The notes under the pieces are model-generated. The model worked only from the letters and a program-made list of their open reading frames with translations. It searched no databases and was not told where the DNA came from. Below are positions 1-64,000 of a stretch of DNA of 64,000 nt, in pieces; position 1 is the first letter of the stretch; every line of letters starts with the position of its first letter. The stretch comes from Rhodoferax sp. (GTDB lineage: Bacteria; Pseudomonadota; Gammaproteobacteria; Burkholderiales; Burkholderiaceae_C). The stretch covers positions 1 to 64,000 of the forward strand of contig NZ_JAQURE010000004.1 of NCBI RefSeq assembly GCF_028715765.1, written 5' to 3'. The translations under genes and the position numbers were made by a program.

Positions 1-1
1 G

Positions 2-97
2 CGAATGGCTTTGGCACGACGGCGACGAAAGTGGTTTGAGGGCCTTTGGGCTCAAGCTGAAATTGACCCAAGTCTGCACAAGTTCGGACTCGCTTGA
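2..97 (+). CDS. possible C-terminal end of a truncated upstream gene
   Basis: An open frame enters from the left edge and stops at TGA 95-97. It encodes about 31 residues, rich in Arg at the start (ALARRRRKWFEGL) and ending HKFGLA. The composition looks like a real protein tail, but there is too little of it to assign a family, and I do not recognise it. The gap to icd (98-314) shows no other gene. Confidence 0.3.
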   Translation, partial: RMALARRRRKWFEGLWAQAEIDPSLHKFGLA

Positions 98-314
98 AAC
101 ATCGAAATCTCTAATGGATTATCTGGGGTGAACTGACAACCCTTCAAATTCAAAGAAGGTGCGTCTTGAACGACTGCCACAGCCGTATCGTTGACAGAAA
201 TTGGTAATTTAATCCGACTAGAATCAAATTCACAAGGGGAAGCCCCGAGCCGCATTGTGAAAAATGATGCTGTTCAAAACAGGATGATTGATCAATTACC
301 GGAGACCCAATTCC

Positions 315-1568
<1,254 letters not shown>

Positions 1569-1602
1569 TGCAAATAACAACCGCTGACAGCGGTTGAGCC
1601 AA

Positions 1603-1635
1603 CCCCTAAGCGATTGATTTGCTTAGGGGTTTTTT
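1603..1635 (+). terminator. rho-independent terminator of icd
   Basis: A 9-bp perfect stem (CCCCTAAGC / GCTTAGGGG) with a 9-base loop is followed directly by a run of six T, 35 bases after the icd stop codon. Confidence 0.9.
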
Positions 1636-1672
1636 GTTTTTTGTGCAACGACTGTGACACCCAACGGAAAAG

Positions 1673-1706
1673 TTTTACACCATAAAAGAGCCTCTATGGT
1701 GTAAAA
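1673..1706. repeat. inverted repeat between icd and azlD, possible azlCD terminator
   Basis: Two 12-base arms (TTTTACACCATA and TATGGTGTAAAA) surround a 10-base spacer, 47 bases beyond the azlD stop. The position suits a terminator for the minus-strand operon, but the following U tract is short (CTTTTCC), so an operator or other palindrome is also possible. Confidence 0.45.
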
Positions 1707-1752
1707 AAAGCAGCCAACCTGATTGGATGGTGTCACCATGGTGTGTGCTGCT

Positions 1753-2076
1753 TCAGCCCCCATTTCTCAGCAGCACATACAAGGCGGTGCCGGCCAAGAT
1801 GCTCAGCAGAGCTTGCTTGCGCAAAGCCTGCAGTGCCACCACGCAGGCCACTGCGGCCAGTTCAGCCCACGGGCCCTTGAGGTTGCTTTGGGCGCTGCCC
1901 ACCAGGGTGTGCAGCAGCAGCAAGGTCATGATGGCCAGCGGCAAAAAGCGCCCCAGGCGCTGCACCAGCGGGTGACTTTGCAAAAAACGTGCAGCCAAAA
2001 AGGGCAGGGCGCGCAGTCCAAACGTGACCCCTGCCATGGCTGCCAGCGCTCCCAGCGCATAGGTTGTGTTGATCAT
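1753..2076 (-). CDS. azlD: AzlD-type branched-chain amino acid exporter, small subunit
   Basis: A 107-residue hydrophobic protein with three or four membrane segments and the family pattern GLRALPFLAARFL, SHPLVQRLGRFLPLAIMTLLLLHTL. In characterised systems AzlC and AzlD together export branched-chain amino acids or analogues across the inner membrane. Its start overlaps the azlC stop by 4 bases, indicating translational coupling. The exact substrate cannot be read from sequence. Confidence 0.88.
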   Translation of the reverse strand: MINTTYALGALAAMAGVTFGLRALPFLAARFLQSHPLVQRLGRFLPLAIMTLLLLHTLVGSAQSNLKGPWAELAAVACVVALQALRKQALLSILAGTALYVLLRNGG

Positions 2077-2780
2077 GGCGCCACCTCGTCAGCGGTGGGT
2101 TGGGCCAAAAACACACCAGCGCACACGCTCAAGCCGATGGCCAGCAGCAACGCCTGTTGTGGCCACACCCACCAAGCCACAGCGTAGCTGAGCACCGCCA
2201 TCCACAGCGGCGCGCCAGAGGCTGCACTGCGCCACTGCTCCACCGCCAGCACGGCAAACAGGGCAGCCAGTGCAAAGTCCAAGCCCACCAGCCCCACTTG
2301 CGCCTGTGCGCCAATCACCGCCCCCAGCAGCGTGCCCAGCACCCACCAGCCCTGATTCAACAAGGCCACCGTGACCATTTGCCCGGTGTGTGTGCCGGGT
2401 GGCAAGGTGGTCAAGACTGAATAGGTTTCATCGGTCAGGGCAAACACCAAATACCAGCGCGCCAGGGGTTGCGTGGGCAACTTGTGGAGCAAAGACAGGC
2501 CGTAAAACATGTGGCGCAGGTTGACCACCAGCGTAGCCAGCGCGATGGAGGCTACCGGCAAACCTGCTGCCAGCATGGGCACCATCATGAACTGCGAGGC
2601 TCCGGCATAGACCCCAACACTGGCGACCAGCGCCAACCACCAGGGCGCACCCGCTTGCACAAACAAAAAGCCAAACACCATGCCCAGCGGCACATAGCCC
2701 ATGGCCACGGGGATTGAGAGTGACAGCACCGACATGCTGGGTTGCGCTGGGCTGGGCGGTTGCGTGGGCGGGTTGGACAT
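2073..2780 (-). CDS. azlC: AzlC-type branched-chain amino acid exporter, large subunit
   Basis: The 235-residue product opens with a Pro-rich soluble stretch (MSNPPTQPPSPAQPS) and then has five or six membrane segments. Family features visible are PVAMGYVPLGMVFGFLFVQAG, YAGASQFMMVPML and LVVNLRHMFYGLSLL, ending FALTDETY and further helices. The frame stays open well upstream, but homology begins only after the Met at 2780, so that start was chosen. It is the first gene of azlCD and is divergent from elbB. Confidence 0.88.
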   Translation of the reverse strand: MSNPPTQPPSPAQPSMSVLSLSIPVAMGYVPLGMVFGFLFVQAGAPWWLALVASVGVYAGASQFMMVPMLAAGLPVASIALATLVVNLRHMFYGLSLLHKLPTQPLARWYLVFALTDETYSVLTTLPPGTHTGQMVTVALLNQGWWVLGTLLGAVIGAQAQVGLVGLDFALAALFAVLAVEQWRSAASGAPLWMAVLSYAVAWWVWPQQALLLAIGLSVCAGVFLAQPTADEVAP

Positions 2781-2930
2781 GGTGCTGGTTTCTGGCCCAT
2801 GCCGGCGCTGCAAGGGTGAGGTTGTGGAGGACGCGAGATTTTGACAGACACCGGCAAAGGCCAACCTGAAACCTTTGTGCCCACTGCAGGTTGCGTCGCA
2901 TAATCTCAAAAAAACCACCTCAAGGACACC

Positions 2931-3623
2931 ATGACAAACCCTCAAAAAACTCCCAAAGTGGCCGTGCTGCTCTCCGGCTGCGGCCATCTGGATGGCGCTG
3001 AAGTGCGCGAAGCCGTGTTGACCCTGTTGGCGCTTGATCAGCAAGGTGCACAGTACCAATGCATTGCGCCTAACGCGCCGCAGTTCCATGTCATCAACCA
3101 TGTGACCGGTGAGCCGGTGGAGGGTGCCAGCCGCAATATTTTGGAAGAGTCCAGCCGCATCGCCCGGGTGGGGCAATGTCTGGACTTGGCGCAGGCCCAG
3201 GTGGCTGACTATGACGCACTGCTGATGCCTGGTGGCTATGGCGTGGCCAAAAACCACTGCTCGTTTGCCTTCAAAGGCGCAGAGGCTGAGGTGCGCCCCG
3301 ACGTGGCTGCGTTTGTGCGTGGTTTTTTTGACGCGCACAAGCCCGTGGGTGCCATCTGCATTGCCCCGGCACTGGTGGCGCTGGCGCTAAGTCAAGCCCA
3401 CGACAGCGCCGCCATGACGCTGGGCAATGACGCAGGTTGCGCCGCCGCGTTAACCCAGCTGGGTCAGCACAACCACAACACGCCCAGCGCCAAAGAGATC
3501 GTCATTGACGAAGCCCACAAGCTCATCACCACCCCCGCCTACATGTTTGACGACGCCAAATTGGCCGATGTGTTTGTGGGCATTGAGCGCTGCGTGGCAG
3601 AGGTGCTCAAGCGCGTGGCATGA
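2931..3623 (+). CDS. elbB: ElbB-type glyoxalase, class I glutamine amidotransferase-like fold
   Basis: A 230-residue DJ-1/PfpI-superfamily protein. The start KVAVLLSGCGHLDGAEVREAVLTLLALD and the LLMPGGYGVAKN and GAICIAPALVALAL segments, with the nucleophile-elbow Cys in AICIAPA, match the ElbB group, named for a link to isoprenoid metabolism and reported to have glyoxalase activity. AAGGA lies 9 bases before ATG 2931. The stop overlaps the next start (ATGA), so the two genes are probably cotranscribed. The physiological substrate is uncertain. Confidence 0.85.
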   Translation: MTNPQKTPKVAVLLSGCGHLDGAEVREAVLTLLALDQQGAQYQCIAPNAPQFHVINHVTGEPVEGASRNILEESSRIARVGQCLDLAQAQVADYDALLMPGGYGVAKNHCSFAFKGAEAEVRPDVAAFVRGFFDAHKPVGAICIAPALVALALSQAHDSAAMTLGNDAGCAAALTQLGQHNHNTPSAKEIVIDEAHKLITTPAYMFDDAKLADVFVGIERCVAEVLKRVA

Positions 3624-4210
3624 AGGCCATTTGCGTTTACTGCGGCTCCAGCCCGGGGCGTTTGGCTGACTATGCAAAGGGCGCGCGCGCCTTGGGGCAA
3701 GCGCTGCTGGCACAGGGTTTGGGGCTGGTGTATGGCGGCGCCAGCATTGGCCTGATGGGCCTGGTGGCCAACACCGTGCTGGCCGGTGGCGGGCGTGTGG
3801 TGGGGGTCATACCGCAGGCGCTGGCGTGCCAAGAGGTGGCGCATGCCGGGCTGACTGAGTTGATCGTTACCCAAAACATGCACGAGCGGAAAACGCGCAT
3901 GGCCGAGTTGTCAGACGGCTTCATTGCCTTGCCTGGCGGCATTGGCACGTTTGAAGAATTGTTTGAAATCTGGACCTGGGCGCAACTGGGCATCCATGCC
4001 AAGCCGGTGGGGTTGCTCAATGTGGCGGGCTATTACGACGGCCTGGTCTCATTTTTAGACCACGCCACGCAAGCGCAGTTTTTAAAGCCGCAGCACCGCG
4101 CGGCGTTGCTGGTGGAACAAGACCCGGTGCTGCTGTTGCAGCGGTTTGCTGCCCAGGCATCGGCCCAGGTGTCAGGCGGCGCAGCCGTGCTGAACATTCA
4201 CCAGGTTTAA
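3620..4210 (+). CDS. LOG-family nucleoside 5'-monophosphate phosphoribohydrolase
   Basis: A 196-residue Rossmann-like protein of the LOG/TIGR00730 family. It has the N-terminal ICVYCGSSPG segment, the GLVYGGASIGLMG loop and the diagnostic ALPGGIGTFEELFEIWTW (PGGxGTxxE) motif, with M-x-x-RK in MHERKTRMAEL just before it. Members cleave ribose 5-phosphate from cytokinin or other nucleotides. The bacterial role is usually housekeeping nucleotide hydrolysis. It overlaps elbB by 4 bases. Confidence 0.88.
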   Translation: MKAICVYCGSSPGRLADYAKGARALGQALLAQGLGLVYGGASIGLMGLVANTVLAGGGRVVGVIPQALACQEVAHAGLTELIVTQNMHERKTRMAELSDGFIALPGGIGTFEELFEIWTWAQLGIHAKPVGLLNVAGYYDGLVSFLDHATQAQFLKPQHRAALLVEQDPVLLLQRFAAQASAQVSGGAAVLNIHQV

Positions 4211-4267
4211 ATACTGTGTTGCCAGTTACAGCACGACCAAAAACGAACTGATACCACGAGGACATTC

Positions 4268-4897
4268 ATGATGGAGACTTCGCCCATTAAAGCATCGGGG
4301 CTGGCTGCGGCCGACACATCCATCCTGTCTGATACAGCATTTTTGAACGACTTGCGCCGCCAGATGGTGAAGTTTGCGACGCTGCAACTCTCCAACAGCC
4401 ACGCGGCAGAAGATGCCGTGCAAGAGGCGCTGGTCGGTGCGCTTAAAAATGCCACTTCTTTTGCCGGTCGCGCAGCATTGAAAACCTGGGTGTTTGCCAT
4501 TTTGCGCAACAAAATTGCCGATGTTTTGCGGCACAAAATGCGAATGGTCGATGCCAGCAGTCTGCTGCGCGAAGATGAGGAAGGCGAAGACTTTTCGGAG
4601 CTGTTTGATCGCAAAGGTCATTGGCAGGCTGATGAAAAGCCTGCCACCTGGGGCAACCCTCAGAGTGCCTTGCACCAGAACCAGTTCTGGAAAGTGTTTC
4701 AGGCGTGCCTGGAAGGCTTGCCTGGCAACCAAGCCAGGGTGTTCATGATGAAAGAATTTGTTGAACTCGACACAGCCGAGATTTGCACGACTGTCGGCAT
4801 TACCACCACCAACCTGAATGTGATGCTGTATCGCTCACGCCTGCGCCTGAGAGAGTGCCTGGAAAACACCTGGTTCCTGAAGGGAGAACACGCATGA
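4268..4897 (+). CDS. ECF-family RNA polymerase sigma factor
   Basis: The 209-residue product has sigma region 2 (QMVKFATLQLSNSHAAEDAVQEALVGAL, residues about 35-65, then GRAALKTWVFAILRNKIADVLR). It also has region 4 (CLEGLPGNQARVFMMKEFVELDTAEICTTVGITTTNLNVMLYRSRLRLRECL). GAGGA precedes ATG 4268. The stop overlaps the start of a small zinc-finger anti-sigma gene. The pair converges on a bufferin operon with only four bases between stop codons. In known bufferin loci such a sigma factor activates the metallophore genes under metal stress, so that is the inferred target. Confidence 0.9.
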   Translation: MMETSPIKASGLAAADTSILSDTAFLNDLRRQMVKFATLQLSNSHAAEDAVQEALVGALKNATSFAGRAALKTWVFAILRNKIADVLRHKMRMVDASSLLREDEEGEDFSELFDRKGHWQADEKPATWGNPQSALHQNQFWKVFQACLEGLPGNQARVFMMKEFVELDTAEICTTVGITTTNLNVMLYRSRLRLRECLENTWFLKGEHA

Positions 4898-5100
4898 TGA
4901 ATTGCAAGCAAGCCACCCGCCTGATCTCTGAATCGCAGGAACGACCACTCCCTTTGGCTGAAAAGATGAGCCTGAAAGTTCACTTCATGATATGTACGGG
5001 ATGCAAAAACTTTAGTCTGCAGGTGCCTTTCCTCAGTCAGGCGATGAAGGCGTATGCCAAGGGTGCTGACGAAGATTTTCTGCCAACGACAAAAAAATAA
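4894..5100 (+). CDS. zinc-finger (ZAS-type) anti-sigma factor
   Basis: A 68-residue soluble protein starting MMNCKQATRLISESQERPL and containing HFMICTGCKNF, that is H-x3-C-x2-C, the core of the zinc-binding anti-sigma domain. It has no membrane segment, so it is a short cytoplasmic member. ATG 4894 overlaps the sigma stop codon (ATGA). It presumably binds the preceding ECF sigma factor until a signal releases it. The whole gene is barely longer than the binding domain. Confidence 0.82.
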   Translation: MMNCKQATRLISESQERPLPLAEKMSLKVHFMICTGCKNFSLQVPFLSQAMKAYAKGADEDFLPTTKK

Positions 5101-5104
5101 GCCT

Positions 5105-5632
5105 TCACGGGTAAAACCGGGCGATCCAATGGTCAACAGACAGCTTGCCCGGCCCGTGCACCATCAGGTACAGCAGCACCGCAGCCCAGGTGCCGTGGGT
5201 CGGGTACGCATCTGGGTAGACAAACAGCTGGATGGTCATCGTCATGCCCAGCAGCGCAAAGGCTGACAGTCGGGTGGCGAAGCCCCACAAAATCAGCATT
5301 GGGAAAAGATGTTCTGCCGTCGCAGCCATGGTGGCTGCAATTTCGGGTGGAATCAAAGGCAAACGGTATTCATCGCGGAACAAGTCCACCACCGAGCTTG
5401 AGAGGCGCGGCCAGCCCAAGGTGAATTCGCCATTGACAATGTCAACCGCAAAGCCTTGAATTTTGGTCTGGCCAGACTTCCAGAACACAGCCGCAATCGA
5501 AAAGCGTGCCACAAAGGCCAGCAAGGTGTTGGGTATGCGCTCGGCGATGTCAATGAACTGCCGAATCAGGCCTGGCATCAAGCCCTCATCAGCAGGTGAA
5601 GCTAAGCCCAATTGGGTCGTGCGTGTGTTCAT
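5105..5632 (-). CDS. DoxX-family membrane protein of the bufferin operon
   Basis: The 175-residue product has four predicted helices, including PNTLLAFVARFSIAAVFWKSGQTKIQG, which is typical of DoxX proteins. Others are AATAEHLFPMLILWGFATRLSAFALLGMTMTIQLFVYP and WAAVLLYLMVHGPGKLSVDHWI. It is the last gene of a four-gene minus-strand operon and overlaps the preceding gene by 4 bases. DoxX proteins often accompany MNIO-modified peptide operons; the biochemical role is not known. Confidence 0.88.
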   Translation of the reverse strand: MNTRTTQLGLASPADEGLMPGLIRQFIDIAERIPNTLLAFVARFSIAAVFWKSGQTKIQGFAVDIVNGEFTLGWPRLSSSVVDLFRDEYRLPLIPPEIAATMAATAEHLFPMLILWGFATRLSAFALLGMTMTIQLFVYPDAYPTHGTWAAVLLYLMVHGPGKLSVDHWIARFYP

Positions 5633-6399
5633 GCTCTGTCTCCGGTATTCAGGTGGGTGATGAGTTGCAAGCGCAGCAGCAGCGTCAGCGCGTGGGTCAA
5701 ATCAAATGTGGGGTCAAGGTCGCTTGCGGCTTGCGCGGCATCGGCCAAGGTCTGGCCAGCCAGCAAAGCTTTGACAAACATCCCGGTTCCAGCGGCAAGC
5801 GCCAGGGTGTTGACAGTCAGCCCGGCGCGGTACACCAGCGCCGTCTGCGCCACATCTGGGTCGACTTCTAACGCACTCACTGCGCCTTGATGCGCGGTCC
5901 ATACGGAAACAATAGCAAAACTTGATTCAATGACCTGTATCGACGGATGCAACACCAGTTGCAATGACAAAAGCTGTTGCGCGTTGGCCAGCGCCGCTTG
6001 CAACACTTGCGGGTCAATGGCGGCGACATCGGCCGCGTGGTAAGCCAGCACCCGTGCCATTTCCAGACGTGCCACATCGGCCAGGTAAGGCACTGAAGCA
6101 ACTGGGGGAAAAGCCGCCACAAAATCTGCAAAGTTGCGCCCGTAATAGGCCATGACCGCCGACCTTGGTGGATGGTTTTGAGCAAACTCCCGTGCCATGG
6201 CGCGAAAAAATGCTTCACCCACCAGTGTTTGCACTACCGGGTAAGTGTCAGCCAAGGCGTCAATCAAGGACACCATCACGTTGTTGCGGTACACAGCAAA
6301 CCGCAGGGTGGGGTCAGAGCCATTGCAGGTGACCAAACCACTTGGGGGTGGCAGCTGTGCATCAAGCACCGCTTGGGCAAAGGCCGTCTGGGTGCTCAT
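5629..6399 (-). CDS. DUF2063 partner protein of the MNIO enzyme (BufC-like)
   Basis: A 256-residue protein whose N-terminal half has the DUF2063 pattern: [62 protein letters not shown] and [10 protein letters not shown]. In related operons this protein helps the DUF692 enzyme recognise and modify the precursor peptide. It overlaps both neighbours by 4 bases, so the four genes are a tightly coupled unit. Older annotations call the family putative DNA-binding; the operon context argues for peptide maturation instead. Confidence 0.88.
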
Positions 6400-7325
6400 G
6401 CCGCCACCTCATGCAAAGCCTGTTGTTCTGCAAGGGGTGGTTGACCCACTGTGGCCGGGTGTAAGTAGCCCTCGGCCAACGTCGCTTCAGCCAGCAGCAC
6501 CGGCCAGGTGGGTATGTCGTTGTCACGCTCCAGCAAAGTAGCCACCGGGCCGGTCAAGGTCAGCGTGTAGGCATACAAGTCCCACATCGCCTGCGCCACT
6601 GGCGAGCCGTGGCTGTCAATCAGCAGCCGATCATTGTTGCCATCCACCTGCTCGGCAAAGCCCGCCAGGTGAATCTCGCCCACTTGCGCCAGCGGCAATG
6701 CGCGGATGACGGCCTGCGCATCACGCTGGTGGTTGACACTGCTGACATACACGTTGTTCACGTCCAGTAACAGCCCGCAACCGGTGCGGCGCACTACCTC
6801 AGAGATAAAAGCCGCCTCGTCCCAGGTGGACGCGGCAAATTCAACATAAGTGGCAGGGTTTTCCAGCAACATGCGCCGTTGCAGGTGCGCTTGCACTTGG
6901 TCAATGTGGTCGCAAACCCGCTGCAAGGTGGCGGTGTTGTAGGGCACGGGCAGCAAGTCATTCAAGAAGGTTGCACCGTGTGTTGACCACGCCAGGTGCT
7001 CTGAAAACGATTGCGGCTGATGCTTATCTAGCAAGCGCTGCAAGGCATTCAGGTGTTCAATATCAAGCGGTGCATCAGCCCCAATCGACAAGCACACACC
7101 ATGCACTGAGAGCGCATAACGTTCGTGGATGCGGCTCAGGTAATGGTGAAACGGGCCACCCGCCACCATGTAGTTCTCGGCATGGACTTCAAAAAAACCG
7201 ATGTCTGGCTGGGTCGCCAAAATCTCCTGAAAATGTTCGGGTTTGAGCCCCACACCCGCCCGGGTGGGCAAGGTGGGGGTCAGAGCAACCTGGGGCGGTG
7301 TGTGTTGGCTGCTTGGGTTCAACAT
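6396..7325 (-). CDS. MNIO family (DUF692) peptide-modifying oxygenase, BufB-like
   Basis: A 309-residue TIM-barrel enzyme of the multinuclear non-heme iron-dependent oxidase family. Visible signatures are [77 protein letters not shown] and EIHLAGFAE. His, Glu, Asp and Asn in these segments are the expected iron ligands. Family members convert precursor cysteines to heterocycles or related thio groups. I chose ATG 7325, which has GGAG 9 bases upstream, over a TTG 24 bases earlier. It lies 28 bases after the precursor gene. Confidence 0.9.
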
Positions 7326-7353
7326 GCCAGGTGCTCCGTGGTCTGCCAATGAA

Positions 7354-7677
7354 TCAGGCTTTGACTTCCTTGAATTCTTTCATTTGGCCATGACCCGTGG
7401 GCGAGGTTTTTGACACGGTTTTTTCGCAAGTGCCCTTGGGCACCATCGACCAGGCGTTGCCTTGGTAGTCAACCTTGGAGGTGCCCGCGCAGGTGGTGCC
7501 GGCACCCGCTTTGCAGTCGTTTTTGCCTTTAAGGGCTACGCCAAAGCACTTTTCGGTGTCAGCTGCTTGGGCGGCAATGGGTGTGGCGGCAATCGTCAGG
7601 GCGGCGCTCATGGCCAGCGCCAGACCAGCGGCGGTTGCGGTACGACGGGTCACAGAAGATTGGGATGCGGTTGTCAT
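7354..7677 (-). CDS. BufA1-type (DUF2282) bufferin metallophore precursor
   Basis: A 107-residue secreted peptide precursor. The N terminus is Arg-rich followed by a hydrophobic core and an Ala-rich cleavage region ([20 protein letters not shown]). The mature part has exactly four cysteines, in [26 protein letters not shown] and KGTCEKTV, which fits the DUF2282 family. Known bufferins have these Cys modified by the MNIO enzyme and buffer copper in the periplasm. AAGGA lies just upstream of ATG 7677. It heads the operon; metal specificity here is inferred. Confidence 0.88.
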
Positions 7678-7745
7678 GGTGGTGTCCTTCAATGCGTAAA
7701 TGGTGGATAAAAAGTAACTAACCAGCAAATGCCATGTTTTTGACA

Positions 7746-7772
7746 CTGCTGCTCGATTGGTCGAAGCAGCAG
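7746..7772 (-). promoter_or_regulatory. leader hairpin upstream of bufA1
   Basis: On the minus strand CTGCTGCTTCGA pairs with TCGAGCAGCAG around a 4-base loop with a single bulged T. It lies about 70 bases upstream of ATG 7677, in the likely untranslated leader. It could affect mRNA stability or translation of the precursor, which must be made in excess over its enzymes. The role is inference only. Confidence 0.4.
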
Positions 7773-8028
7773 CACTTTTATTACAGTGCCTTGAAGAAAA
7801 ATTTGCTTGCTCTGCAAAATGCAGCTTCAGGGCTTGAGAAAACCAGCGCCTCATGGGCTACACGCAACAACGAAGGGTAACAACCCGTAATGCCTTCATG
7901 CGCCATAGATGGCAAGGATTCTGGTTTGATGCTGGTCTGCTGCTGACTCGACCACCCATTCACGCTTTTTACCAGCCAGTGATTTCTGAAAGCGCGCACT
8001 TACCGACTGTTACCTGTTCATATAGCCG

Positions 8029-8163
8029 TTGATCAGCGAATCCAAATACGATGACTTCGAGTCTGTCAGCCACTTCGCCCACCTGCTTGGGATGCCTGAT
8101 GAGCCCGTTGTGGTGCGGGTGATCAAGGCCATCTGGTTTGTCGACTCGGGGCGTTACAGGTAG
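8029..8163 (+). pseudogene. short open frame, possible gene remnant
   Basis: From TTG 8029 to TAG 8161-8163 the frame encodes 44 residues (SKYDDFESVSHFAHLL then PDEPVVVRVIKAIWFVD) with protein-like composition but no ribosome binding site and no recognisable family. It may be the tail of a lost gene. It ends 39 bases before the cytochrome start. Confidence 0.2.
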
Positions 8164-8202
8164 CTCTGTGACGCATGGCGTTCAACAACCGGAGTAAACG
8201 AG

Positions 8203-10071
8203 ATGAACAGGAACATGTATCGCGCGGCACGCATCGGGGTCAGTGCAGCAGTGGCAGCGCTGATGGTGGCATGCGGCGGAGGGGGTGGCAACGACAGTGC
8301 GACCGCTTCACCCATAGAGCAGCTGGCCAGTAGTCGGTCGTCGTCAGACAGCTCATCTAAGAGTGACGAGCGTAAAAAGACGAGCGACAAAAACAAGCAT
8401 GAGGAAAGCAAAAAGAGCAAGGATAACCACGACAACAGCAACCACGATGCACAAGGGGGAACAACCCCAACCCCAACCCCAACACCCAATCCGACACCTA
8501 CTCCAAGCCCAACCGCTGGCAATGGCTACACACTGCTGGCCTGGAACGACCTTGGCATGCACTGTGTGGATGGCAAAGACTATTCGGTGTTCTCGATCCT
8601 GCCGCCGTACAACAATTTGCACGCGCAGCTGATCAACGCCACCCAGGGTGGCTTGGTCACGAGCGGGGTGACATTGACGTATGAGGCCATGGCCGATGCC
8701 ACCGGTTCCATCAACACCACCAGCGCCAACAAGACCAACTTCTGGAGCTGGGTGAAAGCGCTTTTTGGGACGACGCTGGGACTCGACAGTGGTCTCAAGG
8801 GCAACGCGGTACCCACCTCAACGCCCCGCGCGATGACCTTTAACGCAACCAACAAATGGTTCGAGGCTGAAGGCATCCCCATCACCCCTTACGACGATGC
8901 GATGCGTAAAAACTTTTACCCTATGGTCAAAGTGGTGGCCAAGAATGCCAGCGGCACCGTGTTGGCCACAGCACGCACCGTGTTGCCGGTCAGTGATGAG
9001 ATGAGCTGCAAGTCGTGCCATGCCTCAACAACGATCAGCACCGATGCCAAACCGGCAGCAGGCTGGGTCAACGACGCTGACCCCGAGAAAGACTGGAAGA
9101 AAAACATTTTGCGTCTGCATGACGAGCGCAAACTCGCCAATCCGGCGTTTACTGCGGCGTTGGCGCAACTGGGCTACAACCCCGCTGGCTTGCAGGCTAC
9201 TGCCGCGGGGGGGCAACCGGTTTTGTGTGCCTCGTGCCACAGCTCCAACGCCTTGCCTGGCACTGGCGTGGCCGGCATCACGCCGCTGACCCAAGCGTTG
9301 CATACTTTGCACGCCAAAGTGAAAGACCCGGTAACGCAGTTGACGATGGACAGCAGCACCAACCGCACCGCCTGCTACATGTGCCACCCCGGCTCGGAGA
9401 CGCAATGCCTGCGTGGCCCCATGGGTAACGCGCTCGACGCCACTGGCAAACCGGCAATGAATTGCCAAAGTTGCCACGGCAGCATGACGGCAGTGGGCAG
9501 CAACGCACGTATCGGCTGGCTCAACCAGCCCACCTGCCAGTCTTGCCACCACGACGGCAAGCGTGAGCTGAGCGGGGTTAACGCGGCGGGTCTGCCCAAT
9601 GTCTGGACAGATCAGCGCTTTGCCTCCAACGCCAATGCGCCTGCAGCGGGCTTGAACCTTTACCGCTTTAGCAGCGGCCACGGCGGCCTGCAGTGCGAGT
9701 CTTGCCATGGTGCAACACACGCTGAATACCCCAGCTCGCACGTCAATGACAACGTGTTGAGCACCGATGTGCAGGGTCATGCAGGCACCATCAACGAATG
9801 CACCGCCTGCCACACCACGATGCCCAACACCATATCGGGCGGCCCGCACGGCATGCACACCACCGGCAACAGCTGGATTTCAACCCACAAGGACGTGGCT
9901 AAAAAGTCCACCAGCGACTGCGCTTATTGCCATGGCGCTGATTTCCGTGGCACCGCGCTCAGCCAGGTCAAGATCAGCAAGACGCTGGCAGTTGAAAAGG
10001 GTAACAAGACGTTCTCTGCTGGGCAAAACGTGGGTTGCTACGATTGCCATAACGGTCCCAAGGGAGGGTGA
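8203..10071 (+). CDS. nine-heme c-type cytochrome lipoprotein
   Basis: A 622-residue exported electron-transfer protein. The N terminus is a signal with lipobox (AALMVACGGGGG), so it is probably lipid-anchored at the outer membrane. A charged, Ser/Lys/Asp/His-rich linker (about residues 40-85) and a PTPTPTPNPTPTPSPT hinge follow. The folded part starts LAWNDLGMHCVDGKDYSVFSILPPYNNLHAQL, a segment common in multiheme proteins of metal-respiring bacteria. Nine CXXCH motifs are visible: CKSCH, CASCH, CYMCH, CQSCH twice, CESCH, CTACH, CAYCH and CYDCH. GGAG precedes ATG 8203. It has no operon partner; its redox partner is unknown. Confidence 0.9.
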   Translation: MNRNMYRAARIGVSAAVAALMVACGGGGGNDSATASPIEQLASSRSSSDSSSKSDERKKTSDKNKHEESKKSKDNHDNSNHDAQGGTTPTPTPTPNPTPTPSPTAGNGYTLLAWNDLGMHCVDGKDYSVFSILPPYNNLHAQLINATQGGLVTSGVTLTYEAMADATGSINTTSANKTNFWSWVKALFGTTLGLDSGLKGNAVPTSTPRAMTFNATNKWFEAEGIPITPYDDAMRKNFYPMVKVVAKNASGTVLATARTVLPVSDEMSCKSCHASTTISTDAKPAAGWVNDADPEKDWKKNILRLHDERKLANPAFTAALAQLGYNPAGLQATAAGGQPVLCASCHSSNALPGTGVAGITPLTQALHTLHAKVKDPVTQLTMDSSTNRTACYMCHPGSETQCLRGPMGNALDATGKPAMNCQSCHGSMTAVGSNARIGWLNQPTCQSCHHDGKRELSGVNAAGLPNVWTDQRFASNANAPAAGLNLYRFSSGHGGLQCESCHGATHAEYPSSHVNDNVLSTDVQGHAGTINECTACHTTMPNTISGGPHGMHTTGNSWISTHKDVAKKSTSDCAYCHGADFRGTALSQVKISKTLAVEKGNKTFSAGQNVGCYDCHNGPKGG

Positions 10072-10084
10072 TTCGCCCATCAAA

Positions 10085-10115
10085 GCAATCCATGAATTTT
10101 GCATTCATGGATTGC
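10085..10115 (+). terminator. hairpin downstream of the nine-heme cytochrome gene
   Basis: A 13-bp perfect stem (GCAATCCATGAAT / ATTCATGGATTGC) with a 5-base loop begins 14 bases after the cytochrome stop. There is no strong U tract, so it may be a rho-assisted end or a 3' stabiliser, not a classical terminator. Confidence 0.5.
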
Positions 10116-10213
10116 TGCATTTGATTGAACTGTAAGTAATCAGGTCAGTCGGCAGACTAATCGGGCACACCCTGTGCCTGGAATGGCACATTTATTTCTT
10201 TGATCCATTTCAG

Positions 10214-12352
10214 GTGTCGTTGTGTTTGTCGCTGCACACGACAATGCGCCTGTTCATGGGTCTTAAACTGATGGTTCACAAGATGTCGATTCGTACCCGC
10301 CTGATCCTGGCCTTTTCTGTTTTGCTGGCATTGCTGTTGGCTGTGGCGGCGGTGTCATTGCAGCGGCTGGAAGCATTGACAGCCACCACACAAGACATTG
10401 TTAACTTTCAGGCTCGCCGCGCGCAGCTTGCACAACGCATCAACCAGCACGCGCAAGCTGAGGCTATCCTGCTGCTCAACCTGTTGCAAACCACCGAACG
10501 TGACGAGCGAGTCAAACTTTACGCCGCTCTGGATCGTGAGATTGCAGCCTCTGGCAAAGCGGTCAGTGACCTTGACATGACCATGCTCAGCCCACAGATG
10601 CAAAACGAAATCAACCAGGTCAGTGACCTGCGCCAACGCTATAGCGTGCTGCTGCAAGAGACGGTGGAGCTGATTGAAGTTGAAGGCACTGCCAGCGCCC
10701 GCAATTATTTTGAAAATCGCACGCACAAGGTACTCAACACCCTGCTGTTTGACACCCAGGCGCTGGAACAACACCTGCAACAGATGATGCAGTCCGAGCT
10801 GGAGCAGCTCAAACTTGCTGCTGACCAGGCGCGGCAACGGGTGATTTGGCTGGCCATTGTGGCACTGGTGATCGGGGCCCTGCTGGCCTGGTTCATTGCG
10901 CGCGGCATTGTCATCCCCGTTCGCTCGGCGGTCGCTTTGGCGCGCGACATTGCCGCCGGGCGTTATGACCTGGATGTGCCGCAGGGCCAGCGCGGTGAAA
11001 TTGGGGCACTGCTGCGAGCGCTGCGCACCATGCGCGACAGCATTGCCAGCCGCGAAGAAAAAATCCTCAAACTGGCTTATGTCGACCCGCTCACCAATTT
11101 GCCTAACCGCACCCGTTTCAATGAATTGTTTGAGGCACGCCAGGCCACTGACATTGGGGCTCTGGTGCTGCTCGACATCAACCGCTTTGCGCCCATCAAC
11201 AACGCGCTGGGGCACAACGTGGGTGACCGTTTGTTGTGCGCGGTGGCCACGCGCATTCTGGGTGTGGTGGGCACTGACAACACTGTGGCGCGCCTGTGGG
11301 CAGATCAATATGCGCTGCTGTTGCCGGGTGTAGACCAGAGCACTGCCACTGCGCTGATGAAGCGTGTCATCGACGCGGTGCGTGCCCCGATGTTGATTGA
11401 AGGTCAGCTGTTGGACATTGAAGTCAGCACCGGGGTGGCACTGTACCCGCAAGATGGCGTGGATAGCACCACATTGCTGCGCCGCGCCGGGCTGGCTCTG
11501 ACGGCGGCCAAGCGGCGGCACGCAGTGCTGGAATTTGCAGCCCATTGGCCAGATGAGCCATCGCCCAGCCAGCTCTCGCTGATCGGTGAAATGCGCGAAG
11601 CCCTCAAGCGCGGCGAGTTTGTCATTTATTACCAGCCCAAGCTGCACCTGGCAACAAACAAAATCACCGCCACCGAGGCGCTGATCCGCTGGCGGCATCC
11701 GGTCAAAGGCATGGTGCCGCCGATGCAGTTCATTCCGTTTGCCGAGCAGACCGGGTTCATTCGCGACATCACGCCCTGGGTGTTGCGCCAGGTCATTGCA
11801 GACGCGGCGCAGTGGACGCAGCGCGGTTTGGCCGTTGTGGCATCAGCCAATTTGTCTACGCTTGATCTGATGTGCCAGGGGCTGGTGCAGGATGTGGCGC
11901 AGATGCTGGCCGAGTCAGGCCTGCCGCCGGCACAACTGTGCCTTGAGATCACCGAAAGTGCCTTGATGGACCAACCCGATCTGGCGCTGCAGCACCTGCA
12001 TGAGTTGTCAAAGCTGGGCTTGAAACTGTCGATTGATGACTACGGCACCGGCCAGTCGTCGCTGGCATACGTCAAGACCCTGCCGGTGAATGAACTCAAG
12101 ATTGACCGCGCCTTTGTCACGGCAGTGGATGTAACCCCGAAAAACGCGGCCATCGTGCGCTCCACCTTGCTGCTGTGCCAGGAGCTGGGGTTATCTGTGG
12201 TGGCCGAAGGCGCGGAAACCGCCGAAGAGCTGGCTTGGCTTGTCAACAACCACTGTGATCTGGTGCAGGGCTATGTGGTGGCCAGGCCGATGCCGTTGCC
12301 GGAGTTTTTGGCTTGGGTTGAAAAATTCAACGTCAGCTCTGCCATCCACTGA
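10214..12352 (+). CDS. membrane GGDEF-EAL protein, probable c-di-GMP phosphodiesterase
   Basis: A 712-residue inner-membrane signalling protein. It has a first membrane helix (LILAFSVLLALLLAVAAVSL), a helical sensor region, a second helix (VIWLAIVALVIGALLAWFIARG), HAMP, GGDEF and EAL domains. The GGDEF active site reads WADQY, so cyclase activity is very unlikely. The EAL domain keeps EALIRWRHP, LEITES, DDYGTG, LKID and VVAEGAET, so hydrolysis of c-di-GMP is likely. The frame opens at GTG 10214. ATGs at 10244, 10256, 10271 and 10283 are equally possible starts, since none has a clear ribosome binding site. It stands alone. Confidence 0.88.
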   Translation: MSLCLSLHTTMRLFMGLKLMVHKMSIRTRLILAFSVLLALLLAVAAVSLQRLEALTATTQDIVNFQARRAQLAQRINQHAQAEAILLLNLLQTTERDERVKLYAALDREIAASGKAVSDLDMTMLSPQMQNEINQVSDLRQRYSVLLQETVELIEVEGTASARNYFENRTHKVLNTLLFDTQALEQHLQQMMQSELEQLKLAADQARQRVIWLAIVALVIGALLAWFIARGIVIPVRSAVALARDIAAGRYDLDVPQGQRGEIGALLRALRTMRDSIASREEKILKLAYVDPLTNLPNRTRFNELFEARQATDIGALVLLDINRFAPINNALGHNVGDRLLCAVATRILGVVGTDNTVARLWADQYALLLPGVDQSTATALMKRVIDAVRAPMLIEGQLLDIEVSTGVALYPQDGVDSTTLLRRAGLALTAAKRRHAVLEFAAHWPDEPSPSQLSLIGEMREALKRGEFVIYYQPKLHLATNKITATEALIRWRHPVKGMVPPMQFIPFAEQTGFIRDITPWVLRQVIADAAQWTQRGLAVVASANLSTLDLMCQGLVQDVAQMLAESGLPPAQLCLEITESALMDQPDLALQHLHELSKLGLKLSIDDYGTGQSSLAYVKTLPVNELKIDRAFVTAVDVTPKNAAIVRSTLLLCQELGLSVVAEGAETAEELAWLVNNHCDLVQGYVVARPMPLPEFLAWVEKFNVSSAIH

Positions 12353-12516
12353 TTGAAAAAGATTAAGGATGTGGCAAGAAATAACTTCCCCAATTCGCTG
12401 CGGCGGATTCGGACGCCTTGCGCCTAGCAGCGCATCCCGATGTGAAGCAGTTGAGTTGCTGCGCCGGGTAGCGCCTAGCCCACCGCTATCATTCCCGCCA
12501 TAGGGAATGACCCACC

Positions 12517-15500
12517 ATGCACAACCCCAATCCACCAATCAACCCAGACACCCTGGCCGCCGCCCAGGCCTTCATCGCCCGCTGGGTGGGCAGCAGTGCC
12601 AGCGAACTGGCCACAGCTCAGAGCTTTGTCATCGACCTGTGCGCGTTGCTGGGTGTCGCAAAACCCCATGCCACGCCCGAGCAGGACTACATGTTTGAGC
12701 GCCCCGTCACCTTTGTGCACGGCGACGGCAGCACCAGCCCCGGGCGCATTGATTGCTACCGGCACGGCCACTTTGTGCTGGAGGCCAAAAAGTTCAAGGC
12801 TCCCAGCCACACCAAAGGCTTTGACGATGGCATGTTGCGTGCCCGCTCGCAGGCCGAAGGCTACGCGCGCGCCTTGCCCGCCACCGAAGGTCGCCCGCCC
12901 TTTTTGCTGGTGGTTGATGTGGGCAACGTGATCGAGGTGTACGCCGAATTCAGCCAAAGCGGTGCCACCTACACCCCGTACCCCGACCCGCGCAGCCACC
13001 GTCTGCAACTGGCCGACCTGGCTCGGCCGGAGGTATTGGCGCGCCTGCGCAGCATCTGGACTGCACCGCAAAGCCTGGACCCGGCGCGCATCAGCGCCCA
13101 GGTCACGCGCGACGTGGCGGCCACGCTGGCACGCCTGTCACAGTCGTTGGAGGCAGGCTTTTCTTTACAACAAAATCAGCCTCTAGCGCTTGATGCGTCT
13201 GCGCAAGCAGCACCTGAATTTGTAGCAAATTACCTCACCCGTTGCCTCTTTTCGATGTTTGCCGAAGACGTGGATTTGCTGCCCAAAGGGGCTTTTCAGG
13301 GCTTGCTGCAAACCCACCGCGACGACCCGGCTACGCTGCAGCAGATGCTGCGCATTTTGTGGGCCGACATGGATCGGGGCGGCTTCTGCGCCGCGCTGGC
13401 CAAAAACGTGCTGCACTTCAACGGCAAGTTGTTCAAGGGCGCGCAGCAAGACCACTACAGCTTGCTACTCACACCGGCGCAAATTGACCTGTTGATTGAG
13501 GCTGCCCGTGCCAACTGGCGCGAGGTGGAGCCCGCCATTTTTGGCACACTGCTTGAGCGCGCCCTGAACCCCACCGAGCGCCACGCGCTGGGCGCGCACT
13601 ACACGCCGCGCGCCTATGTGGAGCGGCTGGTGTTGCCCACGGTCATCACACCACTGCGCCAGGAGTGGGCCAACGCCCGCGCTGCAGCGCTGGTGCTGGC
13701 GCGCGAGGCCGCCAGCCTGGAGGGCAAGGCGCAAGAGGCCAAACTGGACGCCGCCCGTGCCGAGGTGCTGCGCTTTCACCACCGGCTGTGCAGCCTGCGC
13801 GTGCTCGACCCGGCCTGCGGTAGTGCCAACTTCTTGTACGTGACGCTGGAGCATTTGAAGCGCCTGGAGGGCGAGGTGGTGAACCAGTTGCAAGAGCTGG
13901 GCACCACGCACGCGCATCAGCAAGCCAGTCTGGGCTTTGAGGGCGAAACGGTCACGCTGGCGCAGTTGCGCGGCATTGAGTTGAACGAGCGCGCCGCTGC
14001 GCTGGCCGAGCTGGTGCTGTGGATTGGCTATCTGCAGTGGCACATTCGCAGCCGTGGCAACGCCGCCGTGGCCGAGCCGGTGGTGCACAACTACGGCAAC
14101 ATCGAGTGCCGCGACGCCGTGCTGGCCTGGAGCGCGCAAGAGCCCGCGTATGACGCGGCCGGCCAGTTGCGCACGCGCTGGGATGGCGTCACCTTTAAAA
14201 CCCACCCGGTCACGGGCGAGCCGGTGCCCGACGAGGTCGCGCAGGTGCCGCTGTGGCGCTACGTGGGGGCGCGCAAAACCGCCTGGCCGCAGGCCGATTT
14301 CATTGTGGGCAACCCGCCGTTTATTGGCAACAAACGCATGCGCGAGGCACTGGGTGACGGCTATGTGGAAGCACTGCGTGAGGTCTGGCACGGCGTGCCT
14401 GACAGTGCCGACTTTGTCATGTACTGGTGGCAGCACGCGGCCTATTTGGTGGGCTGTGGGCAGGTGCAGCGCATGGGGTTGATCACCACCAACAGCCTGA
14501 CGATGATCTTTAACCGGCGTGTGGTGCAGTCGGCGCTGGACGGGACTGCCGGGATGACTGGGTCAGTTGGTGCAATTGAGGCTGGTCGCGCTGCTTTTGC
14601 ATCGGGCAATGGGCACTCGGGCGCTGATGGTGGGTGTGAGTCAGAGGAAACCGGGGTTGCGAACTTTGTCGGTGGGGCCGAGGGGCAGACTGGGGTCGCC
14701 CTCATGCTGCCAAACGCGCAGAAATCGGGCGGCCCCAGTCTGCCCCTCGGCCCTGCCAGTGTTGTACCCTGCCACCTGGAAATGGCGATACCAGATCACC
14801 CCTGGGTGGACAGCGCCAGTGGCGCGGCGGTGCGCATTGCGATGACCGTGCTGGCCGCTGGTGCGGGCGAAGGCGTGTTGCAAACGGTAACGGCTGAACA
14901 GGCCGGGGAGCATGGCGAGATGCGCGTGCAACTGGCCGAGCGTGCCGGGCTGATTCATGCTGATTTGAGCGTGGGGGCGAATTTGGCGGGGGCGAAAACA
15001 TTGCGCGCCATGGATGGCCTGGCCAACCGTGGTGTGATTCCGCATGGCGCGGGCATGACCGTCACGCTTGAGCAAGCCCGCGCTCTGGGTTTGGGCGTGG
15101 TGCCCGGCATCGAAAACCATCTGCGCCCATACCGCAACGGCAAGGATTTGACCGACAAACCGCGCGGCGTACTCGTCATCGACTGCTATGGCCTGAGTTC
15201 CGAACAAGTGCGAGACCGTTTCCCCGCGATCTACCAATGGCTGCTGGAGCGCGTTAAGCCCGAACGCGATCTGAATCCCCGACCAAAGCGTCGTGAACTG
15301 TGGTGGCGCTTTGCTGAGGATCAGCCACGAATGCGTGCGTCGCTCAATGGCCTTACACATTACATCGCCACAGGCCAGGTCTCCAAGCACCGCGTGTTTC
15401 AGTTTCTGGACGCGTCCATCCTGCCCGACGACAAACTTATCGCGGTTGCTCTGGACGACGCTTACTCGCTGGGCATTCTCTCCAGCCAAGTTCACATCGA

Positions 15501-16539
15501 CTGGGCGCTGGCACTAGGTGGCAGGCTTGGCGTGGGCAATGACCCGGTTTACAGCAAGTCCCGCTGCTTCGACACTTTCCCCTTCCCCGACGAAGACACC
15601 GGCCTCACACCCGTCCTGCGCGCGCGCATCGCCCATCTGGCCGAGCAAATAGATGCCCACCGCAAGCGCGTGCTGGGCTTGCCCGTGACTGCGCCTGTGC
15701 CCGCGCCGGGCGGGGTCAACGCACCAAGCGCTGGTGGTAGAGCCCTGGCAACCGCCGCAGTTCAAGAGCAAAATCAGCCTCTAGCGCTTGTCAATCAAGC
15801 GCTGACAGCTATCAATACAAAAGCAAATGGTGGTGTTGCTGACGCGCAGTCAGACGCCATCGGGGTCAAACCGCATCAAGACGTCACGCTGACTGGCCTG
15901 TACAACGTGTTGCAAGCCTTGCGCCAGGGGCGCGCGCTCACGGCCAAAGAAAAAATCATCCACAGCCGCGGCCTGGTGGGCGTGCTGCGCGAACTGCATG
16001 ACGAGCTTGACGCTGCCGTGCGCGCCGCTTACGGTCTGCCCGTTGACGCCAGCACCGCAGACACGCTAGCGCTGTTGCTGCAGCTCAACGCCCGCCGCGC
16101 CGCCGAAGAGGCGCAAGGCCTCGTGCGCTGGCTGCGCCCGGCGTTTCAGCACCCCACCGCGCCACAGCAGGCACCGCTAGAGCTTCAAAATAAAGAGCTG
16201 CCTGCGCATGCGGATCAAGGGCTAGAGGCTAATTTTTCATATAACTCTGATGCATCATCTGGCCTACCACCGGACGCAGCGCCAGACGCACTTTCCGGCA
16301 CCTTGTCCGGCGCAACCAGCCGCCCCAGCACTGCGCAACCCTGGCCGGCCACGCTGCCTGAGCAGGTGCGCGCCGTGGCCGCCGTTTTGACGGCCAGCCC
16401 CGCGCCGCTGTCTTTGTCCGCGCTGGAAGCCCACTTCAAAGGTCGCGGTGCATGGAAGAAAGGTTTGCCCATCATTCTCGACACCCTTGCCGCGTTGGGC
16501 CGGGCGCATTGCCAGGCGGCGCTGTGGCGTGGGGTGTGA
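12517..16539 (+). CDS. MmeI-like type IIL/IIG restriction-modification enzyme
   Basis: A 1340-residue single-chain enzyme expected to combine DNA adenine methylation and cleavage. The N-terminal nuclease motif is RID-x9-EAK (D79, E89, K91 by my count), the same spacing as the D-x9-ExK site of MmeI. The methyltransferase core has motif [14 protein letters not shown] and catalytic motif [12 protein letters not shown]. The C-terminal third should carry target recognition. The product is longer than the usual 900-1150 residues because it has Ala/Gly-rich insertions: residues about 675-770 contain a 21-bp DNA inverted repeat, and three stretches derive from the dispersed palindromic repeat (near 13172, 15770 and 16188). 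No partner genes adjoin it. Activity cannot be assumed given these insertions. Confidence 0.85.
13172..13229. repeat. dispersed palindromic repeat inside the restriction-modification gene (copy 1)
   Basis: Contains AATCAGCCTCTAGCGCTTGA and, 17 bases on, AAGCAGC and TTTGTAGCAAA. It is read in frame as part of the MmeI-like protein, between the nuclease and methyltransferase parts. Confidence 0.7.
14675..14753. repeat. 21-bp perfect inverted repeat inside the restriction-modification gene
   Basis: The arm 14675-14695 (starting GGGCCGAGGGGCAGACTGGG) is exactly complementary to 14733-14753, with a 37-base loop. It lies within an Ala/Gly-rich coding segment that interrupts the methyltransferase domain shortly after motif IV. 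The arms could be the ends of a small inserted element. Confidence 0.8.
15770..15827. repeat. dispersed palindromic repeat inside the restriction-modification gene (copy 2)
   Basis: Contains AATCAGCCTCTAGCGCTTGT then CAAGCGCTGACAGCTATCAA, an almost intact copy read through in frame. Confidence 0.85.
16188..16252. repeat. dispersed palindromic repeat inside the restriction-modification gene (copy 3, opposite orientation)
   Basis: Contains AAGAGCTGCCTGCGCATGCG then AAGGGCTAGAGGCTAATTTT. It encodes GLEANFSY, also encoded by the copy in xdhA. Confidence 0.82.
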
Positions 16540-16684
16540 AGCATGGCTGGGTTGTGTGATTTCAGCCGCCTCCTGTGCGCAGGGGCAACGTAGTGGGCTA
16601 ACACGGCTTCAAATCGGCTAAATGCCGTCAGCCTATCGCGTGAGAAGTCCCCGCCAGGACCTCCGACACTACACGCTGGGTAAC

Positions 16685-16711
16685 CAGACTGCGGCGGCGG
16701 TCTGATTTTTT
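16685..16711 (+). terminator. rho-independent terminator after the restriction-modification gene
   Basis: CAGACTGC pairs with GCGGTCTG (one G-T pair) around GGCG, followed by A and six T. It lies about 145 bases after the stop at 16539. Confidence 0.75.
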
Positions 16712-16842
16712 CGTGCCTTGAATCGGCGGGTGTCGCTGCGTAAGCTTTGAAGGTTATTGCTGTCTTGCCGGTCTGGATGCATAGCTGCACAGCGATGCCA
16801 CCCGGTGCGACTGTGAAATCGCACGACTGCTCAGACAGGGTG

Positions 16843-16872
16843 AAAAAAATGAGGCAGCCCCTGGACTGCCTC
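16843..16872 (-). terminator. minus-strand rho-independent terminator with no assigned gene
   Basis: Read on the minus strand, GAGGCAG-8 bases-CTGCCTC is followed by A and seven T. No coding gene on that strand ends nearby, so it probably ends an unannotated transcript starting somewhere between 16900 and 17400. Confidence 0.7.
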
Positions 16873-17445
16873 GTGGCTACTGCGCGGCGGGCTCCCCTGA
16901 CCGCCGACGAAACCTTTGGGTGCCAGGAACACCCTCAGCATAATGCCGGGAGACTTTGCCGCAGTGGCTTGGCGTTGAATTTACACCAAAAGCTCGCCCC
17001 AACATCTAACGTCCGAAACGTTTCTGGGTATGAGCCAGACGATGCCATGCACGAGCTGAATCATTTTACAGATCAGAACATCAGCATCAACAAGATATGA
17101 AAACAATAGCGCATGCTTTGCCAGCACAGCGGCGGCGCGAGTCTGCCTGCCCTTGCCTGACGCACGCAAGCGATTCAATGCTGTTGTATCGAGGCGCAGG
17201 GTTGTTGGTATTTTTTGACAGCTTGTACGCTGCCCACCGCGCGGCCACCGCGCCGGGACATGATTTGCTCGGGGCGCTGTGCAGCGGTCAGTCAGGATGC
17301 CTTTGAGACGGGCGCGCAAATATTCGAGACGATCGGTGCTATGGGTCTATGCGCCTGTTCTTACCATTCACGGACACGCTGAAGGGTTGCCACGGATTCG
17401 CTGTCGGTTGCCAGTTTCAACGTGAAAGCTCAGGAGACCTCTACC

Positions 17446-18015
17446 ATGTCAACCACCCCACTCGTCCATCAACTCAAGCCCATCGACCACGCCAGCGCTC
17501 AGGGTAAGTCGAAGGAAATTCTCGACCTTGCCCTCAAGCAAGTCGGTTTCATTCCCAACATGTACGCCAACATGGCCAATGCACCGGCTGTGCTGAGCAC
17601 TTATTTGCATGGTTACAGCTTGTTTCGCAGCGAATCGGGTCTGAAGCCTGCCGAGCAGGAAGTCGTTTTTCTGGCGGTCAGCCAGGTCAACGGTTGCAAA
17701 TACTGCACCGCAGCGCACAGCATGATCGCCGAAAAAATGTCGGGCGTTCCAGCCGATGTGCTCAAGGCCATCCGGGCGCAAACCGCTATTCCCGATGCCA
17801 AACTGGCCACGCTGTATGCCACCACAGTGGCCATGGTCAAAAGCCACGGCCAGCCCAGCCCCGAAACCGTCAAGACATTTCTGGATGCGGGCTACAAGGA
17901 AGCCGACCTGATGTACATCGTGCTGGCGATTGCCGTCAAAACCCTCAGCAATTTCAGCAACCATTTGTTTGCCACCCAGGTGGACGAGCGCTTTGCAGCG
18001 TACAAAGTCGATTGA
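17446..18015 (+). CDS. carboxymuconolactone decarboxylase/AhpD-like protein
   Basis: A 189-residue helical protein with the AhpD-type active site VNGCKYCTAAHSMIAEK (CxxC plus downstream His), as in alkylhydroperoxidase-like proteins that cycle thiols during peroxide detoxification. Flanking segments ALKQVGFIPNMYANMANAPAVLSTYLHGYSLF and ALAIAVKTLSNFSNHLFATQVDE support the family. ATG 17446 follows AGGAG at 17432-17436; an in-frame GTG 24 bases upstream lies before that site and was rejected. The next gene begins 100 bases on and may be cotranscribed. Confidence 0.85.
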   Translation: MSTTPLVHQLKPIDHASAQGKSKEILDLALKQVGFIPNMYANMANAPAVLSTYLHGYSLFRSESGLKPAEQEVVFLAVSQVNGCKYCTAAHSMIAEKMSGVPADVLKAIRAQTAIPDAKLATLYATTVAMVKSHGQPSPETVKTFLDAGYKEADLMYIVLAIAVKTLSNFSNHLFATQVDERFAAYKVD

Positions 18016-18115
18016 CCCTGCTGTAGAAGCTGTAAGAATCCAGCCCTGAACTCGACAAAGTCAGTACTGGGCGTTGGCTTTTCGCCTGCGTGATTTCAAT
18101 GACACTGGGCGACCC

Positions 18116-20266
18116 ATGAAAAAAATACTGATTCTTGTCACTGCAGGCCTTTTGGCCGTTGGATTCTTTGCGCTGGACTTGAACCAGTACCTGACCCTGG
18201 AGGGCATGAAAGCCAGTCTGGGGCAGTTTGAGACGCAACGTGCGGCATCGCCCTTGGGCGTGGGGCTGGCCTTCTTTGCAATCTATGTGGTGGCCACTGC
18301 CTTGTCACTGCCAGGTGCGGTGATCCTGACCCTGGCGGCAGGCGCGTTGTTTGGTTTGTCGGTGGGCACGGTCATCGTGTCATTCGCCTCAAGCATCGGA
18401 GCTACTTTGGCTTTTTTGGCCTCGCGCTATGTGCTGCGCGATGTTATTCAACGCCGTTTTGGGGATCGTCTCAAGGCCATCAACGACGGCATGGCCAAAG
18501 AGGGCACTCTGTATTTGTTCACCTTGCGTTTGGTGCCCATCTTCCCGTTCTTTCTGGTCAATTTGCTCATGGGTTTGACCCCCGTGCGCACCCTGAGTTA
18601 TTACTGGGTCAGCCAGTTGGGCATGTTGGCTGGCACTTTGGTCTATGTCAACGCCGGCACCCACCTGGCCCAAATCAAAAGTTTGGCGGGCATTGTGTCG
18701 CCCGGCCTGCTGCTCTCTTTTGCACTACTCGGCGTCTTTCCCATGCTGGCCAAAAAGTTCATGACTGTTTTGCAAAGCCGCCGTGTCTATGCCAAGTGGC
18801 AGCGCCCTAAAACCTTTGACCGTAACCTGGTGGTGATTGGCGGCGGCGCGGCGGGCTTGGTTACTTCGTACATTGCGGCCGCGGTCAAAGCCAAGGTCAC
18901 TTTGGTGGAGGCGCACAAGATGGGCGGTGATTGCCTGAACTATGGTTGCGTGCCGAGCAAGGCACTCATTAAATCGTCACGTGTAGCCCATCAGATGCGT
19001 CATGCCGAGAACTATGGTTTGAGCGCAACTGCCCCCCAGTTCAGTTTCAAAAAAGTCATGGCGCGCGTGCATGAAGTCATTGCCACAGTGGCCCCGCATG
19101 ACAGCGTGGCGCGCTACACCGAGCTTGGCGTGGAAGTGCTGCAGGGCTACGCCACCATTGTTGATCCCTGGACGGTTGAGATCAAACTGAACCATGGTGG
19201 CACGCAGCGCCTGACTACCCGCTCTATCGTCATCGCTGCCGGTGCCAGGCCTTTTGTGCCGCCTTTGCCGGGCCTGGACGATGTGGGCTATGTCACCAGC
19301 GACACCTTGTGGGACGAATTTGCCAAACTTGACGCACCGCCCGCGCGGCTGGTGGTGTTGGGTGGTGGCCCCATTGGCTGCGAGCTGGCGCAAAGCTTTG
19401 GCCGCCTGGGCTCCAAGGTGACACAAATCGAAATGGCACCGCGCATCATGATCCGCGAAGACATCGAGGTCTCTGACTTGGCTCGTGATTCTTTGTCACG
19501 CGATGGCATTGATGTGCTGACCAGCCACAAAGCCTTGCGCTGCGAACGCGAGGGAAATCACAAATTCATCGTGGTTGAGCACCAGGGCCAAGAAAAACGC
19601 ATCGAATTTGATGCCCTGCTGTGTGCCGTGGGTCGCGTGGCCCGCTTGCAGGGGTATGGATTGGAAAATTTGGGCATTCCCACCCAGCGCACCGTGGCGG
19701 TGAATGATTACCTTGAGACTCTGTACCCCAACATCTATGCGGCAGGCGACGTGGCTGGCCCTTATCAATTTACCCACACGGCCGGGCACATGGCCTGGTA
19801 CGCGGCGGTGAATGCGCTGTTTGGAGAGTTCAAGAAGTTCAAGGTGGACTACTCCGTAGTGCCTTGGGCGACCTTTATTGAGCCCGAGGTGGCGCGTGTC
19901 GGCCTCAACGAACAGGATGCCAAGGAAAAGAACATTCCCTATGAGGTCACAAAATACGGCATCGACGACCTTGACCGCGCCATAGCCGACGGCACTGCGC
20001 ACGGTTTTGTCAAAGTGCTGACCGTGCCAGGCAAAGACCGGATTCTGGGTGTCACCATCGTCGGCGAACATGCCGGGGATTTGCTGGCCGAATTTGTGCT
20101 GGCCATGAAACACGGGCTGGGCTTGAACAAAATTTTGGGCACGATCCACACCTACCCGACGCTGGCCGAGGCCAACAAGTATGTGGCGGGCGAGTGGAAA
20201 CGCGCCCATGCGCCGCAAAAAGTGCTGGTCTGGCTGGGGCGGTTTCATGCCTGGCGGAGAGGCTAG
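18116..20266 (+). CDS. TVP38/TMEM64 membrane domain fused to a mercuric-reductase-like flavoprotein
   Basis: A 716-residue two-part protein. Residues about 1-225 form a SNARE-associated/TVP38 membrane domain (FFAIYVVATALSLPGAVILTLAAGALFG, LRLVPIFPFFLVNLLMGLTPV, then a C-terminal helix). Residues about 240-716 are a class I pyridine nucleotide-disulfide oxidoreductase with FAD motif VIGGGAAGLVTSYIAA, redox pair CLNYGCVPSK, NAD motif VVLGGGPIGCELAQSFGRLGS, FAD site NIYAAGDVAG and the dimerisation domain ending IHTYPTLAEANKYVAGEWKR. No heavy-metal-binding N-terminal domain is present. A membrane quinone- or thiol-linked reductase is plausible; the substrate is unknown. ATG 18116 starts right at the signal-like helix. 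Confidence 0.88.
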   Translation: MKKILILVTAGLLAVGFFALDLNQYLTLEGMKASLGQFETQRAASPLGVGLAFFAIYVVATALSLPGAVILTLAAGALFGLSVGTVIVSFASSIGATLAFLASRYVLRDVIQRRFGDRLKAINDGMAKEGTLYLFTLRLVPIFPFFLVNLLMGLTPVRTLSYYWVSQLGMLAGTLVYVNAGTHLAQIKSLAGIVSPGLLLSFALLGVFPMLAKKFMTVLQSRRVYAKWQRPKTFDRNLVVIGGGAAGLVTSYIAAAVKAKVTLVEAHKMGGDCLNYGCVPSKALIKSSRVAHQMRHAENYGLSATAPQFSFKKVMARVHEVIATVAPHDSVARYTELGVEVLQGYATIVDPWTVEIKLNHGGTQRLTTRSIVIAAGARPFVPPLPGLDDVGYVTSDTLWDEFAKLDAPPARLVVLGGGPIGCELAQSFGRLGSKVTQIEMAPRIMIREDIEVSDLARDSLSRDGIDVLTSHKALRCEREGNHKFIVVEHQGQEKRIEFDALLCAVGRVARLQGYGLENLGIPTQRTVAVNDYLETLYPNIYAAGDVAGPYQFTHTAGHMAWYAAVNALFGEFKKFKVDYSVVPWATFIEPEVARVGLNEQDAKEKNIPYEVTKYGIDDLDRAIADGTAHGFVKVLTVPGKDRILGVTIVGEHAGDLLAEFVLAMKHGLGLNKILGTIHTYPTLAEANKYVAGEWKRAHAPQKVLVWLGRFHAWRRG

Positions 20267-20316
20267 TTTCATCTCGCTATTGGTTGGCGTATTAAAGACC
20301 TTCAGATGGCAGGGTG

Positions 20317-20958
20317 TTACCCCTGCGCGAGTTCTATCACCCGCCCGCCCGCTGGCACATCCGCCGGGTCATGCGTGACCAGCAAGGTGGGGATGCGCAG
20401 CAGCGCAATTTGCTCACACACCAAGGCGCGAAACTGGCCGCGCAGCGCTGCATCAAGCTTGGAAAACGGCTCGTCGAGCAACAGCGCCTGCGGTTCGGCA
20501 AGCAGTGTGCGCATCAGGCTCACGCGCGCCCGCTGCCCACCCGAGAGCGTGGCTGGGTCACGGTCATGAAAACCGGCCAGCCCTATGCTGGCAAGCGTTT
20601 GCTCAATGCTCTGGCGCCGTGCCGCCGCGCCCTTGACTTGGGCTGGCAGTGCAAACGCCAGGTTGCGCCCCACACTCAGATGCGGGAACAGCAAATCGTC
20701 TTGAAACAGCAGCCCGATGTGGCGCGCCTCAATCGGCAAGGTGTCGCTGCGCACGCCGTTGACCCACAACTCGCCGGTGGCCGTGAAGTGGGGGTCTAAC
20801 GCCCCCACCACCCAGTTCAGCAGGGTCGACTTGCCCGAGCCAGACGCACCCGTCAAGGTGACCACTTCACCGGGCTGCACCTCTATGGATAGACCTGAAC
20901 ACAGCGGCTGTGCAGGCAGTTGGGTGGGTGCCAGGGTCAGGTTTTTGATGTGCAGCAT
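20317..20958 (-). CDS. ynjD: YnjD-like ABC transporter ATPase
   Basis: A 213-residue ATPase with Walker A GASGSGKSTLLNW, Q-loop LLFQDDLLFPHLSVGRNLAFALP, signature LSGGQRARVSLMRTLLAEP, Walker B ALLLDEPFSKLD and switch LVTHDPAD. It is short, with no accessory C-terminal domain, as in E. coli YnjD. ATG 20958 is one base after the stop of the permease gene, giving a tightly coupled ynjB-ynjC-ynjD operon. The transported substrate of this family is not established. Confidence 0.85.
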   Translation of the reverse strand: MLHIKNLTLAPTQLPAQPLCSGLSIEVQPGEVVTLTGASGSGKSTLLNWVVGALDPHFTATGELWVNGVRSDTLPIEARHIGLLFQDDLLFPHLSVGRNLAFALPAQVKGAAARRQSIEQTLASIGLAGFHDRDPATLSGGQRARVSLMRTLLAEPQALLLDEPFSKLDAALRGQFRALVCEQIALLRIPTLLVTHDPADVPAGGRVIELAQG

Positions 20959-20959
20959 G

Positions 20960-22618
20960 TCAGCGCAGTCCTTGTCGGCGTCGTCCCAGCGCATAGGCCA
21001 TCACGCTGGCCAGCCCAAAAGCGGCCAGCGGCAAAGCAATTTGCAGCAAGGCCTGCACTGCCAGCACCCGGCGGTTGCCGCCTGCGCTCGACGCCACTGC
21101 CTCGGTGGTCACGGTGGCAAATCGGCCACCACCCGCAAACAGCGTGGGCAGGTATTGCGCCACGCTTACGGCAAAACCGACTGCCCACGCGGCCAGCAGG
21201 GGGCGCAACAGCATGGGCCATTTCACCGTCAAGCAGGCGCGCCAGGGCGAGCAGCCTAGGGCGCGTGCGCTGGTCATCAGGCGTGCATCAAAAGCGCGGT
21301 AGGCGCCTATCAGGGTCAGCACCATGTAGGGCAGCACCCACAGCAAATGGCTCCACACCAAGGCCACTGCTGTGCCGTCAAGCTGTGCCTGCAGCAGCAC
21401 CGCATATTGCCCGGCGACCAGCGGCAGGGCGGGCACGATCAGGGGCAGGTACAACATCGCATTGAGCTGCTTGGGACCCCATTCCAGCCACAGCAGCACC
21501 GCGGGCAAACACAGCATGCTAGCCACAGTGGCAAGCCACAAGGTAGTCCAAAACGGGGTCCAGTCGGCTTGCCGCCACGCTTCAAGCGACACGCCATCCG
21601 GCAACAGCGCCGGAAAAAACCACCCTTGCGACACCGACCACAGCAGCAGCACGGCTACCACCGCATAGCCGCTGAAAAACCACAGCGTGTGCAAACTGAA
21701 CCCACGCCAGCGTGATACGGGTATGCGCCGCCCACTGGGGTAGGGTTGCAGCTGCAACCACAACCCAGCCAGACCACGCCCCCCCAAAGCGATGATGAGC
21801 AACCCAGCCAGCAGCACCAACGCAGCAGCACTGCCAAGGGCTTGCAGCGCGGGGTTGGGGTCGGTCAGCCAGTGCCAGGCCAGCACTGCCAAGGTGGGCG
21901 GCGTGTTGGGCCCCAAGATCACCGCCATGTCCACCACCGACAAGCCATAAGCCAGCACGGCCAGCACCGGCCATTGCATGCGTGGCAGCAACTGCGGCCA
22001 CAAAATCTTGACCCAAACCTGGGTGCGGCTGTAGCCCAAAGCGCGCCCCATCACCATCTGGCGGCTCACCGCCTGCTCGCCCAATACGGCTGCCAGCACC
22101 CACAGCAAAAACCAGCTCTCTTTGATGGCCAGCGCCAGCGCCAAACTCAGGCCATAGGGATCTTGCACTGTGACCCAGTCTGGCGGGCTAGACCATTGAA
22201 CAAATTGGGCTGTAGCCCTTGCCAACCAACCGGAAGGTGCTATTAAAAAAAACATGCCTACAGCAAAAGCCGCATGCGGAACCGACAGCAGCAGCGGCAA
22301 GCGGCGCTGTAGCCGCAACCACACCCAGCCGGGGTAGTACAGCGTGGCCATCAAGGCAGCTATGGCGCAGGCCAACGCAGTGCTCAAGACACTGGAAATT
22401 AGCGTGGCGCGCAAAGCCTGCGGCCACTGGGCATCGCGCCACAGGGTCTGCCACACAGCGCCATCCAAAGCGGGCAGCAACGCCCAATACAGGCCAGGCA
22501 GCAGTGGGCCAAAGATCAGCAACATGGGCAGAGCCGCCAGCCACAGCCCCCACCCAAGCCCCCACCCCAACCCTCCCCCAGAGGGGGAGGGAGAGGATAT
22601 TTGGCAGGCGAAAGCCAT
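20960..22618 (-). CDS. ynjC: YnjC-like ABC permease with two fused membrane domains
   Basis: A 552-residue permease with about twelve membrane segments. Two permease modules are joined head to tail, with one coupling loop around EQAVSRQMVMGRALGYSRTQVWVKILWPQLLPRM and the second around AFDARLMTSARALGCSPWRACLTVKWPMLLRPLL. Single-gene fusion of both permease halves is typical of the YnjC and ThiP groups. The start at 22618 lies 25 bases after ynjB's stop. A Pro/Gly-coding stretch close to the start (SPSPSGGGLGWGLGWG) suggests the true start may be slightly downstream. Confidence 0.87.
   Translation of the reverse strand: MAFACQISSPSPSGGGLGWGLGWGLWLAALPMLLIFGPLLPGLYWALLPALDGAVWQTLWRDAQWPQALRATLISSVLSTALACAIAALMATLYYPGWVWLRLQRRLPLLLSVPHAAFAVGMFFLIAPSGWLARATAQFVQWSSPPDWVTVQDPYGLSLALALAIKESWFLLWVLAAVLGEQAVSRQMVMGRALGYSRTQVWVKILWPQLLPRMQWPVLAVLAYGLSVVDMAVILGPNTPPTLAVLAWHWLTDPNPALQALGSAAALVLLAGLLIIALGGRGLAGLWLQLQPYPSGRRIPVSRWRGFSLHTLWFFSGYAVVAVLLLWSVSQGWFFPALLPDGVSLEAWRQADWTPFWTTLWLATVASMLCLPAVLLWLEWGPKQLNAMLYLPLIVPALPLVAGQYAVLLQAQLDGTAVALVWSHLLWVLPYMVLTLIGAYRAFDARLMTSARALGCSPWRACLTVKWPMLLRPLLAAWAVGFAVSVAQYLPTLFAGGGRFATVTTEAVASSAGGNRRVLAVQALLQIALPLAAFGLASVMAYALGRRRQGLR
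22201..22253. repeat. possible diverged repeat copy inside ynjC
   Basis: AAATTGGGCTGTAGCCCTTG then AAGGTGCTATTAAA resembles the repeat ends. The encoded FLIAPSGWLARATAQF could, however, be native permease sequence, so the match may be coincidental. Confidence 0.35.
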
Positions 22619-22643
22619 GAATCAGATAGACGAAGAGCGCAAC

Positions 22644-23822
22644 TTAGCGCGCCCCGTAACGTTTGAGCCATTCAGCCTCTAGCGCCTCCACCCAGCTGGC
22701 ATGCGGCTCGGGCAAGGTTGGCACTGCTTCAACCAATGCCCCGGGTGCTTTCTTGCGCATCAAAGCTTGTGAGTCTGCAGGCAATTTGGCCGTATCCAGC
22801 ACCGTGCCGTCGCCCCACACAGTGATGTCTGCCTTGTGCGTCTGTGCCTCGGCAGAGAGCAAAAAGTTGGCAAACACCTGCGCCCCAGCTTTGGCGCGCG
22901 CATTCACCGGGATGGCGACAAAGTGCACATTGCCAATGGTGCCGCCGGTAAAACCAAAGCTGGTGGCCATGGCGGGCAGTTGCCGCGCCGCAACCAGGTT
23001 GGCACCCTCGTTGGGGTTGAAGGTGAGCGACAGTTTCAGCTCGCCATCACCCAGCATGCGGTGCATTTCAGCAGCACTGGCCGGAAACGCCTTGCCGTTG
23101 CGCCACAAGCTGGGGTGCAGCTGATCCAGATACGCCCACAGCGGCTGCGTGGCGCTGGCAAACGTGGCTGGGGTCACGGGCTGCTGCAACACCTCGCGGT
23201 TTGGGGTGAGTTCAAGCAACAGTTGTTTGACAAACGTGGTGCCATGAAAATCGGGCGGCTTGGGGTAGCTGATGCGTCCCGGGTTGGCTTTGGCAAAGGC
23301 CAGTAACTCAGTTGCCGAGCGTGGTGGTGTCGGGGTTTTGGCGCTGTCGGTGATGAACGTGAGCTGCGCCGTGCCCCAGGGCGACTCATAACCCTCGGTG
23401 GCTACCGAAAAATCCGTGCGTACCGGTTTGTTCAAGTCCACCAGCCCCCAGTTGGGCAGCTGTTGCGCCCACGGACCAAACAGCAAGCCACCGTTTTTGA
23501 GGTTGCGAAAGTTCTCGCCATTCACCCACATCAGGTCCACCGAGCCGCCGCTGGTGCGGCCAGCTGCCACTTCGGTTTGCACACGTTTGACGACCTCAGC
23601 CGCATCGGTGATTTTGACGTGCCTCACGTCAATTTGATAGCGCGCTTTGGCCTCTTTGGCGGCCCAGGCGATGTAGGCGTTGATGGCATCGCCGCCGCCC
23701 CAAGCGTTGAAATAGACCGTTTGGCCTTTGGCCTCGTTTTGCGTTTGAGCCCAATCCGCTTGTGCGCCTGTGGCCACACCCAGGACGAGAGCCAGGGTGG
23801 CAAAGGGTAAAAATTTCAGCAT
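22644..23822 (-). CDS. ynjB: YnjB-like periplasmic solute-binding protein
   Basis: A 392-residue protein with a cleavable signal (MLKFLPFATLALVLGVATGAQA then DWAQTQNEAKGQ). The mature start closely resembles E. coli YnjB: GQTVYFNAWGGGDAINAYIAWAA, RHVKITDAAEVVKRVQTEVAAGRTSGGSVDLMWVNGENF. It is the first gene of ynjBCD and lies 145 bases downstream of modC on the same strand, so the two transporters could share transcripts. The solute is unknown; thiamine-like or oxyanion substrates are guesses only. Confidence 0.87.
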   Translation of the reverse strand: MLKFLPFATLALVLGVATGAQADWAQTQNEAKGQTVYFNAWGGGDAINAYIAWAAKEAKARYQIDVRHVKITDAAEVVKRVQTEVAAGRTSGGSVDLMWVNGENFRNLKNGGLLFGPWAQQLPNWGLVDLNKPVRTDFSVATEGYESPWGTAQLTFITDSAKTPTPPRSATELLAFAKANPGRISYPKPPDFHGTTFVKQLLLELTPNREVLQQPVTPATFASATQPLWAYLDQLHPSLWRNGKAFPASAAEMHRMLGDGELKLSLTFNPNEGANLVAARQLPAMATSFGFTGGTIGNVHFVAIPVNARAKAGAQVFANFLLSAEAQTHKADITVWGDGTVLDTAKLPADSQALMRKKAPGALVEAVPTLPEPHASWVEALEAEWLKRYGAR

Positions 23823-23967
23823 AAAAACTCCATGGACGGTGATTGAATGGTTTGGTCGGTGTCACCCCCCAAAACCTTACAGCTGTGGGCGTGGAACTGG
23901 GGTGGCTATTGCGCTTGAAAGTGCCAACCGCTTCATCAAGCGTATTGGCTTGAGTTTAGGGCGCAGT

Positions 23968-25056
23968 TCAATGACTGTGCGCGTCCATCAAAGCGACTGA
24001 TTTCACCAATGCATACACCTGCATGCCCACCCGCAGCGCCAGCGTGTGGCAAGAATAGCCAGTGATCTCAGCCAGCAGTGTTTGGCCGTCGGCCAGTTGG
24101 CACACCACGGTCACGCGCCCACCTGTGTCTGGGTGAAGCGCGGTGATGGTGGCAGGCAGCTGGTTCAAAATGCTCAAGCCTTGTGGTTGCACCGTGGCCA
24201 AGCCCACGTCGCGCGCTTTGATGCGCAGCCGCGTGGCGCTGGGTTGTGCATGGGCGGGCAGGCTCAGGCGCACGCGAAGGGTTTGGTGCACAAACGGGGT
24301 CAGTCCGTCGCCGTCGCGTGCGTGCAAGTCCCCGTGCAGTACGCTCACTGGCCCCTCGTCGGCAAACAGGGGTGAATCCACCTGTGCCAGTGCCTCAGTC
24401 AGGCTCTGGATGCGCTGAATGCGCCCGTCAGCCAGGAAAATCACGCGCTCGGCCAGGCGCTGCACCTCCAACGGTGCGTGCGTGATGTAGAGCACCGGCA
24501 GCTGGGTTTCCTGCGCCAGCGCGTCGATCAGCGCCAACAGCTCGACACGCGCGGGGGTGTCCAGGGCGCTCATGGGCTCGTCCATACACAGCAGGCGCGG
24601 TTGCGACAGCAGCGCGCGGGCCATGGCCACGCGCTGGCGCTGCCCCCCTGAGAGCGTGCTGCTGGGTTGATCCAGCAACTCGCTGATGCCCACACGCTGC
24701 GCGACGCTGGCAATGGCGGCCCCCTGCTTGCCGCGCTTGGCCAGCGGGGCGCGCTGCCAGGCAAACAGCAGGTTGCCCCGCACACTCAGGTGTGGAAACA
24801 GCGCTGCGTCCTGAAACACAAAACCGATGTCGCGCTGTGTGGCGGGCAACTGCCAGGCATCGTTTTGCCAGCATTCACCTTTGAAGTGCAGCTGGCCCTG
24901 GGTGTTGCGCTCCAGCCCGGCCAGGGCGCGCAGCAGCGTGCTTTTGCCCGAACCTGAGCGGCCAAACAACGCGGTGACACCGCTGGCAGGCACCGAAAAT
25001 GCGCCGGTTTGCAGCGTGAAACTGCCTTTTTGCAGGGTCAGATTGCCTTCGATCAT
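23968..25056 (-). CDS. modC: molybdate/tungstate ABC transporter ATPase
   Basis: The 362-residue ATPase has Walker A GRSGSGKSTLLRALAG, Q-loop FVFQDAALFPHLSV, signature LSGGQRQRVAMARALLSQP, Walker B LLCMDEPMSALD and switch YITHAP. A C-terminal mop/TOBE domain (about 290-355: LRIKARDVGLATVQPQGLSILNQLPATI, GRVTVVCQLADGQTLLAEITGYS) binds oxyanion in ModC proteins. It begins 6 bases after modB. It drives uptake of molybdate, and probably tungstate, needed by the two pterin enzymes in this window. Confidence 0.93.
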   Translation of the reverse strand: MIEGNLTLQKGSFTLQTGAFSVPASGVTALFGRSGSGKSTLLRALAGLERNTQGQLHFKGECWQNDAWQLPATQRDIGFVFQDAALFPHLSVRGNLLFAWQRAPLAKRGKQGAAIASVAQRVGISELLDQPSSTLSGGQRQRVAMARALLSQPRLLCMDEPMSALDTPARVELLALIDALAQETQLPVLYITHAPLEVQRLAERVIFLADGRIQRIQSLTEALAQVDSPLFADEGPVSVLHGDLHARDGDGLTPFVHQTLRVRLSLPAHAQPSATRLRIKARDVGLATVQPQGLSILNQLPATITALHPDTGGRVTVVCQLADGQTLLAEITGYSCHTLALRVGMQVYALVKSVALMDAHSH

Positions 25057-25062
25057 GGCGCG

Positions 25063-25752
25063 TCAGTGGGGCTTAATAGGCGTCAGCACGCGCTGGTTGA
25101 TGGCGTAAAAAGTCAACAGCGTGAGGAATGAAAAACCCACCAGAATGGCCGACAGGCGGTGCGCCGCGTCGTAGTTCAGCCCCTGCGTATAGTCGTAAAT
25201 GGCGATGGACACCACGCGTGTTTCGCCCGCCAGGTTGCCGCCGAGCATGGCGATCACGCCAAACTCGCCCACCGTGTGCGCAAAGGTGATGACCACGGCG
25301 GTCAGGATGCCACCACGCGACAGGGGCAACACCACATGCATGAACCGGTCGACTGGCCCGGCGCGCAGCGTCGCCGCTGCGTCGAGCAAGCGGGTGTCGA
25401 TGGCGGCAAAGGCCTCGCGCAGCGGCTGCACGGCAAATGGCATGGAATAAATCGTTGATCCAATCAGAATGCCCCAGAAGTTGAACGCCAGATGCGGCAA
25501 GCCCAGTGCCTGCAGCGTGCCACCCACTGCGCCCTGCGGGCCCAGCAGCAGCAGCAAATAAAAGCCGATGACGGTGGGCGGCAGCACCAGCGGCAGTGCC
25601 ACCAGCGCCGCCACCGGGTTGGCCCAGCGGCTGCTTGAGCGCGCCAGCCACCAGCCCAGCGGCGCGCCGAGCAGCAGCAGGATCAGCGTGGTCAGGCCCG
25701 CCAGTTGGGCGGTGAGCCAGATGGCCTGCCATTCACCAAGGGAGAGTTGCAT
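25063..25752 (-). CDS. modB: molybdate/tungstate ABC transporter permease
   Basis: A 229-residue inner-membrane permease with five or six helices. Seen are PLVLPPTVIGFYLLLLLG, GSTIYSMPFAVQPLREAFAAIDTRLLDAAATLRAGP (the coupling loop contacting ModC) and ITFAHTVGEFGVIAMLGGNLAGETRVVSIAIYDYTQ, which is highly characteristic of ModB. It sits between modA and modC in the standard order. Confidence 0.94.
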   Translation of the reverse strand: MQLSLGEWQAIWLTAQLAGLTTLILLLLGAPLGWWLARSSSRWANPVAALVALPLVLPPTVIGFYLLLLLGPQGAVGGTLQALGLPHLAFNFWGILIGSTIYSMPFAVQPLREAFAAIDTRLLDAAATLRAGPVDRFMHVVLPLSRGGILTAVVITFAHTVGEFGVIAMLGGNLAGETRVVSIAIYDYTQGLNYDAAHRLSAILVGFSFLTLLTFYAINQRVLTPIKPH

Positions 25753-25822
25753 CAGAAATCAGCCGGTTGTTGAGCGGAGCTTGTTGGGGGATGTGGGTGG
25801 GGGAAGCAGGCGGTACGTTGGA

Positions 25823-26599
25823 TTACAGCGTCTCGCCCGGCAGCACAAAGCCATATTTGACCATCACCTGGCGCGCTGCTGGTGTGGTCATGAAGCGCGC
25901 AAATGCATGCGCTGCAGCGTTGTCTTTGCCGTGGCGGGTGACCGCATAAGCCTGCTCCAGTGGCAGGTGGTAGTCGGATGGAATCAGGTAGAAACCCCCT
26001 TTGGCCTTGAGCGCGTCGCTTGCCGCCAACGACAAGGCGACGATGCCGATTTCGGCCGCCTGGGTGTCGATGAGCTGGGCGGTATGCGCAATGTTTTCGC
26101 CAAACACCAGCTTGGGTTGGACCTTGGCCCACAGCCCAGCGTGTTCCAGCGCCTCTTTAGCGCGCGCGCCGTAGGGCGCGTGGTCAGGCGCAGCAATGGC
26201 GATTTTGCGGAACTGGTCTTGGGTCAGGTCTTGCAAGGTGAGCTTGCTGGCATCCACCTTGGCGCTCCAGAGCACGACGCGTCCAAAAGCATAGGTGGTG
26301 ACCGGTGCAACCGCTTTGCCGCTGGCCACCAGTTTTTTCGGAAAGGCCACGTCAGCCGAGAAGAAAATGTCAAACGGCGCGCCGTTGTCGATTTGCTGCA
26401 TAAACTTGCCTGAAGAGCCCAAAATCAGCTCCAGCTTGTGCGCGGGTTGGGCTTTTTCAAACAGCGGCTGCAGCTCGGCAAAGACATAGCGCAAATCGGC
26501 AGCTGCCGCCACGCGGGCGGTGTCGGCCTGCGCAGCGCAGGCCAGGGCAGCCAGACCAATGGCGCTGATGAAACGGGAAATACGGGAAATACGGGACAT
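25823..26599 (-). CDS. modA: molybdate/tungstate-binding periplasmic protein
   Basis: A 258-residue secreted protein with an N-terminal signal (FISAIGLAALACAAQA). The mature part has AAAADLRYVFAEL, LILGSSGKFMQQIDNGAPFDIFFSADVAFPKKLV and YAFGRVVLWSA, and a C-terminal ARFMTTPAARQVMVKYGFVLPG. The Ser residues of GSSGK and the later Ala/Val-Tyr loops form the oxyanion site in ModA. AGGAG lies 7 bases upstream of ATG 26599. A ModE-type operator lies 42 bases upstream of the start. Confidence 0.94.
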   Translation of the reverse strand: MSRISRISRFISAIGLAALACAAQADTARVAAAADLRYVFAELQPLFEKAQPAHKLELILGSSGKFMQQIDNGAPFDIFFSADVAFPKKLVASGKAVAPVTTYAFGRVVLWSAKVDASKLTLQDLTQDQFRKIAIAAPDHAPYGARAKEALEHAGLWAKVQPKLVFGENIAHTAQLIDTQAAEIGIVALSLAASDALKAKGGFYLIPSDYHLPLEQAYAVTRHGKDNAAAHAFARFMTTPAARQVMVKYGFVLPGETL

Positions 26600-26640
26600 G
26601 GTGGGCTCCTGGGTGAAAAAAGGATAAAGAAAGGGATGAT

Positions 26641-26665
26641 TCGCTATTCTTAAATGGAATAGCGA
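26641..26665 (-). promoter_or_regulatory. ModE-type operator upstream of modABC
   Basis: A perfect 9-base inverted repeat TCGCTATTC-7 bases-GAATAGCGA matches the form of ModE operators (CGCTAT...ATAGCG). It lies between modA and the divergent modE gene, so molybdate-bound ModE would repress modABC and possibly modE itself. Confidence 0.85.
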
Positions 26666-26742
26666 TGATAGCAGCCCGAAGATTGACCGCGAGACGCGCC
26701 CGATCAGTGTGGCTGTCAGGTGCCTATTTTTTAAATAAATTA

Positions 26743-26800
26743 TGAATAAAATAAGCCTCTAGCCCTTTATTTATAAGTGTAAGGAGCTATTAAAATTGAT
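26743..26800. repeat. dispersed palindromic repeat upstream of modE
   Basis: Contains AATAAGCCTCTAGCCCTTTA then ATAAGTGTAAGGAGCTATTA. It supplies an AAGGAG-like sequence in the modE leader, about 35 bases upstream of ATG 26817. Confidence 0.8.
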
Positions 26801-26816
26801 ATGCCACAATGCCCGA

Positions 26817-27671
26817 ATGAATACGGACAACAGCACCACCTTGACCGCCGCCCTGACCGACTCCGCCAGTGACCGGCGCCTGGAGGTGCTGCGGCTGGTG
26901 GGGCAGTCGGGCTCTATCAGCGAGGCCGCGCGCCAAGTGGGCATCAGCTACAAAGCGGCCTGGCAGGCCATTGACACCTTGACCAACTTGAGCGGTGTGG
27001 CGCTGGTAGACCGCACCGTGGGCGGCAGTGGTGGTGGCGGCGCGCGCATCACCGCGCAGGGGCTGGCACTGCTGGCGCTGGCCGATGAACTGGCCAGGGC
27101 ACGCCAGCAAGTGCTGTCACGTTTTGCGGGTGGCGCGGCGCTGGCAGGCGGATTGGGCTTGCGCACCAGCATGCGCAACCAGTTGCCTTGCACTGTGCTG
27201 CGTTGTGAGGCGCTGGCCCCGCATGACCCAATGGCCACGGTGACACTGCAAACGCCGGGTGGCGCGCTGCTGCAGTCGAGCATCACCTGGGAAAGTGCTG
27301 ATTTGCTGGGGCTGGCCCCCGGCTTGGCGGTGTTGGTGTTGTGCAAGGCCACGGCAGTGCAGGTGCTGGCGGTGACCGCAGAGGTCAAGGCAGAAGTGAC
27401 CGCTGGGGTCGCGGCAGCTGAGTCGGCAAACACCATGACAGCCCGCGCCGACGAGTCCGAGGCCGCCGCTCAAGCCCTGGCCGGTGACTGTCAGCTCGTG
27501 GGTCGGGTGGCGCGGGTCACCCCGGGCCAGGGACGCGACGAAGTGGTGCTGGCACTGGACGGCGGTGGTCACTGGGTCGGGTTTGCCACGCATCCGTTTG
27601 CCGCGGCGCTGGGGCAGAGCGCGGTGGCGCGCATGGGCACGTCTTCATTGGTGGTGGGGTTGGCCGGGTAA
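26817..27671 (+). CDS. modE: ModE-family molybdate-responsive regulator
   Basis: A 284-residue regulator. The N-terminal winged helix (residues about 15-100) shows RLEVLRLVGQSGSISEAARQVGISYKAAWQAIDTLTNLSG and GGGGARITAQGLALL, typical of ModE. Two tandem mop/TOBE domains follow (RNQLPCTVLRCEALAPHDPMATVTLQT and CQLVGRVARVTPGQGRDEVVLALDGG), separated by an Ala-rich linker. ATG 26817 was chosen over an in-frame TTG 21 bases upstream that lies inside a dispersed repeat. It is divergent from modABC with a ModE site between them. Confidence 0.93.
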   Translation: MNTDNSTTLTAALTDSASDRRLEVLRLVGQSGSISEAARQVGISYKAAWQAIDTLTNLSGVALVDRTVGGSGGGGARITAQGLALLALADELARARQQVLSRFAGGAALAGGLGLRTSMRNQLPCTVLRCEALAPHDPMATVTLQTPGGALLQSSITWESADLLGLAPGLAVLVLCKATAVQVLAVTAEVKAEVTAGVAAAESANTMTARADESEAAAQALAGDCQLVGRVARVTPGQGRDEVVLALDGGGHWVGFATHPFAAALGQSAVARMGTSSLVVGLAG

Positions 27672-27704
27672 TACCGAAGCTGGCGTTCAGCCGAGCACGG
27701 GGAG

Positions 27705-28838
27705 TCAACCTTGGGTCTGGTCTTTGTCTTTGGCTCCGAGCTTGCGGTACAGCGTGGCGCGGCTGATGCCTAAAGTGCGTGCCGCCTGGCCGACATGGCC
27801 ACGTGCATCGTCCAGCGCTTTTCGGATCATGGCGGCTTGTACGTCACGCAAGGCCTGGGTGGGTAAAGCACTGGGGTGTGGCAAGGGGGTCGATTCTTGG
27901 GTGTGGGCAAGCACCTGGGCGTGCAGACGTAAGCCGCTCCACAGTGGCAATTCCATGACCACCCCGATGCGTTTGGCGGCATCAAACAGCTGCTCATAGG
28001 GCAGGCCAAACACGTCGCTGAGGTGCACCGCTGCGAGCCCGGGGCCGCCCAGGCCGGGAACCATCTGGCGTGCCACCCGGTTGGCTCCGGTGATCCAGCC
28101 ATCTGCGTCCAGACACAACAGGCCGTCGGCCTCACTGCCCAGCGTATTGCCGGGCCAGTTCAGCCGCAGCAGCAGGGTATGGTTTTGGGCTGTGAGCAGG
28201 GCGTTTTCGATCTTGCTGGCCGATTGGCGCACCAGGTGTTTGAGCTCGGGGCGCTCTTGCGCATCGACTCCGGTTACATCCAGCATGCCCACGCAAGTGC
28301 CGTCGGGGCCGAACAGGGGTGCACCGGCACAACTGTAGCTGGAAGTGGCTTCAAAGAAATGCTCACCCCGGTGCAGCCACACGGGTTGCAGCTCGGTCAA
28401 TGCCGTGCCGATGGCGGTGGTACCGATGCTGCGCTCAGACAAATCCGTGCCCACACGGGTGATCAGGTGGGCGCGCCGGTCGGTGTGGTCAATGGCACCA
28501 CAGGCATCGACCACCACGCCCTGGGCGTTGGTCAAAATAGCAAAGTAGCGGGTGTTGACGATGGCGCGTGCCAAGCCTTGCAAAATAGGTTGTGCAGCGG
28601 CTATCAGCCCGTGGTTGGCCTGCAGGGTGTGGCTCAACTGCACTGCCGTGATTTGGTCAAAAGCCACCGAACCCTGGGGTTGCATGCCCAAACTCAGGCA
28701 GCGTTGCCAGGAGCGCTCCACCCAGGGGGCAACCCAGCCGGGGCTCAAGGGCTGGCTTTGGCTTAACGCCGCTTGGCGTGCCAGCGCAATCTGCGTCAGG
28801 CGCGGCGTGGGTTGAGGGGAATTTGAGTTTGTGTGCAC
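27705..28838 (-). CDS. GAF-domain regulator with Fis-type HTH and no AAA+ domain
   Basis: A 377-residue protein resembling the ends of AcoR-type activators. A GAF-like sensor fills residues about 70-220 (IAAAQPILQGLARAIVNTRYFAILTNAQGVVVDACG, VGTDLSERSIGTTAIGTAL, SSYSCAGAPLFGPDGTCVGMLDVTG). The C-terminal Fis helix-turn-helix is MIRKALDDARGHVGQAARTLGISRATLYRKLGAK. The central sigma-54-interacting ATPase (Walker A, GAFTGA) is absent, so it cannot itself open sigma-54 promoters and may act as a repressor or co-regulator. The frame starts at GTG 28838. It is divergent from the sensor kinase gene, 86 bases apart. Confidence 0.85.
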   Translation of the reverse strand: MHTNSNSPQPTPRLTQIALARQAALSQSQPLSPGWVAPWVERSWQRCLSLGMQPQGSVAFDQITAVQLSHTLQANHGLIAAAQPILQGLARAIVNTRYFAILTNAQGVVVDACGAIDHTDRRAHLITRVGTDLSERSIGTTAIGTALTELQPVWLHRGEHFFEATSSYSCAGAPLFGPDGTCVGMLDVTGVDAQERPELKHLVRQSASKIENALLTAQNHTLLLRLNWPGNTLGSEADGLLCLDADGWITGANRVARQMVPGLGGPGLAAVHLSDVFGLPYEQLFDAAKRIGVVMELPLWSGLRLHAQVLAHTQESTPLPHPSALPTQALRDVQAAMIRKALDDARGHVGQAARTLGISRATLYRKLGAKDKDQTQG

Positions 28839-28924
28839 AGACTTGAATCTAGATGACGTGGCCCCGAATCTAGCGCAAAAATGACCCCGTGGTTGGCCGG
28901 GTTGGCGGTACAGTTCAGCGCAGC

Positions 28925-30739
28925 ATGAAATTCAAGTCCACCATTTCCCCACCGCGAAGGGTCAAGGCCAGTTTGATGTGGCCCCTGGCGCTGGTGCTTG
29001 CTTTTGTGTTGCTGGTGTTTGTGGCAGCCACGTATTTTCTGCAAGTGCAGGTGCGTGACCGAGCGCTGTCTGAGCGCGTCAACGCGGTATCCAGGCTGGT
29101 GTCGCAAAAATTGGACAAAGACACCAATCTGATGCGCGCCGTGCTGCAGACCATGCAGGGTATTCCACCTATTGGCACTGCGTTTGCCCGCCAGGATCGG
29201 CAGGCCTTGCTGGTTGCGGCGGGGCCGATGTTTGACAGCTTGCGTGCGCAGTCCCGCATCACTCACCTTTATTTTGATAACCCGGAGCTGGTCAACCTGG
29301 TGCGCTTGCACAGTCCGACCGAGTTTGGCGATGAAATCACGCGCTCCACCACGGTGCAGGCGCGCCGTCAGAACCGGGTGACCCATGGGCTCGAATTGGG
29401 GGCACTGGGCACGCTGACCTTGCGGGTGGTGTCGCCCTGGCCAAGCGCCAACGGGGTGCTGGGCTATGTCGAAATGGGGGAGGAAATTGGCCATCTGATG
29501 CAAGAAATCCATGACAGCCTGGCGGTGGATTTGTTTGTGCTGGTGGACAAGCAGTTTTTGCCAGTGCAGCAGTGGCATCATGGCCTGGACATGCTTCAAC
29601 GCCAGGGTAATTGGAACCACTTTGCCGATCAGGTGATGGTGGCCAATACCGCTGATCCCACCCCGGTGGCCTTGAACGATGCCGTGCTGGCGTATTTGCG
29701 TGGCGGTGCAACCCATGTATTTACCCAGGGTCAACAGACCATGCACCTGGCGCTGTTGCCGATGGACGATGCGAATGGCCGACGCATTGGCGACTTGGTG
29801 GTGATGCGCGATATTTCAGGCTTGCAGAAAACGTTTCAGAGTTCGATTGTGACGGTCATTTTGATGAGCCTGGGAGTGGGGGCTTTTGTGCTGGGGCTGT
29901 TTTATGTGGCACTTGACCGAGTTGAGCGTGATTACCAGCGCCAGCATGACCTTGAGCACCAGCTGCTGCGCCTGGACACCGAACACGCCCGCATTTTGCA
30001 AATCGAGAAACTCTCGGCCTTGGGCACCATGGTGGGCGAAATCGCGCATCAGCTCAACAACCCGTTGGTCGGGGTGGTGAACCTGGCGCAACTGGCGCAA
30101 CGCGAGCTGGGTGACCCTGATCGCACTCGTGAACTGCTGGCCGAGATTCGGCGTGCGGGGGAAGATTGCCACACCTTCATCGCCGCCATGTTGCGCTTTG
30201 CCAAGGTATCCAAGTTTGACTGCCATCCGGCCAATTTGACACAGGTGATTGCCGACACGGTGCTGCTGTTTCATCAAACTGTGCGCCGGCAAATCCCGGT
30301 GGAGCTTGCGTTGCCAGCGCACCCGGTGGTGCTCTCGATGGACCCGATTCTGATGCGGCATGCCCTTTTTAACTTGTTGATCAATGCGGCGCAAGCCTCG
30401 GCTGATGACCAGCCAGTGGTGATCAGCCTCACGCCAACGCCGCACGCAGAGACGGGCGCACCCGGCTGGTTGCTGGCGGTACTTGACCACGGCCATGGCA
30501 TTGACCCGAAAGTATTGGACAAACTGTTCGTGCCCTTTTTCACGACCCGTAGCGATGGTACGGGCCTGGGCTTGCCGGTGGTGCAGCACGTGGCTTTGCT
30601 GCACCAGGGTTATGTAACGGTGAGCGCCCTGCCAGCAGGTGGCACGCAATTTGCAATTTGGTTGCCACAGCAGGCCACTGTGCCAAGCGCTAACTCTCTA
30701 CCAGGTACTTCAGATGTTGCCCAAGATTTTGGTGGTTGA
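28925..30739 (+). CDS. membrane sensor histidine kinase
   Basis: A 604-residue inner-membrane kinase. Helix one is LMWPLALVLAFVLLVFVAATYFL and helix two SSIVTVILMSLGVGAFVLGLFYVAL; the roughly 280-residue periplasmic part between them resembles a double-Cache sensor. The H box is MVGEIAHQLNNPLVGVVNL, the N box ALFNLLINAAQAS and the G boxes DHGHGIDPKVLDKLFVPFFTTRSDGTGLGLPV, as in NtrB/DctB-type kinases that pair with sigma-54 activators. It overlaps the response regulator gene by 26 bases. The periplasmic ligand is unknown. A longer start 36 bases upstream is less likely. Confidence 0.92.
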   Translation: MKFKSTISPPRRVKASLMWPLALVLAFVLLVFVAATYFLQVQVRDRALSERVNAVSRLVSQKLDKDTNLMRAVLQTMQGIPPIGTAFARQDRQALLVAAGPMFDSLRAQSRITHLYFDNPELVNLVRLHSPTEFGDEITRSTTVQARRQNRVTHGLELGALGTLTLRVVSPWPSANGVLGYVEMGEEIGHLMQEIHDSLAVDLFVLVDKQFLPVQQWHHGLDMLQRQGNWNHFADQVMVANTADPTPVALNDAVLAYLRGGATHVFTQGQQTMHLALLPMDDANGRRIGDLVVMRDISGLQKTFQSSIVTVILMSLGVGAFVLGLFYVALDRVERDYQRQHDLEHQLLRLDTEHARILQIEKLSALGTMVGEIAHQLNNPLVGVVNLAQLAQRELGDPDRTRELLAEIRRAGEDCHTFIAAMLRFAKVSKFDCHPANLTQVIADTVLLFHQTVRRQIPVELALPAHPVVLSMDPILMRHALFNLLINAAQASADDQPVVISLTPTPHAETGAPGWLLAVLDHGHGIDPKVLDKLFVPFFTTRSDGTGLGLPVVQHVALLHQGYVTVSALPAGGTQFAIWLPQQATVPSANSLPGTSDVAQDFGG

Positions 30740-32093
30740 TGATGACCGTTACACGCGCACGCTGATCGAGCAGTTGCTGCGCAACACGGCACAGGTCTTT
30801 CTGGCCGATGAGGGCGAGGCGGCGCGCACTTTGTTTGCCGCGCACGACTTCAACCTGGTGTTGATGGATCAACGCCTGCCGCAGCACCATGGGCTGGATT
30901 TGTTGCGTGAGTTTCGCTTGCAGCGCCCGCGCATGGTGGCCATTTTGATGACCGGCTTTGCCGACGTGCGTGATGCGGTGGCCGCCGTGCGCGAAGGCCT
31001 GTTTGATTACCTGAGCAAACCCTTTGAAGACCTGGAAGCGCTGGAGGCAGTGATTGGCAAGGCGCTGGAGTTTGATGCAGCGTACCGCGAGATTGACAGC
31101 CTGCGCCAGCGCCTGAATGCAGCAAAAGACACGCCACTGCTGGTGGGCCATTGCAGCGCCATGGAACGACTGGTGAGCCAATTGCGCCAGGTGGCCGGGT
31201 TGGACACCACCGTGTTGCTGCAAGGCGAAAGCGGCACGGGCAAAGACGTGTGTGCCCGACTCATCCACCATTGGAGTCAGCGTGCTAACCAGCCCTTTCT
31301 GGAAGTGAACTGCGGCGGCCTGCCCGAGTCGCTGCTGGAAAGCCTGCTGTTTGGCTACGACAAAGGCGCATTCACCGGTGCCAATCAGTCCAATGCCGGG
31401 TATTTTGAAAAGGCCGACGGTGGCAACCTGTTTTTGGACGAAATAGCCGACATGAGCCCCAAGCTGCAAAGCAGCCTGTTGACCGTGTTGCAGAACCACA
31501 GTTTTCGCCGGCTGGGCAGCACGCACATGCGCAGCACCGACTTTCGCCTGATTTGCGCCACCAACCGTGACCTGGCGGGCGAAGTCAAAGCCGGGCGCTT
31601 TCGGGAAGACCTGTTTTACCGCATCAACGTGGTGGCCTTGACGCTGCCACCGTTGCGCGAGCGCAAGGGCGACGTGGTGCGGCTGGCGCTGCACTTTTTG
31701 GAGCATTACAACGCCAAATTTGGCAAGCATTGCGGCCCGTTGACCGCGGCGGCTGCGCAGGCGCTGGACGCGCAAGCCTGGCCTGGCAATGTGCGTGAAT
31801 TGCAGCACTGCATGGAGCGGGTGGTGGCCATGCAGGCCGATGGCCCGGTTGACGAGGCGCATCTGAATCTGCAAGCGTTACAGGCACCAGAGTGCGTTGT
31901 CGCTGTGTCCGACGACGTGAACCCCGGCAGTCTGGCTTACCAGGATGCGCGCGCCGATTTTGAGCGTGATTACCTCAAGCGTCTGCTGGCCGCCAGCAAA
32001 GGCAACATGTCGGAGGCCGCCCGGCTGAGCGGTTCGCCACGTCAAAACCTGTACGTGCGGATGAAGCGCTGGGGGTTCGACATCAAGCCTTGA
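30714..32093 (+). CDS. NtrC-type sigma-54-dependent response regulator
   Basis: A 459-residue activator. The receiver domain (residues 1-120) has ILVVDDDRYTR, phospho-Asp in LVLMDQRLPQ and the Lys in LSKPFEDLE. The AAA+ domain has Walker A GESGTGKD, the sigma-54 loop GAFTGA and Walker B GGNLFLDEIADM. The C-terminal Fis-type HTH is ERDYLKRLLAASKGNMSEAARLSGSPRQNLYVRMKRWG. The ATG at 30714 lies inside the kinase gene. A -24/-12 promoter and palindromic sites immediately downstream point to the next gene, a multiheme lipoprotein, as its target. Confidence 0.93.
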   Translation: MLPKILVVDDDRYTRTLIEQLLRNTAQVFLADEGEAARTLFAAHDFNLVLMDQRLPQHHGLDLLREFRLQRPRMVAILMTGFADVRDAVAAVREGLFDYLSKPFEDLEALEAVIGKALEFDAAYREIDSLRQRLNAAKDTPLLVGHCSAMERLVSQLRQVAGLDTTVLLQGESGTGKDVCARLIHHWSQRANQPFLEVNCGGLPESLLESLLFGYDKGAFTGANQSNAGYFEKADGGNLFLDEIADMSPKLQSSLLTVLQNHSFRRLGSTHMRSTDFRLICATNRDLAGEVKAGRFREDLFYRINVVALTLPPLRERKGDVVRLALHFLEHYNAKFGKHCGPLTAAAAQALDAQAWPGNVRELQHCMERVVAMQADGPVDEAHLNLQALQAPECVVAVSDDVNPGSLAYQDARADFERDYLKRLLAASKGNMSEAARLSGSPRQNLYVRMKRWGFDIKP

Positions 32094-32106
32094 GAGTTTT
32101 AGTTTG

Positions 32107-32131
32107 TCACTAGTGAATGACAGCTGTCATT
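32107..32131. promoter_or_regulatory. tandem palindromes, likely enhancer for the sigma-54 activator
   Basis: Two adjoining perfect palindromes, TCACTAGTGA (32107-32116) and AATGACAGCTGTCATT (32116-32131), lie 73 bases upstream of the -24 element. That spacing suits an upstream activating sequence. A further TGTGAC half-site follows at 32136-32141. Confidence 0.6.
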
Positions 32132-32203
32132 ATTTTGTGACGGTTAATCGGCGTTGACGCAGTCGATTTCCCTGTTTTTCGCGGTGTGCGGGCAGATGTT
32201 GCG

Positions 32204-32218
32204 TGGCACAAATCATGC
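32204..32218 (+). promoter_or_regulatory. sigma-54 (-24/-12) promoter
   Basis: TGGCAC-5 bases-ATGC matches the sigma-54 consensus TGGCAC-N5-TTGC, with the invariant GG and GC exactly spaced. It lies 37 bases upstream of ATG 32255 and directly after the gene for a sigma-54 activator. Confidence 0.8.
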
Positions 32219-32254
32219 GTGACCGGCCGTGTGTTCTTTCTACAAAACGAGGTC

Positions 32255-34180
32255 ATGATGAAAATGCAGAGATTCAAAGCCAGCCTGATTGCGCTGGCCG
32301 GTGGGTTGCTGTTAGGGGGCTGTATGCAGCCCGGCGGACAACTCACTGCCAATGCGCCCATCAAAGGCGTGGTTGAAAACGGTACGGCTGAACGCTTCCA
32401 GAAAATTGCGGGAGCCACAGTCTGGTTGATCCCGGCCGCCGATGTGGCGGCAATGGCCAAAACGCCAGTGGTGATCAAAAAGGACTCTGTCAATGACGAA
32501 CCGCTGGAGGACAACCTCAATGCCCATCGCGACCGCTACCTGCACGCCAAGACCAACGCCCGGGGCGAGTTTGATTTTTCCAGCGTGCCCGCAGGCAATT
32601 ATTTTGTGTATGCGGAACCTGGTGATGCCACGCACCTGCCGGGCGGTTCGCTGACGCGCAAGGCTTTGAACACCACGGAGTTGGCTGCCAAACCGGTCAC
32701 CGTCAAGCTGTCGGGCAATACCCCGGCAGGGGCAACCTACGTGGGTACATCGGACTGCATGGAGTGTCATGACGACAAAGAGCACTTCAAGCAAACCATG
32801 CACCGCTTGGGCATCCAGGTGGTGGGCAAGCCCAGCGGCCTGCAAGACTATTCACGATTTCCAGAAGTCAACAAGGGTCTGAACAAGTTAATGGCTGGCA
32901 CCACGTTCTGGTTCCATGGCTATGACGGCAAGCGCAGTTTTGACAAATACCTGATCAGTACCAAGGCTCCGGCCGACCTGGCCAGCGCCAGCTTTACCGC
33001 CACCTTCTTTAAAGACAGCGACGGCAAGCTCAAATTCCGCACCAGCAACCTGCGCAACCCGGCCGATGCGCCACGTGTCTACCCGGTCGATGCGGCGTAT
33101 GGCGGCGGCGTGTACAAGCAACGTTATCTGTACCGCGTGGGTGCGAACCTGTTCCCGTTTGTCCAGTTCAATCAGCTGGGTGACGATAGCTTTGCCGACC
33201 GGGGTCGCAAACAATGGCGCGATTACCACTCTGATTGGCTGTTCAGTGAAAAAACGAACAAGCTGACCGACCCGTCCAAGGAAAAGTCGTTCGAGAAAGA
33301 GTGTGCCTCTTGTCACTACAACGGTTACAGCCTGACCAAGAACGCGGCGGGTGCCTACATCGCCAGCTCGGCCACCGACCCGAATGGTGAGATGGACGTG
33401 GATGGCGACGGCAAGCTCAATGAAATGAACATGGGCTGCGAAACCTGTCACGGCCCAGGATCTGCGCACAAGGCGGCCAAAGGTTTGGCCAAGTTCGCCA
33501 GCATCGTCAGCCCCAACAAGCTAGCAGCAGAGCGTGAAGTGATGATTTGCGTACAGTGCCACAGCCGTCCGCAAGGGTATCTGAAGAACGACCAGCCGGT
33601 GAATGCCGCCAACCAGATGATGCTGCCGGGTACCTCGCGCAACGCTTTCCTGAAAGAGTTCACCCTCCGTGAAGACGCGGCCAAGGGTAGCTACTGGGCT
33701 GACGGCTTGCACTCCAAGGCGCACCATCAGCAAGGCACGGACTTCATCAAGTCCAGTAAGTACCGCAACGGCACCCAACTGGTGGCTTGCTCCAGCTGCC
33801 ACAGCCCGCATGGCGATGCCAAGTTTGCGCACCAGCTGACGCAAGACCCCAAATCGACCGCGTCGTGCACCACCTGCCACACCAACAAGGTGGACTTGAA
33901 GGCGCACCTGGCCGATAAAGCCAAGTGCACGGTCGATGTGAGCAAAGTCACCTGCAACAGCTGCCACGGTACCAAGACCATGCAGAGTGGTGCCGGTATG
34001 GGCAAGGGTCTGGTAGCGGCCGATGGTAAGAACTACTGGATGAACGACATCACCTCGCATATCTACGACGTGCCACGCAAGGACAACAAGGGTGTCAAGG
34101 GTGTGGCAGCCAATGCAGCCATGCCGATCCCGTATACCAATGCCTGTGGTGCGGCTTGCCATGATGTGAAGAAGCTCTAG
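32255..34180 (+). CDS. multiheme c-type cytochrome lipoprotein
   Basis: A 641-residue exported cytochrome. The signal ends in a lipobox (ALAGGLLLGGCMQPGG), so it is lipid-anchored. Residues about 35-165 look like a carboxypeptidase-regulatory-like beta domain (IKGVVENGT, AGATVWLIPA, TNARGEFDFSSVPAGNYFVYAEPG). The rest has seven CXXCH sites (CMECH, CASCH, CETCH, CVQCH, CSSCH, CTTCH, CNSCH) and a C-terminal CGAACH, a possible CX3CH eighth heme. ATG 32255 was chosen because earlier in-frame starts lie upstream of the sigma-54 promoter. The gene probably belongs to that two-component regulon; its electron partners may include the neighbouring Aor complex, but this is inference. Confidence 0.9.
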   Translation: MMKMQRFKASLIALAGGLLLGGCMQPGGQLTANAPIKGVVENGTAERFQKIAGATVWLIPAADVAAMAKTPVVIKKDSVNDEPLEDNLNAHRDRYLHAKTNARGEFDFSSVPAGNYFVYAEPGDATHLPGGSLTRKALNTTELAAKPVTVKLSGNTPAGATYVGTSDCMECHDDKEHFKQTMHRLGIQVVGKPSGLQDYSRFPEVNKGLNKLMAGTTFWFHGYDGKRSFDKYLISTKAPADLASASFTATFFKDSDGKLKFRTSNLRNPADAPRVYPVDAAYGGGVYKQRYLYRVGANLFPFVQFNQLGDDSFADRGRKQWRDYHSDWLFSEKTNKLTDPSKEKSFEKECASCHYNGYSLTKNAAGAYIASSATDPNGEMDVDGDGKLNEMNMGCETCHGPGSAHKAAKGLAKFASIVSPNKLAAEREVMICVQCHSRPQGYLKNDQPVNAANQMMLPGTSRNAFLKEFTLREDAAKGSYWADGLHSKAHHQQGTDFIKSSKYRNGTQLVACSSCHSPHGDAKFAHQLTQDPKSTASCTTCHTNKVDLKAHLADKAKCTVDVSKVTCNSCHGTKTMQSGAGMGKGLVAADGKNYWMNDITSHIYDVPRKDNKGVKGVAANAAMPIPYTNACGAACHDVKKL

Positions 34181-34190
34181 TTAGTCAGTT

Positions 34191-34282
34191 GGGGTCAGAG
34201 CACATTTGCTGCGCAAAGTGGTCTGACCCCAAGGTCGTAAGTTAGGTCAGGGCACATTTGCTACGCAAAGTGGTCTGACCCC
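34191..34282. repeat. two tandem GGGGTCAGA palindromic repeat units
   Basis: Unit one (34191-34230) is bounded by GGGGTCAGA and TCTGACCCC. Unit two (34245-34282) has the same interior (CACATTTGCT then CGCAAAGTGG) but begins GGTCAGGG. They lie just after the multiheme gene. A third unit with the same ends but a different interior occurs at 36869-36908. Confidence 0.85.
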
Positions 34283-34291
34283 AAGTTCTCC

Positions 34292-34322
34292 AAAAACCGC
34301 CGACATGTTCGGCGGTTTTTTT
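34292..34322 (+). terminator. rho-independent terminator after the multiheme lipoprotein gene
   Basis: CCGCCGA-5 bases-TCGGCGG, preceded by AAAAA and followed by seven T. It separates the cytochrome transcript from the aor operon. The remainder of the 312-base gap to aorA should hold the aor promoter, which I could not place. Confidence 0.88.
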
Positions 34323-34492
34323 ACGCCCAACCTGTCTCATTTTGAGAATGAATGAAGCTCACCCCGCGTGCATTAGGGTTAGTCCTAGGTGGTACTGACC
34401 TGCAAAAACGAACAATCGCTATGCATTCGATTTCATAAGAACGGTCTTACCTAAGTCGCGTTCAGATTTTTCTACCTACAGGAGACATACAC

Positions 34493-34969
34493 ATGCAAAA
34501 GGTGTTGCACATCAACGCAGACAAATGCACCGGCTGTCTGCAGTGCGAAATGGCCTGTTCTTTCGAGAACTACGGCACTTTCGCCACCGCCAAATCGCGC
34601 ATCAAGGTATTCAACTTCCATCACACCGGCAAGAAAGTGCCTTACACCTGCACCCAGTGCGACGAAGCCTGGTGCTTGCATGCGTGCCCGGTAGAAGCCA
34701 TCACGGTGGACAAGCTCACCGGCGCCAAAGTGGTGAACGAATCCACTTGCGTGGGCTGCAAGGTCTGCACCATTGCCTGCCCGTTTGGCACCATCAATTA
34801 CGTCCAGGAGACTGGCAAGGTGCAAAAGTGCGACCTGTGCGGCGGCGAGCCCGCATGCGCTGAAGCCTGCCCCACCGGTGCCATCACCTTCATTGATGCC
34901 AATTGGACGGGCTTAAGCAAGATGGAACAGTGGGCCGACAAACTTGGCAACCAAACCACAGCCGCCTGA
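34493..34969 (+). CDS. aorA: AorA-like polyferredoxin subunit of aldehyde oxidoreductase
   Basis: A 158-residue iron-sulfur protein with sixteen cysteines in four cluster motifs: CTGCLQCEMAC, CTQCDEAWCLHACP, CVGCKVCTIACP and CDLCGGEPACAEACP, predicting four [4Fe-4S] clusters. In Aromatoleum the equivalent AorA subunit passes electrons along the tungsten aldehyde oxidoreductase complex. It has AGGAG upstream of ATG 34493 and lies 38 bases before the catalytic subunit. It lacks a signal peptide, so the complex is cytoplasmic. Confidence 0.88.
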   Translation: MQKVLHINADKCTGCLQCEMACSFENYGTFATAKSRIKVFNFHHTGKKVPYTCTQCDEAWCLHACPVEAITVDKLTGAKVVNESTCVGCKVCTIACPFGTINYVQETGKVQKCDLCGGEPACAEACPTGAITFIDANWTGLSKMEQWADKLGNQTTAA

Positions 34970-35007
34970 CCCCACCTCAACACACAACTCATTTAGGAGA
35001 CATCACT

Positions 35008-36861
35008 ATGTCATGGGCTGGAAAAATACTCCGCGTTAACTTGACCGCAGGCACCGTCAAGTCTGAACCTCTCAACATGGAATGGGCGCAAAGCTACATC
35101 GGCTCACGCGGCCTGGGTACCAAGTACCTGGTCGAAGAAGTTGATGCCAAAGTTGACCCGCTGTCTGCTGACAACAAAATCATCTGGGCCACTGGCCCGC
35201 TCACAGGCACCATGGCTTCTACCGGTGGCCGCTACACCGTCATCACCAAAGGCCCGCTGACGGGTGCCATTGCCTGTTCCAATTCGGGTGGCTACTGGGG
35301 TGCTGAGTTCAAGATGGCCGGCTGGGACATGGTCATTTTTGAAGGCAAATCCGAGAAACCGGTTTACCTGTATGTCAACGACGACGTGGCCGAGTTGCGC
35401 GATGCTGCCCACCTGTGGGGTCAAAGCGTCTGGCAGACCGAAGAAATTATCAAGAAAGGCCTGCAAGACCCCTTGACCCGCGTCTCCAGCATTGGCAAAG
35501 CCGGTGAAAACGGCGTGCTGTTTGCCGCCGTGGTCAACGACCTGCACCGTGCGGCAGGCCGCTCTGGCGTGGGCGCGGTCATGGGCAGCAAAAACCTCAA
35601 GGCCATTGCCGTGCGCGGCACCAAAGGTGTGGGCAACATCAAAGACCCGAAAGCTTTCATGGCTGCCACCAAAGCCGCCAAAAAAGTGCTGGCCGACAAC
35701 GGTGTCACCGGCACCGGCTTGCCGGCCATGGGCACACAAGTGCTGATGAGCGTGATCAACGAAGTGGGTGGCTTGCCCACCCGCAACCACACGGACAACC
35801 AGTTTGAAGGTGCGATGGACATTGGCGCTGAAGCCATGGCCAAACCGCGCGCCACCGACGGCAAAAAACACCTGGTGACGAACCAGGCCTGCTTTGGGTG
35901 CACCATTGCTTGCGGGCGCATCAGCAAAATGGACGAAGGCCACTTCACCATCGAGAACAAGCCGCAATACCGCGGTGCCAACGGCGGTCTCGAGTACGAA
36001 GCAGCTTGGGCGCTGGGCGCGGCCAACGGCGTGAACGACCTGGAATGCCTGCAGTACGCCAACCTGCTGTGCAACGAAGAAGGCATTGACCCGATCAGCT
36101 TTGGTGCCACGGTGGGCGCGGTGATGGAGCTCTACGGCATGGGCGTGCTGACCAAAGAGCAAATCGGCATCGAAGCCCCGTTTGGCTCGGCGCGTGCACT
36201 GGCCTTTTTGGCTGAAGAAACCGTCAACGGGCGCGGCTTCGGCAAGGAAATTGGCCAGGGCTCCAAACGCCTGACCGCCAAATATGGTCACCCGGAACTC
36301 AGCATGTCCAGCAAAGGCCAGGAATTTCCGGCCTATGACGGCCGTGCCATTCAAGGTATCGGCTTGGCCTACGCCACCAGCAACCGGGGCGGTTGCCACC
36401 TGCGCGGTTACACCATTGCGTCCGAGATTCTGGGCATCCCGGTCAAGACCGACCCGCTTGAATCGCAAGGCAAGCCAGAATTGGTCAAGGCCTTCCAAGA
36501 CGCTACGGCTGCTTTTGACTCAAGCGGTTTGTGCATCTTCACCACCTTTGCCTGGGGTCTGCAAGACCTGGCGCCGCAAATCTCCGCCGCCTGTGGCGAC
36601 CAGTACACCATTGAAGAGCTGGCACTGATTGGCGAGCGCATCTGGAACATGGAGCGTGAGTTCAACAACCGTGCTGGCTTCACCAAGGCCGATGACAGCC
36701 TGCCCGCACGCCTGACCAGCGCCGAGGGTGCCTGCAAAACTGGCCCCGCCAAAGGCAAGTTCAACGAGTTGGCCACCATGCTGCCGCTGTACTACCAAGC
36801 CCGTGGCTGGGACGCTGAAGGCCGCCCCACCGCTGAAACCCGCGAACGCTTGAGCCTGTAG
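35008..36861 (+). CDS. aorB: tungsten-dependent aldehyde:ferredoxin oxidoreductase catalytic subunit
   Basis: A 617-residue enzyme of the AOR family, which oxidises aldehydes to acids using a tungsten bis-pterin cofactor. The N terminus reads GKILRVNLTAGTVKSEPLNMEWAQSYIGSRGLGTKYL. Pterin-binding segments include ATGPLTGTMASTGGRYTVITKGPLTGAIACSNSGGYWG and GRSGVGAVMGSKNLKAIAVRGTKG. The [4Fe-4S] ligands are ACFGCTIACGR plus a distal Cys in SSGLCIFTTFA. AGGAGA lies 8 bases before ATG 35008. The long open frame reaching further upstream was rejected because homology starts at MSWAGK. The metal (W versus Mo) follows from the family, not from the sequence alone. Confidence 0.93.
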   Translation: MSWAGKILRVNLTAGTVKSEPLNMEWAQSYIGSRGLGTKYLVEEVDAKVDPLSADNKIIWATGPLTGTMASTGGRYTVITKGPLTGAIACSNSGGYWGAEFKMAGWDMVIFEGKSEKPVYLYVNDDVAELRDAAHLWGQSVWQTEEIIKKGLQDPLTRVSSIGKAGENGVLFAAVVNDLHRAAGRSGVGAVMGSKNLKAIAVRGTKGVGNIKDPKAFMAATKAAKKVLADNGVTGTGLPAMGTQVLMSVINEVGGLPTRNHTDNQFEGAMDIGAEAMAKPRATDGKKHLVTNQACFGCTIACGRISKMDEGHFTIENKPQYRGANGGLEYEAAWALGAANGVNDLECLQYANLLCNEEGIDPISFGATVGAVMELYGMGVLTKEQIGIEAPFGSARALAFLAEETVNGRGFGKEIGQGSKRLTAKYGHPELSMSSKGQEFPAYDGRAIQGIGLAYATSNRGGCHLRGYTIASEILGIPVKTDPLESQGKPELVKAFQDATAAFDSSGLCIFTTFAWGLQDLAPQISAACGDQYTIEELALIGERIWNMEREFNNRAGFTKADDSLPARLTSAEGACKTGPAKGKFNELATMLPLYYQARGWDAEGRPTAETRERLSL

Positions 36862-36868
36862 GTTAATT

Positions 36869-36908
36869 GGGGTCAGATCACCGCCCGCAGGGTGTGTGCT
36901 CTGACCCC
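36869..36908. repeat. GGGGTCAGA palindromic repeat between aorB and aorC
   Basis: The unit starts GGGGTCAGA and ends TCTGACCCC, with a different interior from the copies at 34191-34282. It begins 7 bases after the aorB stop. Confidence 0.82.
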
Positions 36909-36959
36909 GAACATCAAACAAGCGGTCTTCCACGACCGCTTTTTTCTGGAGAAATCATC

Positions 36960-38348
36960 ATGACCCACCACGTCATCCTGGGCGCAGGCCCAGCCGGTGT
37001 CATTGCCGCCGAAAGCATTCGCAAATTGGCACCGCTGGATGCCATCACCCTCATCGGCGACGAGCCCGAGCCGTCTTACTCGCGCATGGCCATTCCCTAC
37101 CTGCTGATGGGCAACATCATTGAGTCTGGCACTTACCTGCGGAAAACCCCCAGCCACTTTGCCGATTTGAAAATCAAAGTGGTTCAAAACCGCGTGCAGT
37201 CTGTGCAGGCTGCTACCAAAACAGTGGTGCTCAAAAACGGTGAAATGCTCCACTTTGACACCTTGTTGGTGGCTACGGGTTCGCACCCGGTAAGCCCGCC
37301 CATTCCTGGCATCAAGTCAGCTGGCGTGCACACCTGCTGGACGCTGGCCGATGCCCGCGCCATCATGCAACTGGCCAAACCCGGTGCCCGGGTGCTGCAG
37401 CTTGGCGCTGGCTTCATTGGCTGCATCATCATGGAAGCGCTGGCGGCACGTGGCGTGAAATTGAGCGTGGTGGAAATGGGCGACCGCATGGTGCCGCGCA
37501 TGATGGGCCCCACTGCCGGCGGCATGATCCGCGACTGGGTCGATGCCAAAGGTGTGCAGGTGTTCACCAGCACAAGGGTTGAGTCGATTGAGCCGCAAGC
37601 CGCGCCTGAGCCCAGCTTGCTGGAGAAAATTGCCAGCACAGTCGGTATTGGTTCAGGCGTGGGCTCGTCGGACGCTGGCGAACATCATTCACCGGTGTTG
37701 AATGTCAAGCTCTCCAATGGCACCACAGTGCAGGCAGATTTGGTCATCAGCGCGGCCGGTGTGCGCCCGGCCATTGGTTACCTGGAAAACTCTGGCATCA
37801 CCTGCTTGCTGGGGGTGTTGACGGACGAGCACCTGCAAACCAACGTGCCCGGTGTGTATGCCGCAGGGGATTGCGCCGAGGCCCTGGACAAAGTCAGTGG
37901 CAAGATGATTGTCAGCGCCATCCAGCCCAACGCCGCCGAGCAAGCCCGCGTGGCCGCAGCCAACATGGTGGCTTATTCAAAAGGCCAGCCCCCCACGACC
38001 GAACTCAAAGGCGTGACGCAAATCAACGTGCTTGACACGCTGGGGCTGATTTCCAGCAGCTTTGGCGACTGGCAGGGTGTGCCCGGTGGGGCGCATGTGG
38101 AATTGACCGACAAGGCCGCTGGCCGTCACCTGAGCCTGCAGTTCAAGGACGATGTGCTGGTGGGTTGCAACAGCGTCGGCTGGACCGAGCACGTGGGTGT
38201 GATGCGTGGGCTGGTGGAAGGCCAGATCAAACTTGGGGGCTGGGCTGACACCTTGAAACAAGACCCTACCTTGTTGATGGAGGCTTATCTGGCCAGCGCG
38301 CAAGGGCAAGGCCACTGGTCGGGTGCGCAGGACGAACGTCGGCGATAA
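36960..38348 (+). CDS. aorC: AorC-like FAD/NAD-linked oxidoreductase subunit
   Basis: A 462-residue flavoprotein of the NADH oxidase/ferredoxin reductase type. It has the FAD motif HVILGAGPAGVIAAESIRK, the segment PSYSRMAIPYLLMGNI, NAD motif VLQLGAGFIGCIIMEALAARG and the second FAD site VPGVYAAGDCAEA. In Aromatoleum, AorC links the tungsten enzyme to NAD+. A Gly/Ser-rich loop (GIGSGVGSSDAGEHHS) near residue 230 is an apparent insertion. GGAG lies 7 bases before ATG 36960. It follows aorB after a 98-base gap containing a palindromic repeat. Confidence 0.88.
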   Translation: MTHHVILGAGPAGVIAAESIRKLAPLDAITLIGDEPEPSYSRMAIPYLLMGNIIESGTYLRKTPSHFADLKIKVVQNRVQSVQAATKTVVLKNGEMLHFDTLLVATGSHPVSPPIPGIKSAGVHTCWTLADARAIMQLAKPGARVLQLGAGFIGCIIMEALAARGVKLSVVEMGDRMVPRMMGPTAGGMIRDWVDAKGVQVFTSTRVESIEPQAAPEPSLLEKIASTVGIGSGVGSSDAGEHHSPVLNVKLSNGTTVQADLVISAAGVRPAIGYLENSGITCLLGVLTDEHLQTNVPGVYAAGDCAEALDKVSGKMIVSAIQPNAAEQARVAAANMVAYSKGQPPTTELKGVTQINVLDTLGLISSSFGDWQGVPGGAHVELTDKAAGRHLSLQFKDDVLVGCNSVGWTEHVGVMRGLVEGQIKLGGWADTLKQDPTLLMEAYLASAQGQGHWSGAQDERRR

Positions 38349-38382
38349 AGTGACGTGAATGTCAATGGAGGTGTTCCAACTT

Positions 38383-38637
38383 ATGAAAATCACACTCAAA
38401 CTGTTTGCCTCACTCACTGACTATTTGCCACCTGAGTCCAAGTACACCAATGTGGTGGCGCTGGACATTGCGCCTGAGACCACCATTGCGCAACTCATTG
38501 AGCAGCACCGTTTGCCAGAAAAATTGGTGCATTTGGTGCTTGTCAACGGCACCTACGTGGCGGCAGACCAGCGGGCGGGTAAAACCCTCAACGAAGGCGA
38601 TGCCTTGGCCATTTGGCCACCCATTGCTGGGGGCTGA
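38383..38637 (+). CDS. MoaD/ThiS-like sulfur carrier, AorD-like
   Basis: An 84-residue ubiquitin-fold protein (KITLKLFASLTDYLPP, DIAPETTIAQLIEQHRLPEKLVHLVLVNG) ending IWPPIAGG. The terminal Gly-Gly is the thiocarboxylate-forming end used to sulfurate molybdopterin. In aor operons a MoaD-like gene is thought to supply the tungsten cofactor. ATG 38383 was chosen, with GGAGG about 12 bases upstream, over a Met 24 bases earlier. It follows aorC by 34 bases. Confidence 0.85.
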   Translation: MKITLKLFASLTDYLPPESKYTNVVALDIAPETTIAQLIEQHRLPEKLVHLVLVNGTYVAADQRAGKTLNEGDALAIWPPIAGG

Positions 38638-38640
38638 TGT

Positions 38641-38699
38641 TTGTATAAGAAATTGGCATCTAGAGCTTATTCTATAAGCATGAGTAGCTATCAATATGC
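38641..38699. repeat. dispersed palindromic repeat, copy downstream of the MoaD-like gene
   Basis: Contains AATTGGCATCTAGAGCTTAT then ATAAGCATGAGTAGCTATCA, a diverged version of the repeat core found at about a dozen places in this window. It includes the apparent start codon of the next gene. Confidence 0.8.
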
Positions 38700-38995
38700 A
38701 AGCATTTTACGCTGAGCGTTTTGACCGTGAAATGGCTTGCACTGAGGCCGATTGGCTGCGCTGGCTGCCCGCTGCCGTGGGTGACAGGCACTGGAAACTT
38801 CAGACTGGCACGGCCGGTGTACGCATTGACGATGGTGCGCTGGGCTTGAAGTGGCAGGTGGCCGCCCCGCGGGTGATTGGCTTGGTGCGCATGCCGGTGC
38901 TCAGGGTGAGCTTTCGCTTTGCCGGGCTGGACGATGCGCAGCGTTACACCTTCATGAAACGCTTTGATTTGTACATGCAGCGCGGTGGCGGCTAG
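38696..38995 (+). CDS. conserved-looking protein of unknown function in the aor cluster
   Basis: A 99-residue soluble protein (FDREMACTEADWLRWLPAA, MPVLRVSFRFAGLDDAQRYTFMKRFDLYMQRGGG) with no motif I recognise. It has coding-like codon use and no overlapping alternative. The ATG at 38696 falls inside a dispersed repeat and has no clear ribosome binding site. A second repeat copy follows the stop. Its place at the end of the operon hints at a role with the Aor complex or its cofactor, but nothing in the sequence proves this. Confidence 0.6.
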   Translation: MQAFYAERFDREMACTEADWLRWLPAAVGDRHWKLQTGTAGVRIDDGALGLKWQVAAPRVIGLVRMPVLRVSFRFAGLDDAQRYTFMKRFDLYMQRGGG

Positions 38996-39002
38996 CTTGT
39001 AA

Positions 39003-39060
39003 GCCAAATTGGCCTCTAGCGCTTATGGATAAAGCTTAAGCAGCTACAAATGAAATAGCA
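39003..39060. repeat. dispersed palindromic repeat, copy after the unknown aor-cluster gene
   Basis: Contains AAATTGGCCTCTAGCGCTTA then AAGCTTAAGCAGCTACAAAT, close to the family core, 7 bases after the stop at 38995. Confidence 0.85.
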
Positions 39061-39110
39061 ATTAACCGTCATGGCTCTGGCTTGCGCTGAGCGTGTTGAT
39101 GAGGTTTGGG

Positions 39111-39413
39111 TCAGTGCCCAGACTTGGCTGGTATGGCCGGGTGCACGGGCGCAAAGGGCAGGGCGTTGACTGTGACCCCTTCGGCTGAAAAGTTGGCGGC
39201 TTTGCGCGCGCCAATGCCTTGCACCCGGGTGATGACATCGTTCCAGTCTTTGAATGGTGCTTTTTTTCGTTCAGCCAAAATTTTGCTTGAAGTGCCAGGC
39301 CCCACGCCTTTGATGCTGTCGAGCTCGGCCTCAGAGGCTTGGTTGAGGTCGATGGCGGCCAGGCAGGCCAACGCGGTGCACAGTGCACACAGGGTGACTA
39401 ATTTTTTTAGCAT
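39111..39413 (-). CDS. secreted ComEA-like helix-hairpin-helix DNA-binding protein
   Basis: A 100-residue protein with a short signal (MLKKLVTLCALCTALACLAA) followed by IDLNQASEAELDSIKGVGPGTSSKILAERKKAPFKDWNDVITRVQGIGARKAANFSAEG. These are the two helix-hairpin-helix motifs of ComEA, which binds incoming DNA in the periplasm during transformation. It lies 23 bases downstream of hldD on the same strand. Only this domain is present, as usual in betaproteobacteria. Confidence 0.88.
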   Translation of the reverse strand: MLKKLVTLCALCTALACLAAIDLNQASEAELDSIKGVGPGTSSKILAERKKAPFKDWNDVITRVQGIGARKAANFSAEGVTVNALPFAPVHPAIPAKSGH

Positions 39414-39436
39414 CACATGCCCTCGGTGTGGGTGAC

Positions 39437-40456
39437 TCAACCCTGTTGCGCCAAATTCGCTACATAGCTGCTGACCCCGGTGTGCACATCGGCAAACACG
39501 TGGTCGCAGCCAGTGGCACGCAGCGCCGTGAGGTCGGCCTGGGTGTAGCACTGGTATTTGCCGCGCAAGGCCTCTGGAAACGGCACATATTCAAGCAGCC
39601 CTTGGGCCATCAACTCGTCCAACGGCAAAGCGGCTTGGCCGTTGAGCTGGCGCAGCGCGTTGACAGTGGCACTGGCCACATCATTGAAAGGCTGGGCGCG
39701 GCCGGTGCCTAAATTGAAAATGCCAGACACGCCGGGGTGGTCAAAAAACCAGAGGTTGACCGCCACCACGTCGTCAATGAAGACAAAGTCGCGCATTTGC
39801 GCGCCCGCTGCGTAGCCACCGTATTCGCCAAACAGCTTGACCTTGCCCTCGGCCTTGAATTGGTTGAACTGGTGAAACGCCACGCTGGCCATGCGGCCCT
39901 TGTGCTGCTCGCGCGGGCCATACACATTGAAGTACCTGAAACCCACCACCTGCATGGTTTTGCCAGCAAAAGCGCGGTGAAATTCATGGCCGCATTCTTG
40001 GCGCATGCGTTGGTCAAACAGCAGTTTGGAGTAGCCATAGACGTTCAGTGGGCGCTCAAATGCGGGGTCTTCACGAAATGTGTCAGAGCCGCCATAGGTG
40101 GCAGCGCTGGAGGCATACAGCAGCCGCGCACCGCGCTTTTGGCAGGCTTGGTACAACTTGACCGAGGTGGCAAAGTTGTTTTGCATCATGTACTTGCCAT
40201 TCATTTCCATGGTGTCGCTGCACGCGCCTTCATGAAAAATGGCTTCGACCTGGCCGTAACTGCCGCTGGCATAGTCGTCGTAAAACTCATCGGCATCAAC
40301 ATAGTCGCTGATTTGCAGGTCGGCCAAATTGCGAAATTTGTCGCCTTGCGTCAGGTCATCAACCGCAATGATGTCGCGCATGCCGCGCGCGTTGAGCCCT
40401 TTGATCAGGTTGGAACCAATAAAACCGGCTGCACCGGTAACCACAATTCTTGTCAT
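39437..40456 (-). CDS. hldD: ADP-L-glycero-D-manno-heptose-6-epimerase
   Basis: A 339-residue short-chain dehydrogenase-like epimerase that makes ADP-L,D-heptose for the LPS inner core. It has the nucleotide motif [18 protein letters not shown], the [14 protein letters not shown] segment, catalytic [10 protein letters not shown] (YxxxK) and [19 protein letters not shown], all characteristic of HldD. It overlaps the kinase gene by 4 bases. Confidence 0.95.
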
Positions 40457-41382
40457 GCAAACAACTCCTCATAAGAAACAGTAGCGGTGCCAAATTTGCC
40501 CACCACCAGGCCACCGGCGCGGTTGGCCAGCGGCAAGGCTTCGCGCAAGCCATAGCCTGCTGCCACCAAGGCGGCCATGGTGGCAATGACGGTGTCGCCG
40601 GCACCGGTGACATCAAACACCTCACGAGCTTGGGCGCTGACATGCAAGGCACCTTGTGCATCAAACAAGGTCATGCCTTCTTCACTGCGGGTCAACAGCA
40701 CCGCCTGCAGGTGCAGTTGGGTGCGCAAGGCTTGCACTTTGCTCAGCAGCTCGGCCTCTGAGCTCCAGTGGCCGATGACCTGCTGCAGTTCAGCACGGTT
40801 GGGGGTGATGACGGTGGCGCCCTGGTAGCGCGAATAGTCGGCGCCTTTGGGGTCAATCAAAATGGGTGTGCCAGCGGCTTGGGCACGCGCAATCATGTCG
40901 CTGACATGCGCCAAACCACCTTTGCCGTAGTCAGAAAACAGCACCGCCTGATGGCTGGGTAAAAGCTCAATGAAGGTGGCGGTTTGACTGGCCAGCACTT
41001 CGGTTTGCGGCGTGTTTTCAAAGTCCATGCGCAGCAGCTGCTGCTGGCGCCCAATCACACGCAGTTTGACGGTGGTTTTGAGTTGCGCATCGCGGCCAAA
41101 GTGGGTTTGGATGCCAGTTTTGGCCACCAGCGCTTCAAGCTTGTGACTGGCTTCGTCGTCCCCCACCACGGTCAATAGCGACGACTGGGCGCCGAGTGTG
41201 ACCACGTTGTAGGCCACGTTGGCGGCACCACCGTTGCGCTCTTCTTCGCGGGTGACGCGCACCACAGGCACCGGTGCCTCGGGGCTGATGCGGTCGACCG
41301 CGCCGTACCAGTAGCGATCCAGCATCACATCACCTACCACCAGCACGCGCGCACTGGCCAATTTTTCTTTTGAGATTTTCAT
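40453..41382 (-). CDS. rfaE1: D-glycero-beta-D-manno-heptose-7-phosphate kinase
   Basis: A 309-residue PfkB-family kinase ([67 protein letters not shown]). It corresponds to the N-terminal half of E. coli HldE; the adenylyltransferase half is not fused here and is not present elsewhere in the window, so it must be a separate gene. It is coupled to lapB and hldD by 4-base overlaps. Confidence 0.93.
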
Positions 41383-42536
41383 AGTTCTTCAACCCGCTCA
41401 GGCGGGTAGCTGTCCCAGGTTTGGCAGCCAGGGCATTGCCAAAAATGTTGTGTGGCCTCAAAGCCGCAAGCGGCGCAGCGAAAACGCAGCAAAGGCGTGA
41501 CGGCATGCTCTAAGGCACGCTGCACCTGCGGATGAAATTGTTCGTGTTCCAACTTTTCACCGGCAATCCATTGGCTGGCCGCCACCAGCGACGGGGTTTT
41601 TTCAAGGTGGCGGGCATACCACTGCCGCGCGCTGGTGGCATCGTCAGACAGCGCCTTGGAGAGGGTGACCACCGCTTCCAGCACATCCAGGCAAGGGTGG
41701 CTGGTATACAGGTTTTGCAGCAGTTCGTAGGTTTTTTGGGCCTGGTCACAGCGCAGCGCCAAGCTGGCCAAAGGCTGTGCCATCAAAGCTGTGCCGCTGG
41801 GGCATAGGGTCAGCGCACTCACCAAGGTCTGCCAGGCTTGGCTCGTGTGCCCCATTTGGTCTTGCAATTGCGCCAGTGCCATGCGGGGTCGGACTGCCTC
41901 TGGCGCTTGATCAATGGCTTGGGCGAGCAAAGCCTCAGCTTCCTGCCATTGTTTTTGAGCGACACATTGCGCGGCTTGCTCGCACAAATAATGTGCCAAG
42001 CGGGGGCTGAAGCTGCCGGGCTGTGCCAGGTTGAGCTTGTGAGCCACTTGGGCGGCCTGCGCCCAGTCTCGGCTGCGTTCGTAGTTGGCCAGCAGCGACA
42101 GCCTGGCTTGTGCCTCAAAAGGTGTGCCTTCGAGTTTGAGCAAGGCGGCTTCGGCACGGTCAAGCAAGCCCGCTTTTAAAAAATCAAGTGCCAGCGCGTG
42201 CTGTGCGCGGTCACGGTCGGCTTGGCTCAGGTCAGCGCGTGAGAGCAAATGCTCGTGCACCCGCACCGCGCGATCGTATTCGCCACGACGGCGAAACAAA
42301 TTGCCCAGCGCAAAGTGCAGCTCGGAGGTGTCGGGGTCGTTTTGAACGGCTTCAATGAAGGCATCAATGGCCAGGTCTTGCTGCTCATTGAGCAAGAAAT
42401 TCAGCCCTTTGAAATAGGCTTTGGGATGACTGCGGTTTTCAAGCCGAAACTGACGCAAATCAAACCTGGAGGCCAACCAGCCCAAGACAAAAGCCAGGGG
42501 CAGCCCCAGCAGCACCCAACTCAGATCAAAGTCCAT
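41379..42536 (-). CDS. lapB: LapB (YciM) LPS assembly regulator
   Basis: A 385-residue protein with one N-terminal membrane helix (LSWVLLGLPLAFVLGWLASRF), then repeated TPR motifs (ELHFALGNLFRRRGEYDRAVRVHEHLL and others) and a C-terminal rubredoxin-like zinc site FRCAACGFEATQHFWQCPGCQTWDSYPPE. In E. coli, LapB works with FtsH to control LpxC and LPS synthesis. ATG 42536 was chosen because the membrane helix begins there. It overlaps lapA by 11 bases. Confidence 0.93.
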   Translation of the reverse strand: MDFDLSWVLLGLPLAFVLGWLASRFDLRQFRLENRSHPKAYFKGLNFLLNEQQDLAIDAFIEAVQNDPDTSELHFALGNLFRRRGEYDRAVRVHEHLLSRADLSQADRDRAQHALALDFLKAGLLDRAEAALLKLEGTPFEAQARLSLLANYERSRDWAQAAQVAHKLNLAQPGSFSPRLAHYLCEQAAQCVAQKQWQEAEALLAQAIDQAPEAVRPRMALAQLQDQMGHTSQAWQTLVSALTLCPSGTALMAQPLASLALRCDQAQKTYELLQNLYTSHPCLDVLEAVVTLSKALSDDATSARQWYARHLEKTPSLVAASQWIAGEKLEHEQFHPQVQRALEHAVTPLLRFRCAACGFEATQHFWQCPGCQTWDSYPPERVEEL

Positions 42537-42828
42537 CGGCGTAACTCGGCGCGCCAGCAGCCGGTGGCGTTGCAGTGGACGGCGCAGGTTGAGCAGCTGC
42601 GGTCTTGTCCACTTGATGGCTGACCCAGCGTGGCAGCATGCCCAGCACGCCCACCACCACACCCGCAGTGAAGGCACCGAGCACCATCAAAACCTGCGGC
42701 GCACGCCATGATTTGCCAAAGAAAAAGTTGACAGTGGTGTCTTGCTGATTGTTCAGCGCAAAGGCAAAAAGGGTAAAAAAGATGCCGACTTTCAGGAGCC
42801 ACTTCAGCAACCACAGCATGTGTTTCAT
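42526..42828 (-). CDS. lapA: LapA (DUF1049) inner-membrane protein
   Basis: A 100-residue protein with two membrane helices (LKVGIFFTLFAFALNNQQDTTVNFFFGKSWRAPQVLMVLGAFTAGVVVGVLG) and an Ala/Pro-rich soluble tail. The NNQ...V.FFFG pattern between helices is typical of LapA. It is coupled with lapB and lies downstream of ihfB. Confidence 0.92.
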   Translation of the reverse strand: MKHMLWLLKWLLKVGIFFTLFAFALNNQQDTTVNFFFGKSWRAPQVLMVLGAFTAGVVVGVLGMLPRWVSHQVDKTAAAQPAPSTATPPAAGAPSYADGL

Positions 42829-42887
42829 AGGAAAGGGCAGAGGTTAAAAGCGCAAAGTCACCGTTCGAGCGCAGGGTGTAGGGCGCA

Positions 42888-43190
42888 TCAGGGTGCGCAA
42901 GGTAGATCGGCGTGCTGGTCAACTGCCAGTCGCAACGCTTTGCCGGGCTTGAAATGAGCCACGCGTTTTCCAGGAATGGCCACGCTCTCGCCACTGCGCG
43001 GGTTGCGCCCCATGCGGGGGAGGCGTTGATTGACAGAAAAACTGCCAAAACCACGAATCTCAATGCGGTTTCCGCTGGCCATGGCATCGTTCATGGCATC
43101 CAGGATGGCTTTGACTGCAAACTCAGCATCACGCTGAGTGAGTTGCACAAAGCGAGCAGCAAGTTCTGCAACAAGGTCAGAGCGGGTCAT
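42888..43190 (-). CDS. ihfB: integration host factor beta subunit
   Basis: A 100-residue histone-like protein with the DNA-bending arm segment [45 protein letters not shown] and N-terminal [17 protein letters not shown] would also be expected to bend DNA between the activator sites and the sigma-54 promoter at 32.2 kb. It is downstream of rpsA, as in many proteobacteria, with a terminator between them. Confidence 0.95.
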
Positions 43191-43212
43191 GTGATAACAA
43201 GGAAGATTAAAT

Positions 43213-43246
43213 AAAAAAACGACCGGCGCACAAAGCCACCGGTCGT
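43213..43246 (-). terminator. rho-independent terminator between rpsA and ihfB
   Basis: On the minus strand ACGACCGG-12 bases-CCGGTCGT is followed by a run of T, 24 bases after the rpsA stop. It would separate or attenuate transcription into ihfB. Confidence 0.88.
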
Positions 43247-43269
43247 TTGGTCAGTCACACATCAACAGA

Positions 43270-44952
43270 TCAGTTGTTGTTGTCTAACTTGGCGCGCAAC
43301 AAAGCACCCAAGCTGGTGGTACCAGCGTTTTCACGTGCCGATTGTTGGCTCAAGGTGGCCATGGCTTCATTTTGGTCAGCAGCGTCTTTGGCTTTGATCG
43401 ACAACTGGATGTTGCGGGTCTTGCGATCCACATTCACCACCACTGCTGTCACTTCGTCGCCTTCTTTGAGCACGTTGCGAGCATCTTCGACGCGGTCACG
43501 GCTGATTTCTGAGGCCCGCAGGTAACCCAAAATGTCATCGCCCAAGTCGATTTCTGCACCACGAGCGTCAACGGTCTTGACCTTGCCGGTGACCACAGCG
43601 CCCTTGTCGTTGATGGTGGCGAAGGTTGTGAAGGGGTCAGAGTCGAGCTGTTTGATGCCCAGGCTGATGCGTTCGCGGTCTACGTCCACGGCCAACACGA
43701 TGGCTTCCACTTCCTGGCCTTTTTTGTACTCACGCACGGCAGCTTCACCGGGCTCGTTCCAAGACAGGTCAGACAAGTGCACCAAACCGTCAATGCCAGC
43801 AGCCAAGCCGACGAACACGCCGAAGTCGGTGATGGATTTGATTGGACCCTTGACGCGGTCGCCGCGCTTGGTGTTTTGGGCAAATTCTTGCCATGGGTTG
43901 GCCTTGCATTGCTTCATGCCCAGGCTGATGCGGCGTTTGTCTTCGTCAATCTCAAGCACCATGACTTCGACTTCGTCACCCAATGCCACGATCTTGCTCG
44001 GTGCAATGTTTTTGTTGGTCCAGTCCATTTCAGACACGTGCACCAAGCCTTCGATGCCGGGTTCGAGTTCCACAAACGCGCCGTAGTCGGCAATGTTGGT
44101 GATCTTGCCGAACATGCGTGTGCCTTGGGGGTAGCGGCGGTTCACGCCCATCCAAGGGTCATCACCCATTTGCTTCAGACCCAGCGACACGCGGTTTTTC
44201 TCGGTGTCAAATTTCAGGATCTTGGCGGTGATTTCTTGGCCAGCGGTCACCACTTCAGAGGGGTGACGGACACGGCGCCAGGCCATGTCGGTGATGTGCA
44301 ACAGGCCGTCGATACCGCCCAGGTCGACAAACGCACCGTATTCGGTGATGTTTTTCACCACGCCTTGAACAATGGCGCCTTCTTTGAGCGTGTTCATCAG
44401 CTTGCTGCGTTCTTCGCCCATGGAGGCTTCCACCACGGCGCGGCGAGACAACACGACGTTGTTGCGCTTGCGGTCGAGCTTGATGACCTTGAATTCCAGG
44501 GTCTTGTTTTCGTACGGTGACAGGTCTTTGGTGGGACGGGTGTCGACCAAAGAGCCAGGCAAGAAGGCGCGGATGCCGTTGACCAACACGGTCAAGCCAC
44601 CCTTGACCTTGCCGCTGGTTTGACCGGTGACAAATTCGCCAGTTTCCAGGGCTTTTTCCAGGCTCATCCAAGAGGCCAGACGCTTGGCGGTGTCGCGGCT
44701 GAGGATGGTGTCGCCGTAGCCGTTTTCAATGGAGCCAATGGCCACAGAGACGAAGTCGCCGACTTGGACTTCGATTTCGCCCTGATCATTTTTGAATTCT
44801 TCCAAAGGCACGTAAGCTTCAGATTTGAGGCCAGCGTTCACAACCACGAAGCTGTGTTCGATGCGAACCACTTCAGCAGTGATGACTTCGCCAGGACGCA
44901 TTTCGGTGCGTGTCAAGGATTCTTCAAATAGGGCGGCAAAAGATTCAGACAT
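43270..44952 (-). CDS. rpsA: 30S ribosomal protein S1
   Basis: A 560-residue protein with six S1 RNA-binding repeats, visible as recurring G-x-V-x2-I-T-[DE]-Y/F-G-[AV]-FV-x-L segments such as [28 protein letters not shown] and [30 protein letters not shown]. It has the normal length for the family. The Met at 44952 ([13 protein letters not shown]) is the family start; the frame continues open 33 bases upstream. Confidence 0.97.
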
Positions 44953-45108
44953 GTTTTGATGCGGTGTTAAGCGCAGGTTATTCACGGTGTGAGCCGTGGG
45001 GTTACGATTGATTTGAACCTCAACCCTAGCGCACCATTGCGATGCAGGGAGTTGGTTGAGGGCCGATGCAAAGGGGTTAGCCCTTGCGGTTTTAGCCTTG
45101 ATGACAGG

Positions 45109-47106
45109 TCAAAAAGGCTGTTTGCTTTGCCACCAGGTCAACACCTGTTGTACCGATGCTTCAATCGATACGTCAGAGTTGTCTAGCAGCAAGGCATCTT
45201 GCGCGGGCTTTAAGGGTGAAACAGGGCGGGACATGTCCCGGGCGTCTCTGGCCTCTAGGTCTTTGCGAAGACTGTCAAGTGTAGCGGTGTTCCCCTTTGA
45301 AATCAACTGTTTGAAGCGTCTTTGCGCGCGTTGCGCGGCACTGGCGGTCAAAAAAACTTTCAAGGCAGCGTCTGGAAAAATCTCGGTGCCCATGTCCCGC
45401 CCGTCAGCCACCAGCCCCGGCAGACGGCGAAAGCCGTGTTGCAAGGCCACCAAGGCGCTGCGCACTTTGGGCAACACAGACACTTGAGAGGCTTGCATGC
45501 CCGTGCTTTCGAGTCGAATCAAGTCTGTGACATCGGCATCAGCCAGCAGCACACGGTCATCTTTGAACTCAATTTGCAAGCGCTCGGCCAACTCAGCAAT
45601 GGCAAGCTCTGCAGAGGCGTCCAGTGGCAAGCCAGCTTGGGTTGCAGCCAAGGCTGTGATGCGGTAAAGCGCACCAGAGTCGAGCAAGTGGTAACCCAAT
45701 TGGCTCGCCACCTGGGCAGCCAGCGTGCCCTTGCCGGAGGCAGTGGGACCATCGACACAAATCACGGGAATGTCTTCGGGCGCTGTTTGCACCACCGAAA
45801 ACAAGGCTTCAAAATAATCCGGGAATGTTTTTGCGACACACTTGGGGTCCACAATCCGCACCGGCAAGTGCGCCGGGTTGAAGGCTGACAGTGCAAAACA
45901 CATGGCCATGCGGTGGTCGTCATAGGTGTCAATGCTGCCTGTTTGCCAGGCGGCCACGTTGGCAGGTGGGGTGATCTGAATGAAGTCTGCGCCTTCCACC
46001 ACAGTGGCACCGAGTTTGCGCAGTTCGCAGGCCATGGCAGCAATGCGATCTGTTTCTTTGACGCGCCAACTGCCAATGTGACGCAGCGTGGTGGTGCCGT
46101 CGGCATAAAGCGCCATCACGGCCAGTGTCATGGCGGCATCGGGGATGTGGTTGCAGTCGAGGTCAATGGCTTTGAGCGGCCACTGACCTTGCGACACCTC
46201 CAGCCAATGAGGACCACTTAACACCTTCGCGCCCATCGCTTGAGCGGCTTCAATGAAGCGAATATCGCCTTGAATGGAATCTGCGCCCAAGCCCAAAATC
46301 TTGATGCTTTTTTGGCCTCTAGAGCTTGCTGCTATTGCGCCAGAAGCTATGAAATAACTAGCAGAAGATGCGTCTGCCTCGACATGCAAAACGCCGGGCG
46401 ACTGGTAGCTGCAACCGGCCGGCACGGTAAAGCGCTGCCAGCCGTCTCGCGCGATGTGAATGCCAAAGCGCGCCAGCAGGTTCAGGGTGATCTCAATGTA
46501 GGGGCGCGAAATCAACTCGCCCACCACCTCAATCTGAATGGCCTGCTTGGCCACCAGCGGCAACGCCATCAGCAAGGCGGTTAAAAATTGGCTCGACACA
46601 TCGCCGCGCACTTGGATGGGTGCGTTCAGCTTGAGCTGGGGTTGGCCAATGTGCAGCGGCGGGTAGCCTTCTTGGCCGGTGTAGTCAATTTGGCAACCCA
46701 GCTGGCGCAGGGCATCGACCAGGTCACCAATTGGGCGCTCATGCATGCGTGCCACGCCACGGAGTTCAAAATCGCCCCCCATCAGCGCCAACGCGGCGGT
46801 CAGTGGTCGAATGGCCGTGCCTGCATTGCCCATGAACAGCTGGGCCTGTGTGACTTTGGCTTGGCCACCCAAGCCGTCGATCACCACCGTGTGCCCATCT
46901 TGCGCGATGCTGCAACCCAATTGGCGCAGCGCGGTGAGCATGACACGGGTGTCGTCAGAGTCCAGCACATCGTGCAAGGTGGTGCGCCCGTGGCAAAGCG
47001 CTGCCAGCAGCAGCACCCGGTTTGAGATGCTTTTGGAGCCCGGCAGGTGAACCCTCCCCGAGGCTGATTGCAGGGGCGGCAGGTCGATGAATGCGGTGGT
47101 TAGCAT
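45109..47106 (-). CDS. aroA: fused EPSP synthase and cytidylate kinase
   Basis: A 665-residue bifunctional protein. Residues about 1-440 are 3-phosphoshikimate 1-carboxyvinyltransferase ([76 protein letters not shown]). Residues about 445-665 are cytidylate kinase ([57 protein letters not shown]). The fusion is known in several Burkholderiales. A dispersed repeat contributes about fifteen residues ([15 protein letters not shown]) in the AroA half. It overlaps tyrA by 7 bases. Confidence 0.94.
46306..46363. repeat. dispersed palindromic repeat inside aroA-cmk
   Basis: Contains TTTGGCCTCTAGAGCTTGCT and GAAGCTATGAAATAACTAGC. It is translated in frame as about fifteen extra residues of the EPSP synthase half. 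Confidence 0.78.
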
Positions 47107-47981
47107 GGTTTGGGCAGTTGGGTCATGTGCCAGGCGCTGCGTGCTGCGCTGGCGTTCTCAATCAGGGCTTCAAGCGCAGGCGCATCGGCGGCGTGCATCA
47201 GGGCTTCAAAAGTGCCAAGCTGGGCTCGGAACAATTGGCTTTGCTTGAGCAGCTCGGTGCGGTTGGCCAGTAAAATGTCGCGCCAAACTTTGGGGTCGCT
47301 GGCGGCAATGCGGGTGAAGTCTCTGAACCCGGGGCCGGCCAATGCCAAAAAGGCCTCGCCCTGGGCTTGCGACTGCACCGAATTCATCAGCGCAAAGGCC
47401 AACACATGCGGCAGGTGGCTGACGGCCGCAAACGCCGCATCATGCGCTTGCGACGACATTTGCATGACCTTGCAGCCCAACGCTGTCCACAGCGCTTGCG
47501 CTTGCTGGAGTTGCGCGGTGAGCGTGCGCTCGGTGGGGGTCAAGATCAATGGGCAGCCGGTGTACAAATCTGCGTCAGCCGCGTCCACACCAGCACGCTC
47601 TTTGCCAGCAATGGGGTGCGCGGGCACAAACGAGCCAATTTGGTCGCGCAGGGCACGCTGGGCTGCGTCAATGACATCGGTTTTGGTGGAGCCCACGTCC
47701 ATGATCAGCATCTGCGGCGTGACCATGGGTTTGATGGCTTTGAGTGTGGCCTCGGTGGCCGCCACGGGCACGGCGATCAGCACAATGTCAGCGCCAGACA
47801 CCGCCAGCAGGGCAGACGGTGCCTCGACATCAATCACGCCCAGCAGTCGAGCCCGCTCGGTGGTGGTGGGGGATTTGCTGTAGCCCACCACCCGTTTGAC
47901 CAAACCCGCTCGTTTGAGTGCCAGCGCAAACGAGCCGCCCATCAGCCCGCAGCCAATCAAGCCCAACTGTTCAAACATCAT
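47100..47981 (-). CDS. tyrA: prephenate/arogenate dehydrogenase
   Basis: A 293-residue NAD(P)-dependent enzyme of tyrosine synthesis. It has the Rossmann motif [41 protein letters not shown] and the catalytic-region [16 protein letters not shown]. There is no fused chorismate mutase; that activity lies in pheA next door. The start at 47981 overlaps the pheA stop, and the end overlaps aroA, so pheA-tyrA-aroA/cmk form one aromatic-pathway operon. Confidence 0.93.
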
Positions 47982-49060
47982 GCGCTGACCGGGTAGGTGC
48001 CCAGTACCTTGTAAAACGCACACAGGCTTTGCAGCTCTTGCAGGGCTGCTGCCACTTGCGGTTGCGCTGGGTGACCGGCCAGGTCGATGTAAAAATAATA
48101 TTCCCACTGGCCGGAGCGAGCCGGGCGCGACTCAAAGCGGGTCATGGAGACCCCATGGTTTTTAAGCGGCACCAGCAAGTCGTGTACCGCACCGGGGCGG
48201 TTGTTGACCGACACAATCAAACTGGTGCAGTCGTGCCCCGTGGCTGCCGGCGCGGCCAGGGTGTGGGGCAGGCAAATGATGGCAAAGCGGGTGCGGTTGA
48301 AGGCATCGTCTTGGATGGCATACGAGGCAATGTGCAGCCCAAATTCGCTGCCAGCACGTTCGCTGGCAATGGCCGCCCAGGCCGGGTTGGTGGCGGCCAG
48401 GCGTGCGCCTTCGGCGTTGCTGGCGGCGGGGCGGCGTTCGGCGTGCGGCAGGTGGGTGGTGAGCCAGTCCTGGCACTGCGCCAGCGCTTGCGGGTGGGCG
48501 TAAACGGCTTCGATGTCGTGCAGCGCGGGCTCTAGGCGCAGCAGGTTGTGGCGCACCAGAAAACTGGTCTCCCCAATGATGTGCAGCGGCGAGTTGAGCA
48601 GCAGGTCAAGCGAGCGGGAGATCACACCTTCTGAGGAGTTTTCAATCGGCACCACACCAAATTCTGCGCTGCCAGCCGCGGTTGCGCGAAACACTTCGTC
48701 AATGCTGACGCACAACACGCGTGACATGCTGCCACCAAAAAACTGGATGGCCGCTTGCTCGCTGAAGGTGCCGGCGGGCCCCAAATACGCCACCCGTTGC
48801 GGTGCTTCAAGCGCTCGGCAGGCCGACATGATTTCGCGCCAAATCAAGCCCAGGCTGTGGTCTTTGAGTGGGCCGGCGTTGTGGGTTTGCAGGGTGGTGA
48901 TGACCTGGGTTTCACGGTCTGGGCGAAACACGGCTGAGCCGTCTATTTTTTTGATTTCGCCCACCTCGTGCGCCAGCCCAGCGCGCTGGTTGAGCAGGGT
49001 CAGCAGTTCCAGGTCGAGCGCATCAATGGCGACGCGCAGTTCAGCAAGGGTTTTGGCCAT
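47978..49060 (-). CDS. pheA: bifunctional chorismate mutase/prephenate dehydratase
   Basis: A 360-residue P-protein. Residues about 1-90 are AroQ-type chorismate mutase (LAELRVAIDALDLELLTLLNQRAGLAHEVGEIK). Prephenate dehydratase follows (VAYLGPAGTFSEQAAIQFFG, FGVVPIENSSEGVI). The C-terminal ACT domain (RPGAVHDLLVPLKNHGVSMTRFESRPARSGQWEYYFYIDLAG) confers phenylalanine feedback in the family. ATG 49060 is the start at which homology begins. It lies 31 bases after serC. Confidence 0.95.
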   Translation of the reverse strand: MAKTLAELRVAIDALDLELLTLLNQRAGLAHEVGEIKKIDGSAVFRPDRETQVITTLQTHNAGPLKDHSLGLIWREIMSACRALEAPQRVAYLGPAGTFSEQAAIQFFGGSMSRVLCVSIDEVFRATAAGSAEFGVVPIENSSEGVISRSLDLLLNSPLHIIGETSFLVRHNLLRLEPALHDIEAVYAHPQALAQCQDWLTTHLPHAERRPAASNAEGARLAATNPAWAAIASERAGSEFGLHIASYAIQDDAFNRTRFAIICLPHTLAAPAATGHDCTSLIVSVNNRPGAVHDLLVPLKNHGVSMTRFESRPARSGQWEYYFYIDLAGHPAQPQVAAALQELQSLCAFYKVLGTYPVSA

Positions 49061-49091
49061 GAGCAAGCGTAGGTTGGAGCAAGAGGACAGG

Positions 49092-50180
49092 TCAGAGGTG
49101 TTGGGCTTCGAAGTCACGCATGTATGTCACCAGCGCTTGCACGCCTTCAAGCGGCATGGCGTTGTAGAGGCTGGCGCGCATGCCACCCACCGATTTGTGG
49201 CCTTTGAGCTGCAACAGTTGCCGGGCGCGGGCACCTTCCAAAAACGCTTCGTTAAGCGACTCCTGGCGCAGGTAAAACGGCACGTTCATGCGTGAGCGGC
49301 AGTTTTTGGCCACCCGGTTTTGGTACAGGCTGGAGGCATCAATGGCGGCGTAAAGCAGCTCGGCTTTGGCTTTGTTGCGCGCTTCCATGGCGGTCATGCC
49401 GCCCTGGGCTTTGAGCCATTTGAAGACCAAACCGGCGATGTAAATGGCGTAAGTGGGCGGTGTGTTGTACATCGACTGGTTGGCAGCCACTGTTTTGTAG
49501 GTGAAGGCACTGGGGCACAGGGGCAGGGCTTGGTCGAGCAGGTCGTCACGCACCACCACCAGGGTCAAACCGGCTGGGCCGAGGTTTTTTTGAGCCCCCC
49601 CAAAGGCCAGGCCAACACGTGACCAGTCCACCGGGCGCGAAGCCACGTGAGATGAAAAATCAATCACCAAGGGCGCCTCGCAGCCCAGGGCTTTCAAATC
49701 AGGCAGTTCATGAACTTCAACACCGTGGATGGTTTCGTTGGAGCACAGGTGCACATAAGCGGGCTTGGCGCTCAGTTGCCAAGTGGCCGGGTCAGCCAGC
49801 GTGGTGTGACCGCTGTCATGGGTGTTGGCGGCTTCATGAGCGGTGCAGTATTTGGCGGCTTCTTGAGCTGACTTTTGGCTCCAACTGCCTGTGACTACAA
49901 AGTCTGCCGTGCCAGCGCGTGACAGGTTCATCGGCACGATGGCGTTTTCAGCCAGCCCGCCGCCTTGCATGAACAACAGCTTGAAGTGGGCGGGCACGGC
50001 CAAGAGCTCGCGCAGGTCGGCCTCGGCCTCAGCATAAATCTGGCCAAACTCTTTGCCCCGGTGGCTCATTTCCATCACGCCCATGCCACTGCCATGCCAG
50101 TCCAGCATCTCGGCGGCGGCTTGGTGCAGCACCTCATCGGGCATTACGGCGGGACCTGCAGAAAAATTAAATGGGCGCAT
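49092..50180 (-). CDS. serC: phosphoserine aminotransferase
   Basis: A 362-residue PLP enzyme of serine and pyridoxine synthesis. Features are [41 protein letters not shown] and the PLP lysine in [21 protein letters not shown]. It lies in the conserved order gyrA-serC-pheA-tyrA-aroA common to proteobacteria. Confidence 0.96.
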
Positions 50181-50202
50181 CTTGTTGGGTTAAAAAAATT
50201 TA

Positions 50203-50256
50203 TAACAAATAGGGCTCTAGCGCTTATGGATTAAGCGTAAGTAGCTATCAATTATG
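50203..50256. repeat. dispersed palindromic repeat between gyrA and serC
   Basis: Contains GGGCTCTAGCGCTTATGGAT then TTAAGCGTAAGTAGCTATCA. It runs into the gyrA stop codon and fills nearly all of the intergenic gap. Confidence 0.85.
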
Positions 50257-52915
50257 ATTGTGTGACATCTGGGTCAGCAGCGCCGTCCGGGGAACTGTCA
50301 GCGCTGTCTGATTCGTCTGGCGCGGCCGTGATGGCATCGTTTTCAACAATGCGTTGCAAGCCACTGAGCTGCGAGCCATCGTCCAAGCCAATTAAGGTAA
50401 CCCCTTGGGTGGCACGCCCGAGTTCACGGATTTCAGCCACGCGGGTTCGCACCAGCACACCTTTGTCGGTGATGAGCATGATTTCGTCGTCGGCATGCAC
50501 CAACGTGGCGGCCACCACTTTGCCGTTGCGTTCACTTTGCTGGATGGCGATCATGCCCTTGGTGCCGCGCCCGTGGCGGGTGTACTCGGCAATGCTGGTG
50601 CGTTTGCCGTAGCCGTTTTGGGTGGCTGTGAGTACGCTTTGTGTTTCATCTTCAGCCACCAGCATGGCGATCACGCTCTGGCCGTCATCGAGCATCATGC
50701 CGCGCACGCCGCGCGCTTGGCGTCCCATGGGGCGCACGTCGTTTTCGTCAAAGCGCACGGCCTTGCCGCCGTCTGAAAACAGCATCACGTCGTGTTGACC
50801 GTCGGTCAAGGCCGCGCCAATCAAGAAGTCGCCTTCGTCCAGGTCGACGGCAATGATGCCCGCCTTGCGTGGGTTGCTGAAGTCGTCAAGCGCGGTTTTC
50901 TTGACCGTGCCCATGCTGGTGGCCATGAACACATAGTGGTCAGCGGGGAAAGTGCGTTTTTCACCGGTCAAGGCCAGCACCACGGTGATTTTTTCACCCT
51001 CAGCCAACGGGAACATGTTGACGATGGGGCGGCCACGCGAGCCGCGCGAGCCTTGTGGCACTTCCCATACCTTGAGCCAGTACATGCGCCCCCGATTGGA
51101 GAAACACAACAAATAGTCATGGGTGTTGGCAATAAAGAGCTGGTCTACCCAGTCGTCGTCTTTGGTGGCGGTGGCTTGTTTGCCGCGGCCGCCACGCTTT
51201 TGCGAGCGGTATTCAGACAGTGGCTGGCTTTTGATGTAACCGGTGTGGCTCAAGGTGACCACCATGTCGGTGGGGGTGATCAGGTCTTCGGTCGATAAGT
51301 CAAATGAGGAGTGTTCGACCAAACTGCGGCGTGCGCCGATTTTGGTCAAGCCAAACTCGGTTTTGATGGCGCCCAGTTCGTCGCCGATGATGATGGACAC
51401 GCGTTCAGGTTTGGCCAAAATATCCAGCAGGTCGTCAATTTCAGCCATGACCTCTTTGTATTCGGCCACGATCTTGTCTTGCTCAAGCCCGGTGAGGCGC
51501 TGCAACCGCATTTGCAAAATTTCGCCAGCTTGGGTGTCTGACAGGCGGTACAAGCCATCTTTGCCCATGCCGAACTGCATTTCCAAGCCATCGGGGCGGT
51601 AGTCATCGGCATTGACCACGCTGCCATCGGCTTTGGCGCGGGTGAGCATTTCGCGCACCAGTTGACTGTCCCATGAGTGCGTCATCAGCTCAGCCTTGGC
51701 CACTGGTGGAGTGGGTGACTCGCGGATGATGCGAATGAATTCGTCAATGTTGGCCAACGCGACAGCCAGACCTTCGAGCACATGACCGCGGTCGCGTGCT
51801 TTGCGCAGTTCAAACACGGTTCTGCGGGTCACGACCTCGCGGCGATGGTTGATAAAGACCTCAATCAGGTCTTTCAGGTTGCACAGCTTGGGCTGGCCGT
51901 TGATCAAGGCCACCATGTTCATGCCAAAGGTGTCTTGCAACTGGGTTTGTTTGTACAGGTTGTTCAGCACCACCTCAGGCACTTCACCGCGCTTGAGTTC
52001 AATCACCAAGCGCATGCCAGACTTGTCTGACTCGTCTTGGATGTGGCTGATGCCTTCAATTTTTTTCTCATGTACCAATTCAGCCATGCGCTCTTGCAGG
52101 GTCTTTTTATTCACCTGGTAAGGCAATTCGTCAACGATGATGGCCTGGCGCTGGCCGCGGTCGATGTCTTCAAAATGGCACTTGGCACGCATGACCACCC
52201 GGCCACGGCCGGTGCGATACCCGTCTTTCACCCCCTGAATGCCGTAAATGATGCCGGCGGTGGGGAAGTCTGGCGCGGGAATGATCTCCATCAGCTTGTC
52301 AATGGAGGCCTCTGGGTTTTTCAGCAAATGCAGGCAAGCGTCTACCACTTCATTCAAATTGTGAGGTGGGATGTTGGTGGCCATACCTACGGCAATACCG
52401 CCGGAGCCATTGACCAGCAAGTTGGGCAAGCGGGTGGGCAGCACCAGCGGTTCTTTTTCAGACCCGTCGTAATTGGGGCCAAAATCAACGGTTTCTTTAT
52501 CAAGGTCAGCCAACAGCTCGTGGGCAATTTTGGCCAAGCGGATTTCGGTGTAACGCATGGCGGCGGCGTTGTCGCCGTCGACCGAGCCAAAGTTACCTTG
52601 ACCATCGACCAACATGTGGCGCATGGAAAAATCTTGCGCCATGCGAACAATGGTGTCGTAGACCGACTGGTCGCCGTGCGGGTGGTATTTACCAATCACG
52701 TCCCCCACAATGCGGGCAGATTTTTTGTAAGCCTTGTTCCAGTCGTTATTGAGCTCATGCATGGCAAACAGCACACGCCTGTGCACAGGTTTTAAACCGT
52801 CTCGCGCATCAGGCAGGGCGCGCCCCACAATCACGCTCATGGCGTAATCCAGATAGCTGCGGCGCATTTCATCCGCAAGGCTGGTGGGTATGGTTTCTTT
52901 GGCAAACTGGGTCAT
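50252..52915 (-). CDS. gyrA: DNA gyrase subunit A
   Basis: An 887-residue type II topoisomerase subunit with breakage-reunion domain ([33 protein letters not shown]), catalytic Tyr in [15 protein letters not shown], GyrA box [10 protein letters not shown] and C-terminal beta-pinwheel repeats. The quinolone-determining segment reads [11 protein letters not shown], with Gln where E. coli has Ser83 and Ser where it has Ala84. It ends with an acidic tail ([17 protein letters not shown]). Confidence 0.97.
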
Positions 52916-53177
52916 GAGCGGGGCTTGGGTCTAGGCAAGTTCTGAGTGAGCTTTGCATTTTATGCTGTTGCTTTGTAGCTACTTCGCAACGGCGCGGTCA
53001 TATTGTTCACGTTTTCGGTTCCTGGGCTTGGGCTTGACGCCGGAATGGGTTAATACGCCAGAAGGCGCTGTGGCACAATGACTTCAACTCTCAATGTGAT
53101 AGGCATATTGGGCGTCTGTTTGATAAGTTTGTTTACTTATGCGGCTTTGCTGCAGTTACTTTCCTTTAAGGAGAATC

Positions 53178-53828
53178 ATGAAAAAATTGAATCAAGTGGC
53201 TATGTTGATCGCCACCGCAGCTCTCGCTACTGCAGCTGGTGCCCAGTCTGTTGACAACTGGCGTGCAGCCGACGGCACTGTTTGGAAAAACGGTACCAAC
53301 GAACTTTGCTGGCGCGATGCCAACTGGACACCCGCAACAGCTGCCGCCACCTGCGATGGCGCCATCGTTCCCCCCAAAGCAGCTGCAGCTCCTGCACCTG
53401 CTGCGCCTGCAGCTGCTGCGCCAGCCGCCAAGGCTGCACCAGCCCCTGCACCAGCCCCTGCACCGGTGGCTGCCGCCAAGGTGACTTACGCAGCTGATGC
53501 ATTCTTTGACTTTGACAAAGCTGTTTTGAAACCAGAAGGTAAGGCCAAGCTGGATGACCTGGTGGGTAAAGTCAAAGGCATCAACCTCGAAGTGATCATT
53601 GCTGTGGGTCACACCGATGCTGTGGGCTCTGACGCTTACAACCAAAAACTGTCTGTGAAGCGTTCGGAAGCTGTGAAGGCTTATTTGGTGTCCAAGGGCA
53701 TTGAAAAGAACCGTGTGTACACCGAAGGCAAGGGCGAAGCCCAACCTGTGGCAGACAACAAGACCAAAGAAGGCCGTAGCAAAAACCGCCGCGTTGAAAT
53801 TGAAGTGGTGGGCACACGCGCCAAGTAA
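53178..53828 (+). CDS. OmpA-family outer-membrane/peptidoglycan-associated protein
   Basis: A 216-residue secreted protein with a signal (MLIATAALATAAGAQ), a short conserved start domain VDNWRAADGTVWKNGTNELCWRDANWTPATAAATCDG, an Ala/Pro-rich linker (about residues 63-100), and a C-terminal OmpA domain (YAADAFFDFDKAVLKPEGKAKLDDLV, VGHTDAVGSDAYNQKLSVKRSEAVKAYLVSKGI, NRRVEIEVVG) that binds peptidoglycan. It lacks a full beta-barrel. AAGGAG lies 5 bases before ATG 53178. This architecture is common in Burkholderiales. Confidence 0.93.
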   Translation: MKKLNQVAMLIATAALATAAGAQSVDNWRAADGTVWKNGTNELCWRDANWTPATAAATCDGAIVPPKAAAAPAPAAPAAAAPAAKAAPAPAPAPAPVAAAKVTYAADAFFDFDKAVLKPEGKAKLDDLVGKVKGINLEVIIAVGHTDAVGSDAYNQKLSVKRSEAVKAYLVSKGIEKNRVYTEGKGEAQPVADNKTKEGRSKNRRVEIEVVGTRAK

Positions 53829-53860
53829 TTGGCTGTTGCTGCCGCTCTTTGAGCCAGTCA

Positions 53861-53885
53861 AAAAACCCGCTTCGGCGGGTTTTTT
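53861..53885. terminator. bidirectional terminator between the OmpA-like gene and guaC
   Basis: CCCGC-TTCG-GCGGG flanked by AAAAA and TTTTTT; the hairpin serves the plus-strand OmpA-like gene and the convergent guaC. Confidence 0.92.
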
Positions 53886-53901
53886 GTTGTCTGAAGTGGC
53901 A

Positions 53902-54879
53902 TCACATCAGCAAATGTTCACCCGCATTGTCGCCACCGAGCGTGACGTAATTGACTTTGCGAATGTCAGAGAGTTTTTTTCCGCCTGAGTAGCTGATTGA
54001 ACTTTGCACGTCTTGCTCCATCTCGATCAAGGTGCGCGCCAGCTTGCCTTTGATGGGTTCCAAAATACGTTTGCCTTCGACGTGCTTGTACTCCCCCTTG
54101 TTGAAGTCGCTGGCAGAACCGTAATATTCTTTGAACAGCTTGCCATCGACTTCCACGGTTTGCCCCGGACTTTCTTCATGACCGGCAAACAGCGAGCCGA
54201 TCATGACCATCGAGGCACCAAACCGAATGCTTTTGGCAATGTCGCCATGGTCTCGAATACCGCCATCGGCAATGATGGGTTTGGTGGCCACACGCGCGCA
54301 CCATTTCACAGCACTCAGTTGCCAGCCGCCCGTGCCAAAACCGGTTTTGAGTTTGGTGATACAGACTTTGCCCGGACCAATGCCCACCTTGGTGGCGTCG
54401 GCCCCCCAGTTTTCCAGGTCAATCACCGCCTCGGGTGTGGCCACGTTGCCGGCAATGATGAAGGTGCTGGGAATTTTGTCGCGCAGATAGCCAATCATGT
54501 TTTTCACGCTGTCTGCATGGCCATGCGCGATGTCAATGGTGACGTATTCGGGGGTCAACCCCAGCGAGACCAGTCGGTCTACGGTGTCGTAATCAGGCTT
54601 TTTAACGCCCAGTGAAATGGAGGCATACAGGCCGCGCGCTGCCATGTCTTGCACAAATTTGACGTTGTCCAGGTCAAAGCGGTGCATCACATAGAAATAG
54701 CCGTTTTGTGCCAACCACACACAAATGTCTTCATTTACCACTGTTTTCATGTTGGCAGGAACCACTGGTAGCCGAAAGCGCCGTGGGCCAAGCTCGGCAC
54801 TGGCATCACACTCAGCCCGGCTTTCTACCCGGCATTTGCGTGGCAATAAAAGAATGTTGTCGTAGTCAAAAATTTCCAT
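53902..54879 (-). CDS. guaC: GMP reductase
   Basis: A 325-residue IMPDH-superfamily TIM barrel converting GMP to IMP. It has [13 protein letters not shown], the segment [26 protein letters not shown] containing the active-site Cys, and [35 protein letters not shown]. No CBS domains are present, which excludes IMP dehydrogenase. Length fits the shorter GuaC type. ATG 54879 was chosen because homology begins at MEIFDYDN, with AGGAGA upstream. Confidence 0.92.
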
Positions 54880-55073
54880 TGGATATGTCTCCTTGCGTGA
54901 CTGCACCCCTGTGTTTGCACAGGGTTCAAAAGTTTGGGGTGTGTCGGGTTGAAAGAGAACGCTTGGATTGCTGTGCCAGTGTTTTGCCGATCACGGGGGC
55001 AACCCTTATCTGCAAAAAAAAACCAGGCTGCAATGGCTTGGGCTCGGAGAATGATTGTATGAAGTTCAATCTC

Positions 55074-55348
55074 TCAATTGGCCTGATTTTCATGCGTTGG
55101 GCAGTGGGTGGCAGACAGACTGAGAATTTGACCTTGGGCGTTTTCAATCCAGCCGATCAAACGCAGGCGCGCTGGCAGGCTGCGCAGTCGGCGCTGATGA
55201 AGCGCTCGAGCAACGCTGTTGGAGGCGTTTGATCGTCACTGCTGCAAGAGGACTGGCTTTGTGCCGAGTTGCAAAACAGCAGTGCTGCAGCACTGCATGA
55301 CCAGACCAGAAGGGAGCGCAGCTGGGTGATTGGATGAGGCAATTTCAT
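55074..55348 (-). pseudogene. decayed gene for a small secreted protein
   Basis: From ATG 55348 the frame gives a plausible signal peptide (LVWSCSAAALLFCNSAQS) and then PPTALLERFISADCAACQR before stopping early at 55157-55159. Protein-like sequence resumes one base out of frame (RLRLIGWIENAQGQILSLSATHC) and stops at 55074. This pattern suggests a frameshifted remnant of a secreted, thioredoxin-like-start protein. The rest of the 490-base gap between guaC and the helicase gene shows nothing else. Confidence 0.45.
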
Positions 55349-55369
55349 GGTGCTTTCTACAATGAACAC

Positions 55370-57778
55370 ATGTTTAACGCAATTACACAACAAAGCCCGG
55401 ATGCCAGCTTGCTCCATCACCTGAACCCGGAGCAGATGGCGGCCGTAACGCTGCCTTCAGTGCACGCCTTGATTCTGGCGGGTGCTGGTTCTGGTAAAAC
55501 CCGGGTGCTCACGACCCGCATTGCCTGGCTGCTGCAAACCGGTCAAGTCTCCCCCGGTGGCATCATGGCGGTGACCTTCACCAACAAGGCAGCCAAAGAG
55601 ATGATGACGCGGCTCAGTGCCATGCTGCCGCTGAATGTGCGCGGGATGTGGATTGGCACGTTTCATGGCCTGTGCAACCGGCTGCTGCGCGCCCACTACA
55701 AGTTGGCCAACCTGCCGCAAACCTTCCAGATTCTCGACACCCAAGACCAGCTCTCCAGCATCAAGCGCTTGTACAAGCAGTTTGGGGTGGACGACGAGCG
55801 TTACCCCGCCAAACAAACGCAGTGGTTCATTGGCGGCTGCAAAGAAGACGGCATGCGCCCCAAGGATGTGGTAGCACGCGACGAAGAAACCCGTAAAAAA
55901 ACAGAGCTGTACCAGCTGTATGAAGAGCAGTGCCAGCGCGAAGGCGTGGTGGACTTTGGCGAGCTGATGCTGCGCAGTTACGAGCTGCTGCGCGACAACG
56001 ATGCCATTCGTGAACACTACCAGCGCCGCTTTCGGCATATTTTGATTGACGAGTTCCAGGACACCAACAAGCTGCAATACCTGTGGATCAAGATGTTGGC
56101 TGGAACAGGTGCCAACAGCAGTCTAGAAAGCGCTTTTACGCCTACTGGCTGCGTCATGGCAGTGGGTGACGATGACCAAAGCATCTACGCTTTTCGCGGC
56201 GCACGCGTGGGCAACATGGCTGACTTTGTGCGTGAATTTGGCGTCCAGCATCAGATCAAGCTGGAAGAAAACTACCGCAGTGGCAGCAACATCCTTGACA
56301 GCGCCAACGCCCTCATCGACCACAACAGCAAGCGCCTGGGTAAAAACCTGCGCACCGCACAGGGCCCGGGCGAGCCCGTGCGCGTGTATGAAGCCCCCAG
56401 CGACTTTGCCGAAGCTACTTGGATGGTGGATGAAATGAAGCAGTTGGTGCGCGACGACATCGTGCGCAGCGAGATTGCCGTGCTCTACCGCAGCAACGCG
56501 CAAAGCCGGGTGATTGAAACGGCACTTTTTAACGCTGGCATGCCCTATAAAGTCTACGGTGGCTTGCGCTTTTTTGAGCGCGCTGAAATCAAAAATGCAC
56601 TGGCCTACCTGCGCCTGCTGGAGAACCCGCGTGACGACACCAGCTTCATGCGTGCGGTGAACTTTCCCCCGCGTGGCATCGGCCCGCGCAGTTTGGAGCA
56701 GTTGCAAGACCTGGCGCGTGCCAGCGGCTGTGCCTTGAGCGACGCAGTCAGCGCCCTCAGTGGCAAGGCTGGCACCAATATTGGCGCATTTTTGGCAGGC
56801 ATCGACGTGCTGCGCGAGCAAACCCAAGGCTTGAGCCTGCGCGAGACCATTGAGCGCACGCTGGCGCACAGCGGCTTGGTTGAACACTACCGTGCTGACC
56901 GAGAAGGTGCTGACCGGGTCGAAAACTTGCAAGAGTTGGTCAATGCCGCTGAGAGCTTTGTCAGCATTGAAGGCTTTGGGCGCGATGCAGTGGGCTTGCC
57001 AGTGGATGAATTGGGTAACGCACTGTCTCAATCCCCCGCGTCCCAAGGGCTAGACCCGAACCTGTCGCTGCAAGACCTTCCTGCGCCCGATGCCGACACC
57101 GGCGAAACCTTGTCGCCACTGGCGGCTTTTTTGACCCATGCCGCTTTGGAAGCGGGCGACAACCAGGCGCAAGCCGGCCAAGATGCCATCCAGCTCATGA
57201 CCGTGCACGCCAGCAAGGGGTTGGAATTTGACTGCGTGTTCATCACTGGCATGGAAGAAGGGCTTTTCCCGCACGAAAACTCAATGACGGACCGCGACAG
57301 CCTGGAGGAAGAACGCCGCCTGATGTATGTGGCCATCACCCGCGCGCGCAAACGCCTCTACCTGAGCCACGCGCAAACACGCATGCTGCACGGCCAGACC
57401 CGCTACAACCTGAAAAGCCGGTTTTTTGAAGAACTACCCGATGCCGCATTGAAGTGGATCACCCCAAAGAATCAAGGTTTTGGTCACGCAGGCAGTGCTT
57501 CAAATACTATGAAATACGGAGCTACTAGCGCTTATTCATCAAGCGCTAGAGGCCATTTTGGCACTGATTTTTCAAAATTCACCACAGCGCCTGTGCCGAC
57601 TCAAAAAACGCCGCCCACGGGCTTGCAGGTGAAGCAAAAAGTGTTTCACAACAAGTTTGGCGAAGGCACGGTGTTGAGCCTGGAAGGTGCGGGGGATGAT
57701 GCCCGGGCTCAAATCAATTTTCCACGCCATGGCGTCAAGTGGCTGGCTTTGAGCGTGGCCAAACTCACGCCGTTGTGA
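55370..57778 (+). CDS. uvrD: UvrD/Rep-type superfamily 1 DNA helicase
   Basis: An 802-residue ATP-dependent 3'-5' helicase for repair and replication restart. Motifs seen are Walker A LAGAGSGKTRVL, motif Ia VTFTNKAAKEM, DEFQDTN (Walker B), GDDDQSIYAFRGA, LEENYRS, VMTVHASKGLEFDCVFI (LMTVHASKGLEF) and VAITRARKRLYLS. The C-terminal beta domain (VFHNKFGEGTVLSLEG) is typical of UvrD/PcrA. Two stretches match the dispersed repeat: NSSLESAFTPTG before GDDDQS, and MKYGATSAYSSSARGHFG in the C-terminal linker. ATG 55370 is the family start; an in-frame ATG lies 36 bases upstream. Confidence 0.92.
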   Translation: MFNAITQQSPDASLLHHLNPEQMAAVTLPSVHALILAGAGSGKTRVLTTRIAWLLQTGQVSPGGIMAVTFTNKAAKEMMTRLSAMLPLNVRGMWIGTFHGLCNRLLRAHYKLANLPQTFQILDTQDQLSSIKRLYKQFGVDDERYPAKQTQWFIGGCKEDGMRPKDVVARDEETRKKTELYQLYEEQCQREGVVDFGELMLRSYELLRDNDAIREHYQRRFRHILIDEFQDTNKLQYLWIKMLAGTGANSSLESAFTPTGCVMAVGDDDQSIYAFRGARVGNMADFVREFGVQHQIKLEENYRSGSNILDSANALIDHNSKRLGKNLRTAQGPGEPVRVYEAPSDFAEATWMVDEMKQLVRDDIVRSEIAVLYRSNAQSRVIETALFNAGMPYKVYGGLRFFERAEIKNALAYLRLLENPRDDTSFMRAVNFPPRGIGPRSLEQLQDLARASGCALSDAVSALSGKAGTNIGAFLAGIDVLREQTQGLSLRETIERTLAHSGLVEHYRADREGADRVENLQELVNAAESFVSIEGFGRDAVGLPVDELGNALSQSPASQGLDPNLSLQDLPAPDADTGETLSPLAAFLTHAALEAGDNQAQAGQDAIQLMTVHASKGLEFDCVFITGMEEGLFPHENSMTDRDSLEEERRLMYVAITRARKRLYLSHAQTRMLHGQTRYNLKSRFFEELPDAALKWITPKNQGFGHAGSASNTMKYGATSAYSSSARGHFGTDFSKFTTAPVPTQKTPPTGLQVKQKVFHNKFGEGTVLSLEGAGDDARAQINFPRHGVKWLALSVAKLTPL
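56109..56150. repeat. possible diverged repeat copy inside the helicase gene (copy 1)
   Basis: AACAGCAGTCTAGAAAGCGC then TTTTACGCC shares TCTAGA/AGCGCTT elements with the family and encodes an apparent insertion before motif GDDDQS. Confidence 0.45.
57501..57563. repeat. dispersed palindromic repeat inside the helicase gene (copy 2)
   Basis: The cleanest copy: CTAGCGCTT-7 bases-AAGCGCTAG is a perfect 9-bp stem, followed by AGGCCATTTTGGCA. It is translated in frame in the linker before the C-terminal domain. Confidence 0.92.
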
Positions 57779-57899
57779 GGCTATGAGGGGGGTGCAGTCG
57801 TTGTGATTTTTCGCAGATTGACAAGTCAAAATCGACCCCAAACCTGCATGACTATTGGGTTTGCATCAAATCAGAACCACATTTACCAGGCCGTCGAGA

Positions 57900-58955
57900 A
57901 TGAAACTATTGAAACCTGTCTCTGTTGAACATTTGCCAGAGTTGCTCAGGCGCATGCCCAAGGCCGAATTGCACATGCACATTGAGGGTTCGCTGGAGCC
58001 TGAATTGATGTTTGCGCTGGCTGCTCGCAATGGCCTCACTGTGCCGTACCCCGATGTGGAATCACTTCGCCGCGCTTACGTGTTCAACAACCTGCAGGAG
58101 TTTCTGGACATTTACCACGCCGGCACCTTGGTGCTGAGAGTCGAGCAAGACTTTTACGACATGGCCTGGGCCTACCTGCAGCGCGCCGCAGCGGACAACG
58201 TGTTGCACACCGAGATTTTTTTCGACACCCAAACCCACACCGGCCATGGTGTGGCTGCCGATGTGGTCATCAACGGCCTGCACCGCGCCTGTGTTGATGC
58301 CCAGGCCAAACTGGGCTTGAGTGCTTCACTGATCCTGTGCTTCTTGCGCCATTTGAGCGAGGCGCAGGCTTTTGAAGCGCTGGAGCAAGCCCTGCCGCTG
58401 CGGGAAAAATTGGTTGGTATTGGCTTGGCATCGAGCGAGCTTGGGCACCCGCCCGAGAAATTCGCCAAGGTGTTTGCCAAAGCGCGTGCACTTGACTTCA
58501 GGCTGGTGGCGCATGCGGGTGAAGAGGGGCCGCCAGCCTACATCTGGAGTGCTCTGGATGTTTTGAGGGTTGAGCGCATTGACCATGGCGTGCAAGCCCT
58601 TCGCGACCCCGCCTTGATCCAGCGTTTGGTACGAGACAAGGTGCCGCTCACGGTGTGTCCGCTGTCCAACCTGAAGCTGCGTGTGTTCCCCACCTTGGCG
58701 CAGCACAACCTGGGTGGCATGCTGGATGCTGGGCTGGTGGCCACCGTCAATTCAGACGATCCGGCGTATTTTGGTGGTTACATCAATGAAAATTTCACCC
58801 AGACCTTTGCGGCGCTCGGGCTCACCGCCCAACACGCCTGGCAATTGGCGCACAACAGTTTTGAGGCCAGTTTCATTGACGCATCAGCCAAGCGGGTGTT
58901 GCATGACCGGTTGGAGGCGTTTTACGAGACCTTTGATCCTATTTTTCGCAGTTGA
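57900..58955 (+). CDS. add: adenosine/adenine deaminase family protein
   Basis: A 351-residue zinc TIM-barrel deaminase: metal His pair in AELHMHIEGSLEPELMFALAARNGL, VLHTEIFFDTQTHTGHGV, GEEGPPAYIWSALDVL, ERIDHGVQAL, PLTVCPLSNLKLRVF and VATVNSDDPAYFGGY. The EGSLEPEL and EIFFDTQTHT details match the bacterial branch shown to deaminate adenine better than adenosine, so adenine deaminase is the more likely activity. It precedes the xanthine dehydrogenase genes, giving adenine to hypoxanthine to xanthine/urate. ATG 57900 was chosen on homology. Confidence 0.88.
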   Translation: MKLLKPVSVEHLPELLRRMPKAELHMHIEGSLEPELMFALAARNGLTVPYPDVESLRRAYVFNNLQEFLDIYHAGTLVLRVEQDFYDMAWAYLQRAAADNVLHTEIFFDTQTHTGHGVAADVVINGLHRACVDAQAKLGLSASLILCFLRHLSEAQAFEALEQALPLREKLVGIGLASSELGHPPEKFAKVFAKARALDFRLVAHAGEEGPPAYIWSALDVLRVERIDHGVQALRDPALIQRLVRDKVPLTVCPLSNLKLRVFPTLAQHNLGGMLDAGLVATVNSDDPAYFGGYINENFTQTFAALGLTAQHAWQLAHNSFEASFIDASAKRVLHDRLEAFYETFDPIFRS

Positions 58956-59036
58956 CCGTTGGCGGATTCAATAGTGAGTGGCCTCAACACAGGCTCAGGT
59001 TTGGCTACAAGAGCATCTGTTGTTTTGAAAAGATAA

Positions 59037-59864
59037 ATGTTTGTGAGCACTGAACCCCTGTTTCTGGCGCAGTTGCGCACGCAAGATGCCATCTTGGTCA
59101 GTGTGCACAGTCACCGCGGATCGGTACCGCGCGAAGCCGGCGCCTGGATGGCGGTGTTTGCCGAAAGCACCGTGGGCACGGTAGGCGGCGGGCATCTAGA
59201 GTGGCAGGCCATGGCCGAAGCCAGCGCGCGCTTGCGTGGCGCGCCGGGTGAACCTCTGGTGCGGTATGTGCTGGGGCCAACGCTGGGCCAGTGTTGCGGT
59301 GGAGAGGTGGTGCTGAAGTTCGAGCCGGTCAGCGCCGCAGACATGCCGCGCTTGCAGGCTGCTTTTGCCCAGATCCGTGCCGATTGGCCACACATTGCCC
59401 TGTTTGGCGGCGGCCACGTGTCGCGGGCGCTGGTGCACACGCTGGCACCCTTGCCATTGCGTGTGCGCTGGGTAGACAGTCGCGATGAAGTTTTTCCGAC
59501 ATCTTTGCCGACCAATGTGAGCGCCGAGCACGCTGACCCGGTGCAGTCAGCCGTGGCTGATGTGGCTCCGGGTGCGCTGGTGTTGGTGATGAGCTTTAGC
59601 CACGCTGAAGACCTTGACGTGGTGACCGCTTGTCTGGCGCGCCAGCGCGCGCAGGCCGATTTGTCTTTTATTGGCTTGATTGGCAGCCGCACCAAATGGG
59701 CCAGCTTCAGCCACCGCTTGCTGGCACGCAGCTATACGCCAGCAGAATTGGCGCAGGTGACCTGCCCGATTGGCCTGCCTGGCATCACCGGCAAAGCGCC
59801 GGAAGTGATCGCCGTAGCGGTGGCGGCCCAACTCTTGCAAGTCATTTCTCAAAGGACGTCATGA
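59037..59864 (+). CDS. xdhC: xanthine dehydrogenase accessory protein XdhC
   Basis: A 275-residue chaperone that binds molybdenum cofactor and delivers its sulfurated form to XDH. It shows DAILVSVHSHRGSVPREAGAWMAV, GTVGGGHLEWQAM, LGPTLGQCCGGEVVLKFE with the conserved Cys pair, and a C-terminal Rossmann part (IALFGGGHVSRALVHTLAPLPLRVRWVDSRDE, LIGLIGSRTKWASFSHRL, ITGKAPEVIAVAVAAQLL). It converges on xdhB, whose stop is 72 bases away. Confidence 0.94.
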   Translation: MFVSTEPLFLAQLRTQDAILVSVHSHRGSVPREAGAWMAVFAESTVGTVGGGHLEWQAMAEASARLRGAPGEPLVRYVLGPTLGQCCGGEVVLKFEPVSAADMPRLQAAFAQIRADWPHIALFGGGHVSRALVHTLAPLPLRVRWVDSRDEVFPTSLPTNVSAEHADPVQSAVADVAPGALVLVMSFSHAEDLDVVTACLARQRAQADLSFIGLIGSRTKWASFSHRLLARSYTPAELAQVTCPIGLPGITGKAPEVIAVAVAAQLLQVISQRTS

Positions 59865-59936
59865 TGGAAAGTGACTGGAAAGTGACGGATTGGATGGGTT
59901 GAATTTGCTGCTGCGCTGAGCCCATTTGGCGGCATT

Positions 59937-62246
59937 TTATTTTTTAAGTGCCCATAACACCCGCTCTGACGTGGCGGGTGCATTCAATGACACCGGTTTA
60001 CCATCCCCACGCGCCTGCGCCACCGCATCACGCAAGGCCTCAAACACACTGATCGCCAGCATGAAAGGTGGCTCACCCACGGCTTTGGAGCCAAACACGT
60101 TGTCCTCGGTGTTGGGCTCTGGCCATAAATCAATCTTGAAATGCGCGGGCACATCACCCGAAGTAGGTATTTTGTAGGTGCTGGGGGCGTGGGTTGACGG
60201 CACACCCTGGGCGTTCCAGACCAGTTCTTCGGTGGTCAGCCAGCCCATGCCTTGGATAAATCCTCCCTCAATTTGCCCGATGTCAATGGCCGGGTTGATC
60301 GAGCGGCCCACGTCGTGCAGGATGTCAACCTTCAGCACCCGGCTTTCGCCGGTGAGGGTGTCAATGGCCACTTCGGTGCAGGCTGCACCATAGGCAAAGT
60401 AGTAAAACGGGCGCCCGGTGAGGGTGGTCTTGTCGTAATGGATTTTGGGTGTGCGGTAAAAGCCGTCGCTCCAGAGTTGGATGCGGTTAGCGTAGGCCAG
60501 CGCCACCACGGCTTCAAAGCTGCGCGTGGTTTTTGGGGTGATGACCTGTCCGCCTGCAAACTGCACCGCACCAGCGCCCACGCCGTCAAGGCCAGACACA
60601 AACGCGGCCAGGTTGTCCCGCACATGGCGTGCCGCAAACTGGGCGGCGCGGCCATTCAAGTCGGTGCCCGCTGAGGCGGCGGTGGCTGAGGCGTTGGGGA
60701 TTTTGCCGGTGTCGCTGGCACTGGGCAACACCCGGTGCAAGGGCACGCCCAACTCATCGGCCACGATTTGTGCCACTTTGGTGTGCAGGCCTTGCCCCAT
60801 CTCGGTGCCGCCGTGGTTCACCATGATGCTGCCGTCCAGGTACACATGCACCAAAGCCCCGGCCTGGTTGAACAGCGTGGCGGTGAAGCTGATGCCAAAT
60901 TTGACTGGTGTGATGGCGATGCCGCGTTTCACTACCGGGTTTTCAGAGTTCCAAGTCAAAATGGCCTCTCGCCTTTTCTGGTAATGCGCAGACAGCTCCA
61001 ATTTTGAGAGCAATGGGGCGAGGATGTTACCTTCTACCTGCATGCCATAGTGGGTGGTGTTGCGCTTGGAGTTGGCATTGGCATCCACCGGCTCCTCGCT
61101 GTACACGTTGCGCCGCCGCACCGCCAAGGGGTCGAGCCCGAGGTAGCGGGCAATGTCACCCAGAATGGCCTCGGTGACGATCATGCCCTGCGGCCCGCCA
61201 AAGCCGCGAAACGCGGTGTGGCTCTGGGTGTTGAGCTTGCAGCGGTACGAGGTGATGTCCACGTCTTGCAGAAAGTAGGCGTTGTCGGCGTGAAAAATCG
61301 CGCGGTCGGCCACCGGGCCGGACAAATCGGCGCTGAAGCCGCAGGCCACCAGCATGTCCAGACGCAGGCCGCACAGCCTGCCGGTGTCATCAAAACCCGC
61401 CGTGTAGTCATAGGTGAAGGGGTGGCGCTTGCCGGTGATCATGAAGTCATCGTCGCGGTCCAGCCGCAGTTTCACGGGTTTTTTGAGCTTGTGCGCGGCC
61501 ACAGCGGCCCACACGGCCAGATGCCCCGCCTGGGTTTCCTTGCCGCCAAAACCACCGCCCATGCGTCGGCATTCGACCCGCACCGCGTGGTTGTCCAGCC
61601 CCAAGGCATGCGCCACCCAGTGTTGCACCTCGCCGGGGTGCTGGGTGCTGCTGTGGATGAGCCACTGGTTCTGTTCTTGCGGCAGGGCGTAGGCGATCTG
61701 GCCTTCCAGGTAAAAGTGCTCCTGGCCACCGACCTCCAGCGTGCCTTGCAAGCGGTGCGGCGCACGCGCCAATGCCTGGGCGGCATCACCCCGGCGCACC
61801 GTCACCGGCGGCAGCACAAAACTCTGCGCTGCCAGGGCCTGGCGCACGTCCAGCACGGCGGGCAAGGGTTCAATTTGCGCCGTCACATGGCTGGCGGCAT
61901 GCAGCGCTTGCGCCATGCTGTCAGCCACCACTACGCCCAAAGCCTGGCCGACATACTGCACCGTGTCGATGGCAAACACCGGTTCGTCCCCGGCAAACGC
62001 GGCCAGCATCTTGTGGCCAGGCACGTCGGCGGCCAGCAGCACCGCCCGCACGCCGTGCCGGGCCAGAGTGGCCTGGGTGTCGATGCAGATCAATTTGCCG
62101 TGCGCCACCTTGGACAAGATGGGGGCGGCGTAGAGTGTGCCGCGCACCTCGGGCAGGTCGTCAATGTAGAGGGCCGCTCCGGCAATTTGGGCGGCGGCAC
62201 TTTCGTGCGGGTGGGACTGGCCCGCTGCGGTCGTGGTCGATGTCAT
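59937..62246 (-). CDS. xdhB: xanthine dehydrogenase molybdenum-binding subunit
   Basis: A 769-residue catalytic subunit hydroxylating hypoxanthine and xanthine. Seen are VGQALGVVVADS, GGQEHFYLEGQIAYALP (Gln/Glu of the active site), RRMGGGFGGKETQ, KLRLDRDDDFMITGKRHPF, LNTQSHTAFRGFGGPQGM, GGTEMGQGLHTKV, ASAGTDLNG and near the end KAVGEPPFMLAISVFEALRDAV, with the catalytic Glu in VGEPP. Length matches XdhB of the two-subunit bacterial type. It overlaps xdhA by 4 bases. Confidence 0.95.
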   Translation of the reverse strand: MTSTTTAAGQSHPHESAAAQIAGAALYIDDLPEVRGTLYAAPILSKVAHGKLICIDTQATLARHGVRAVLLAADVPGHKMLAAFAGDEPVFAIDTVQYVGQALGVVVADSMAQALHAASHVTAQIEPLPAVLDVRQALAAQSFVLPPVTVRRGDAAQALARAPHRLQGTLEVGGQEHFYLEGQIAYALPQEQNQWLIHSSTQHPGEVQHWVAHALGLDNHAVRVECRRMGGGFGGKETQAGHLAVWAAVAAHKLKKPVKLRLDRDDDFMITGKRHPFTYDYTAGFDDTGRLCGLRLDMLVACGFSADLSGPVADRAIFHADNAYFLQDVDITSYRCKLNTQSHTAFRGFGGPQGMIVTEAILGDIARYLGLDPLAVRRRNVYSEEPVDANANSKRNTTHYGMQVEGNILAPLLSKLELSAHYQKRREAILTWNSENPVVKRGIAITPVKFGISFTATLFNQAGALVHVYLDGSIMVNHGGTEMGQGLHTKVAQIVADELGVPLHRVLPSASDTGKIPNASATAASAGTDLNGRAAQFAARHVRDNLAAFVSGLDGVGAGAVQFAGGQVITPKTTRSFEAVVALAYANRIQLWSDGFYRTPKIHYDKTTLTGRPFYYFAYGAACTEVAIDTLTGESRVLKVDILHDVGRSINPAIDIGQIEGGFIQGMGWLTTEELVWNAQGVPSTHAPSTYKIPTSGDVPAHFKIDLWPEPNTEDNVFGSKAVGEPPFMLAISVFEALRDAVAQARGDGKPVSLNAPATSERVLWALKK

Positions 62247-63709
62247 GGGGCATCTCCTTCCAGGCTCAGGTTCAGCAGGCTGGCTGATGTGGGGTCTTGA
62301 ATCTCCTGCCAGAAGCGTTCCAGCAGATTGCCCAGCACCTGGGTGCGGTAAGCGGCGCTGGCCCGCATGTCAGAAATCGGCTGGAATTCACCGCGCAGGG
62401 TGGAGATGGCCTGGCTCAAGCTGGCATGCGCCCAGGGCTGGCCTTGTAACGCCGTCTCGGTTTGCCGGGCGCGTGCCGGGGTGGCCGCCACGCCGCCTGC
62501 GCCGATGCTGGCGTGCGCAATGTGGCCGTTCTGAATCTGCAAGTTGATCACCAGGCAGACGGCTGAAATGTCGTCCTCCATGCGCTTGGAGATTTTGTAA
62601 GCCCGCAGCTGTTCGCCAGCTTGCGGGCGGGGCACATGCACATAGGCCAGCACCTCATCGGCAGCCAGCAGGTTTTTGCGGTAACCGGTGTAGAAATCTT
62701 CCAGCGGCAGTTCTCTGCTGCCATGCACACTCATCAGCACCACGCTGGCACGCAAGGCAATCAGCAGCGGCATGCTGTCGCCAATCGGGGAGCCGTTGGC
62801 AATGTTGCCGACCAGCGTGCCAGAGTTGCGCACCGGCAGCCCGGCAAAGCGGCTGAAGAAGCTGTGCAACTGGGGCCGCTCGGCCTCCAGCGCTGCAAAG
62901 GCATCGGTCAAGCGCACCGCTGCGCCAATCACGGTGTGGCTGGTGGTGGCCTCGATCTGCCGCAGCTCTGCCACGCGGGTCACATCCAGCACCTGGGCAA
63001 AGTCCATGTGCAACTTGTTGACCCACAGGCCCACATCGGTACAGCCGGCCACGATCTGGGCTTGCGGGTGAGCGGCACGCTGGCTCAGCAAGTTTTCTAG
63101 TGTGAGTGGATTTTTATATGAAAAATTGGCCTCTAGACCAGGTGAATCATGCGCAAGAAGCTCTAATTGTTGTAGCAATTGAACTTCATTCAATGACTGC
63201 TTGGGCAAGTGCTGCATCTGTTGAGCGGCATCCAGAATGGGCCGGTAACCGGTGCAGCGGCACAGGTTGCCCGACAGCGCTTCTTGCGCCACGCTGCGGG
63301 TCACCGGCTGGTCATTCAGCACCTGGTTCTGGTACAGGCCAAACAAGCTCATGGCAAAACCTGGGGTGCAAAAGCCACACTGGCTGGCATGGCACTGGTG
63401 CAAGGCTTGTTGCACCGGGTGGGGTGTCTGGTCTGGCGAGCTCAGATCCGCCGCCGTCCACAAGGCCATGCCGTGAATCGAATGCGCCAGGCGGATGCAA
63501 CTGTTGACTGCCAGATAGCGTATCTGGCCGCCCTGGTTTTCAGCCAGCACCACGGTGCAGGCCCCGCAGTCGCCCTCGTTGCAGCCCTCTTTGGTGGCGC
63601 TGTGGCCCAGGTCTTCGCGCAGCAACTGCAGCAGGGTGCGGGTGGGTGGTACATTGCGCAGCGAGACGATCTCGCCACGCCAGACAAACGTAAGTTCAGG
63701 GTGATTCAT
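62243..63709 (-). CDS. xdhA: xanthine dehydrogenase iron-sulfur/FAD subunit
   Basis: A 488-residue electron-transfer subunit. Two [2Fe-2S] sites are visible: CNEGDCGACTVVL with a later NSCIRLAH, and CGFCTPGF with CRCTGYRPILDAA. The FAD domain (about residues 200-485) has QIVAGCTDVGLWVNKLHM and NSGTLVGNIANGSPIGDSMPLLIAL. The linker between them contains a stretch derived from a dispersed repeat ([12 protein letters not shown]). It is divergent from a LysR-type gene 93 bases away that may regulate it. Confidence 0.94.
   Translation of the reverse strand: MNHPELTFVWRGEIVSLRNVPPTRTLLQLLREDLGHSATKEGCNEGDCGACTVVLAENQGGQIRYLAVNSCIRLAHSIHGMALWTAADLSSPDQTPHPVQQALHQCHASQCGFCTPGFAMSLFGLYQNQVLNDQPVTRSVAQEALSGNLCRCTGYRPILDAAQQMQHLPKQSLNEVQLLQQLELLAHDSPGLEANFSYKNPLTLENLLSQRAAHPQAQIVAGCTDVGLWVNKLHMDFAQVLDVTRVAELRQIEATTSHTVIGAAVRLTDAFAALEAERPQLHSFFSRFAGLPVRNSGTLVGNIANGSPIGDSMPLLIALRASVVLMSVHGSRELPLEDFYTGYRKNLLAADEVLAYVHVPRPQAGEQLRAYKISKRMEDDISAVCLVINLQIQNGHIAHASIGAGGVAATPARARQTETALQGQPWAHASLSQAISTLRGEFQPISDMRASAAYRTQVLGNLLERFWQEIQDPTSASLLNLSLEGDAP
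63113..63180. repeat. dispersed palindromic repeat inside xdhA
   Basis: Contains GAAAAATTGGCCTCTAGACC then AAGAAGCTCTAATTGTTGTA. It is translated in frame in the linker between the iron-sulfur and FAD domains. Confidence 0.82.
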
Positions 63710-63802
63710 GGGCAGCAATCAGAGGCAGGATATCCACAAGGGTAAGACACACGCCTACCCGCAGCATAAGGTCAAGCATATGGCAGGTATTGGGCCAAGG
63801 GT

Positions 63803-64000
63803 ATGAAAGAGCGCGATCTTTTCGGCAGCATTGACATTCATTTGATCAAGGTATTGCACACCGTGTTGTCTGAGCGTAGCGTATCGAAAGCCGCCATCCG
63901 TCTGGGCATGCACCAGCCGGCGGTGAGCAGTGCGCTCAAACGGCTGCGCGAGTTTTCGGGCGACCCGCTTTTGGTGCGTTCCGGGGCCTGCATGGTGCCC
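63803..64000 (+). CDS. LysR-family regulator, 5' part only
   Basis: The window ends after 66 codons. The visible part (LFGSIDIHLIKVLHTVLSERSVSKAAIRLGMHQPAVSSALKRLREFSGDPLLVRSG) is a clear LysR winged-helix DNA-binding domain. Being divergent from xdhA, it is a candidate regulator of the xdh genes; its effector domain lies outside the window. Confidence 0.9.
   Translation, partial: MKERDLFGSIDIHLIKVLHTVLSERSVSKAAIRLGMHQPAVSSALKRLREFSGDPLLVRSGACMVP

Follow-up and report, generated by a model that had tools for sequence, protein, structure and literature searches.

In Neisseriaceae and Pasteurellaceae, DNA uptake sequences (DUS and USS, respectively) have a core of 9-12 bp. The Neisseria sequences are described as lying in permissive places of the core genome and as being themselves conserved (PMC2397512), as numbering thousands per genome and as having dialects (PMC3630211). 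REP sequences are the second point of comparison: according to one paper, they favour 3' ends, their families keep alternative complementary stem residues, and GYAG is a degenerate form of the tag in some families (PMC3733652), and another indicates that some RAYT transposases tolerate changes in GTAG (PMC8266576). Rickettsia palindromic elements (RPE) are presented in a review as having inserted into genes, where they become part of the host's product (PMC10969869).

We analyzed a 64,000-nucleotide stretch of a Rhodoferax sp. genome (hereafter the window; contig NZ_JAQURE010000004.1, positions 1 to 64,000), for which a first-pass annotation had reported about a dozen scattered copies of a palindromic repeat. 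The reported copies are there: 13 window sites score at least 10 bits, nine of them inside open reading frames (ORFs) and four intergenic, and a weaker site lies at 3013 (7.7 bits). The intergenic copies it had listed at 26743, 38641, 39003 and 50203 correspond to our sites at 26749, 38650, 39006 and 50207, and the hosts of in-frame copies are unrelated genes, among which Pfam identifies those for an MmeI-like enzyme, UvrD, AroA-Cmk and two xanthine dehydrogenase subunits. The sites and the main host genes are listed below.

7003-7051, minus strand: weak copy (12.1 bits), in frame in an MbnB/TglH/ChrH-like gene (6399-7349, minus strand; Pfam PF05114)
12517-16536, plus strand: host gene, MmeI-like restriction-modification protein (four MmeI Pfam domains), with three copies
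13173-13221, plus strand: copy within the MmeI-like ORF, where it encodes 17 residues (33.2 bits)
15771-15819, plus strand: copy within the MmeI-like ORF, where it encodes 17 residues (42.3 bits)
16187-16235, minus strand: copy on the opposite strand, within the C-terminal portion of the same ORF (38.4 bits)
22202-22250, plus strand: copy in an ORF without any Pfam match (20963-22618, minus strand; 16.3 bits)
26749-26797, plus strand: intergenic copy flanked by genes for a solute-binding protein and a ModE-like regulator (HTH_1 and TOBE; 33.6 bits)
38650-38698, plus strand: intergenic copy (33.4 bits; the orthologous copy in genome G010 scores 50.2 bits)
39006-39054, plus strand: intergenic copy (43.3 bits)
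45112-47106, minus strand: host gene, AroA-Cmk fusion (Pfam EPSP_synthase and Cytidylate_kin)
46309-46357, plus strand: copy in aroA-cmk, read as 17 residues (30.1 bits)
50207-50255, plus strand: intergenic copy with a gyrA-type gene on one side and a class-V aminotransferase gene on the other (48.3 bits, the window maximum)
55334-57775, plus strand: host gene, UvrD helicase (Pfam)
57511-57559, minus strand: copy in uvrD, in the linker before the tudor domain (44.5 bits)
59940-62246, minus strand: host gene, xanthine dehydrogenase molybdopterin subunit (Pfam MoCoBD_1 and MoCoBD_2)
60958-61006, plus strand: copy in the molybdopterin subunit gene (23.9 bits)
62246-63718, minus strand: host gene, xdhA, Fe-S/FAD subunit (Fer2, Fer2_2, FAD_binding_5 and CO_deh_flav_C)
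63123-63171, plus strand: copy in xdhA, in the linker between the [2Fe-2S] and FAD domains (37.6 bits)

A same-genome paralogue of the MmeI-like gene (contig C2, 34542) bears the motif, without gaps, at the place corresponding to the copy at 13173. The copy at 16187 lies within ORF 12511-16536 and is in frame in the paralogue alignment, though its flanks score as non-coding. For the copy at 46309, 14 of 30 loci from the genus, its own included, have a match (E <=1) in the corresponding position. The coding copies had been assigned to linkers or loops; this fits UvrD, XdhA and MmeI but is not general, weaker copies overlapping regions of good alignment to solved guanine deaminase and isoleucyl-tRNA synthetase.

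The repeat extends genome-wide and is larger than first reported. Allowing up to two mismatches, the left-arm 14-mer GGCCTCTAGCGCTT matched the 3.41-Mb genome 327 times, versus 4 matches for the reversed pattern, confirming the enrichment and the palindrome-like family that the first-pass annotation had anticipated. These matches split 164/163 between strands, so the motif is over-represented on both, as DUS and USS are; the split in G010 was 166/159, with local biases of 54:36 in 400 kb of G010 and 17:8 in our contig C4. A profile was seeded with eight window copies and refined iteratively on 849 kb (24.9%) of the genome, so that it is trained on this genome's own dialect; it gave 157 raw matches of at least 10 bits, or 146 distinct sites, one per ~5.8 kb. 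The same 849 kb reversed and 366 kb of the motif-free relative G030 each gave none, which rules out that low-scoring coding matches are false positives. By our own codon-usage heuristics for gene calls, 55 of the 146 sites were coding-like on one version and 65 in-gene on another.

The motif spans ~60 bp and consists of inverted half-sites, GCNNCTAGCGCTT-N7-AAGCGYNAGNAGC, with AT-rich flanks; its information content, 64.5-69 bits over 89 columns, is spread across those ~60 bp. Copies are spaced nearly at random (CV 0.85 and 1.00), favour 3' ends and are depleted from divergent spacers (4 motifs in 79 spacers, versus 19 in 55 convergent ones). Their orientation did not consistently follow local GC skew in our own contigs, single stretches being uneven. 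The motif also occurs in Acidovorax, Comamonas and other genera, whose family, which we take to be Comamonadaceae, comprises bacteria of water and soil. An insensitive search of a phage collection returned no match and of a plasmid collection one, and Rfam returned nothing on the window at gathering thresholds. None of the literature matches listed describes the motif, 13 papers containing one of five short sequence strings seem unrelated judging by their titles, and the Rhodoferax ferrireducens genome paper reports, among the repeats looked for, only CRISPR repeats (PMC2755013).

If copies had entered genes by insertion, a motif-free orthologue should differ from the motif-bearing site by about -48 to -70 bases. 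Across 18 such pairs at 15 coding sites, net differences were -24, -8, 0 (12 pairs), +4, +6, +12 and +18 bases, with none near the predicted range; pairs in this comparison, like those in the decay simulation below, are not independent of one another. Compared with distant solved homologues, seven host proteins differed in length around the motif, with either sign, by 0, 0, 2, 4, 5, 6 and 13 residues, and none contained a clean insert of 16-23 residues. Length changed inconsistently at the aroA-cmk site (two motif-bearing rows at +6 residues, one motif-free row at -2), and the xdhA linker had no gap across 30 aligned genus orthologues, motif present or absent. This lack of in-gene length gain contradicts insertion into genes, and the first-pass proposal of a mobile repeat that adds peptide segments fails on both the DNA and the protein comparison; that interpretation is, overall, partly supported. 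Inside genes, the motif replaces host codons. Intergenic length differences were broad (-139 to +416 bases, with 6 of 28 pairs between -50 and -77), and the 11 intergenic comparisons listed, in sequences too diverged to decide, contained no clean insertion junction; some intergenic copies may have arisen by insertion. Most alignable copies are old: ten of 11 distinct sites had a counterpart in G010 at ~80% DNA identity, the eleventh scoring 13.5 bits there.

Copies are also maintained. In a neutral-decay simulation restricted to gapless pairs with a query score of at least 20, coding copies had a mean subject score of 48.1 versus 21.7 expected (16 pairs, 10 individually at p<0.05) and non-coding copies 57.6 versus 38.8 (16 pairs, 8 at p<0.05). 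On average, motif strength is held above neutral decay while the bases diverge. Lineages differ in the form of the motif they carry, with dialects CTAGCGCTT, CTAGCCCTT and CTAGCCCCCGT. Counts of CTAGCGCTT to CTAGCCCTT were 104:36 in G000, 75:30 in G010 and 94:44 in G023, were reversed in G024 (3:184), G078 (0:137), G004 (1:114) and G005 (1:105), and were mixed in G013 (18:18) and G035 (8:7). At least five dialect changes occurred among the 20 labelled genomes on a 33-genome tree, the C* label having been set by eye and G035 labelled G. In-gene copies mostly follow the lineage dialect: at the uvrD, xdhA, aroA and RAYT loci, with neighbouring copies in the same loci included and G026 (one copy) omitted by the threshold, 57 of 59 copies in C-dialect genomes had C and 17 of 24 in G-leaning genomes had G, the xdhA copies of G-leaning genomes having C in 5 of 8.

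Where a genome is motif-poor, the in-gene copies are mostly missing as well. Counting any match with E <=1 in the host ORF, uvrD had one in 15/15 motif-rich and 0/5 motif-poor genomes, xdhA in 15/16 and 0/4 (10 of the 30 genomes, of intermediate density, left out in each case), and aroA in 11/13 and 1/9 (8 of 30 left out). Tree-based pair tests asking whether motif richness goes with an in-gene motif were left with 3-4 pairs on supported branches, too few to reach significance; the mean number of agreeing pairs was 1.4-1.9 and that of disagreeing pairs 0.0-0.1, with no difference in the others.

Taken as a whole, the motif looks more like a spread recognition signal than a jumping insertion. 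We tentatively prefer, by analogy, the reading that it is a double-stranded, chromosome-wide signal kept by molecular drive of the DNA-uptake-sequence type, and we infer a dedicated recognising protein, with biased uptake or recombination as the driver. An in-gene motif would arise and persist in place by substitution, and a genome-wide process would hold copies near a lineage-specific consensus, so that copies, codons included, would shift dialect together; in lineages that lost the process, they would decay together. If motif-bearing DNA were preferentially taken up or recombined, alleles with better motifs would spread as far as protein and promoter function allow. Like DUS and USS, the motif is genome-wide, lies on both strands and in coding as well as intergenic DNA, occupies permissive positions, is maintained in place, by replacement rather than insertion inside genes, and has lineage dialects (PMC2397512, PMC3630211, PMC2346458, PMC1939737). 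Unlike them, it is diffuse, with a bit content far above that of a 10-12-mer and no short dense core, is less dense, and belongs to another bacterial family. Near-chance stem pairing, balanced strand use genome-wide, near-random spacing, depletion from divergent spacers and, in the insensitive search, near-absence from phages and plasmids were counted in favour of the uptake reading; bit content, density, mixed dialects, local strand bias, RAYT-stop copies and broad intergenic lengths were counted against it. ComEC (PF03772) occurs in 56 of the 60 genomes of the genus, motif-rich or not, including the motif-free G030, and so does not track the motif; as an explanation, its presence does not discriminate. 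Were the motif an uptake-type signal, it would add a third independent family of self-DNA signals, this one from a large, well-sequenced bacterial family, with dialects comparable between sister species.

The main rival to an uptake-type drive is a RAYT/REP system, in which the transposase would recognise the motif and spread it around the genome by copying or conversion, in-gene copies being overwritten by RAYT-promoted conversion. We consider this rather unlikely. A transposase gene of the REP-associated type, which the first-pass annotation had suggested looking for, does exist: the genome has one Y1_Tnp (PF01797) gene, the single copy characteristic of a RAYT, which scores 79.3 bits against NCBIfam REP_Tyr_transpos, just below the cut-off of 80. 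Y1_Tnp matches, IS200-type included, turned up in 53 of the 60 genomes of the genus, and each of the 20 relatives with 15 or more excess motif matches per Mb has one; the seven genomes lacking them, some of which are incomplete, have fewer than 10 per Mb. Our RAYT protein was matched, in some cases weakly, in all 29 motif-bearing genomes searched (30 asked for), but the motif-free genomes G030, G012 and G015, among others, have RAYT-type genes too. Among 70 loci inspected, many of them without a copy, 12 genomes of the genus had a same-orientation copy at the 3' end of the RAYT gene. In other genera a copy lay no more than 30 bp from the RAYT stop codon at 7 of 30 loci, against a background of 1.9-2.5% of genes; the other 23 lacked one. 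Six loci had copies on both sides of the RAYT, versus 1 in 1825 genes in general, but these may stem from few ancestral events. The palindrome-like form and the several hundred copies also resemble REPs, as does the 3'-end location (PMC3733652). The tag, GTAG or CGTC in REP systems, is not fixed here (GCAG in 188, GTAG in 72 and GAAG in 26 of 371 copies), which would be compatible with the reported GTAG tolerance of some RAYTs (PMC8266576). Covariation at stem pairs was near chance within our own and the G010 copies (three at about z +2), and second-stem pairing was at chance across 371 copies, unlike the complementary changes described for REP families (PMC3733652). Also unlike REPs, in-gene copies do not lengthen genes and follow dialects in place; a RAYT link would mean REP-like sequences evolving by replacement, not insertion. 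Either way, hundreds of DNA sites, many in core genes (uvrD, aroA), would be under an amino-acid-changing force at the DNA level, and the dialects should make the recognising protein findable through coevolution.

Near-chance stem pairing and maintenance above neutral decay would also suit a chromosome-organising or topology protein that binds the motif as double-stranded DNA, with natural selection acting site by site and dialects reflecting coevolution with the protein; dialects, joint absence and the near-absence from plasmids and phages (in the same insensitive search) are compatible with it. We regard this as unlikely: GC-skew polarity is inconsistent in our own contigs, spacing is near-random, no candidate protein was found, and several genus members do without the motif (G030, none in 366 kb). 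Also doubtful is a Comamonadaceae system in which a trans-acting factor, possibly the RAYT, overwrites partial matches in place with the ~60-bp lineage consensus; it would make hundreds of dispersed sites switch dialect together and rewrite core-gene codons at unchanged protein length. Readings based on insertion fare far worse. Copies at matching positions in different members of the genus could reflect old in-frame insertions that preceded the family's radiation and have decayed since, but motif-free distant homologues are not 16-23 residues shorter, which contradicts this for the genes tested, and above-neutral scores and dialects that change in place make it highly improbable. We give still less credence to the first-pass idea of a non-autonomous mobile repeat of MITE or RPE type. 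The motif is short, multi-copy and non-coding like MITEs, palindrome-like and in frame in many unrelated genes like RPEs, and the six intergenic present/absent pairs at -50 to -77 bases are compatible in length; however, no clean empty site was seen, nor a clean junction in the 11 intergenic comparisons listed, unlike RPEs it adds no residues to its hosts, and mobility accords poorly with its near-absence from plasmids and phages in that insensitive search.

A single-stranded hairpin was rejected as the general form of the motif, the consensus gaining nothing over shuffled sequence (z -0.36 and -0.29). Nor did either coding copy examined fold better (z -1.30 and +0.77); two natural copies did, namely the RAYT-adjacent one (z -2.23) and that at 50207 (z -2.54). 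In the pooled set of 371 copies, other columns were coupled, for example 18-27, with 70% paired versus 65% expected, which may reflect species mixing. Some C-dialect copies, though not copies in general, have GGG opposite CCC.

The motif is a ~60-bp palindrome-like repeat. We seeded a profile with eight copies from the window (contig C4, 1–64000) and iterated it over 849 kb (24.9%) of the 3.41-Mb Rhodoferax sp. genome. The profile search found 13 window sites scoring ≥10 bits. At this threshold the 849 kb contains 146 distinct sites (one per ~5.8 kb), of which 55 are coding-like. The same profile produced no match reaching 10 bits in either the reversed 849-kb sequence or 366 kb of G030, another genus member. 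Across the whole genome, the 14-base left arm, allowing up to two mismatches, occurs 327 times, compared with 4 for the reversed arm. The consensus, read by eye, is ttTTATatgcAAATnGGCCTCTAGCGCTTATgaAataAAGCGtaAGCAGCTATtaAtTTtATAGC, and the information over 89 columns is 64.5 bits for coding and 69.0 bits for non-coding copies. Motifs are depleted in divergent spacers (4 for 79 in this genome, 7 for 42 in genus member G010, and 3 for 65 in Acidovorax-type loci) and enriched in convergent spacers (19 for 55, 14 for 36, and 45 for 87, respectively). A scan of titled genome records placed strong copies, among the matches listed, in Acidovorax, Comamonas, Simplicispira, Giesbergeria, Ottowia, Polaromonas, Rhodoferax, Extensimonas, and others, and density within the genus ranges from chance level to ~95 excess matches per Mb.

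The first-pass annotation had read the motif as a mobile repeat inserted in frame and adding peptide segments to proteins. Inside genes, the motif is not an insertion. We aligned orthologues from the Rhodoferax sp. genome, G010, G030, G032, and Acidovorax-type loci with anchors on both sides, which allowed a gap of 60 bases to be spanned. None of the 18 coding pairs with the motif present and absent (15 sites) matched the loss of 48–70 bases expected of an empty site; the differences were −24, −8, 0 (12 pairs), +4, +6, +12, and +18 bases. Across 30 aligned orthologues from the genus, the XdhA linker shows no gap, in motif-bearing and motif-free sequences alike. Among solved homologues, the linker of XdhA from what we take to be Rhodobacter capsulatus is two residues shorter than the host's, and of two proteins presumably from E. 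coli, AroA is five residues shorter around the motif and YggS equal in length. Guanine deaminase is also equal in length, MnmE about four residues shorter, RarA about six residues longer, and isoleucyl-tRNA synthetase (IleRS) 13 residues shorter at the motif. The motif-free IleRS of genus member G032, however, has the same length there as the motif-bearing host. At non-coding sites, the length differences (28 pairs, −139 to +416 bases) are too broad to decide insertion; six pairs between −50 and −77 bases are compatible with it in length, with junctions that are not clean.

Host genes with several motif copies
Window 12517–16536: first of two MmeI-like proteins in the genome; copies at 13173, 15771, and 16187
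Contig C2, 34240–37843 (locus L022): second MmeI-like protein; copies at 34542, 37160, and 37599
Locus L025, 14617–17766: IleRS; two copies

The two MmeI-like proteins carry the motif at corresponding places. In IleRS, a weak copy (11.2 bits) lies within the catalytic part and a strong one (31.9 bits) in the C-terminal cysteine-rich region.

In-gene copies are absent jointly with the genome-wide motif. We compared genomes rich in the motif (≥15 excess matches per Mb) with motif-poor ones (fewer than 5): the host ORF contained a match in 15/15 versus 0/5 genomes for uvrD, 15/16 versus 0/4 for xdhA, and 11/13 versus 1/9 for aroA. Spearman correlations of density with the in-gene motif were 0.80, 0.78, and 0.68, respectively (30 genomes each; kinship is not removed, usable tree-based pairs being too few). 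The motif is also maintained, with scores on average far above neutral simulation despite divergence. Identity is slightly lower in motif regions than in the flanking sequence, both for coding pairs (0.775 versus 0.811, n = 16) and for non-coding pairs (0.810 versus 0.887, n = 16). Orthologue motif scores nevertheless averaged 48.1 versus 21.7 in the simulation for the coding pairs and 57.6 versus 38.8 for the non-coding pairs, with p<0.05 in 10/16 and 8/16 single pairs. Of 11 distinct sites alignable to 400 kb of G010, 10 had a match at threshold and the eleventh scored 13.5 bits; conversely, the Rhodoferax sp. genome lacks a counterpart of one weak G010 site (206405, 10.6 bits).

Counting exact occurrences of CCTSTAGCGCTT and CCTSTAGCCCTT in 60 genomes of the genus revealed lineage-specific dialects, which are rewritten in place. 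The ratio of the two forms is 104:36, 75:30, 94:44, 28:6, and 23:12 in the G-leaning genomes G000, G010, G023, G002, and G022; 3:184, 0:137, 1:114, 1:105, 3:125, and 10:145 in the C-dialect genomes G024, G078, G004, G005, G031, and G069; and 18:18 and 8:7 in the mixed genomes G013 and G035. A third form, CTAGCCCCCGT, was judged by eye in G032, G067, G070, and G079. At the uvrD, xdhA, aroA, and transposase (RAYT, see below) loci, C-dialect genomes carry C in 57/59 copies and G-leaning genomes carry G in 17/24 (uvrD 7/9, aroA 4/4, RAYT 3/3, xdhA only 3/8). A 33-genome protein tree built without motif columns implies at least five dialect changes among 20 labelled genomes; on it, G002 and G022 (G) cluster with G069 (C), and their uvrD letters match their dialects. 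On the uvrD coding strand of G078, the dialect shift turns AGC GCT into AGG GCT, an amino-acid change. Several C-dialect copies (G024, G078, and G004 loci) have GGG in the right half facing CCC in the left, a symmetric change between lineages, though stem pairs within genomes are near chance.

What recognizes the motif? The main rival explanation is a REP-associated-type transposase (RAYT, Y1_Tnp), which the first-pass annotation had suggested looking for. We found exactly one Y1_Tnp gene in the genome, and its end is a motif copy. A 3'-end copy occurs at RAYT genes in 12 genus genomes in all (70 loci inspected), and the motif lies within 30 bp of the RAYT stop at 7/30 loci in motif-bearing genomes of other genera, against 1.9–2.5% of genes in general with a 3'-end copy. 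Copies flank both sides of six RAYT loci but only 1/1825 genes in general. We therefore keep this rival on the strength of the single gene with its motif end and of 3' and two-sided copies above background. However, REP substrates of RAYT enzymes are described in PMC8266576 as single strands that fold and bear a GTAG tag, in which some RAYTs tolerate changes, whereas of 371 motif copies, 188 have GCAG as the tag and 72 have GTAG. Stem pairs within copies from this genome and G010 are near chance (three at about z +2), the second stem pairs at chance level in the 371 copies, and the consensus folds no better than shuffles; this pattern suggests, without proving it, that the site is recognized as double-stranded DNA and consists of two inverted half-sites. 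As a separate observation, the motif supplies the stop codon (AAATAA) of the genome's own RAYT (locus L168, 2161–2210), several relatives' RAYT 3' ends (among L191–L232) resemble it, and in G032 and G070 the RAYT ORF extends into the motif.

To our knowledge, uptake sequences are the sole class combining both strands, coding and intergenic sites, permissive core-genome positions, conservation, and dialects, and for this reason we rank a molecular drive of uptake type first among the candidate explanations. According to PMC2397512, uptake sequences occupy permissive core-genome positions and are themselves conserved; PMC3630211 describes dialects that extend across the family and are congruent with phylogeny. 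A BLAST search with a 70-base consensus, which is insensitive to typical copies, found the motif in 1/72,556 plasmid and 0/50,697 phage records, counted over the whole collections; this near absence is compatible with a core-chromosome signal. The motif would thus work like an uptake-type signal, but we do not class it with the DUS of Neisseriaceae or the USS of Pasteurellaceae, as it is much longer than known uptake sequences and the distribution of ComEC does not follow that of the motif. A more radical alternative to uptake-type drive, in-place sequence writing, seems less likely. The literature searched held no published description of the motif.

The window contains other features. A 36-nt inverted repeat (14675–14753; 86% complementary, 7-nt loop) lies within the MmeI-like ORF and is unrelated to the motif. 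Downstream of the ORF at 32186–34180, two 44-nt near-identical direct repeats (GGTCAG...GGTCTGACCCCAAG) are separated by 52 nt (34193–34288). One further gene encodes a modification enzyme:

Window 6399–7349: MbnB/TglH/ChrH-type RiPP modification enzyme gene (Pfam PF05114)
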